This document shows positions 1 to 37,442 of a stretch of DNA of 37,442 nucleotides, in pieces. The notes beneath the pieces are model-generated. The model had not been told where the DNA came from, made no database searches, and saw only the letters and a program-made list of their open reading frames with translations. Origin of the DNA: Rhizobium sp. Q54 (GTDB taxonomy: Bacteria; Pseudomonadota; Alphaproteobacteria; Rhizobiales; Aestuariivirgaceae); contig CAMDBX010000035.1 in the NCBI GenBank assembly GCA_945889445.1, positions 1 to 37,442 of the forward strand, given 5' to 3'. Within the stretch, counting starts at the first letter, position 1. Every line of letters starts with the position of its first letter. Both the position numbers and the translations under genes were made by a program.

Positions 1-684
1 GTAGCGATAATCAACCTCTTCTCGCATGATCTCGCCCAGTTCCCACATCATGTCATCGAAATTCAACCACTGGGCTATGCTGAAAAATCTCAGAAAACCA
101 ACGACGCTCCTAATGAAATTGAGGTCGCGTCGAAATCCTTCAGCAACGCCGGGACGTTGGACCTTGACCACTACGGGAGTGTTGGAGTCCCGCAGGATCG
201 CATAGTGCCCTTGAGCGAGCGAAGCCGCAGCGAAAGGCATTTCGTCAAATCGACTAAACATATTGTCGATAGGTCTACCAAGCTCAGCAACGACACGCTC
301 CATCGCAACCTTCGGGTCGAATCCCTCGGCGCGGCTTTGTAGCCGAGCGAGTTCGATACACACGGGCTCAGGGATCACATCGGACCGTAGCGACATCAAC
401 TGTCCAACCTTGATCCACAAGCCACCCAGGTCCTGAAAAACACGACGAACTTCGATGGCAAACGCCTGATCATCTTGCCTTCGTGTGATCCTGAGGATGA
501 GCATGCGCATGAACAGCCCGGCAAACTTCGCGATGATCTGAAACCCTCGAAAGTAAGCGAGCTCAGGGATCGGCTTGATGACCACTGATTGCGGATTCTG
601 CCCCGGAACGAGTGGCGTTGGCGTTCGCTCCAACTGGCCCGCCGTATGACTGGCTCTGTGCCTGTCAATCACTCGAACTCGCAT
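1..684 (-). CDS. ABC1/UbiB-family atypical kinase-like protein, 5' part only
   Basis: The minus strand is open from an ATG at 684-682 to the window edge (228 codons, no stop), preceded by GAGG five bases upstream and an in-frame TAA farther upstream. The protein carries the hallmarks of the ABC1/AarF/UbiB atypical kinases: the KxGQ motif (KVGQ, residues 92-95), the alanine-rich loop that replaces a P-loop (AAAS, 152-155), the nucleotide-binding lysine (VVVKVQRPG, K174) and the ExD motif (E223-V-D225). The catalytic half lies outside the window. UbiB family members act at the inner membrane in ubiquinone biosynthesis, but the family is broad and many members have no assigned role; the divergent N-terminus here means I do not call it ubiB. 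It is transcribed away from the biosynthetic genes and may simply mark the cluster boundary. A 90-codon minus-strand frame at 396-668 is only a shadow of this gene. Confidence 0.85.
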   Translation of the reverse strand, partial: MRVRVIDRHRASHTAGQLERTPTPLVPGQNPQSVVIKPIPELAYFRGFQIIAKFAGLFMRMLILRITRRQDDQAFAIEVRRVFQDLGGLWIKVGQLMSLRSDVIPEPVCIELARLQSRAEGFDPKVAMERVVAELGRPIDNMFSRFDEMPFAAASLAQGHYAILRDSNTPVVVKVQRPGVAEGFRRDLNFIRSVVGFLRFFSIAQWLNFDDMMWELGEIMREEVDYRY

Positions 685-844
685 TTCAACCTCGACATCA
701 AATTTATACTTTTGATTGCGTCTTTCGCTTTTTTAAACCGCGAGCAGTTCACGCGCGGACCTTACTCGAATTTACCAATTGCAAACATATGTTTTTGAGG
801 GCTAACGTTTTTCATATTCGGGTTTCAGTTGGAGAATTGACCAG
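685..844. promoter_or_regulatory. Divergent intergenic region with probable promoters
   Basis: This 160-bp gap separates the minus-strand UbiB-like gene from the plus-strand run and is visibly AT-richer than its surroundings. A weak sigma70-like plus-strand candidate is TTGCAA (779-784), an 18-bp spacer and TAACGT (803-808), about 37 bp before the ATG at 845. On the minus strand a TATAAA box lies at 708-703, 18 bp before the UbiB-like start, without a well-placed -35. GGAG at 832-835 can serve as ribosome site for the gene at 845. This is the only sizeable non-coding gap before the cluster, so an operon promoter is most likely here or in the short gap before 1651. No operator palindrome was seen. 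These are by-eye matches only. Confidence 0.3.
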
Positions 845-1222
845 ATGAAGATTACACGTATCCCGGGTTCCGAAGAGGATTCCGTAAAGAGCATCGTGAT
901 GTTTCATCCGTTTGGCGGCTCCAAGAGTGGTAGGCGAATTTACGGAAGAGACGAACGCGAGGCCGAAGGGATCCGGGTACAGATCGTCAGACCTGGCACA
1001 GGCACCGTCGAGTCCATGAAGTTGGTGACGCAGAAGCACCGCACTGGAACATCTGAAATGCTACGCCCGCTCGAGCGCAGCGTGCGCAAGCTAGTTCTGC
1101 GCGAGGCCGAGATCGCCCAATACTACCTTTCGTTGCACAAGCGCTCAAATCAGCGCAAGCGCAACGGGTGGATGAAGGACCTGCCGCGCAACATCCTACG
1201 CGCCGTCAAGACCGACGAGTGA
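845..1222 (+). CDS. Small basic protein of unknown function
   Basis: A 125-residue protein starting at ATG 845, ten bases after GGAG. It is strongly basic, especially in the second half, where an Arg/Lys-rich helix-like stretch ends in the segment KRSNQRKRNGWMKDLPRN (residues 99-116). No signal peptide, membrane segment or catalytic motif is visible. The tail reminds me of a family of small uncharacterised proteobacterial proteins ending in an Arg-rich segment followed by GW-x-x-DLP-x-N (possibly the group catalogued as DUF6312), but this is recollection, not a search. It is followed after 57 bp by another small gene, and the two may be a conserved pair. A basic partner for the very acidic-tailed product of the next gene is conceivable but unproven. 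Confidence 0.7.
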   Translation: MKITRIPGSEEDSVKSIVMFHPFGGSKSGRRIYGRDEREAEGIRVQIVRPGTGTVESMKLVTQKHRTGTSEMLRPLERSVRKLVLREAEIAQYYLSLHKRSNQRKRNGWMKDLPRNILRAVKTDE

Positions 1223-1279
1223 CGCAGGCCTACAGACGCTTAGGCTCAGGCGAAAAAACAAACAGGAAGGATTGAAAAG

Positions 1280-1576
1280 ATGGAAATCGCAGCGAAGGCT
1301 GAGGCCGCAAACGCCACCGACTCCAAGCAGATGTCCGACAAGGAAATATGCCTTATAGACCTGGGCCGCCAGGACCGTTCGCGCATCCGCAAGCTGCGTC
1401 ATGGCGGCGGTAAGCTGATGAAGCAGGTCTTGTCCAGCACGCAGGCCCTCAAGGATGAGGGCGTTCTGGCGGAAGACAGCCAGATCGTGGTCGTTCTTGT
1501 TCGTGAGTCTGCTTCGCTGGCCAGCCTGCTCGACGGCCTTCGCGAAGACGACGAGGATTACGACGACGACGACTGA
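1280..1576 (+). CDS. Small acidic-tailed protein of unknown function
   Basis: A 98-residue protein with a good ribosome site (AGGAAGG, 1264-1270, nine bases before the ATG). The middle holds the segment IDLGRQDRSRIRKLRHGGGK (residues 26-45), then a predicted helix, a hydrophobic strand (IVVVLV, 73-78) and an almost purely Asp/Glu tail (88-98). No signal peptide or enzyme motif is seen. The IDLGRQ...GKLM core resembles small proteobacterial proteins of unknown function (I think of DUF6200, recalled and unverified). Position after the basic 125-residue protein and before the efflux genes suggests co-transcription, but whether it belongs to the biosynthetic pathway or to the flank is open. Confidence 0.7.
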   Translation: MEIAAKAEAANATDSKQMSDKEICLIDLGRQDRSRIRKLRHGGGKLMKQVLSSTQALKDEGVLAEDSQIVVVLVRESASLASLLDGLREDDEDYDDDD

Positions 1577-1603
1577 ACCGACTTAACGGCCTAGCCGCAG
1601 GCC

Positions 1604-1620
1604 CTGCCCAAGTCGGGCAG
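1604..1620 (+). terminator. Weak hairpin between small gene and efflux genes
   Basis: A perfect 6-bp inverted repeat, CTGCCC and GGGCAG around a 5-base loop, sits 27 bp after the stop of the small acidic gene. It is followed by TTAAAC rather than a T-run, so it is not a convincing intrinsic terminator. It could attenuate read-through or protect a 3' end, or be chance in GC-rich DNA. Confidence 0.2.
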
Positions 1621-1650
1621 TTAAACCTCCGGCTATCGCTCGGCGCTAGG

Positions 1651-2682
1651 GTGGTGTGTGTGTTTGGATATTTGCGTTTACCGCTGGTTGTCGGGGCGTT
1701 GCTCTGCGTCGCGGTCTGTTCGGTTCCGGTGTCTGCCGAGGACGTCGCTGTAGACGTCCACGTTGCACAGGCAACGACTGGAACCGCAGAATCCGTTTAC
1801 TATTCCCTCGGCGAGATCATCAGCGCGGAAAGCATCGAAATAACTTCGACCACGCCGGGCACGATCGAACAGTTGTTGTTCACCGACGGCCAGAGGGTTA
1901 CCAAGGGCGACCCGTTGGTGCAGATGGACCGTCGCGTTGCCGACACCTTTTTGAAGAACAGCGAAGCGCAACTGGAGCTTGCTCGCCAGACCTTCGAGCG
2001 GACGCGCGACCTCGTTGGCAGGGAACTGCGTACCAAAGCGGACCTGCAGCGGGACACCGCGGCACTGGCTTCTGCCCAGGCCGACCGTGATGCCAAAAAG
2101 ACATCGCTCGATGTCCTGATGATCACCGCCCCCTTCGACGGTGTCCTTACCAACCGCGTCGCCTCGGTGGGGGCATTCATCAACCCCGGCCAGCCCATCG
2201 TGAAGCTGCAAAGCATCAAGCGGTTACAGCTGAAGTTTAAAGTTCCGCAGTACCTCTTCAATGATGTCGCGGTTGGCCAGATGGTTCGGGTGAGCGCAAA
2301 CATGAGCAAATCCGTGCTGGAAACCAGGGTGTCGCACATCGACGCCGTGCTGGATGCAGACACGCGACTTCTTTCGTTACAGGCCGACATCGCCGATACG
2401 CACGATAGGCCTTTATTCACCGCCGGAACCTTCGCTCGCATCGAATTGGTGCTGTCGACCCACAAGGATGCAGTGTTAGTGCCCGATGCAGCAATCAATC
2501 GTAGTCTTTCCGGAGATTTCGTTTTCGTAGCCAACGGCGGCAAGGCGGAGCGCAGAGCAGTGGTCACTGGTGCCCCCAAGGACGGATTAACCGAAGTCAT
2601 AATGGGATTGACGGCGGGCGAGAACGTGATCACGGACGGTCAGTTCAAGCTCGAAGACGGCGGCAGCATCAGGATCAACTAG
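1651..2682 (+). CDS. RND efflux periplasmic adaptor (membrane fusion protein)
   Basis: The product links an RND inner-membrane transporter to an outer-membrane channel. Residues 1-29 form a signal peptide with a VSA|ED cleavage site; no lipobox cysteine is seen, so it is probably held by the pump rather than by lipid. The lipoyl/barrel-sandwich halves (about 50-80 and 150-185, with DGQRVTKGDPLVQMD and ITAPFDGVLTNR) flank an alpha-hairpin (about 80-145), followed by beta-barrel and membrane-proximal domains to residue 343. The longest open start is GTG 1651, but the in-frame GTG at 1660 has AGGGTGG (1648-1654) at better spacing and gives a more usual signal peptide; I prefer 1660 as the real start. 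The permease starts 19 bp downstream. No outer-membrane TolC-like gene is in the window. Its likely job is export of, or self-protection from, the product made by the following genes. Confidence 0.9.
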   Translation: MVCVFGYLRLPLVVGALLCVAVCSVPVSAEDVAVDVHVAQATTGTAESVYYSLGEIISAESIEITSTTPGTIEQLLFTDGQRVTKGDPLVQMDRRVADTFLKNSEAQLELARQTFERTRDLVGRELRTKADLQRDTAALASAQADRDAKKTSLDVLMITAPFDGVLTNRVASVGAFINPGQPIVKLQSIKRLQLKFKVPQYLFNDVAVGQMVRVSANMSKSVLETRVSHIDAVLDADTRLLSLQADIADTHDRPLFTAGTFARIELVLSTHKDAVLVPDAAINRSLSGDFVFVANGGKAERRAVVTGAPKDGLTEVIMGLTAGENVITDGQFKLEDGGSIRIN

Positions 2683-2701
2683 CTGCCATGGCACACTGGA
2701 G

Positions 2702-5700
2702 ATGAAATCACTCTCGGACCCCTTTATCCGACGACCCGTGCTCGCAATCGTGTGCAGTGCGGTCTTTGTCGTATTGGGACTCTTTGCCCTGACGCGACTG
2801 CCAGTGAGCGAACTGCCGAGTTTCAGCGTTCCCTTCGTGTCCGTCGTGACGGCCTATCCCGGAACCTCGCCCGAGCAGGTCGAGCAGCAGATCACCATCC
2901 CAATCGAGCAGGCCGTGTCTTCAGTGCCGGGCATCGACACAATCGTGTCGACGTCAGCCGCCGGGGTCTCGACCATTCAAATTAACTTCACGGCCAAGGC
3001 AGATTCCGCGCAGGTTGCCAACGAGGTTCGCGCTAAAATCACCGGAATGCTGAGCCAGTTGCCGTCGGACGCGCAATTGCCGACCGTCAACCAGTTGAGT
3101 TCGGATTCCTCACCAGTCGTCTACCTCTCACTGACATCCGCCCGGCTGTCGCTGACTGAACTCACCGACATCGCAGAACGTCTTGTGCAACCGCGGCTCG
3201 TGACCTTGCCCGGGGTCGCCTCTGTGCAGATCCTCGGGCAACGCCGTTATGCCATTCGCATCAACCTTGAAAGTACCAAGTTAGCCGCACGGTCAACGGC
3301 GGTGACAGACGTGGTCCAAGCCCTGCAGAGCCAGAACGTCAGTCTACCGTCAGGCTCCATTGACCGAGCCGGGTTCAACGTGCCTGTAATCACCAACACG
3401 ACGCTGAACCTGCCCGATGAATTCAACAATCTTGTGCTAAAGTCTGGGCCTGACTGGTCGCTGCTGCTCAGCAACGTGGGCCAAGCAAAGGTCGGTTCGG
3501 AAGATGTAACGAGCGGCGTCCTTGTCAATGGAAAGCCCGGAATCGCCATTTCGATCATCCGCCAGAGCGAGGCCAATGCCCTCGACGTGGCCAAGAGCGT
3601 GCATGCTGCCCTTCCCAGCGTACAGGCCGATCTTCCCAGCACCGCAGCGCTCGACGTCTCCTTCGATAGCAGCCTCTACATCGAAGCATCGGTGAACCGT
3701 GTTCTTCACACCATCATCGAAGCGGTTCTGCTGGTTACGCTCGTAGTCCTGATCTTCCTTGCCTCGGTGCGCGCGGCAATCATCGCGCTGGTGACGATTC
3801 CGATCTCGCTCATCGGCACTCTCGGCTTCATGCAAGCGATGGGCTACAGCATCAACACATTCACGCTGCTCGCAATGGTGCTCGCTGTCGGCTTGGTCGT
3901 GGATGACGCCATCATCGACGTCGAGAACGTAAAGCGACACATCCGCGAGGGCCGCACGCCACTGGCTGCCTCCTTCATCGGTTCACGCGAGATCGGCTTC
4001 GCCATCGTAGCCACGACGGCGACACTTGCATCCGTATTCCTGCCGATTGGCCTCATGCCGGGCTTACTCGGATCGCTATTCAGTGAATTCGCCTTTACTC
4101 TTTCGGCGGCCATCATCATCTCGGGCATCACCTCGCGCACGCTCTCGCCGATGATGTGCGCATATCTCCTGAAACCGCATGAGGGGCGTTTCGAACGCTT
4201 CCTTGAAGCGCGATTCGATTCATTTTCTTCGTATTACGGGCACAGCCTCGAGTTCCTGTTGCACCACCGCTGGTTGCTCGTCCCAATCACCATGCTGGTT
4301 GGCGGCGTCGCCTATCAGGCTGCAGGCAAACTGACCCTCGAGGTGGTGCCGGTGGAGGACCCCGGATATGTCTTCGTGACCTTCCAGGGAAAGCCAGGCG
4401 CCAGCTACGACACGATGATCGAAGAGGCGCGGAAGCTCAACACCGTATTCGACGGTGTAGCCGAAAAGCAGTCGAGCCTCATCATCGTAGGCGCCTCGTC
4501 ACTCAACTCCGGCCTCGCTTTCCTCGTGCTTAAGCCTTGGGAGGAGCGGCAACGCACCGCTCGCGAGATCGCCGCATCCATCAACGGCAAGATTACTTCT
4601 ATACCGGGCCTCGCCTCATCCATCATTGACCCCAACCCGCTGGCGGGCGGCGGACAGCAACCGGTGCAATTCGTGATCCGCACCACGGGAAGTTACGCAG
4701 ATCTCGCTGCCGTCATGGACACATTCATGAAGGAGGAAAAATCTCAGCTGGGCTTGAAGAACGTAAGCTCCGACTTGAACCTGTCCACCCCGCGCATCAA
4801 CGTCGAGATCGACCGTGGGCTTACCTCGACGCTGAAAATCACCGAGGCATCAATCGGCAACACCCTAGCGACCCTCATGGGCTCTCTCGCCGTCAACAAA
4901 TTCGATTGGAATGGCAAGTCCTACAACGTCTTCCTCGGCTTAGAACGAGGTGATGTCAACGAGATCGGCGCGGCCAGCGAAGTGTTTATCCGCGCGGCTG
5001 ATGGGAAGATTCTGCCACTGTCGTCCTTTATTACAGTCTCGGATGGAATTGGCCCACTGTCACTGAGCCGCTTCAACCAGCTACCGGCGGCTCAGCTTAC
5101 GGCAACGCTTCCACCTGGCGAATCACTCGGCACGGTTCTCAACAATCTCGAGGCATTGGCGAAGCAAACTTTACCGAAGGGCTATTCGTTCGACTTCAAC
5201 GGTCCTTCGCGCCAGATGAAGCAGGCGAATGCCGACGTCGGTCTGGTGTTCCTGCTGGCGTTGGTCTTCATCTTCATGTTCCTGTCGGCCCAGTTCGAGA
5301 GCTTCCGCGATCCCGCGACAATCCTCGTCGTGGTCCCCTTTGCCATCACTGGAGCGCTCGTGGGCCTCGCGCTGGTCAAGGGCGGAATCAACATCTACAG
5401 CGCCATCGGAATGATCGCACTCGTCGGTCTGGTGGCGAAGAACGGCATCATCATCGTCGAGTTCGCCAATCAGAAGCGCGACGAAGGTGTCGACGTCAGG
5501 ACCGCGACCGTCACCGCCGCGAAGCTACGCCTGCGTCCGATCCTCATGACATCCGCCGCCACGGTACTCGGCGCCGCGCCGTTGCTGCTGGACAGCGGAC
5601 CGGGAAGCGTGGGGCGCAACCACATCGGCGCGGTCATCGTCGGCGGCATGCTTCTGGGCACGCTGGTATCCCTTTACGTGGTGCCCCTGATCTACGTGAT

Positions 5701-5758
5701 GATCACAAGGCGGAAGCGCTGGGTGCTACCTGACGTGCCAGTGGGGGATACGCCCTGA
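2702..5758 (+). CDS. RND efflux inner-membrane transporter (HAE1/AcrB-like)
   Basis: A 1018-residue proton-driven exporter of normal family length. The N-terminus (SDPFIRRPVLAIV) is the typical first transmembrane helix, confirming ATG 2702 although GGAG directly abuts it. Two large periplasmic loops follow TM1 and TM7. The proton-relay residues are present: adjacent Asp401-Asp402 in TM4 (LVVDDAIIDVENV) and Lys913 in TM10 (VAKNGIIIVEF), matching D407/D408 and K940 of AcrB. It acts as a trimer with the adaptor encoded just upstream and an outer-membrane channel encoded elsewhere. The stop at 5756-5758 is one base from the ATG of the NRPS gene, so pump and biosynthetic genes appear translationally linked. 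This supports a role in secreting the cluster product. The exact substrate cannot be read from sequence. Confidence 0.93.
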   Translation: MKSLSDPFIRRPVLAIVCSAVFVVLGLFALTRLPVSELPSFSVPFVSVVTAYPGTSPEQVEQQITIPIEQAVSSVPGIDTIVSTSAAGVSTIQINFTAKADSAQVANEVRAKITGMLSQLPSDAQLPTVNQLSSDSSPVVYLSLTSARLSLTELTDIAERLVQPRLVTLPGVASVQILGQRRYAIRINLESTKLAARSTAVTDVVQALQSQNVSLPSGSIDRAGFNVPVITNTTLNLPDEFNNLVLKSGPDWSLLLSNVGQAKVGSEDVTSGVLVNGKPGIAISIIRQSEANALDVAKSVHAALPSVQADLPSTAALDVSFDSSLYIEASVNRVLHTIIEAVLLVTLVVLIFLASVRAAIIALVTIPISLIGTLGFMQAMGYSINTFTLLAMVLAVGLVVDDAIIDVENVKRHIREGRTPLAASFIGSREIGFAIVATTATLASVFLPIGLMPGLLGSLFSEFAFTLSAAIIISGITSRTLSPMMCAYLLKPHEGRFERFLEARFDSFSSYYGHSLEFLLHHRWLLVPITMLVGGVAYQAAGKLTLEVVPVEDPGYVFVTFQGKPGASYDTMIEEARKLNTVFDGVAEKQSSLIIVGASSLNSGLAFLVLKPWEERQRTAREIAASINGKITSIPGLASSIIDPNPLAGGGQQPVQFVIRTTGSYADLAAVMDTFMKEEKSQLGLKNVSSDLNLSTPRINVEIDRGLTSTLKITEASIGNTLATLMGSLAVNKFDWNGKSYNVFLGLERGDVNEIGAASEVFIRAADGKILPLSSFITVSDGIGPLSLSRFNQLPAAQLTATLPPGESLGTVLNNLEALAKQTLPKGYSFDFNGPSRQMKQANADVGLVFLLALVFIFMFLSAQFESFRDPATILVVVPFAITGALVGLALVKGGINIYSAIGMIALVGLVAKNGIIIVEFANQKRDEGVDVRTATVTAAKLRLRPILMTSAATVLGAAPLLLDSGPGSVGRNHIGAVIVGGMLLGTLVSLYVVPLIYVMITRRKRWVLPDVPVGDTP

Positions 5759-5759
5759 A

Positions 5760-8700
5760 ATGGCTCGCCAGCATCTTCATTCATCACTCAACCAGCCGCC
5801 TGCGAAGCCGATCGCGCTAGTCGGCATGGCCGGGCGTTTCGCGTCGGCACCGAACATTACCGCCTTTCAGCGGGCAATTCAGACCGGAGAGGGTCTTCTC
5901 TCGCCAACGCCCACAGGCCGCTTCACGTGGCTCCTCAAGCCGACGGGTAGCATGCAGCCGTCGGTAGGCGGCTTCCTACCCGACGTGGCGAGCTTCGACG
6001 CCGAAGCCTTTTCAATCGGCAAGCGCGAGGCCCTTCGGATGGACCCGCAGCTACGATTGCTGCTCGAGACCACGCTGGAGGCACTACAGGACGCCGGACT
6101 GAGGCCCCGAACGCTGCGTGGCAGCCAGACTTCAGTGTTTCTGGCAAATACACTGAACGACTGGTCCAACCGTCTGCGAAGCCAACCCAATGTCGAGCGC
6201 CTGAGGCTGGTCGACGTGGTACCGAGTCAGCTTGCGGCCAGGCTGTCGCGCAACTTCGACTTCCGTGGCTGTTCCGAAGTGATCAGCACCGCCTGCAGTG
6301 GCGGCCTTCACGCCGTGCACCGGGCCTGCCAGGCATTGCGCGAGGGCGAATGCGACATCGCCCTGGCCATGGGCGTGAACGTCATCCTATCGAGCGAAAG
6401 CTACATCGGTATGGCCCGCGCAGGAATGCTTGCCAGGGGTGACCGATCACCCGTGTTTCGGGGCAATACCAGCGGCTTCTTGCGAGGAGAAGGCGCGGGC
6501 GTTCTGGTACTGATGCGCGCTGATGACGCGGCTGCCGGCCGGCACGACGTGAAGGCTTTCATCCGCGGCTCTTCGTCTGGTCACAGCGGGGCTGGCGGGA
6601 CCTATAACGCGGCTGATGCAGAAATCCAGTCGCAGTCCGTCATCCGCGCGCTGCGCATGGCGGGTATCAAACCGCGCGACGTGGCCTATGTGGAACTTCA
6701 GGCCGCCGGAAACCTCGCGGAGGAATCCGCAGAGGTCGCGGTGATCCGCCAAGGCTTCAGGGCTGTGGCCGGAGACGAGTCAGACATGCCTTCCCGTATC
6801 AATGCTGGATGTCTCAAACCGATTACCGGCCACATGGAGGCCGCTTCCGGCATTGCCCAAGTCGCGAAGGTGATCTCGGTGCTGGGCAACGGCCAAGCGC
6901 CACCCCTGCGGGACCTCGACGAAAGACCGCAGGACTTGGCCGAACTTTGGCCTGCCTTGGTACTTGCACCGTATGGAGAAAGGCTATCCGCAGCTCCCGG
7001 TCAGTGCTGTGCGCTGATCAGCGGGCTGGGCTTTGGCGGCAACCACAGCCATCTGGTCGTTGAATTGCCCGAGCGGCGCACTCGAATTGCGCCAAAGTCG
7101 ACGAACGGCTTTGCATTTTTCCTCTCCACTCGCACTGGCGAGGGACTGACCGTTCTGCAGCAACGTCTCGCTCGGTTCCTGCATGAGACGCCCGATCTAT
7201 CAGCGGAAGACGTTGCCTACACCCTGCTCCTCGGTCGTGACGCCGGTGCTGAACGTGCCGTGTTCGTTGCTGACAATCTTGATATGCTTGCTGGTCAACT
7301 TGAATCGGGCGCGCCATTCGTGCAGGGCCGCGCTGCCGACATGCCGTTCGAATTCGGGGGCGACGAAGAAGACGGGTGCTGGCTGCGTTCTCACCTCCGG
7401 AGCGGCAACTGGCAAAAGCTGGCCACGCGGTGGTGTCAGGGTTTCAACTTTTCTTGGGACGGCGTCTCCGACGAACTGCCGGGCCGCCTCGTGACGCTGC
7501 CCCCCACACCCTTCATCCGGGACACCTACTGGCTTGAAGATGCCGCAACGCCAAGTGCGGCTCATTCAGCGCCTCCGACAGAGGAGCGCCAATCCGAAAT
7601 AGTTCTGCAGCCAAACACAAAGAATCTCTACTATCGAGACCTTCTTACGCAGGTCGTTGGAGATGGAGGCCGTGACCACTGGCACGACGACACGACGATC
7701 GCGGAACTTGGTCTCGACAGTCTTGCCGCTGCAGATCTTCGCGCCCGTCTCGCGGAGTTCAGCAGTAATGCGCCTCCCCGGTTGGTGGAGATTGTCGGCG
7801 CAGCGAACCTGCGCGCTCTCATCGCCCTCATGCCGGAGCCAACCGATCATGTGGTCGCTTCCATCTACACGGCGGATGAAGCCCATCGTTACGATCCCTT
7901 CCCGGCAACTGACATCCAGCTTGCCTATCTCATCGGCCGCGAGACGGTGCGCGACGGCGGCGGCTTCGGGTGCCAGATCTATTGGGAGTTCTCGCGCCCC
8001 CGCTTCGACATGGACCGACTTCACGAGGCATTGAGAAAGCTCATCGCACGGCACGACATGCTGCGTGCCGTCTTCATGCCGGATACTCGACAGAGGATAT
8101 TGCCGGCGAACAGCGACACAGTCGCTCCGCTGAAGACAGTCGACTGGTCGCACCTCGGGACCAATGCCCTGGAAGATGAGCGGCGCAAACTTGGGGAACA
8201 GCTTCTTGCCCGCAACTTTGACGCGGCTAAGTTTCCGCTGTTCGAAATGGCTGTTTCCCGCGGCCCTGAGGACGACCGGCTGCATTTCGCACTAGACCTC
8301 CTGATCGCGGATGGACCGAGCCTGTTCCACATGCTCGATGAATTGTCCCGCCTCTATGACGATGACGCAAGTGTCGAGGCTCCACCCGTTTTTCAATTCC
8401 GCGACTATGTGTTGGCCACGCAGGGGGAAAACGGCGCGGCGCGTGCTTACTGGGAGGGACGTCTGGACAATCTGCCAGCATCGCCGCGCCTCCCGTTCCT
8501 GCCAGGCAAGCCGGGAACTGCCAACTTTTGTCGGTTCGAGAAAGTGCTGTCACCAGCGGACTGGAAGGATTTTCAGCATCATGCTGCCGCCCACGGGCTG
8601 ACTATGAACGCGGCACTGATCGCGGCCTTCGCCCAAGGCCTCTCCCACTGGTCGGTCGAACCCGCTTTCTGTGTCAACGTCACGCTGGCTGCGCGCCAGC

Positions 8701-11700
8701 CGCTGCATCCCGACGTCAACAGACTCATCGGCGACTTTACCCGCAACGTGCTACTGTCAGTGCGGCCGGCAGAGGGTGCAAGCTTCTCCGAACATACACG
8801 CAACATCGCCACGCAACTTCTCGCGGACTGCGAGCATGGCGATTTCTCGGCGGTTAACGTGATGCGACTGCTCTCGCAGAAGCGGCGCCGGCCGGTCAGC
8901 ATGCCGATCGTGTTCACCTCGCTCCTTGGCTATGGCGGCGTCCTCAAGCGGCCGGTGCGAATCGACGCAATCGGCAACTATGTGCGTGGCGCAACCCGCA
9001 CCCCGCAGGTGTTGCTCGATGCCCAGGCGCTCGAGGCGTCAGATGGACTTCACATCTCGTGGGATGTCATGGAGGGCATGCTCGCCCCTGACCTGCTCAA
9101 CGACATGTTTCACGGCTTCACCCTATCTGTCGAGCAATTGGCGCGGGACAAGACGTCTTGGGAAGCGCCTGTCGCGAACCTGGCGTCTCCGCAATCCCTG
9201 CGGCATGCCAACTCCACGGCGGCGAGACTGCCACTTGAACCCATCTTCGCGGGCATCCTGCGCCAGGCTGCGCTGGAGCCTGGCCGCCTAGCGGTGGTGG
9301 CCGCGGATCGGCGCCTCACCTTCGGTGACCTCGCAGGCGAGGCACGTTGCCTCGCACAGCGACTCACTGAACATGGCACTCAGCTCGGAGACCTCGTCGC
9401 GGTGGTGGCCCCCAAGGGCTGGCGGCAGATCGTGGCCGTACTCGCGATCAGCATGAGCGGTGCCGCCTATGTGCCGGTGGAATTGCCGATGCCGGCGGAT
9501 CGCATCGCACAAGTGCTGACACGTGCCGGAACGAAACTCGCGCTCGTCCATGGAGCACCAGCAGGCACGGCGTGGCCCTGCCCCGTCGTCGACACCTGGG
9601 ACTTGGATACCAAGACGCCATTCGAACCCGTTTCGGTCGGCGCGACCGACCTAGCCTATGTCATTTACACCTCCGGTTCCACGGGCACGCCAAAGGGCGT
9701 GGCGCTCGAACATGGCGCAGTGTCGAACACTCTCCACAGCGTGAACAATGCCTTTGCCATAGGCCAGAACGACTGCGTACTGGGGGTTTCCTCCCTGGCC
9801 TTCGACTTGTCAGTCTGGGATGTATTCGGGATGCTCGGAGCCGGCGGCCGGCTGGTCCTGCCAGATCCGCAATCTCTCCGAGACCCAGACCACCTCGCCG
9901 ACCTTTGTCGCCGCGAGGCGGTTACGGTGTGGAACTCGACCCCCTCCTATTTGAAGCTGGTGGTCGAGGCACCCGGGATCGCATTGCCGCTCTCTCTCAG
10001 ACTGTTGATGCTCTCGGGCGACTGGATTCCACTGGAACTGGCACGCTTCCTGCGGCAACATCACCGTTCTGCGCGGCTGGTGAGCCTCGGCGGCGCAACC
10101 GAGGCTGCGATCTGGTCGATCTGGCACGAGGTTGAAGAGGTTGCGGAACATTGGCGCAGTGTTCCCTATGGCAAGGCCATGCCGAACCAGCGCTTCCACG
10201 TGCTCGACGAGTCCCTGAGCCCAACCGCCTTGGGCGAAGTCGGCCAATTGCATATCGCAGGCAGCGGTCTTGCGCGCGGCTACTGGCGTGATGAGACACA
10301 GACCGGAGCGAGTTTCATCCGCCACCCACTCACCGGCGAGCGGCTCTATCGCACGGGCGACTATGGCCGCGTACTGGACGACGGAAGCATCGAGTTTCTG
10401 GGCCGTCGCGACGCCCAGGTAAAGGTTGGTGGACACCGCATCGAATTGGGCGAGGTCGAGGCTGCGCTAGCAGAGTTGGCAGATGATCTCAAAGTGAGCG
10501 ACGGCATTGCCTTCACATTCACTGACGCATCTGGAAATCAGCGCCTCGGTCTTTGCTACCGCTCCGCCAACAGAACCGTAGAGGCAGATGTGCGGCGAGC
10601 GCTCTCTGCGCGGCTCCCGGGCTACATGACACCCTCAGCAATCATGCTGCTCGGTGAAATTCCCCTGACCGACAACGGCAAGGTCAACCGTAAGGCCCTT
10701 GCCGCTTTGGCGCGGCAGCAGTCTGGCGCACCATCTGTGTCCGAGAAACTCGGTGCGCTCCTTTCCGATGACCGCATGCTCAAGGATAGCCAAGAGAGGA
10801 GCGCCTTCGTCGCGGCTCACCACGGAAACCGCCGCGACCTCGGCATCGCACCTGCCCTGGAACTAACGATACATGAAGGTGTCGCAGCCACCGTCCGGCG
10901 CTCGACACGCAGCTTCGCCGCATCTACCCCAGTTGACGATGTCATAGCTGCCCTGCTGGCGCCTCTTCGCGAGATCGGAGCCACAGACGGTGCACACCGC
11001 GAGTATGCTTCGGCAGGTTCCAGCTATGCCGTGCAGGCTTATGTTATTCGAAGGTCAGATAATCCAGCGCACCATATGCTGTTCTACTACGACCCGGTGC
11101 AGCATCGGTTAGTCCAGACCGGTGAAGTGAGTCACGACATTGCCGATCTTCACGCACCGGCCAACCGGGCCATGGCGGCTTCAGCGCCGCTCACCATCCT
11201 GCTAGTCGGTGACCGACGCGCCATCGAGCCCCTCTATGGCAATCTGTCAGACGACATGATGCGGATCGAGGCTGGGGCCATGGCCCAGCTACTCTCCAAC
11301 TCAGCTACCAAGCTCGACCTCGGCCACTGTGCCGTCGGCTGGATGGATATTTCACCGCTGAGAGAGGCATTGAGGCTGTCGCAGGAGCATGTTTTCATCC
11401 ATGCCATGGTGGCCGGGGATGCTACCCGGAGTACCAAACCGAAAGTCGTACAGGCCGCGCAACAGCAGAAAGCAGAGACAAGCACAACGAAAGACACAGT
11501 GCGCGCGGCCTGGTCCAGCGTGCTAGGGCATGACAACTTTGCCGATGACGCCAGCTTCTTCGAAGTGGGCGGTGACTCGTTCATGGCCGTAACTCTGCAG
11601 GCAAAGCTCGCCGAAATCTTCACGCCGGCACCTTCGGTGACGGATCTCTTCCGGCACCCGACTGTTGTTGATCTTTCCAACCATCTTGAAGGCGGTGGCA

Positions 11701-11816
11701 CGCCGGCCGAGCCGAAACCTGCACCAAACGTCGGGACTTCGGCACCAAACCGCCGCAGCCGCCGGCTCGATGCACGACGCAGTCTCAACGGCAGCTCAGC
11801 CGGAGGAAGGGCATGA
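5760..11816 (+). CDS. Hybrid KS-ACP / NRPS protein with thiazole-forming module
   Basis: A 2018-residue multidomain enzyme: KS (about 15-435), post-KS linker ending in a PFIRDTYW motif, ACP (GLDSL, Ser654), heterocyclisation domain Cy (about 710-1145), adenylation domain A (about 1157-1645), FMN oxidase Ox (about 1655-1895) and PCP (GGDS, Ser1940). The start is ATG 5760, one base after the permease stop, with GGGGGA (5743-5748) inside the permease end. Cy-A-Ox-PCP is the known arrangement for building a thiazole from cysteine. The KS keeps its Cys179 but has lost the first catalytic His (see its own entry). No acyltransferase is present, so this belongs to a trans-AT pathway. The Arg/Ser-rich C-terminal tail shows no obvious docking helix. 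The next PKS gene overlaps the stop by 4 bp after a strong GGAGGAAGG (11802-11810), so tight co-translation is expected. Confidence 0.95.
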   Translation: MARQHLHSSLNQPPAKPIALVGMAGRFASAPNITAFQRAIQTGEGLLSPTPTGRFTWLLKPTGSMQPSVGGFLPDVASFDAEAFSIGKREALRMDPQLRLLLETTLEALQDAGLRPRTLRGSQTSVFLANTLNDWSNRLRSQPNVERLRLVDVVPSQLAARLSRNFDFRGCSEVISTACSGGLHAVHRACQALREGECDIALAMGVNVILSSESYIGMARAGMLARGDRSPVFRGNTSGFLRGEGAGVLVLMRADDAAAGRHDVKAFIRGSSSGHSGAGGTYNAADAEIQSQSVIRALRMAGIKPRDVAYVELQAAGNLAEESAEVAVIRQGFRAVAGDESDMPSRINAGCLKPITGHMEAASGIAQVAKVISVLGNGQAPPLRDLDERPQDLAELWPALVLAPYGERLSAAPGQCCALISGLGFGGNHSHLVVELPERRTRIAPKSTNGFAFFLSTRTGEGLTVLQQRLARFLHETPDLSAEDVAYTLLLGRDAGAERAVFVADNLDMLAGQLESGAPFVQGRAADMPFEFGGDEEDGCWLRSHLRSGNWQKLATRWCQGFNFSWDGVSDELPGRLVTLPPTPFIRDTYWLEDAATPSAAHSAPPTEERQSEIVLQPNTKNLYYRDLLTQVVGDGGRDHWHDDTTIAELGLDSLAAADLRARLAEFSSNAPPRLVEIVGAANLRALIALMPEPTDHVVASIYTADEAHRYDPFPATDIQLAYLIGRETVRDGGGFGCQIYWEFSRPRFDMDRLHEALRKLIARHDMLRAVFMPDTRQRILPANSDTVAPLKTVDWSHLGTNALEDERRKLGEQLLARNFDAAKFPLFEMAVSRGPEDDRLHFALDLLIADGPSLFHMLDELSRLYDDDASVEAPPVFQFRDYVLATQGENGAARAYWEGRLDNLPASPRLPFLPGKPGTANFCRFEKVLSPADWKDFQHHAAAHGLTMNAALIAAFAQGLSHWSVEPAFCVNVTLAARQPLHPDVNRLIGDFTRNVLLSVRPAEGASFSEHTRNIATQLLADCEHGDFSAVNVMRLLSQKRRRPVSMPIVFTSLLGYGGVLKRPVRIDAIGNYVRGATRTPQVLLDAQALEASDGLHISWDVMEGMLAPDLLNDMFHGFTLSVEQLARDKTSWEAPVANLASPQSLRHANSTAARLPLEPIFAGILRQAALEPGRLAVVAADRRLTFGDLAGEARCLAQRLTEHGTQLGDLVAVVAPKGWRQIVAVLAISMSGAAYVPVELPMPADRIAQVLTRAGTKLALVHGAPAGTAWPCPVVDTWDLDTKTPFEPVSVGATDLAYVIYTSGSTGTPKGVALEHGAVSNTLHSVNNAFAIGQNDCVLGVSSLAFDLSVWDVFGMLGAGGRLVLPDPQSLRDPDHLADLCRREAVTVWNSTPSYLKLVVEAPGIALPLSLRLLMLSGDWIPLELARFLRQHHRSARLVSLGGATEAAIWSIWHEVEEVAEHWRSVPYGKAMPNQRFHVLDESLSPTALGEVGQLHIAGSGLARGYWRDETQTGASFIRHPLTGERLYRTGDYGRVLDDGSIEFLGRRDAQVKVGGHRIELGEVEAALAELADDLKVSDGIAFTFTDASGNQRLGLCYRSANRTVEADVRRALSARLPGYMTPSAIMLLGEIPLTDNGKVNRKALAALARQQSGAPSVSEKLGALLSDDRMLKDSQERSAFVAAHHGNRRDLGIAPALELTIHEGVAATVRRSTRSFAASTPVDDVIAALLAPLREIGATDGAHREYASAGSSYAVQAYVIRRSDNPAHHMLFYYDPVQHRLVQTGEVSHDIADLHAPANRAMAASAPLTILLVGDRRAIEPLYGNLSDDMMRIEAGAMAQLLSNSATKLDLGHCAVGWMDISPLREALRLSQEHVFIHAMVAGDATRSTKPKVVQAAQQQKAETSTTKDTVRAAWSSVLGHDNFADDASFFEVGGDSFMAVTLQAKLAEIFTPAPSVTDLFRHPTVVDLSNHLEGGGTPAEPKPAPNVGTSAPNRRSRRLDARRSLNGSSAGGRA
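5802..7560 (+). other. Domain: non-elongating KS (KS0) with trans-AT-type linker
   Basis: The thiolase fold is recognisable (VGMAGRF at the start, STACSGG around Cys179, GFGG-NHSHLVVE near the end). The motif that is normally HGTGT reads QAAGN (residues 314-318), so the first catalytic His is Gln314; the second His (TGHMEAASG, His358) is retained. The usual PxGDP after the motif is also lost. By analogy with KS0 domains of trans-AT assembly lines it should accept and pass on an acyl chain but not condense. The region after it is the short post-KS linker, not an AT. Confidence 0.85.
7885..9195 (+). other. Domain: heterocyclisation (Cy) domain
   Basis: The condensation-superfamily core HHxxxDG is replaced by D846-LLIA-D851-GP-S854, the DxxxxDxxS signature of Cy domains that condense Cys/Ser/Thr and dehydrate to an azoline. 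Supporting Cy motifs are FPATDIQLAYLIGR (near 714), GDFTRNVLL, PIVFTSLLG and TPQVLLDAQ, all in family order. Upstream partner is the ACP with Ser654. Confidence 0.93.
9230..10710 (+). other. Domain: adenylation, predicted cysteine-specific
   Basis: A3 is YTSGSTGTPKG (from residue 1303) and A10 is NGKVNRKAL (from 1639). By-eye alignment of the substrate pocket gives D1349, L1350, W1353, N1392, M1417, S1419, L1443, I1451 and W1452. This fits the cysteine pattern D-L-Y-N-L/M-S-L/M-I-W except Tyr to Trp at the third position. The stretches FDLSVWDVFG, LSGDWIPL and GGATEAAIWS are typical of Cys-activating domains next to Cy domains. Cysteine is therefore the best prediction, with Ser or Thr less likely. 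Confidence 0.8.
10725..11445 (+). other. Domain: FMN-dependent azoline oxidase (Ox, nitroreductase/SagB-like)
   Basis: After A10 and before the PCP lies about 240 residues of a nitroreductase-fold oxidase. Recognisable blocks are REYASAGSSYAVQAYVI (from 1747), FYYDPVQHRLV, a central DRRAIEPLYG, IEAGAMAQLL (from E1837) and LGHCAVGWMD. These closely match the thiazoline oxidases of the epothilone and myxothiazol type. It should oxidise the thiazoline to a thiazole. Its place between A10 and PCP differs from insertion inside A (EpoB) and from a position after the PCP. Confidence 0.88.
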
Positions 11817-14800
11817 GTAACGCCCGTGATCTCGAGGGCCTGGTGGCGATCATCGGCATCGGATGCCGACTTCCCGGCGTCGACGGACCTGACGCATTCT
11901 TCTCGGCACTCGCTGAAGGGCGGGATTTGGTGACTCGCGGAGGGGCATCGGGCGACGGCCAAGTCGCGGCCTTCGGCCGTATCGATGGCATTGAGGACTT
12001 CGACGCGGATTTCTTCCGCTTCATTCCGCGCCATGCTGAGCTTCTGGCCCCCGAGCAACGTCTTCTGCTCGAATGCGGCTGGTGGGCCTTGGAGGACGCG
12101 GGCTATGCTCCGGGCGAGGTCGATGCCAGCGTCGGCGTCTATGTCGCCGCCGCCAAGCCCAGCTACTGCCAGGGCCCGCTCCGACACGCTGGCGAGTGGC
12201 TGGTGGCAGACAGCGCGCTGGGTCAAGACTATGCCGCCACACGGCTCAGCTACAAACTCAACCTCAGGGGCCCGAGCCTCAGCATCCAAACCGCCTCCTC
12301 AGCCTCGCTAGTCGCCATTAACATGGCGTGCGAATCGCTCCTGTCCGGGCAATGCGACATGGCGTTGGCCGGTGGCGCATCGGTGAGCCTGCCGCAGGAC
12401 AGCTACCGCTACGATCCCTCACTCATGCTGGCGAAAGACGGTTTCTGCAGACCATTCGATGCCGCCGCCTCGGGTGCGGTGCCAGGCAATGGCGCCGCAC
12501 TGGTTCTGCTCAAGCCGCTTGAGGCTGCCCTGCGCGACGGCGACAGTATCACCGCGGTGATCTGTGCCGGTGCGGTCAACAACGATGGGGCCCACAAGGT
12601 CGACTTCTATGCGCCGGCGCAGGAGGGGCAGGAACGGGTCATTCGCGAAGCCCTCGCCATGGCGGGGCTGTCCCCCTCCGACATCGGATATATCGAAGCG
12701 CATGGCACCGGCACGCCGCTTGGCGACCCCATCGAACTGGCTGCGCTCGCCCGCGTCTTCTCTCACGAGACCGTGGGCGACGGTACCGTAGCCATTGGAT
12801 CGGTGAAGAGCAGCATCGGCCACTTGCACACAGCGGCGGGCGTGACGGGCCTGGTCAAGGCGGCATTGATGCTGCGCGAGAAGACCCTCTGCCCATCGCT
12901 GCACTACGCAGCACCCAATCCCCATAGCGTACTGGCGGACCGATCGGCGTTTCGCGTCATCACCTCGACCGCACCATGGCCTGAGCCGCCATTGGGCGCG
13001 CCGCGCCGCGCCGGCGTCAGTTCCTTCGGCATCGGCGGAACCAATGCCCACGTCATCCTCGAGGAGCCGCCGTACTTCACAGCCCGTAACATTACTCCAG
13101 GCTGGCATATTGTGCCGATCTCGGCCCGCACAGCAAAAGGCCTCGAGCAGGCACGCCATCGCCTCGCCGCATGGCTCGAGGCGCACCCCGCCGTTGAAGT
13201 CGCTGATATTGCCTTCACATTGCAACGGGGACGGGTTCACTTCGCCCACCGCCACGCGCTGGTCGTGGCTGATATCGCCGACCTCTCGGCGGCCCTGCGC
13301 GGCACGCCCATCTCCGGGGTACCGACTGATCTGGCAGACATGGCGCAAGCCTTCGAGAGAGGTGACTCGGTCCGCTTTCCGACGATCCCCGGGGCACGGC
13401 GCATCCGACTTCCCGTCACCGTCTTCGATCGCAGGCGCTTCTGGATCGAACAACAGACAGTCGATGCGACACCACGGCTCTTGCGCGGGCCAGTTGCCGA
13501 CAAATCAGCTGGCTCAATGCTCGCTGAAGTGCAGAAGGTGATAGCCAGCCAGCTAGGTCGAGGTATCGACAGCATAGATCCGGCGGGGAATTTCGCCGAG
13601 CTTGGAATTGAATCCGTTCTGGCGCCTCTGCTCGCCGCAGCGTTGTCGGAAACCACCGGCCGCGAGGTACGACCCTTCGACTTCTATGACTACCCAACGC
13701 CGATGCGGCTAGCAGAAGAGTTGCAACTGCGTGAAGCGTCGGTCGTGTCATCCGTGACGACTTCGGCCCATGCCGTGCCCGAGGCCATCGCCATAATCGG
13801 CATGGCCGGGCGCTTCCCGGGGGCTGAAAACCTCGACCAGTTCTGGGAGGTGATCCGCGGCAACCGCGTCACCACCGGGTTGCTGCCCGCCGGCTTGTGG
13901 CCAGGCTCCGAAACGGCACATGGTGGGCTGATTCCAGGCTATCAGGATTTCGACGCCAGCTTCTTCCGCGTCTCGCCGCGCGAGGCACGACTGATCGATC
14001 CGCAGCAGCGGGTCTTCCTCGAGGAATGCTGGAAGGCACTTGACGATGCTGGCCTCCATGCTGACGGCGTCGCCGGCCGCAGGATCGGCGTCTATGCCGG
14101 CGCCCAAGCCAGCGACTATCCGGTGGAAGGCGGCGAGAGCCACAGCACCATTGGCACCTCACTCGCCGTACTGGCGGCACGCGTGGCCTATGCACTCGAT
14201 CTCAAGGGCCCGGCGCTGACGGTCGATACAGCCTGCTCCTCGGCCCTCACTGCCGTACATCTTGCGGTCCAGGCGCTGCGTGCCGGCGAATGCGAGGCTG
14301 CGCTGGCCGGTGGCGTCTCGATTTCGGTACCGTATCCGCGCGGCCATGGTTTCTTCGGCGACGCAGGCCTGCTTTCGCCGCACGGCAGCTGCCGACCGTT
14401 CTGCGAGAATGCTGACGGTATCGTACCCAGTGACGGCGTGGGCGTCGTCGTGCTGAAGCGGCTTGGCGATGCCATGCGCGACGGCGACAGGATTTCTGGC
14501 ATCATCCGCGCCTCAGGCATGAACCAAGACGGGCAGACCAACGGCATCACCGCGCCCAACGGTCCGGCACAGAGGGATCTCATACGCTCGCTCCATCACG
14601 ACTTCGCTATCGACCCTGCGCGAATTGCCTTCGTGGAGTGCCACGGGACAGGCACCAAGCTGGGAGATCCGATCGAACTGGAGGCACTGTCGGCGAGTCT
14701 CGGTCATCAGGACTGCGCCATCGGCTCTGTGAAGGCTAACATCGGACACACGCTGCCGGCGGCGGGCATCGCGGGGCTGCTGAAACTTCTGCTCGCCATG

Positions 14801-17800
14801 GAGGCCCGGACCCTGCCGCCCGATATCTCTGCCGGCAACGGGCACGGACCCTTCCGACGCCTCGCGCGGCCACAGCCGTGGCCGGATGATAGGCCGCTCG
14901 CAGCAGTCTCCGCTTTCGGATTCGGCGGCACCAATGCCCATGTCATCCTGGAAGCACCGCGTCAGCCACCCTCTGCAGAAAGCTCTGGAACACCGCTGCC
15001 CTTTGTCCTGACCGCGCCCGACGCCTCCGCACTGAAGCAGCGGGCATCCGATCTGCTCAACTGGATCCTCGCGGGAGGCGTGTCGGCAGGCCTTCAGGAA
15101 CTGTCCTGGACGCTGTCGCGCCGCGCGCCCTTCGCGTGTCGAGCCGCCTTTGTGGCCAGAGACCGGGAAGGCCTGCTGGCCGGACTGGAGGCTATCGCCG
15201 ACGGGCGCACTGTCGCTCCGTCCGGGCCCCTTCCCGAAGTACGACGCTCCAATCTGCTGCGGCTGCCACCGCACCGCTTCCAGCAGCAGCGCTTCTGGCT
15301 CACGCTCGAGGCGGCGCCCGTTGCTGCACAGCTGCCGGAACCCTCTGGCCCGATCGAAGAGATCCGCCGCTTGACGGCCGAACTCCTCATGCTTGAACCC
15401 CAAGACGTAACGTCTGACTCAGGCTTTGCTGCACTTGGGCTCGACTCCATCCTTGCGGCCGAACTCGCACAGCGCATCAACGCCAGCCTGGGCACTCGCA
15501 TCAAGGCCATCGATTTCTACAACAATCCTACACCCAAACGGCTCTGCGACTGCATCGCCGCTCCTGTCCGGCCGGTCGCCAGCGCAACACCCGCGGCCCC
15601 ACCAGACATGGCAAGCGCTTCAGCGGTGGTCGCCGCCGCAGCCCATGGCCCAGCGACGGTCACCGCCCTCCCCCCGGATCACGATATCAGGGGTGCGGTC
15701 ATTTCGGCGCTGGCCTCGGCCCTCTACGTCGAGCCAGAGCAGATCACAGGCAGCGCCGGCTTTGCCGACCTGGGCCTCGATTCGATTCTTGCCGTCGAGG
15801 TGGCCAAGACGCTCGCCACCTCACTTTCCATTCCCACGCGCGCCATGGACTTCTACGAAGCGGGTACGCTCGACCGTTTGGCCGCACTTCTCTCATCCAG
15901 ACAACCCGCCTCGGCATCCGCGGCACCAGCCGAGCCGCCAGCCATCATCGCCTCACCGAGTGAAAGCGCAACGGCGGAATCGACAGGCCTAGGTGACAGC
16001 GATGCAATCGCCATCATCGGGATCGCGGGGCGCTTCCCGGGAGCCGCCGACATTCAGGCCTTCTGGGAGGTGCTCAGCACGGGCCGCGACTGCGTGACCG
16101 AAATCCCGACCGAGCGCTGGGCGCTTGAGGATTTCTTCGACCCGCAGAAGGGCAACGGTAGCCGCAGCTATTCGCGCTGGGGCGGCTTCATAGACGGCGT
16201 TGACCGCTTCGACCCTCTGCACTTCCGGATATCTCCCCGGGAGGCGGAACTGATGGATCCGCAGGAACGGCTATTCCTCACCAGCGTGCAAGCTGCACTC
16301 GACGACGCGGCGTGTCTGCCGCAGGCATTGGGCGGCGGCAAGGTCGGGGTCTTCGCCGGCGTGATGTACGGCGAATGGCAACTCCTCGCGGCGGATGCAT
16401 CGACACCCGACAGCTTCATCGCCGCGCATGCGCCCTACTGGTCGATTGCCAATCGTGTCAGCTATTGCTTCGGCTGGACAGGACCGTCCATGGCCCTGGA
16501 CTCGGCCTGCTCCTCGGCACTTACCGCGCTTCACCTCGCCTGCGAGAGCCTGCGCCGCGGCGAATGTGACGCCGCTGTGGCAGGCGGCGTCAACCTCAGC
16601 CTCCATCCGCGCAAGTACCTCGGTCTCTCAGCAGGCCGCTTCGCCGCAAGCGATGGACGTTGCCGGAGCTTCGGCGCTGGCGGCGACGGCTACGTGCCGG
16701 GCGAAGGCGTGGGGACGGTGGTTCTCAAACGACTCGCGGATGCTCTTGCCGATGGGGATCACATCCACGGCGTCGTCCGCGGCAGCGCCATCAACCATGG
16801 CGGCACCGCCAGCGGCTATTCCGTTCCGCAGAGCGAGGCCCAAGCTCAGGTTATCCGCACGGCCCTGCGCAGAGCCGGCATAGATGCGAGTGGAATAGGT
16901 TATGTCGAGGCCCACGGGACCGGAACCTCACTCGGCGACCCGATCGAACTCGAAGGCCTCAAGCGGGCATTCGGTGCCGGTGCGCAGGGTATCGCTCTCG
17001 GATCCGTCAAGTCCAACATCGGCCATCTCGAGGCCGCGGCAGGCGTCGCCGCGCTGGCGAAGGTCCTGCTGCAGATGCAGCACCGGAAGCTGGCACCGAG
17101 CCTCCATGCAGATCCGCCCAATCCTGTGCTCGAGATCGATGGCAGCGGTTTCGCGGTTGTGCGCAAGCTCGCAGACTGGCCGCGGCGGAACAATTCACCT
17201 TTGCGGGCAGGTATCAGTTCCTTCGGTGCCGGAGGGTCGAACGCGCATGTGATCATCGAGGAGGCGCCAGCGCAATCGGAGCGGACGGCAGCTCCCGTCG
17301 GACCATGGTGCATCCCGCTGTCGGCACCCAGCCAGGATCAGCTGGCGCGGTTTGCGGGTGATCTGGCCAATTTCATCCGCCGCGTGCTCGAGTCACCGTG
17401 GCTCGTGCCCGATGTTGCGCACACCCTCTCGCAGGGCCGCACGGTTCATGCTGTCCGTCACGCAATCATGGCGCAAACCAAGACCGACATGCTTGCCGCA
17501 CTCGAAGGCCTCGCTGCCGGTAGCAACCTACCGCCGACCGTCCCGCCGCTGCCACACGTGACGGCCTGGCTCGGGGGTGGTGCGGTGCCGCTGCCGCCGG
17601 TCCCCGGCGCACGTCGCATCGCCCTGCCGCCGCTCCCACTCAACGAGGAGCGCTACTGGCTGCCGCAACCGCCCAAGCCACCCAGCGCGCCTAGGCCGCT
17701 CCGCCAGGCGCGCGAAAGCGTCGCAGAGAAAACTGTTCTTTCCCTCGAGACCACATTGTCATGGTCCCTATCGGATCCCGTTCTCTCCGACCATCGCGTG

Positions 17801-20800
17801 AGGGGCCGCCCAGTACTGCCTGCGGCAGCGCTGCTGATCGCCCTCGCACGGCAGGTCGGAGACGATGTGTCGTTCAGCGACGTATCATTCATCACACCGC
17901 TAGCTGCGGATGCGGCGGGCGTCACCGTCACCATCGTGCGCGGCGAGGATGGACTATTCACCGTTTTGCATGAAGGCAGGACAGCCGTGCGCGGGCGGAT
18001 GACAAATGCGAAGCAACCCCAGGGTGCTCCGTCCGCTGCTGCCGGCGATCTGCCGGACGTGTCCGGCCTCTACGAGCGTTTTGAGTCCATGGGCACCAAC
18101 TATGGATTTACCTACCGCCGCATCCGGAGTGCGCATATCTCGGACGGACTGGCCGTGGCCCAGCTGAAGTCAGAAGGGCCGCCCGAGGGTCTGCTCGACG
18201 CTGGATTCCACGCTGCTGCACTGCTGGTGCCGGAACGAGGAGCGCATCTACCCTTCCATATCGAGTCACTATGGCTTGGCACGCGCATCGGCGAGGCACG
18301 TCGTGCCAGCCTGCAGCCGCGCCACGACTCGGCGCTACTCGGCGTCGACATGGCTCTTCTCGACGAAGCCGGCGAGGTCGTTGCCATGCTGCAAGGCTTG
18401 TCACTTCGGCCGGTAGCGGGAAGCACCAAGCAAGCTCCCGAAAACCTCGCCCTGCTTCAACCCGTGTGGCGTGATGAGCCGCTGGACGGCGTAGTGCGGC
18501 CGCAAGGCGATGTTGCCATCATTGCCGGACCAGAAGCGGCTGATCTCGTTGCAGCACTTGCTGTAGCCGCGACACCCGGCAGGCTCATCAGCCTTTCGCT
18601 GCCCACGCTGCGGCATGATCCTGCAGCCATCAGCAAGGCGCTCGCTTCCGTGCGCGAGATCATTTTCATCGCCGGCCAGGGCCCTGGCAATGATGAGCTT
18701 TCCGCTGCGGAGAACGGCGGTGTCGTGCCACTCCTGAGTCTCGCACAGGGTCTGGCACGGCTCGGCGCAACACAGAAGCGCGTGCTCAGATTGGTAACCT
18801 TCGGGGTGCAGGCGACCGGTTTCGAGCCATCCGTCTCGCCCTGGCAGGCGGCCGCCATCGGCCTTGCAAAGGTGGCAGGCCTCGAACTTCCGGGGCTCTC
18901 CTGCGCGCTGATCGATCTGCCTCCCGCTCCGTCGCCCGCTGACCTCCCCGCGATGGCAACCGCCATACTCGCCGAACCCGCCACCGAACAGCGCATCGAG
19001 ATCGCGCTGCGCAATGGCCGCCGCCTCGTGCAACGGGTCGAGCGGACCGAGTTGCCCGCTTCAGCCTTCAATCCATTCAGGCCATGGGGCATTCATGTGA
19101 TCGTGGGCGGCGCGCGCGGGATCGGTTTGCAGATCGCATGCCACATGGCGCGGCGCGCACATGCCCGCGTGCTGCTGATCGGCCGCAGCGGTCCTGCCAG
19201 CGCTGAGGCGGCAATTGCCGCTGTGTCAGCGGCCGGCGGCGAGGCGATCTATCGCAGCGCCGACCTGCTCGACGGCCCTGCCGTCGCCCAGGCCGTGGCG
19301 GATGCACGCCGCCTCTGGGGCCCCATAAATGGCGTCATCCATTCGGCCCTCGTCCTTGATGACCGGAGCCTGCTTCGTCTCGATGAGGCATCGCTTCGGA
19401 GGGCGCTCGAGCCCAAGGCACGCGGTGCGGTGAACCTGGCGGCTGCCGTGGCGCAGGATAGTCTCGACTATTTCGCGTTCTTCTCGTCCGCCAATGCCGT
19501 GTTCGGCAATGCCGGCCAAGCCAACTACGTCGCCGGCTGCCGCTTCAAGGACGCCTTTGCCGCTCATCTCAGGACCAGCAAGTCCATTCCCGCACTCAGC
19601 ATCAATTGGGGCTATTGGGGTGAGGTCGGCGTCGTAGCCGATGACGCCATGCGCGACCGCCTTGCCCGCCAGGGTATCCTGCCGATCAGCAACGCGGAGG
19701 GTATCGGCGCCTTCGAACGCGCGATCTGCGCGGGCGTGCACCAGATCATGCCGGTGGCCGGTACGGCAGAGGCCTTCACCCGGCTGGGCGTGACAGCGCC
19801 CGCGCAAAATCGCGAGGACGTCGAAGAAGCTGCCCTGACGGCTATCGAGGCCGAGGCCGCCGTCACCCTTCAGCTACAACTTGCAGGCATGGGTTTTGTG
19901 CCGGGTAAAGCCCTGAGCCTGGCCGAATGGGCGAGGCACTGCCGCGTCAGCCCGGGCTGTATGCGACTGTTCGAGGCGTGTCTCGCCATTCTAGCCCGGC
20001 GCGGGCTGGCCCAACTGCACAACGGGGCTTGGTCCGCCATGGCACCCGCTGCGCAGCTGTCCGAAAACACGGACGAACTCCCCGCCCACCGGGCCCTGCT
20101 CGCACGGGCACTTGCCTGCCTGCCGGAAGTGCTTGGCGGCAAAATGACGGGTGTGGCCGCCCTGATGCCCGGCGGTTCGTTGGAACTCGTCGGAAAGATT
20201 TATACCGACTCCGCGGTGGTCAGGCGGCTCAACGGCAGCATCGCCGCAGCCGTGTTGGAAATCGCCCAAAGGCGGCCTGCCGGGCACCCGCTACGCATTA
20301 TCGAGATAGGCGGCGGCACGGCCAGTGCGACAGCGGCGATTTTGCCGCGCCTTGCCGCCGCAGCACCAGACAGCGACTATGTGTTCACAGATATCTCGCC
20401 GGCCTTCCTGCCGCCAGCCCAGCAGCGCTTCGGCGGATTACTTGCCGGCTTCACGACGGCGCGACTCGACATCTCTGCGGCTTCAGCGACTGTGCCGTTG
20501 TCGCCGGCGGACATCGTCGTCGCATCAAACGTCATCCATGCTACTGCCGACCTTCGCAGGAGTCTCGCAAACTGCGGGTCCTTGCTCAAGAAGGGCGGTC
20601 TTCTGGTCCTCAACGAGGCGACGAGCACCCGCGACTTCGCAACCCTCACTTTCGGACTCACCGAAGGCTGGTGGCGTGCAACCGACCTGGAGTCGCGCGA
20701 ACCACACGGGCCCGCAGCGCCGGCCCGCCAGTGGCGAACACTACTGGCGGAGGCCGGCTTCACCAATATCCGCATGGAACCCGAAGCGGGCAACGACCCG

Positions 20801-23800
20801 CAGGTGATCATCACCGCCGCGGCGGCACGGCGCAGCGAAGCCAGCAGCGATGGCCTGGTTACGCATGTGAGCAATCTGCTGTGCGCCGCACTCAAGCTGA
20901 AACCCGGCACCGTGGACCCTCACGCGGATTTCGGCGTCTACGGCCTCGAATCGGTTATGGCGCTCGAGATCATCGCAGCACTGGAGAGTGATTTTGGGAC
21001 ACTGCCGAAAACGCTGCTGTTCGAGTCCAACTCGGCGACAAGCCTCGCCGAATGGCTCACGGCCAACAAGCCGGACGTCGCCCGCCAGTTCGGCAACCAT
21101 TCTCACACGGCACCCGCCACAGCGCTTGGACAAGCGCAACTCGCCATGGATGACATCGCCATCATCGCGCTTGCCGGGCGCTACCCAGGCGCGCGCACGC
21201 CTGCAGAACTCTGGTCACTGCTCAGCGAAGGCCGCAACGCCATCACCGAGGTGCCGCCCGAGCGCTGGAACCACGCCGAGCACTTTGACGCCAGCGGCGA
21301 TCGTGATGACAAGGCACAAACCCGTTTTGGTGGTTTCGTCAGCGGCATCGACCAATTCGATGCTGGCCTGTTCAATATCTCGCCGGCGGAAGCACGCGCC
21401 ATCGATCCAATGGAGCGCCAGTTCATCGAGGTGGTGTGGGAACTGTTCGAGAATGCCGGCCACACGCCCGAGCGCCTGAAGCGCTCGGCGGTGAACGACA
21501 GGGGCGGTGACATAGGCGTTTTCGTCGGCGTGATGAGCCAAACCTACGAACAACTTGCCACGGAGATCTGGGCGAAGGGTCACTACACGGGCGCCTTCTC
21601 TTCGCATTCATCGATCGCCAATCGCGTCTCGTACCTTTTCGACCTCACGGGACCCAGCACCGCGGTCGACACGGCCTGCTCGTCGTCACTGAGTGCCATA
21701 CACATGGCGGCCGAGGCGATCCGACGGGGCGACTGTCGGGCGGCGATCGCCGGAGGCGTCAACCTCCTCATGCACCCGCTGCATCATATATTGATGTCGG
21801 CCTACAGGGTGCTGTCGCCCGACGACAAAACGCGCGCCTTCGGTGCCGGCGGCAAGGGCTTCGTCGTGGGCGAGGGCATCGGCGCGATCCTGCTGCGCCC
21901 GCTCGCCGATGCCCAGCGCGACGGTGATCCGATCCTCGCGGTGCTGAAGGGCAGCGCCGTCAACACCTGCGGGCGCACCAGCAGCTACTCTGCACCCTCG
22001 GTGTTCGCGCAGGAGCGCGTCATCCGCGCAGCATTCACCCGGGCGGACCTCGAGCCGGCCTCGATCAGCTACATTGAGGCCCATGGCACCGGCACAGAAC
22101 TCGGTGATCCCGTCGAGGTGAGGGCGCTTACGCTGGCCTTCGCCGGCGCAAAGCCAGCCGGCAGCTGCGCGATCGGCTCGATCAAGCCAAACATCGGCCA
22201 CCTCGAGGCGGCGGCCGGCGTAGCGGGCGTGAGCAAGGTGCTGCTGCAGTTGCAGCACCAAGCCCTCGCCCCCTCGCTCCATGCGCTGCCGCCCAATCCC
22301 AACATCAACTTCGCCGAAACACCCTTCCGCGTGCAGACGTCGCTTGCTGAGTGGCGAAGCGACGGCGGACCGCGCCGCGCCGGCATCTCCTCCTTCGGGC
22401 TTGGCGGCGCCAACGCCCACGTCATTCTGGAGGAAGCGCTTCCGGCACCGCCGTCAGACGCGGATGACGGCACGCCCCAGTTGATCACCATCTCGGCCCG
22501 CAACGAGGAACGTCTGCGCCTACAGCTCACACGACTTCGCGACGCGATACACAGCGAACCGGGTTACAGCCTGCGCGACATAGCCTGGACGCTGCAGGCC
22601 GGCCGCCAGAGCCTCGCCCGGCGCTGGGCTTGCGTCGTCGCCAATCGTGCCGAACTGCTGGGCACAATCGACAGCTGGCTTGCCGGAACAGCGAACCGCG
22701 CCATGCAGGGCCGCCAAAGCGGGCCGGCGAGCCTGCTTGCCAGTGCCGACCCCGAGGCCGTGGCCCGCCACTGGGTGGCAGGAGGTCAGTTCTCGCCGGA
22801 CGCCCTGCGCGGCCAGCACCGCGCACGCATCGTGCCCCTGCCAAACTATCCCTTCGAGCCACGCCGGTTCTGGCTGGGAGAGGGTGACGCGATGAGTCGC
22901 GGTAGCATCAGCGCTTCGCGAGCCGAGCAGCGTGCCATCTCCCAGACGCCACAGCTCGAACCCGTTGGCGACTATTACGACGCCACAATCCCGGTGTCCG
23001 GCGACGAGCTGACAGAGGCCTATTTCTCCCTGGCACCGCTGCACAATCCGCCGCCCGGATTCTCCTGGACCCGAACGGTCTTCGAGCCGGACCACGATCC
23101 GCTCGCGACGCAGGCCCTGCTTGACGGTCAGCGCGCCCTGCGCGAGGAGCTGCTGGCGGGCATCGACGTCACGTCGCGACCGTTACGGGTTTTGGATTTC
23201 GGCTGCGGGGCGGGAACCGATCTCATTCGCCTCGCGCGTGGCAATCCGCAGCTCAACGGCTATGGTCGGACCATCTCCGCCGAGCACGGGCGCGTGGCCG
23301 ACTCTCGCGTGCGCCTCGCGGAGCTTTCGAATCGGATCACAATCGAGACCGGCGACAGCGCGGGGCAGCCTTTCCCCGGCAGCTTCGACCTCATCATCGG
23401 CATCGAGGTCGCCCACCACATCGAGAACAAGAAGGCGCTTCTCGCTAACCTAAAGGCCAGCCTCGCGCCGGGCGGGCGCATCGCGCTGGCCGACTGCCTG
23501 TCACCACGTGTCGACGCACCATCGCCCGCCACCGGATCGTGGACGCTCAGCGAGGCAAACTATGCGAGGCTCATGGCAGAGGCCGGACTTGCCATCACCC
23601 GGGCGGTCGATTGCAGCGCCGGAATCGCCAACTGCCTCACCGGCGACGATATCGATGCGACCATGCGTCTGCTCTTGGCCAGGGGCATGCCGCCCGCCAA
23701 GCTTGAACTGGTGCGCCGCGTCCATGATGGCTGGCTCAATTTCGGAAAGGCGCTCGCATCGGGCTCACTGCGCTATCTCTTTCTCCAGTTTGAGGCGAGC

Positions 23801-26800
23801 AATGCCCCACAGGACTGGCTCCTCGCCGCGAACAGGGCAGCACTGACCAACGTGCTTCCGTTCGGTAAACGCGCGGTGAAACAGCAATCACCACAAGTGC
23901 GGGCTCCGGCCGCCTCCCCGCGTGATGGCCTAACCCTCGTGCGCTCCGCGCTGGCCAAGGTGATCGGCGTCGCCCCGGAGGACGTCGATGCCGATGCCGC
24001 CTTCGTCGAGCAGGGCGTGGATAGCCTTGCCGGTCTCCGCTTCACCGACGAACTCGCTCGTCGGCTAGGCGCTGAGCTGGGCACCAACCTCATCTACGAC
24101 CATCCCACACCGACACTCCTGGCCGAGGCGATTGCCGCCATGCCGAGCATGTCGACGCCGGAGGCACCAGTCGCCACATCCGTAGAGCTCACCAGCCTGC
24201 CCGAAAATGCCGTAGCCGTCGTCGGACTGGCCACCCGCCTTCCAGGTGCAGCAGATCAGAGCCAGTTCTGGGACGTGCTGCGCAATGGCACCGACTGCGT
24301 GAGTGAGGTTCCTCGAAACCGATGGGACAGCGCCGCCCATTGGAGCAGTGATCCCGAAGACAGAGCAAAGACCTACGGAAAGTGGGGCGGGTTCATCGAC
24401 GGGCATGATCGCTTCGACGCTGCCTTTTTCGGCATCACGCCTCGAGAGGCTTCCTACATGGACCCGCAGCAGCGGGTGTTTCTCGAAACTGCGTGGCATG
24501 CCCTGGAGGACGCAGGCATGGCCGACGAACGCCTTCGTGGCAGCAGCGCCGGCGTCTATGTGGGGCTATCGGGTGACGAATACTCTGAGCTGATGCGCTC
24601 GGGCGGAGTGTCACCGGATGCCTATCTCATGCTCGGGAACGCGGGTTCGATCCTTGCCGCACGCCTTTCCTACCTGCTCGATCTCAAGGGACCGGCCCTC
24701 ACCATAGACACGGCCTGTTCATCCTCCCTCGTCGCCGCACATCTCGCAGCCGAGGCCATTCGGCGAGGCGAAATCGACTTGGCAGTTGCCGGGGGCGTCT
24801 CGCTCTATCTGAGTGAGTGGCCGTTCAAGCAGATGAGCCGGGCAGGCATGCTCTCTCCCACCGGCAAGTGCCGCAGCTTTGCTTCGGGGGCGGATGGAAT
24901 CGTTCCGGCTGAAGGTGCCGCCGTGGTGGTGCTGAAGACACTGGCCCGCGCCATTGCCGATCGCGACCAGATCTATGGTGTCATCCTCGCCAGCGACATG
25001 AACCAGGATGGCCGTAGCAATGGCATCACCGCGCCATCCGCCGCCGCCCAAGCCCAACTCATCGGCCAAGTTCTCGACCGAGCTGGCATCGACTGTGAGA
25101 CCGTCGAGATGCTTGAAGCGCATGGCACGGGTACGCGTATCGGCGACCCGATCGAGGCGGCCGGCCTCGTCGCCGCCTTTGCGCCACGCACCGGCAAGGT
25201 CGGGTTCTGCTCGCTCGGGACAGTGAAGAGCAACATCGGCCATACCACCGCAGCCTCTGGCGCCGCGGGGCTGGCAAAGGCTCTGCTGGCGCTCCGCAAT
25301 GAACTCATCCCGAAGAGCCTGCATGCAGAGTCTAACAATCCGCTATTGAAGCTCGACGGTTCGCCTTTCGCGCTTGCACGCGAGCCGCAGACCTGGCCAC
25401 GGCGCAACGGAGCGCCACGGCGCGCGGCGATCTCTTCCTTCGGATTCTCCGGCACCAATGCGCACATGATAATCGAGGAGGCCCCTGCCCTGTCCGGTAC
25501 GGCCCCGGCCGAAGGCGATCGTCTGGTTACGCTTTCCGCTCGAAGCCAAGCTGCTTTGACGCGTGCCAAGGCCGCTCTCGCACAGTACCTTCAGGACCAT
25601 CAATCGCATTCTCTGGCCAGCCTGGCCTATACGCTGAACCTGCGCCGCCGCCACGAGCCCTTCCGTGCAGCCTTTGTGGTTGGCAGTGAGCCTGAGCTCC
25701 GCGAGGCGCTGCGCAACGGACAGTCGCTCGAGGATCGTGGAGGCAGCGCCCACCTGGTCGGCATTGCGCGCGCCTATCTGGCAGGTGACGCGCTCGCCGT
25801 GGACCTGCTTGATGAGGGATCCGCCGTGCGGACGATCCCGTTGCCCGGCTATTGCTTCGAAAAGGAACGCCACTGGTTCGCGGCCACGGCAGAGGACGCC
25901 TCACCCGTGCCGTGCGATAGCGTGCGACTGCACGCCCCCCGCTGGCGCGAAGTGGCAGCCGGCCCGAGCGCCAAACCGCCTGGTGGCGTGCTGCTGGCTT
26001 TCGTCAACTCGACGGATGAACGGGACGCGCTGCGCGGGATGTGGACGGGGCACTTCATTGCCGCTTTTCCTGAGACGGCCGACAAGCTCGTCTCGCTTAT
26101 CCGCGATAGCGGCCACCGGCCGGATCACGTCGTCGATCTTTGGCCCCTCGGCGCAACCCGGGGCCTGCCGCCCGGGGCGCAGGAAGCGCAGACACTGCAA
26201 CGGCTGCAATCGATCCGCGCCGCTGTCGGGCAGGCTCCAATACGCGTGCTGTTTGCGCATCCCGACGACTCCGCCTCGGGCTTTAGTGGCCTGATTGCGA
26301 GCGTTCCCCAGGCGCTGCCGGGCTGGGCCGTCTCAACGTTGGCTCTCGACAATCACGCGGGTGCCAAACCCGCTGGCACAGTCATAGCAGAACTCTCTCA
26401 GAATCCTGCCGAGGTGCGCATCGCGGGTGACCGTCGGCTGGAGCGCTGGCCCGAAGCCATGTCGCAGAGTAGCGCTGCACGCCCCGTCGGGGAGCCGGGC
26501 GTCATCTTGATCTCAGGCGGCCTCGGCAGCATCGGACAGAAGCTGGCCGGACGGGTTGCCGCGACTGGTATTAAAATCGCGCTGCTCGGCCGCTCGGCTC
26601 TCACTACCGAAGGCGAGGCTTTCCTCTCAACGCTCCGGGCACGCGGCGCATTTGTGCGCTACTGGCGAACAGACGTCAGCGATGCCGCGTCGGTACGGTC
26701 CGCGGTCAAGGACATCCGCGACGTATTCGGCCCACTCACGGCGGTCCATCACCTTGCCGGCACGATGGGCAGCAAACCCCTCAGCACGAAGGACGCTGAC

Positions 26801-29800
26801 GAGGCACGGGCGGTTCTCTCAGCCAAGATCGACGGCGCCATCAACCTCGACGCAGCCACGCGGGATGACCCGCTCAAGGCCTTCGTCCTCCATGGGTCGC
26901 TGGGCTCGATCGTCGGTGATTTTGGACAGGGCGACTACGCCATGGCCAACGCCTTCCTGGAGACCTTCGCAGAAGTCCGCTCCGCTCGCGGCCCGGGTCG
27001 AAGCCTCGCAATATGTTGGCCGCTGTGGCAGGACGGCGGCATGCGACCCAGCAGTGCTGCGACTCGCCTCATCACGGGGACATCCGGACTGGGAGCCATC
27101 ACCGACGCCGAGGCTTTCGACGCCCTCGATCAGGCGCTTGCGGTGGACGAACCCGTGGTGATGGTTGCAAAGGGTGCACTCGCAGAGCTGGTGCGTGCGC
27201 AGCGGGAAACGTCGGAACTGGTATTGCCCCGGCCGTCTGCTCCCGCCGCTGCCGCCAGTCCTGCAACACTGATCGAACTTGCAGCGGGAGTTGTAAAGCT
27301 GGATCCAAATGCGCTCGACCCTGCCGCGAGCCTGCTCGATCAAGGTTTCGACTCGATCACGCTGAAGGAATTCGCAAGTCTCCTCTCCCACCAGCTGAGC
27401 CATGACCTTTCCCCCACCCTCTTCTATCAGCACGGCTCGCTGAACGAGGTGGCGGACTACCTGTCCAAGGAAGGCATCACACTTGGCAACGCTGCCTCGC
27501 AACAGCCAACCGTCGTGTCGCAGCCCTCTGTTGCACCTCGCGCTGACGATGGAGCGATTGCCATCATCGGCATGGCAGGACGCCTTCCGGGAGCTCCCGA
27601 TCTCGACAGCTTCTGGGATGTGCTACGCGACGGGCGCGACGTGGTGGGCCCGCCTGGCAACGAGCGCCCCGGCTATTCCAACGCTCGCGATCTTCTTGCC
27701 GGTTACATCACGGACGTCGACGCATTCGATGCGGCCTTCTTCCAGATTTCGCCGGGAGAGGCGGCAATCATGGATCCACAGCAGCGCCTGTTCCTCGAGG
27801 CGTGCTGGCATGCCTTCGAACATGCGGGGCTGGATGCGACGGCCTTGGCCGGCAGCCGAACGGGCGTGTTCGTTGGCGCGCAGGGCGCGGACTACGCCGA
27901 AGTGCTGCGCGGCAATGATGCGCCACAGGTGATAACCGGGATTGCCCATTCGGCCATCGCAAACCGTGTCAGCTATTGGCTCGACCTGCGCGGCCCATCT
28001 TTGGTGGTCGACACTGCGTGCGCCTCTGGGCTCGCGGCCCTGCACCGCGCGGCGACCGCACTACGCAGCGGAGAATGCAAGCTGGCCATTGCCGGTGCCG
28101 TAAACCTGCTGCTGAGCCCAGCATCGCGGAAGATGATCGAGAACATGGGCGCGCTCTCGCCAGATGGCCGATGCAAGAGCTTCTCGGTGCGGGCCGATGG
28201 CTATGGGCGCGGCGAAGGCGTAGTGGCTCTCGTTCTAAAGCCACTTGTCGCCGCGGAAGCGGATGGAGACAGGGTCCTCGGTGTGATCCGAGGCAGCGCG
28301 GAGGGCCACGCCGGACATGCCGTCTCTCTCACCGCGCCCAACCCGCAGGCTCAGGCTGAGCTTCTGCGAACCGCATGGACTGAGGCAGGAATCAGCCCGG
28401 ACGATATCGGCTATATCGAGGCTCACGGCACGGGCACCGAACTCGGCGATCCGGCGGAAGTTGACGGCATCAAGGCGGCGGTGGGTGCAACCGCTGCAGA
28501 AGGCACGATCGGACTCGGCAGCGTGAAGTCGAACATCGGCCACCTCGAGCCGGCGAGCGGCCTCGCGGCTGTGGTGAAGGCTCTGCTCGCCTTCCGCCAT
28601 CGCGTCTGGCCCGCGACACTCCATTGCGACGAACCGAATCCACTGCTGAAGCTAGCGGGAAGCGCTCTGCGCCTCGTGCGCCAGGCAGAAAATTATCCGA
28701 CCGGGCAGAGCCTGGTTGGCATAAGCGCCTTCGGATTCACCGGCGCAATGGCGCACGTCGTCCTTGCACCACCGCCCCCGCGCGATCCTGCACCGAAGCC
28801 GAGTGGTCAGCAGGTCCTACCACTCTCGGCTCGAAGTACGGCGGCGCTGAGAGGCCTCGCTGCCGCATGGGCGGAGACCCTCGAAAGTCCCGATGCACCG
28901 GGCCTCGCGGCTGCCGCTCGCCTTCTGCAGCTTGGCCGCGCGCCACTAGAATACCGCCTCGTCGTCGTTGCGGCGGACGTTGCAGCGGCCGCGGGGTTGC
29001 TGCGAGCATGGCTCGCGGACGCAAAACCCCGCCGCGAGCATGGACTGGTGCTCAGCAATGGCGATGTGCCGCGCCGCCCCTTCAGGGCGCTGCTGGCCGC
29101 CTCTCCGCACCCCGTCGCACCCCTGTCACCCGAAGCGATGGCGGCAGCCTTCCTGCAGCAAGAGCGTATTTCGTGGCCCACAGCCGCCTGCTCCCTGCCT
29201 GAGACCCCGGTGCCTCTCTATCCGTTCGAAAGGGCAAGACATTGGGCTAAGTCCGCGCATGAGGCCCCCCCGAAGGCGAAAGGCATCAACTGGGCTGCCT
29301 TCCCCGACCTCGCCCAGCATCGCGTCGGCGAACAGGCACTGATGCCGGCATCCGCCACCGCCGCCATCATTGCGCAGGCCCTTGGGCTCAGCAGCATCGA
29401 CCTGCGGGACGTTTCCTGGCTCAGGCCTGTCGAGGTGGGAGCCCCTCACAGCTTGCACTTCATGCATGAAGGCCATCAACAGCGCTTCGAAATACGAAGT
29501 GCAGACGGCACCCCTGCGGTGTGCGGCCTGATTTGCCCGGAGCGACCTGACCGGAGGTTGCCAATCGACGTGGCGGCACTTTGCGAGCGTCCAGATGAGA
29601 CTGTCGACGGCACGGAACTCTATCGCGGGATCGCATCATCAGGCCTGCAGCTTGGACCAGCGTTTAGCTCAATCACCTCGCTGTGGAGGAAGGGATCGAC
29701 CGTTCTGGCGGCGCTGAGCAGCCCCGAAGACGGCACCAGATCGGACGCCTCGGTCCTCGACATGGCGGCCCAGGCTGGCAGCCTCTTGCTGGCCGACGAG

Positions 29801-32800
29801 ACATCAGGGCCGCTGCTGCCATTCGCCGCCGCTCGCGTGGCGATGATGGGTCGCCTCGACATGGCATGTCATGTACTGGCAAGGCAGTCCGGACCCAAAA
29901 AAATGGACCTTACGGTTCTGGGACATGCCGGAGAAGTTCTCGCCGAGGTCGAGGGCTTCCTAGCACGACCTGTCGCTCCGTCAGACAATCTGATCATCGC
30001 GGTTCCCGGCTGGCAGCAGGACACCAAAATGCCGACCGGCGCGCTCGATGTCGGAACCGTTCTGATCCTTCACAATGGCAACGTGCCCGAAGTCGTTGCC
30101 GGGCTGAAGGCACAGCACGCCGGCGCAACGGAGCGACTGATCGGAGAAGGCAACGACGTTGAACCCGTCTCCCATTCGCGCATCTATGTGCTCGATCCAG
30201 CGGCGAAAGGCCTGAAGCCGGCTTTCCACCTCGCCCGGTCCATCGCCAATGCCATCAAGGGACCGGCGTCACTTGTAGTAGCAAGCACTGGCACGGCCGA
30301 AAGCGACCCCGCGCGGGCGGGGGCGGCGGCACTGTTCCTGAGCCTCGGACACGAATGGAAGTCCGGCCGCCTGATCGTGGTGGACGTCGCAAAGGGCGAA
30401 ACCCAGGTAGCCGAGCGCCTGGTACGCGAGACGTCAGAGCCCGGTCGACCCACACACAGGCGCTATGATCGCGGCATGACACTGCTGCGCAGCTTTACGC
30501 CAGCAAGTCTACCGAAGGCCAAGGCACTCGAGCCCGGTGCCTATCTCATCATTGGCGGTGCAGGCGGGCTCGGCAGTGCCCTGGCGCGCGAGATCGCACA
30601 CACACCGTACACCAGCATCATCTTGACAGGACGGCGCGAAGAGGATGCCGGTATCACCCGGCTGGTCACAGATTTGCGTCGGACTGGGGCTGACGCCAGC
30701 TACATGCAACTCGACGCGTCAGATGATGGCGCCATGCTGGAATTACTCGACGTGCTGCATGCGCGGCACGGGGCGCTAGCCGGTGTAATTCACTCCGCAA
30801 TCGTGCTGGAAAACGGTCCGCTCTCGACAATGACGGATGAATGCTTCGAGGCGGCCCTCACCCCGAAGCTCGCTGCCATGACGTGGATGGCGCAGGCCTT
30901 CATACACAACGCGCCAGGTTTCATCGCAGTGTTCTCATCGCTCATCGGTTTCTCTGGCGGGGCAGGACAGGCTAATTATGCTGCGGCCTCTGCCGCCCTC
31001 GACGCAGCCGCAGACGGCCTGCGGCATGCACTCGCCTCCCCTGTCAAGGTGATTGATTGGGGGTTCTGGGGCGATACCGGGATCGTGGCAACGGCGTCGG
31101 AACGCGCACGGCTGGCCAACCAGGGCATGGGCGCACTCGGTACGGCCGAAGGGATCGAGTTGTTCCGCCAAGCCCTCGCCTCACAGCATGACCGGCTGGT
31201 GATCACCCGCAAGCAGTCCGCGGCAATGCCGCAAGCGGCACGGTCAGAACCTGCAAAAGCAGAACCGCCAAGAGCTGACGTACGGCAGTGGCTGACCGAT
31301 ATCATCGCCGAGATCCTTGGCCGCCGGGGTGAAGCCCTGCCGGTCGATGAGCCGTTTGCTATCCTTGGCATCGACAGTCTCGTCAACACCCAGATCCTGC
31401 GCGAGCTTGAAACGCATCTCGGGCCACTGCCCCGCACATTGCTGTTCGAGTTCGGCACGATCTCTGCCCTGGCATCCGAGATCGCTGCCCACCACAGCAC
31501 CAAGATAAGCGCAGTAAAGCAGGACCCTGAACAACAGGAGCATGTAAAGCCTGTGAACACCTCGGACATCCACGACGATGACGTAGCAATCATCGGCCTC
31601 GCCTGCCGCTTCCCTGGGGCCGCAACGCCAGAAGACTTCTGGACGATGATCCGCAATGCCGAACCTGCCTTTGGTGAGGTCCCGCCCGACCGTTGGCAGG
31701 CACCGGCTGGCGCCCGTGGAGCCTTCCTCGACCGCGTTGATCTGTTCGACCCCCTCCACTTCTCGATCAGCTACCGGGAAGCCGCAGCGATGGATCCACA
31801 GGAAAGGCTGTTCCTGGAGGTCGCGTGGCAGACCCTCGAGGACGCGGCCTACACACGCGCAGCAATTCGCGAGCGAGCACGCGCCGCCACAGGGCGCGAT
31901 GTCGGCGTCTATGTCGGCGTCATGAATGGCGCCTTCCAACTCAACGCCATGCGCAGCCAGCCCGATGGCAGTCCGATTCAAGCTATAGCGCCCTATTGGT
32001 CGATCGCAAACCGCGTTAGCTGGCTGTTTGACTTCCATGGGCCGAGCATGGCGGTAGACACGGCCTGCTCATCCTCGGCGTCCGCACTGCATCTCGCCTG
32101 CGAGGCACTACGGCGCGGCGAGATCGGTGCGGCACTCGTCGGTGGCGTGTCCTTGCTGCTGCACCCGCGCCAGCTTGACACCATGAACGCCATGCAAATG
32201 ATTTCTCCCTCCGGACACTGCCTACCCTTCTGCAAGGGCGCGGATGGTTTCCTTCCCGGCGAGGGCGTTGGCGCTGTTCTGCTTCGCCCGCTGCGAGATG
32301 CCCGCGCTGATCGCGACCGAATCCTCGGAATCATACGCGGCAGCGCCATGAATGCCGGCGGTCGCACCAGCGGCTACACGGTACCGAGCCCCGCTGCCCA
32401 GGCCGACGTCGTCGCCCGAGCCATCGCTAATGCCGGGATCGATCCCGGCAGCATCAGCTATGTCGAGGCGCATGGAACTGGCACCGCGCTTGGCGACCCA
32501 ATCGAGATCGAAGGGCTGAATCGCTCTCTGGGTAAGGGCGATGACGCTCCGCGCTGTGCTGTGGGCACGGTCAAGGCGTTGGTGGGCCATCTCGAATCGG
32601 CTGCCGCCATGGCGGGTCTCACCCGCATCCTCATGCAGTTCAAGCATGGCGAAATTGCCCCGACACCGCTGGGCGGTCCGGTAAGCGACGGCCTGCCCCT
32701 CGCCCAATCCCGCATCGAACTGCTGTCTGCCGCGCGGCCATGGAAGGGATTGCGGCGTGCCGGACTTTCCTCTTTCGGCGCAGGTGGCGTGAATGTGCAT

Positions 32801-35575
32801 CTCGTTATCGACGCACCCGACGAGACTGCGCCACCAGTCATCGAACCACGCATGCAGATCGTGCCACTCTCCGCGCGCAGCGCAGCACAACTGCGCGAGA
32901 TGGCCGCGCACCTCAGAGATAAGGTCAGTAGTACGAGGCCCAATTTCGCATCCCTCGCCTACACACTACAGGCCGGACGCGAGGCATTTGCGCAGCGACT
33001 GGCCGTGCTCGCCAGCACCGATGATGAATTAGTAACCGCGCTCGACAACTATCTCGCTGGGCGGCCCGCAGCCACCCTGCATCTGACCGGAGTGCCTGCA
33101 GCGGGCGGTCAAGGTGTCCTCGATGCAGTTGCAGCGGAGTGGGTGACCGGTGCGGCCGTCGACTGGATGAAACTCTGGCAGGGTCCAAGACCAACTCGGA
33201 TAAGCCTGCCCGGTTATGCCTTTGCGCGAGAACGCCATTGGCCTGCCGGTCTTGGATCGCAGCAGCCGATTGCGCGACCAACCGCATCTGCGCCGCTGCA
33301 TCCCCTCATTGGCACCGCCGTCCCATCGCTCAAGGGCGCCTGCTTCACGCTCCGCCTCTCGACCGAAGACCCGATCCTCGATGGCCATCGTGTTGATGGA
33401 ACTCCGCTGCTGCCTGGCATGGCTATCCCGGAGATCATTCGAGCTGCGCTAGGGATCACGCAGGTCTCGAATGTCACGGGGATATCCAACGTCGCTTGGC
33501 TCGCACCGATTCCTGCAGGCACCGAGGCGAAGTTGCTCATCACCGAAGCCTCCAACGGAATGAGCTTCGAGATATCTTCCGGAGCGAAGAAGCTGGTTTC
33601 AGGACTCGTCAGCCAGTCCCCCGAGAAGCGCCAGAAGCTCCGAGTGGACACCGAAACGCTCGGAGCCCCGCTCGCCGGAGCCGAGATTTATGCCCGAATG
33701 GCGCTGCTCGGTGTGGATTATCGCGGTGCATTCCGCGGGCTCAAGACACTGCGGGCAAATGCTCAGCAAGCGATGGCCGATATCGTGGCGCCCGTCGCAG
33801 TGCCGGGCCTCGCCTGGAATCCAGTACTTCTGGACATCGCTGCGCAAGGGATGATGGGCCTTCTCGGTGCATTGGGAGAGGCCTCTCCTTTCATGCCGTT
33901 TCTCGCCGACAGTATCAACGTTCTGGCACCGCTGGAGGGCGCAGCCAAGGTGCTGATCGAACGACGCCCGTCCGCTACCAATATTGCCGCAGACATTGAG
34001 ATCGTCGACAGCACGGACAAGGTGCTCGTCCGCATCGACAATTTCCAGATGCGTCCGCGTCATGAGGTACCACCTAAGAACAATGTGAAGACCGATTTAC
34101 AGAACCCTCTTGAAAGTCTCGACCATTTGGCGGCAGTTCGCCTGATTGCGCAATGGCACAAGGCTGGCGTCTTCAACGGCGAAGAACTCAGTCTTGATGT
34201 CGTGTTGAAGCGGCTGAGCGCGGATCCGCAACACAAGCGACTTATAGCTGCAGCACTCGATCTCTTTATGCGTCGGGGTTGGATAACGACAAAGGACGGC
34301 ACACTACGCGTCACTGCAGAGGCACTTGCCGAGGCGCGCGACGAGTTGCGGTTCCAGCAAGAGCTTCTACGTGCCGTCCCGTCACTTGAACCACATGTCG
34401 AGCTTCTGGACCGCTGCATGGCGGCCTTCCCTGGCCTGATGTCAGGTTCTGTACCCGCAACGGATGTATTCTTCCCGGGCGGTTCGATGGAGCTTCTTAG
34501 CAAGGTCTATGCTGGGGACGCGAATGCCACCCAGTTGCATGCCGCTGCGGCCGAACTGGTGGTCCGGCAAGCAGCTAGATTGACCGAACCGCCGAGAGTT
34601 CTCGAGATCGGTGCTGGCACCGGGGGAACGACCGTACATGTCCTCGAGGCGTTGAGGAAGGTTGGGCGCTCATGTGAGTACCTCTTCACGGACCTGTCGC
34701 CACGCTTCCTGAAAGAGGCACAGCGGCGCTTTGAGGGCGAAGGCGTCACTATCCGCACCGCCGTGCTCGACATCTCGCGTGAACCGACGGAACAGGGACT
34801 TGGTAGTGAGGCCTTTGATATTATCGTTGCTTCCAATGTGTTGCATGCGACGTCGGACATGCGTGTGACCATGGCACATTGCGTGTCCTTGCTGGCCCCC
34901 GGCGGGCGGGTTGTCATCAACGAAATGACCGCCGCCCGCGACTATGCGACGCTCACATTCGGGCTGCTCAAAGGCTGGTGGCTTTCATCTGATCCCGAGA
35001 TAAGGTTGCCGCACGCCCCGTTGCTCTCTCTGGCCCAGTGGCGTGATCTTCTGACGGCGGCGGGACTGCAAATTGATGAGGTTCGTGTTCCGGAGGGCCT
35101 CGCCGCCGACGCCGAGGTACCTCAGGCCGTCATGGTTGGCGTGAAGGCAGCACCCGTTGCCGCGACAAAGCCCCTCACGAAGGACATCCAGTCCATCGAG
35201 CGGATCGTGATGGAGGTGGTTGCGCAGGTCTTCGAAATGCCGGTAGAGATCGTCGCAAGGGGTGGAATCCTGAGTTTCAGCGAACTGGGCGGGGATTCTC
35301 TCCTTTCCGCCGAACTCGCAACGCAACTTGGTCGCCAACTAGGCGTTCCATTGAAGACCACGGCGATCTTCAACTTCCCGACCATTCCACTCCTCGCCCA
35401 GCATATCGCGGAGGAATACGCGGCCCCGGACGGGCTTTCTCCGCCCGTGTCGGAACCGCTTGCCGCGCACGTGGAGCCACCGACGCCAAAGGCCATGGAT
35501 GACCTCTTTGCAGCTTTGGAGAGTGGCGAAATAGACCTCGAAGAAGCGCTCCGCCGCGCGGAGGCCATGGCATGA
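11813..35575 (+). CDS. Giant trans-AT polyketide synthase, seven KS domains
   Basis: An uninterrupted 7920-residue frame beginning at ATG 11813 (ATGA overlap with the NRPS stop; GGAGGAAGG at 11802-11810). Domain order: KS(Cys to Ser)-ACP / KS-ACP-ACP / KS-DH-KR-cMT-ACP / KS-MT-ACP / KS-KR-ACP / KS-DH-KR-ACP / KS-DH-cMT-ACP / C-terminal docking helix. Phosphopantetheine serines are at 601, 1212, 1324, 3047, 4071, 5181, 6522 and 7829. Every KS is followed by the short flanking linker that ends in a PxYxFxxxRxW-like motif, and no AT (GHSxG) is present, so malonyl units must be supplied in trans. There is no ER and no thioesterase. Extension is therefore expected to continue on the downstream PKS, whose gene overlaps by 4 bp. 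Modules are listed separately. Confidence 0.97.
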   Translation: MSNARDLEGLVAIIGIGCRLPGVDGPDAFFSALAEGRDLVTRGGASGDGQVAAFGRIDGIEDFDADFFRFIPRHAELLAPEQRLLLECGWWALEDAGYAPGEVDASVGVYVAAAKPSYCQGPLRHAGEWLVADSALGQDYAATRLSYKLNLRGPSLSIQTASSASLVAINMACESLLSGQCDMALAGGASVSLPQDSYRYDPSLMLAKDGFCRPFDAAASGAVPGNGAALVLLKPLEAALRDGDSITAVICAGAVNNDGAHKVDFYAPAQEGQERVIREALAMAGLSPSDIGYIEAHGTGTPLGDPIELAALARVFSHETVGDGTVAIGSVKSSIGHLHTAAGVTGLVKAALMLREKTLCPSLHYAAPNPHSVLADRSAFRVITSTAPWPEPPLGAPRRAGVSSFGIGGTNAHVILEEPPYFTARNITPGWHIVPISARTAKGLEQARHRLAAWLEAHPAVEVADIAFTLQRGRVHFAHRHALVVADIADLSAALRGTPISGVPTDLADMAQAFERGDSVRFPTIPGARRIRLPVTVFDRRRFWIEQQTVDATPRLLRGPVADKSAGSMLAEVQKVIASQLGRGIDSIDPAGNFAELGIESVLAPLLAAALSETTGREVRPFDFYDYPTPMRLAEELQLREASVVSSVTTSAHAVPEAIAIIGMAGRFPGAENLDQFWEVIRGNRVTTGLLPAGLWPGSETAHGGLIPGYQDFDASFFRVSPREARLIDPQQRVFLEECWKALDDAGLHADGVAGRRIGVYAGAQASDYPVEGGESHSTIGTSLAVLAARVAYALDLKGPALTVDTACSSALTAVHLAVQALRAGECEAALAGGVSISVPYPRGHGFFGDAGLLSPHGSCRPFCENADGIVPSDGVGVVVLKRLGDAMRDGDRISGIIRASGMNQDGQTNGITAPNGPAQRDLIRSLHHDFAIDPARIAFVECHGTGTKLGDPIELEALSASLGHQDCAIGSVKANIGHTLPAAGIAGLLKLLLAMEARTLPPDISAGNGHGPFRRLARPQPWPDDRPLAAVSAFGFGGTNAHVILEAPRQPPSAESSGTPLPFVLTAPDASALKQRASDLLNWILAGGVSAGLQELSWTLSRRAPFACRAAFVARDREGLLAGLEAIADGRTVAPSGPLPEVRRSNLLRLPPHRFQQQRFWLTLEAAPVAAQLPEPSGPIEEIRRLTAELLMLEPQDVTSDSGFAALGLDSILAAELAQRINASLGTRIKAIDFYNNPTPKRLCDCIAAPVRPVASATPAAPPDMASASAVVAAAAHGPATVTALPPDHDIRGAVISALASALYVEPEQITGSAGFADLGLDSILAVEVAKTLATSLSIPTRAMDFYEAGTLDRLAALLSSRQPASASAAPAEPPAIIASPSESATAESTGLGDSDAIAIIGIAGRFPGAADIQAFWEVLSTGRDCVTEIPTERWALEDFFDPQKGNGSRSYSRWGGFIDGVDRFDPLHFRISPREAELMDPQERLFLTSVQAALDDAACLPQALGGGKVGVFAGVMYGEWQLLAADASTPDSFIAAHAPYWSIANRVSYCFGWTGPSMALDSACSSALTALHLACESLRRGECDAAVAGGVNLSLHPRKYLGLSAGRFAASDGRCRSFGAGGDGYVPGEGVGTVVLKRLADALADGDHIHGVVRGSAINHGGTASGYSVPQSEAQAQVIRTALRRAGIDASGIGYVEAHGTGTSLGDPIELEGLKRAFGAGAQGIALGSVKSNIGHLEAAAGVAALAKVLLQMQHRKLAPSLHADPPNPVLEIDGSGFAVVRKLADWPRRNNSPLRAGISSFGAGGSNAHVIIEEAPAQSERTAAPVGPWCIPLSAPSQDQLARFAGDLANFIRRVLESPWLVPDVAHTLSQGRTVHAVRHAIMAQTKTDMLAALEGLAAGSNLPPTVPPLPHVTAWLGGGAVPLPPVPGARRIALPPLPLNEERYWLPQPPKPPSAPRPLRQARESVAEKTVLSLETTLSWSLSDPVLSDHRVRGRPVLPAAALLIALARQVGDDVSFSDVSFITPLAADAAGVTVTIVRGEDGLFTVLHEGRTAVRGRMTNAKQPQGAPSAAAGDLPDVSGLYERFESMGTNYGFTYRRIRSAHISDGLAVAQLKSEGPPEGLLDAGFHAAALLVPERGAHLPFHIESLWLGTRIGEARRASLQPRHDSALLGVDMALLDEAGEVVAMLQGLSLRPVAGSTKQAPENLALLQPVWRDEPLDGVVRPQGDVAIIAGPEAADLVAALAVAATPGRLISLSLPTLRHDPAAISKALASVREIIFIAGQGPGNDELSAAENGGVVPLLSLAQGLARLGATQKRVLRLVTFGVQATGFEPSVSPWQAAAIGLAKVAGLELPGLSCALIDLPPAPSPADLPAMATAILAEPATEQRIEIALRNGRRLVQRVERTELPASAFNPFRPWGIHVIVGGARGIGLQIACHMARRAHARVLLIGRSGPASAEAAIAAVSAAGGEAIYRSADLLDGPAVAQAVADARRLWGPINGVIHSALVLDDRSLLRLDEASLRRALEPKARGAVNLAAAVAQDSLDYFAFFSSANAVFGNAGQANYVAGCRFKDAFAAHLRTSKSIPALSINWGYWGEVGVVADDAMRDRLARQGILPISNAEGIGAFERAICAGVHQIMPVAGTAEAFTRLGVTAPAQNREDVEEAALTAIEAEAAVTLQLQLAGMGFVPGKALSLAEWARHCRVSPGCMRLFEACLAILARRGLAQLHNGAWSAMAPAAQLSENTDELPAHRALLARALACLPEVLGGKMTGVAALMPGGSLELVGKIYTDSAVVRRLNGSIAAAVLEIAQRRPAGHPLRIIEIGGGTASATAAILPRLAAAAPDSDYVFTDISPAFLPPAQQRFGGLLAGFTTARLDISAASATVPLSPADIVVASNVIHATADLRRSLANCGSLLKKGGLLVLNEATSTRDFATLTFGLTEGWWRATDLESREPHGPAAPARQWRTLLAEAGFTNIRMEPEAGNDPQVIITAAAARRSEASSDGLVTHVSNLLCAALKLKPGTVDPHADFGVYGLESVMALEIIAALESDFGTLPKTLLFESNSATSLAEWLTANKPDVARQFGNHSHTAPATALGQAQLAMDDIAIIALAGRYPGARTPAELWSLLSEGRNAITEVPPERWNHAEHFDASGDRDDKAQTRFGGFVSGIDQFDAGLFNISPAEARAIDPMERQFIEVVWELFENAGHTPERLKRSAVNDRGGDIGVFVGVMSQTYEQLATEIWAKGHYTGAFSSHSSIANRVSYLFDLTGPSTAVDTACSSSLSAIHMAAEAIRRGDCRAAIAGGVNLLMHPLHHILMSAYRVLSPDDKTRAFGAGGKGFVVGEGIGAILLRPLADAQRDGDPILAVLKGSAVNTCGRTSSYSAPSVFAQERVIRAAFTRADLEPASISYIEAHGTGTELGDPVEVRALTLAFAGAKPAGSCAIGSIKPNIGHLEAAAGVAGVSKVLLQLQHQALAPSLHALPPNPNINFAETPFRVQTSLAEWRSDGGPRRAGISSFGLGGANAHVILEEALPAPPSDADDGTPQLITISARNEERLRLQLTRLRDAIHSEPGYSLRDIAWTLQAGRQSLARRWACVVANRAELLGTIDSWLAGTANRAMQGRQSGPASLLASADPEAVARHWVAGGQFSPDALRGQHRARIVPLPNYPFEPRRFWLGEGDAMSRGSISASRAEQRAISQTPQLEPVGDYYDATIPVSGDELTEAYFSLAPLHNPPPGFSWTRTVFEPDHDPLATQALLDGQRALREELLAGIDVTSRPLRVLDFGCGAGTDLIRLARGNPQLNGYGRTISAEHGRVADSRVRLAELSNRITIETGDSAGQPFPGSFDLIIGIEVAHHIENKKALLANLKASLAPGGRIALADCLSPRVDAPSPATGSWTLSEANYARLMAEAGLAITRAVDCSAGIANCLTGDDIDATMRLLLARGMPPAKLELVRRVHDGWLNFGKALASGSLRYLFLQFEASNAPQDWLLAANRAALTNVLPFGKRAVKQQSPQVRAPAASPRDGLTLVRSALAKVIGVAPEDVDADAAFVEQGVDSLAGLRFTDELARRLGAELGTNLIYDHPTPTLLAEAIAAMPSMSTPEAPVATSVELTSLPENAVAVVGLATRLPGAADQSQFWDVLRNGTDCVSEVPRNRWDSAAHWSSDPEDRAKTYGKWGGFIDGHDRFDAAFFGITPREASYMDPQQRVFLETAWHALEDAGMADERLRGSSAGVYVGLSGDEYSELMRSGGVSPDAYLMLGNAGSILAARLSYLLDLKGPALTIDTACSSSLVAAHLAAEAIRRGEIDLAVAGGVSLYLSEWPFKQMSRAGMLSPTGKCRSFASGADGIVPAEGAAVVVLKTLARAIADRDQIYGVILASDMNQDGRSNGITAPSAAAQAQLIGQVLDRAGIDCETVEMLEAHGTGTRIGDPIEAAGLVAAFAPRTGKVGFCSLGTVKSNIGHTTAASGAAGLAKALLALRNELIPKSLHAESNNPLLKLDGSPFALAREPQTWPRRNGAPRRAAISSFGFSGTNAHMIIEEAPALSGTAPAEGDRLVTLSARSQAALTRAKAALAQYLQDHQSHSLASLAYTLNLRRRHEPFRAAFVVGSEPELREALRNGQSLEDRGGSAHLVGIARAYLAGDALAVDLLDEGSAVRTIPLPGYCFEKERHWFAATAEDASPVPCDSVRLHAPRWREVAAGPSAKPPGGVLLAFVNSTDERDALRGMWTGHFIAAFPETADKLVSLIRDSGHRPDHVVDLWPLGATRGLPPGAQEAQTLQRLQSIRAAVGQAPIRVLFAHPDDSASGFSGLIASVPQALPGWAVSTLALDNHAGAKPAGTVIAELSQNPAEVRIAGDRRLERWPEAMSQSSAARPVGEPGVILISGGLGSIGQKLAGRVAATGIKIALLGRSALTTEGEAFLSTLRARGAFVRYWRTDVSDAASVRSAVKDIRDVFGPLTAVHHLAGTMGSKPLSTKDADEARAVLSAKIDGAINLDAATRDDPLKAFVLHGSLGSIVGDFGQGDYAMANAFLETFAEVRSARGPGRSLAICWPLWQDGGMRPSSAATRLITGTSGLGAITDAEAFDALDQALAVDEPVVMVAKGALAELVRAQRETSELVLPRPSAPAAAASPATLIELAAGVVKLDPNALDPAASLLDQGFDSITLKEFASLLSHQLSHDLSPTLFYQHGSLNEVADYLSKEGITLGNAASQQPTVVSQPSVAPRADDGAIAIIGMAGRLPGAPDLDSFWDVLRDGRDVVGPPGNERPGYSNARDLLAGYITDVDAFDAAFFQISPGEAAIMDPQQRLFLEACWHAFEHAGLDATALAGSRTGVFVGAQGADYAEVLRGNDAPQVITGIAHSAIANRVSYWLDLRGPSLVVDTACASGLAALHRAATALRSGECKLAIAGAVNLLLSPASRKMIENMGALSPDGRCKSFSVRADGYGRGEGVVALVLKPLVAAEADGDRVLGVIRGSAEGHAGHAVSLTAPNPQAQAELLRTAWTEAGISPDDIGYIEAHGTGTELGDPAEVDGIKAAVGATAAEGTIGLGSVKSNIGHLEPASGLAAVVKALLAFRHRVWPATLHCDEPNPLLKLAGSALRLVRQAENYPTGQSLVGISAFGFTGAMAHVVLAPPPPRDPAPKPSGQQVLPLSARSTAALRGLAAAWAETLESPDAPGLAAAARLLQLGRAPLEYRLVVVAADVAAAAGLLRAWLADAKPRREHGLVLSNGDVPRRPFRALLAASPHPVAPLSPEAMAAAFLQQERISWPTAACSLPETPVPLYPFERARHWAKSAHEAPPKAKGINWAAFPDLAQHRVGEQALMPASATAAIIAQALGLSSIDLRDVSWLRPVEVGAPHSLHFMHEGHQQRFEIRSADGTPAVCGLICPERPDRRLPIDVAALCERPDETVDGTELYRGIASSGLQLGPAFSSITSLWRKGSTVLAALSSPEDGTRSDASVLDMAAQAGSLLLADETSGPLLPFAAARVAMMGRLDMACHVLARQSGPKKMDLTVLGHAGEVLAEVEGFLARPVAPSDNLIIAVPGWQQDTKMPTGALDVGTVLILHNGNVPEVVAGLKAQHAGATERLIGEGNDVEPVSHSRIYVLDPAAKGLKPAFHLARSIANAIKGPASLVVASTGTAESDPARAGAAALFLSLGHEWKSGRLIVVDVAKGETQVAERLVRETSEPGRPTHRRYDRGMTLLRSFTPASLPKAKALEPGAYLIIGGAGGLGSALAREIAHTPYTSIILTGRREEDAGITRLVTDLRRTGADASYMQLDASDDGAMLELLDVLHARHGALAGVIHSAIVLENGPLSTMTDECFEAALTPKLAAMTWMAQAFIHNAPGFIAVFSSLIGFSGGAGQANYAAASAALDAAADGLRHALASPVKVIDWGFWGDTGIVATASERARLANQGMGALGTAEGIELFRQALASQHDRLVITRKQSAAMPQAARSEPAKAEPPRADVRQWLTDIIAEILGRRGEALPVDEPFAILGIDSLVNTQILRELETHLGPLPRTLLFEFGTISALASEIAAHHSTKISAVKQDPEQQEHVKPVNTSDIHDDDVAIIGLACRFPGAATPEDFWTMIRNAEPAFGEVPPDRWQAPAGARGAFLDRVDLFDPLHFSISYREAAAMDPQERLFLEVAWQTLEDAAYTRAAIRERARAATGRDVGVYVGVMNGAFQLNAMRSQPDGSPIQAIAPYWSIANRVSWLFDFHGPSMAVDTACSSSASALHLACEALRRGEIGAALVGGVSLLLHPRQLDTMNAMQMISPSGHCLPFCKGADGFLPGEGVGAVLLRPLRDARADRDRILGIIRGSAMNAGGRTSGYTVPSPAAQADVVARAIANAGIDPGSISYVEAHGTGTALGDPIEIEGLNRSLGKGDDAPRCAVGTVKALVGHLESAAAMAGLTRILMQFKHGEIAPTPLGGPVSDGLPLAQSRIELLSAARPWKGLRRAGLSSFGAGGVNVHLVIDAPDETAPPVIEPRMQIVPLSARSAAQLREMAAHLRDKVSSTRPNFASLAYTLQAGREAFAQRLAVLASTDDELVTALDNYLAGRPAATLHLTGVPAAGGQGVLDAVAAEWVTGAAVDWMKLWQGPRPTRISLPGYAFARERHWPAGLGSQQPIARPTASAPLHPLIGTAVPSLKGACFTLRLSTEDPILDGHRVDGTPLLPGMAIPEIIRAALGITQVSNVTGISNVAWLAPIPAGTEAKLLITEASNGMSFEISSGAKKLVSGLVSQSPEKRQKLRVDTETLGAPLAGAEIYARMALLGVDYRGAFRGLKTLRANAQQAMADIVAPVAVPGLAWNPVLLDIAAQGMMGLLGALGEASPFMPFLADSINVLAPLEGAAKVLIERRPSATNIAADIEIVDSTDKVLVRIDNFQMRPRHEVPPKNNVKTDLQNPLESLDHLAAVRLIAQWHKAGVFNGEELSLDVVLKRLSADPQHKRLIAAALDLFMRRGWITTKDGTLRVTAEALAEARDELRFQQELLRAVPSLEPHVELLDRCMAAFPGLMSGSVPATDVFFPGGSMELLSKVYAGDANATQLHAAAAELVVRQAARLTEPPRVLEIGAGTGGTTVHVLEALRKVGRSCEYLFTDLSPRFLKEAQRRFEGEGVTIRTAVLDISREPTEQGLGSEAFDIIVASNVLHATSDMRVTMAHCVSLLAPGGRVVINEMTAARDYATLTFGLLKGWWLSSDPEIRLPHAPLLSLAQWRDLLTAAGLQIDEVRVPEGLAADAEVPQAVMVGVKAAPVAATKPLTKDIQSIERIVMEVVAQVFEMPVEIVARGGILSFSELGGDSLLSAELATQLGRQLGVPLKTTAIFNFPTIPLLAQHIAEEYAAPDGLSPPVSEPLAAHVEPPTPKAMDDLFAALESGEIDLEEALRRAEAMA
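11837..13730 (+). other. PKS module 1: KS with Cys to Ser, then ACP
   Basis: The KS active-site segment reads QTASSAS, putting Ser162 where the nucleophilic Cys belongs, while both histidines are kept (HGTGT at His297; IGHLHTAAG at His337). The ACP serine is Ser601 in GIESV rather than GxDS. A KS without Cys cannot form the normal thioester intermediate, so this module should not elongate. It could pass the thiazolyl chain through (possibly via Ser or by skipping) or, like KSQ loading domains, decarboxylate malonyl-ACP. Confidence 0.85.
13781..15905 (+). other. PKS module 2: KS-ACP-ACP
   Basis: The KS has an intact catalytic set (Cys808 in DTACSSA, His944 in CHGTGT, NIGHTLPAAG). It is followed only by two tandem carrier domains (Ser1212 and Ser1324, both in GLDSIL), with no reductive domain. 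The expected product is a beta-keto unit. Tandem ACPs are common where trans-AT lines add beta-branches, but the required HMG-CoA-synthase-type genes are not in this window and the flanking Trp seen in many beta-branching ACPs is absent. Confidence 0.85.
16001..21100 (+). other. PKS module 3: KS-DH-KR-cMT-ACP
   Basis: KS: Cys1566 in DSACSSA, HGTGT and NIGHLEAAAG intact. DH: HxxxGxxxxP is H1994-RVRG-RPVLP, with D2129 and H2133 of the DxxxH motif. KR: GGARGIG (2432-2438), catalytic Tyr2572 in GQANY, and an LDD motif (2515-2517) pointing to a B-type reductase. C-methyltransferase: SAM motif EIGGG (2831-2835) and NVIHATADLR. ACP: Ser3047. Expected product is an alpha-methyl alpha,beta-unsaturated thioester. 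Confidence 0.92.
21149..24140 (+). other. PKS module 4: KS-MT-ACP, O-methyltransferase-like, no KR
   Basis: KS intact (Cys3289 in DTACSSS). The methyltransferase (about 22960-23840) is of a different family from the two cMT domains: SAM motif DFGCGAG (3795-3801), PGFSWTRTVFEP upstream, GYGRTISAEHG and GIEVAHHIENK. This is the type found in PKS O-methyltransferase domains that make methyl ethers, including enol ethers; C-methylation cannot be excluded. ACP Ser4071 is in GVDSL. Without a KR the acceptor would be the enol form of a beta-ketoacyl chain, giving a beta-methoxy-enoyl unit. Confidence 0.8.
24206..27470 (+). other. PKS module 5: KS-KR-ACP
   Basis: KS intact (Cys4302 in DTACSSS, HGTGT, NIGHTTAASG). 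The KR has GGLGSIG (4902-4908) and Tyr5042 in GQGDYAMAN; it lacks the LDD motif of B-type reductases, so the opposite (A-type) alcohol is the better guess. ACP Ser5181 is in GFDSI with the LSPTLFYQH helix typical of trans-AT carriers. Expected product is a beta-hydroxy unit. Confidence 0.9.
27548..31500 (+). other. PKS module 6: KS-DH(variant)-KR-ACP
   Basis: KS has Cys5403 in DTACASG (variant of TACSSS), with HGTGT and NIGHLEPASG intact. The DH first motif is H5836-RVGEQALMP: the His and final Pro are in place but the Gly has moved from +4 to +3 and Glu sits at +4. The second motif D5983-MAA-Q5987 is normal. KR: GGAGGLG (6248-6254), Tyr6389 in GQANY, and LEN where LDD would be. ACP Ser6522 in GIDSL. 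The product is an enoyl unit if the DH works, otherwise a beta-hydroxy unit. Confidence 0.85.
31577..35430 (+). other. PKS module 7: KS-DH-cMT-ACP without KR
   Basis: KS intact (Cys6752 in DTACSSS, HGTGT, VGHLESAAA). DH: H7192-RVDG-TPLLP and D7341-IAA-Q7345, both normal. The C-methyltransferase carries EIGAGTGGT (7598-7606) and NVLHATSDMR. ACP Ser7829 is in GGDSL. No ketoreductase is present between DH and cMT, so the seemingly sound DH has no beta-hydroxyl from its own module; a KR acting in trans, action on another intermediate, or an alpha-methyl beta-keto product are the options. Confidence 0.88.
35495..35572 (+). other. C-terminal docking helix of the giant PKS
   Basis: The last 26 residues form an amphipathic, Glu-rich helix pair with the pattern LxxLxxGxIxxxxAxxxL (LFAALESGEIDLEEALRR). 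The next protein carries a matching pattern near its N-terminus. Such short helical pairs join consecutive trans-AT PKS proteins, so the order giant PKS then next PKS is well supported. Confidence 0.65.
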
Positions 35576-37442
35576 CCAAGGACAGCAGTTCAGGTGTAAC
35601 CCTGAAGTCGGCAAGCATGGCACAGGAGTTGTTGCGCAGAGTGGCCAATGGCGAACTCTCCGCAAAGAGCGCCAAGGCTCTGCTCAGCAGGCCCGCCGAA
35701 GAACGGCAGTTCCAAGCGAGCGATCGCGCCGTCGCGGTCATCGGCATGGCGGGACGCTTCCCGGGGGCCGACGGGCTTGATGCCTTCTGGATGATGTTGA
35801 CGGAGTCGCGCTCTGCGGTGCGCGCCGGGCCATTGGGCCGCTGGGGCGAGGCACGATACGCCGGCGGCTGGCTGGATGATATTTCGAGTTTCGATCATGG
35901 CTTCTTCGGCATCTCGCGGCGCGAGGCCGAGGTCATGGATCCGCAGCAGCTGTTGTTCCTCGAAATGGCGTGGTCGGCGCTGGAGAATGCCGCTTATGCG
36001 GAGCGCGACCTCTCGGGCCGCAAGGTAGGAGTCTTTGTGGGTGCCGGCGCGGGCGACTTTGCCCGTCACCTTATGGAGCGAGGTGCGGAGCCAGACGGGC
36101 TTTCCTTCATGGGCAACAGCAATGCGATACTCGCCGGACGCATTGCCTATCTTCTGAACCTGCGTGGTCCCTGCCTCACCATCGACACCGCGTGCTCCTC
36201 TTCGCTTACCGCTATTCATTTGGCCTGCGACGCCCTGAACAGCGGATCCGCCGACATGGCTATTGCCGGCGGCGTCTGCGTGCTGCCCACCTCGACATTT
36301 GTGCAAGCCGCCACGCGCGCCGGCATGCTCTCCCGTAGCGGTCAGTGCAGGCCCTTCGATGCTGATGCCGATGGCTTCGTACCTGGCGAGGCAGCGGGAG
36401 CGCTGGTCTTGAAGCCCCTCGACCGGGCCATTGCCGACAAGGACTACATCTGGGGCGTCATCGAAGGCTCGGGAACCAACCAGGATGGCCGGACCAATGG
36501 TATCACCGCGCCAAGCGCTGTGGCCCAGGCCGACCTTCTGCAGCAGGTCTATCGCCGCGCTAGGGTGGAGCCCTCGAGCATCAGCTATGTTGAGGCGCAT
36601 GGAACTGGGACGCGCCTCGGCGATCCGATCGAGGTCGAGGCGCTGACGCGCGTCTTCCGTCGGAGCTCGCACGAGACGGGCGTCTGCGCCCTCGGCTCCG
36701 TCAAGGCATCGGTCGGTCACACTATGAGTGCAGCTGGCGTCGTCGGCATGATCAAGGTGTTGCTCGCGATGAAGCATCGCATGATCCCCGCATCGCTGAA
36801 CATGGCGCGGCCGAATCCGGCTTGCGAACTGGGAACGTCTCCCTTCACAGTCAACACGGAGATGCGTCACTGGCAGGCGCGCGAGGGAGTGCGACGGGCC
36901 GTGGTGAGTGGCTTCGGTTTCTCCGGCAGCAATGCCCACATCGTGCTGCGCGAGGCACCCGCAACGGAAGCCTCCGCAAGCCAGTCAGGCTCTCCACGAC
37001 TTTTCCTTCTCTCGGCCCGCTCGCGGACCGCGCTGGCGCAAGTCGCAAGCAACCTTGCCCAATATGTCGTGGCGCAGGCGAATGAATTGGACCTTGATGC
37101 CCTGAGCTGGAGCCTCGCCGCCGGCCGCAGCCACCACGGGGAACGGGCCGCGATCATCGCCTCTTCGTGTGATCAACTCTCCGCCGGGCTGTCGCGCGTG
37201 GCTGCAGGGGCGCCTTCGCAGGCACCGGCCGGACAGAGTCCGTTGCATGCACTGGCCGAGCCTTATCTGCAAGGCCGGAATATTGACCCGACGGAGCTGG
37301 TTAAGCCCGACGCGAGGCGTCGCACCGCCCTTCCTCCATATCCCTTCGAACGCGTATTCTGCGGCCTCCGGCCCGCCACGCGCAAGCGACTGCAGCAGGG
37401 GCTACATCCGCTGGTCGACCGCTACCTGGCCGACGGCTCGCT
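35572..37442 (+). CDS. Next trans-AT PKS, N-terminal part (docking-KS-DH...)
   Basis: ATG 35572 overlaps the previous stop (ATGA) with GGAG at 35560-35563; 623 complete codons are visible before the window ends. Residues 16-38 hold a docking-like helix pattern (LLRRVANGELSAKSAKALL). The KS follows (about 52-460) with Cys208 in DTACSSS, His343 in HGTGT and His383 in VGHTMSAAG, so it should condense. After the post-KS linker (LPPYPFERVF) the sequence GLHPLVDRYL marks the first residues of a DH domain, showing that this module is at least KS-DH. No AT is present. The rest of the protein, and presumably the tailoring, trans-AT and release functions, lie to the right of the window. Confidence 0.95.
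   Translation, partial: MTKDSSSGVTLKSASMAQELLRRVANGELSAKSAKALLSRPAEERQFQASDRAVAVIGMAGRFPGADGLDAFWMMLTESRSAVRAGPLGRWGEARYAGGWLDDISSFDHGFFGISRREAEVMDPQQLLFLEMAWSALENAAYAERDLSGRKVGVFVGAGAGDFARHLMERGAEPDGLSFMGNSNAILAGRIAYLLNLRGPCLTIDTACSSSLTAIHLACDALNSGSADMAIAGGVCVLPTSTFVQAATRAGMLSRSGQCRPFDADADGFVPGEAAGALVLKPLDRAIADKDYIWGVIEGSGTNQDGRTNGITAPSAVAQADLLQQVYRRARVEPSSISYVEAHGTGTRLGDPIEVEALTRVFRRSSHETGVCALGSVKASVGHTMSAAGVVGMIKVLLAMKHRMIPASLNMARPNPACELGTSPFTVNTEMRHWQAREGVRRAVVSGFGFSGSNAHIVLREAPATEASASQSGSPRLFLLSARSRTALAQVASNLAQYVVAQANELDLDALSWSLAAGRSHHGERAAIIASSCDQLSAGLSRVAAGAPSQAPAGQSPLHALAEPYLQGRNIDPTELVKPDARRRTALPPYPFERVFCGLRPATRKRLQQGLHPLVDRYLADGS
35617..35685 (+). other. N-terminal docking helix of the next PKS
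   Basis: Residues 16-38 of the downstream PKS show a short amphipathic helix pair around the turn ANGELS. The LxxxxxGxLxxxxAxxLL pattern parallels the C-terminal helix of the giant PKS. I infer that the two form the protein-protein junction. Confidence 0.5.

Follow-up and report, generated by a model that had tools for sequence, protein, structure and literature searches.

A conserved trans-AT NRPS-PKS gene cluster of Rhizobium sp. Q54, most likely directing synthesis of a thiazole-capped polyketide

The window analysed here, a stretch of 37,442 nucleotides on contig C35 of Rhizobium sp. Q54, raises the question of what its very large polyketide synthase (PKS) genes would assemble, and whether such a pathway has been described before. 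A preliminary description had read it as an apparently undescribed thiazole-containing trans-AT pathway, in which Cy-A(Cys)-Ox-PCP is followed by a 7920-residue AT-less PKS and a further PKS; these open reading frames and domains were found as claimed. The cluster is large and intact, and its most likely product is an unknown thiazole-capped polyketide. We consider it highly probable that this conserved trans-AT NRPS-PKS line leads to a thiazole-capped, methylated, beta-branched and unsaturated polyketide. Observed are the order of the domains, motifs at active sites, conservation and co-location; from these every substrate and product step is inferred.

Extent of the cluster

Encoded in the window are an RND pair for efflux and, of an AT-less NRPS-PKS, the first two proteins and half of the third. 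The three PKS frames span 5760-11816 (2018 aa), 11813-35575 (7920 aa) and 35572-37440 (still open where the contig stops), with a 4 bp overlap at each junction, and the AcrB-type pump frame stops 1 base ahead of the pksA start.

1651..2682, + strand: HlyD/AcrA-type periplasmic adaptor of an RND pump (Pfam PF16576/PF13437; homologue before PksA in Methylobacterium aquaticum 45% identical)
2702..5758, + strand: AcrB-type RND efflux pump (PF00873, E 1e-260; M. aquaticum homologue before PksA 62%)
5760..11816, + strand: PksA, KS0-ACP-Cy-A(Cys)-Ox-PCP (orthologues 53.0% and 51.8% identical)
11813..35575, + strand: PksB, modules 1-7, with seven KS, eight ACP (one tandem pair), three KR, three DH and three methyltransferases
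35572..37442, + strand: N-terminus of PksC, comprising KS8 (35725-36996) and the first residues of DH8

The pump likely serves export or self-protection, and the product would leave through this AcrAB-type system. The sequence to the right of the window was obtained from contig C61 of the same genome (G000:C61, L017:1), which after about 3 missing codons finishes PksC and carries the accessory genes of the cluster. The join was made by alignment to the uninterrupted PksC proteins of Siccirubricoccus deserti and M. aquaticum, and modular ketosynthases (KSs) occur in the genome on C35 and C61 only.

The modules had been called AT-less, and indeed PF00698 is absent from all of them; across the whole genome it matches only C22 and one discrete AT on C61. 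The latter, a malonyl AT (C61:18794-19681), scores above the cut-off of the fabD model and is kept in both orthologous clusters. It would load malonyl units in trans.

The thiazole module and its two flanking ketosynthases

The thiazole-forming module lies in PksA, between two KS-ACP units with altered active sites (all features on the + strand):

5805..7094, + strand: KS0, with TACSGG (Cys kept) and Gln314 for the His of HGTGT (motif alignment)
7614..7829, + strand: ACP of the loading didomain, GLDSL (domain and motif reading)
7890..9209, + strand: heterocyclisation (Cy) domain, DLLIADGPS (PF00668; motif in 3/3 orthologues)
9255..10724, + strand: adenylation domain, predicted for cysteine, pocket DLWNLSLIWK read by eye (PF00501/TIGR01733; pocket residues compared in three orthologues)
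10725..11444, + strand: FMN oxidase (Ox), putatively thiazoline to thiazole (PF00881, E 7e-13, nitroreductase-type; region aligns in the orthologues)
11481..11693, + strand: PCP (PF00550)
11840..13105, + strand: KS1 of module 1, Ser162 (codon 12296-12298) for the catalytic Cys, both His kept; Ser in 3/3 orthologues
13511-13729, + strand: ACP of module 1, following KS1

By Pfam matches and motifs conserved in 3/3 clusters, PksA thus combines a Cy domain with DxxxxD motif, a Cys-type A domain, an Ox and a PCP, where the pocket numbering and the cysteine code are taken to be the customary ones. With these motifs, and no cis AT, the thiazole-forming and trans-AT reading holds. A starter acyl group, at a guess acetyl, on the KS0-ACP didomain would be condensed with cysteine, cyclised and oxidised to a 2-substituted thiazole-4-carbonyl. 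This resembles epothilone, in which a KS-type loading unit feeds Cy-A-Ox-PCP to give a 2-substituted thiazole; unlike the present line, epothilone synthase is cis-AT, has Tyr for Cys in its loading KS, and lacks beta-branching.

The KSs were placed in a tree together with 226 reference KSs, whose labels come from the module upstream of each and not from known products; 56 of them carry no label. A first tree held 136 references, and a third included six more KSs. Low-scoring KSs and those no longer than about 330 aa were left out before counting, and so, in the larger trees, were L045, L046 and L068, which are orthologues or a duplicate.

KS0 is probably a condensation-incompetent loading or relay KS, as the HGTGT His is missing in 3/3 orthologues; in the tree it groups with one KS downstream of an azole-forming module (support 0.984), a placement that the proposed route does not explain. 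The preliminary description had overlooked this KS-ACP before Cy, with its Gln for the HGTGT His. Counting against the proposed route, no loading enzyme was seen upstream of PksA in the three clusters. A missing upstream module was set aside for the PksA-PksC family, since all three clusters begin with PksA and modular KSs are confined to C35 and C61.

Such an upstream module does exist in a sister type of cluster, found on plasmid pOB3b1 of Methylosinus trichosporium OB3b (G958), in Acetobacteraceae UBA6159 and in G1398 (L049). Like PksA and PksB, these clusters have KS-ACP-Cy-A-PCP and then a KS(Ser)-ACP opening the next frame, and their HMGS proteins are 54-58% identical to that of Rhizobium sp. 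Q54. Unlike PksA, they have a module ahead of KS-ACP-Cy; they also have more modules in another order, and no Ox was found in them with a one-sequence model.

In all three sister-type clusters, including that of OB3b, Ser likewise replaces Cys in the KS after the Cy-A module. KS1 itself falls in a clade of 12 references (support 0.999), of which all five labelled ones follow an A domain and seven are unlabelled. The sister-type Ser-KSs occupy a subclade separate from KS1 of the PksB family, which is consistent with either two parallel Cys-to-Ser changes or one change with reversals. Both catalytic His are intact in 6/6 Ser-KS1 domains, unlike in the KS0s, and KS1-ACP heads a new open frame each time.

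We propose that the KS1(Ser)-ACP unit of PksB most likely hands the thiazolyl chain on without extension. Tentatively, and with less than even confidence, the Ser-KSs directly after a Cys-activating Cy-A might form a functional class of their own, with two origins by parallel Cys-to-Ser change, both in modules that otherwise have just an ACP. They would pass an azol(in)yl chain on unextended from NRPS to PKS, or else use an unrecognised Ser chemistry; the thiazole module would then be flanked by two KSs unable to condense in the usual way. The retention of both His counts against a mere relay, which would not need them. Together with the new frame opened in each case, it lends some weight to a possible, though doubtful, alternative, namely that KS1(Ser) is active. 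Ser could then act as acyl acceptor, module 1 extending the chain to leave a ketone beside the thiazole, or KS1 could decarboxylate malonyl-ACP, letting PksB begin a chain of its own. The KS-Ser loading domains of nystatin-type synthases decarboxylate. Against activity, KS1 falls among KSs that take over NRPS products, and with a second chain from PksB the PksA product would go unused. Retaining both His, falling into two subclades and sitting at an NRPS-to-PKS junction, the Ser-KSs offer a clean test of KS chemistry without Cys, and what a KS does without Cys matters for product prediction from trans-AT lines.

The KS-ACP module with Ser162 that heads the 7920-aa protein had also been overlooked, and modules 1 and 2 were consequently counted as one unit.

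Chain extension, branching and tailoring

Modules 2-7 complete PksB, with units predicted from their domains:

13781..15901, + strand: module 2, KS-ACP-ACP, candidate beta-branch site (domain calls)
16001..21067, + strand: module 3, KS-DH-KR-cMT-ACP, predicted alpha-methyl enoyl (domain calls)
21149..24142, + strand: module 4, KS-oMT-ACP without KR, putative beta-methoxy enoyl (methyltransferase matches StiE/StiD structures, E 1e-38)
24206..27472, + strand: module 5, KS-KR-ACP, predicted beta-hydroxy (the next KS, KS6, sits among KSs that come after KR-ACP modules)
27551..31492, + strand: module 6, KS-DH-KR-ACP, predicted enoyl (domain calls; DH motif slightly degenerate)
31577..35416, + strand: module 7, KS-DH-cMT-ACP without KR, alpha-methyl, probably beta-keto (C-MT of DisA/CurJ type)

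The tandem ACP of module 2 is present, as are the two C-methylations expected for the window, in modules 3 and 7, the C-MT of module 7 being of the guessed kind. The KR-less methyltransferase module is module 4, whose enzyme is likewise of the guessed O-MT kind; its closest solved relatives are the O-methyltransferases StiD and StiE of stigmatellin, a cis-AT pathway. Absence of KR from module 7, not remarked on before, recurs in 3/3 orthologues. The HxxxG motif of DH6 is changed and, with no KR in modules 4 and 7, the oxidation pattern may differ from that proposed.

Of the core predicted earlier, the middle units are kept, whereas its start lacked the loading KS-ACP and the Ser-KS module; the end is now added. 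The units introduced by modules 2-7 would be, in order, beta-branched, alpha-methyl enoyl, beta-methoxy enoyl, beta-hydroxy, enoyl and alpha-methyl; those of modules 8-11, completed on C61, would be alpha-methyl enoyl, beta-hydroxy, another tandem-ACP unit and enoyl. Release by the TE would give an acid or a lactone, the latter with a 16-membered ring if the KR5-derived hydroxyl is the attacking group.

The suggested check by KS clades is compatible with these units in part. Reference neighbours are compatible for KS1, KS3, KS6, KS7 and KS10; the first tree agrees for KS1, KS6 and KS10. KS3 groups with seven references, six after DH-KR-ACP and one after ACP-ACP (support 0.951), and in the third tree with nine, after DH-KR-ACP (6), KR-ACP (2) and ACP-ACP (1) (support 0.949). 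KS6 and KS10 share a clade with five references, three after KR-ACP and two unlabelled (support 0.925); KS7 joins three, two after DH-KR-MT-ACP and one after ACP (support 0.984). KS5 and, apart from KS10, KS8-11 have mixed neighbours. Two neighbours of KS5 lie downstream of an O-MT module, ahead of which come a KR-ACP module and a KS whose HGTGT/IGH is altered, so that these two may take a beta-methoxy rather than an enol-ether chain. KS2 and KS4 fall in large mixed clades only, and substrate calls for them were dropped.

C61 also encodes a complete beta-branching cassette (donor ACP, decarboxylating KS, HMGS, ECH1 and ECH2), a PfaD-type trans-enoylreductase and a dienoyl-isomerase-like ECH. 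The nearest NCBIfam models of the cassette are PRK07103, PRK07112, PRK07110 and PRK07117 (64.4 against a cut-off of 79 bits), of which PRK07110 alone passes its cut-off; we take these to be the PksF, PksH, PksI and AcpK types. The nearest structures to the HMGS are CurD and PksG, and the cassette KS lacks Cys (GSHFSSG). A beta-methyl branch could be built by the donor-type ACP, the decarboxylating-type KS, HMGS, ECH1 and ECH2. The module 2 ACPs score towards reference tandem ACPs, yet lack Trp at +6. This flag of acceptor ACPs occurs in 61/79 reference tandem ACPs and in none of the four tandem ACPs of the cluster, the four of S. deserti or the two read in M. aquaticum, so that it does not tell which tandem site is branched. 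Trp-less tandem ACPs test how reliable the flag is.

The trans-enoylreductase matches TIGR02814 with 582.6 bits (cut-off 449.25). In ECH3, whose best match is EchA21, annotated as enoyl-CoA hydratase, three acidic residues (D, E, D) align with those of 1dci/2vre dienoyl-CoA isomerase, presumably the catalytic residues of Delta3,5-Delta2,4-dienoyl-CoA isomerase. Among 385 genomes of the class ECH3 occurs in its own genome only (E <= 1e-70). Together the two enzymes may adjust double bonds.

Relatives and distribution

Could the cluster be a known thiazole trans-AT pathway of the patellazole, pateamine or leinamycin type in a new host? We regard this as very improbable. The leinamycin family has a DUF-SH sulfur-insertion domain and a discrete starter A domain; Pfam scans, whose models include none for DUF-SH, returned nothing of either kind. 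Patellazole (ptz) and pateamine share the trans-AT organisation, the Cys-derived thiazole and beta-branching with the present line. Gene order contradicts identity with either, and both were rejected. In the available sections of PMC3851785 the patellazole pathway has six PKS genes (ptzA-F), a discrete Ox, two P450s and two ATs, against three PKS genes and an in-line Ox here; no P450 was found among the cluster proteins scanned. Pateamine, in the available sections of PMC7157528, has a glycine starter, a doubled thiazole module and two chains. The HMGS is 48-49% identical to that of Endolissoclinum, versus 73% to those of the two orthologous clusters.

These orthologues were found by HMGS alignment; a scan of genome contigs with PksA alone gave no relative, and plasmids searched with PksA and with the final PksC module yielded no site reaching 60% identity. 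S. deserti SYSU D8009 (NZ_JACOMF010000024) carries the whole line on one contig, and in M. aquaticum DSM 16371 it is spread over three contigs, where KS10 was not seen. Common to these two other alphaproteobacteria are the three PKS proteins, the Ser of KS1, the His loss of KS0, the cassette, AT, ER and ECH3. Domain order is identical in the three clusters save for two ACP duplications (module 4 in S. deserti, module 7 in M. aquaticum), with PKS proteins 48-59% identical and cassette, AT, ER and ECH3 49-81%. By this shared order and identity the cluster belongs to a conserved cluster family.

That the cluster is a degenerate, non-producing relic is hardly credible. As a relic might show, catalytic residues are missing from KS0 and KS1, Ser is missing from the third ACP in module 10, and the genome is a fragmented draft. 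Every large frame is open, however, and identical KS residues are altered in 3/3 orthologues at 48-59% identity, which argues that the changes are old and kept.

The claim that the pathway is undescribed is supported within the literature and genomes searched: no characterised cluster with the same domain order was found, and the closest are the S. deserti and M. aquaticum clusters, for which no description was found in that literature. In the available sections of PMC8776678, S. deserti is one of the strains credited with a hybrid NRPS-PKS cluster, which is not itself described there. Occurrence is patchy (one of 37 genomes of its own genus). With a complete, conserved and patchily spread cluster, the culturable carrier M. 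aquaticum DSM 16371 offers a direct route to a possibly new alphaproteobacterial thiazole polyketide. The RND pump genes lie downstream in S. deserti and before PksA in M. aquaticum.

Completion of the cluster on a second contig

The three overlapping ORFs of the thiazole trans-AT line, extending from position 5760 to the contig end with the domains listed in the preliminary description, were recovered as described. The window is the entire contig C35 of a genome of 4.94 Mb in 262 contigs, and the remaining pathway was located on contig C61. Of the genome's 16 KS matches, C35 holds nine and C61 four; the last three each stand alone on other contigs, in frames of 425-456 aa. The end of C35 and the start of C61 both lie inside one split dehydratase domain, with a gap of about 3 codons when aligned to the uninterrupted PksC proteins of Siccirubricoccus deserti and Methylobacterium aquaticum. 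The modules are indeed AT-less, as PF00698 matches in the genome are limited to contig C22 and the discrete AT.

Features of contig C61
Remainder of module 8: DH-KR-cMT-ACP
Module 9: KS-KR-ACP
Module 10: KS-ACP-ACP, plus a further ACP in which His takes the place of Ser
Module 11: KS-DH-KR-ACP-TE
C-terminal 76 residues of the PksC frame (end at 14835): donor-type ACP (GANSID), fused after the TE
Downstream of PksC: decarboxylating-type KS, HMGS, ECH1, ECH2, discrete AT, ECH3
Before ECH3: PfaD-family ER (TIGR02814, above cut-off)
21873-25326, minus strand, after ECH3: GNAT protein, aminotransferase and 427-aa protein adjoining the cluster

The best model for the donor-type ACP is PRK07117, at 64.4 bits and under that model's cut-off of 79; its fusion to the PksC C-terminus, instead of a gene of its own, is kept in both orthologues. 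Among solved structures, CurD and PksG are nearest to the HMGS. The 427-aa protein has a weak HATPase match below cut-off, and neither it nor the GNAT and aminotransferase genes found a match at E <= 1e-10 in the examined stretches of the two relatives. At the left edge of the window (1-2000, an ABC1-kinase gene) the G+C content is 0.55, versus 0.61-0.67 in the PKS genes.

Conservation and distribution

A profile search of genome contigs with an HMGS alignment gave 167 relatives, of which the best 80 (79 loci) were kept; among these, S. deserti and M. aquaticum rank highest (73% identity), followed by 59% for the next. PksA, PksB and PksC have collinear orthologues in both (48-59% identity), and the cassette, AT, ER and ECH3 are 49-81% identical. 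Domain order is the same, except for an additional ACP in module 4 of S. deserti and in module 7 of M. aquaticum, where the cluster is spread over three contigs and KS10 was not seen. Upstream of PksA, the window and M. aquaticum share an AcrAB-type pair; S. deserti carries a full pair downstream, and ahead of its PksA only part of an AcrB-like frame (about 5.3-6.2 kb on G421:C157, reversed). The cluster is thus conserved. S. deserti is listed in one paper as a strain with a hybrid NRPS-PKS cluster, which is neither described further nor specified there (PMC8776678). A described cluster with the same order was found neither in the papers searched nor among the clusters compared here, MIBiG lying outside this scope.

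S. deserti belongs to the Acetobacterales and M. aquaticum to the Hyphomicrobiales. At E <= 1e-20, an HMGS match occurs in 1 of the 37 genus members searched and in 12 of 397 genomes at order level, where the next best reaches 57%. At E <= 1e-100, samples from the families of M. aquaticum and S. deserti gave matches in 2 of 298 and 2 of 299 genomes, respectively. All four counts include the starting genome. This patchy distribution is compatible with horizontal spread.

Thiazole module and the serine ketosynthase

The proposed thiazole-forming module holds: the Cy DxxxxD motif and the A-domain pocket, read as DLWNLSLIWK, are kept in all three orthologues, across which Ox and PCP also align. 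Ahead of Cy, PksA starts with a KS-ACP didomain that probably loads the starter, since no upstream module occurs in the three clusters; acetyl would be a guess by analogy with epothilone. In the three orthologues, KS0 retains Cys and has LQAAG, LQAAG and VQAGG at the position of HGTGT in other KSs. In the KS tree, whose labels denote upstream modules, KS0 joins one KS following an azole-forming module (0.984) and, more weakly, three others.

Orphan trans-AT lines are common, so that the cluster by itself is of moderate interest; more interest attaches to the recurrence of a Ser-KS where NRPS meets PKS. In KS1, at the start of PksB, Ser replaces the catalytic Cys in all three orthologues and both His are retained. 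Among the 226 reference KSs, the HGTGT His is altered in 19 and Ser replaces Cys in one, from Serratia marcescens MSU97, in a different clade. The latter, on the minus strand of L111 at about 2154, reads IDTASSSSL, keeps His in both motifs and lies in a trans-AT cluster of oocydin type. The KS1 clade (support 0.999) has 12 references, and all five labelled ones follow an A domain. A non-extending relay is favoured for KS1, because module 1 carries only an ACP and KS1 groups with acceptors of NRPS products; catalytic activity is retained as a rival, since the intact His residues argue against a dead domain.

A sister cluster type has KS-ACP-Cy-A-PCP followed by Ser-KS-ACP in Acetobacteraceae UBA6159, genome G1398 and plasmid pOB3b1 of Methylosinus trichosporium OB3b, where the cluster includes a protein with the annotation MupA/Atu3671-family luciferase-like monooxygenase.

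Loci of the sister trans-AT type with Ser-KS after Cy-A
L217:7426-50000 (pOB3b1)
L178:2400-13870
L210-L213 (G1398:C2)

In an IQ-TREE analysis, the six Ser-KSs all fell into a single nine-member clade (bootstrap 99) but were split over two subclades, both at 100. Of these, the OB3b/UBA6159/G1398 subclade is sister to a Cys-bearing Azospirillum KS (100), in whose upstream stretch no Cy-A was seen; the node dividing these from the KS1s of the window and its two relatives has a bootstrap of just 58. On this tree, two parallel changes, or one with reversals, are required. KS1-like matches at E <= 1e-90 occur in 47 of 299 genomes from the S. deserti family, and among 30 KSs from 30 such loci examined, Ser was present in two (S. 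deserti and G1398).

Module assignments and predicted product

The module 4 MT matches the StiE/StiD O-methyltransferases (E 1e-38) and that of module 7 the DisA/CurJ C-methyltransferases. Since module 4 lacks a KR in all three orthologues, an enol ether would be its simplest product. The KS5 clade (0.934) has four references, of which two follow ACP-ACP and two follow MT-ACP modules whose MTs are nearest to the module 4 O-MT; the latter two may take beta-methoxy units, because a KR-ACP module precedes, together with a KS with HGAGT and IGS. In the clade of KS6 and KS10 (0.925), three of five references follow KR-ACP and two are unlabelled; that of KS8, KS9 and KS11 (0.785) has six, three after MT-ACP, two after DH-KR-MT-ACP-KR and one unlabelled. 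The LDD-type motif, to which the KR stereochemical rule is tied, or a variant occurs in KR3 (LDD), KR6 (LEN), KR8 (LND) and KR11 (MDD), and is missing from KR5 and KR9. Both DH motifs are present in DH3, DH7, DH8 and DH11; the DH6 motif reads HRVGEQALMP.

Scored with models of 79 reference tandem ACPs and 81 single ACPs, the four tandem ACPs favour the tandem model by +2.6 to +9.6 bits, as do the donor ACP (+7.4), module 8 ACP (+0.7) and PCP (+0.5); the other ten are negative. Trp at +6 is found in 0 of the 4 own tandem ACPs versus 61 of the 79 references. At least one beta-branch is expected, because the cassette is complete.

The whole product structure can only be inferred. It would start with a (2-alkyl)thiazol-4-yl end, followed by a C-methyl-branched, alpha-methyl, methoxy-substituted triene and a hydroxyl, then an enone with alpha-methyl, an alpha-methyl alkene and a hydroxyl, and would end in a second diene acid, possibly branched. 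The TE may form a 16-membered lactone via the hydroxyl set by KR5, and one alkene could be reduced by the trans-ER. In ECH3, whose best solved match is EchA21, the dienoyl-CoA isomerase residues D, E and D are conserved, and the enzyme could move the double bonds of a diene.
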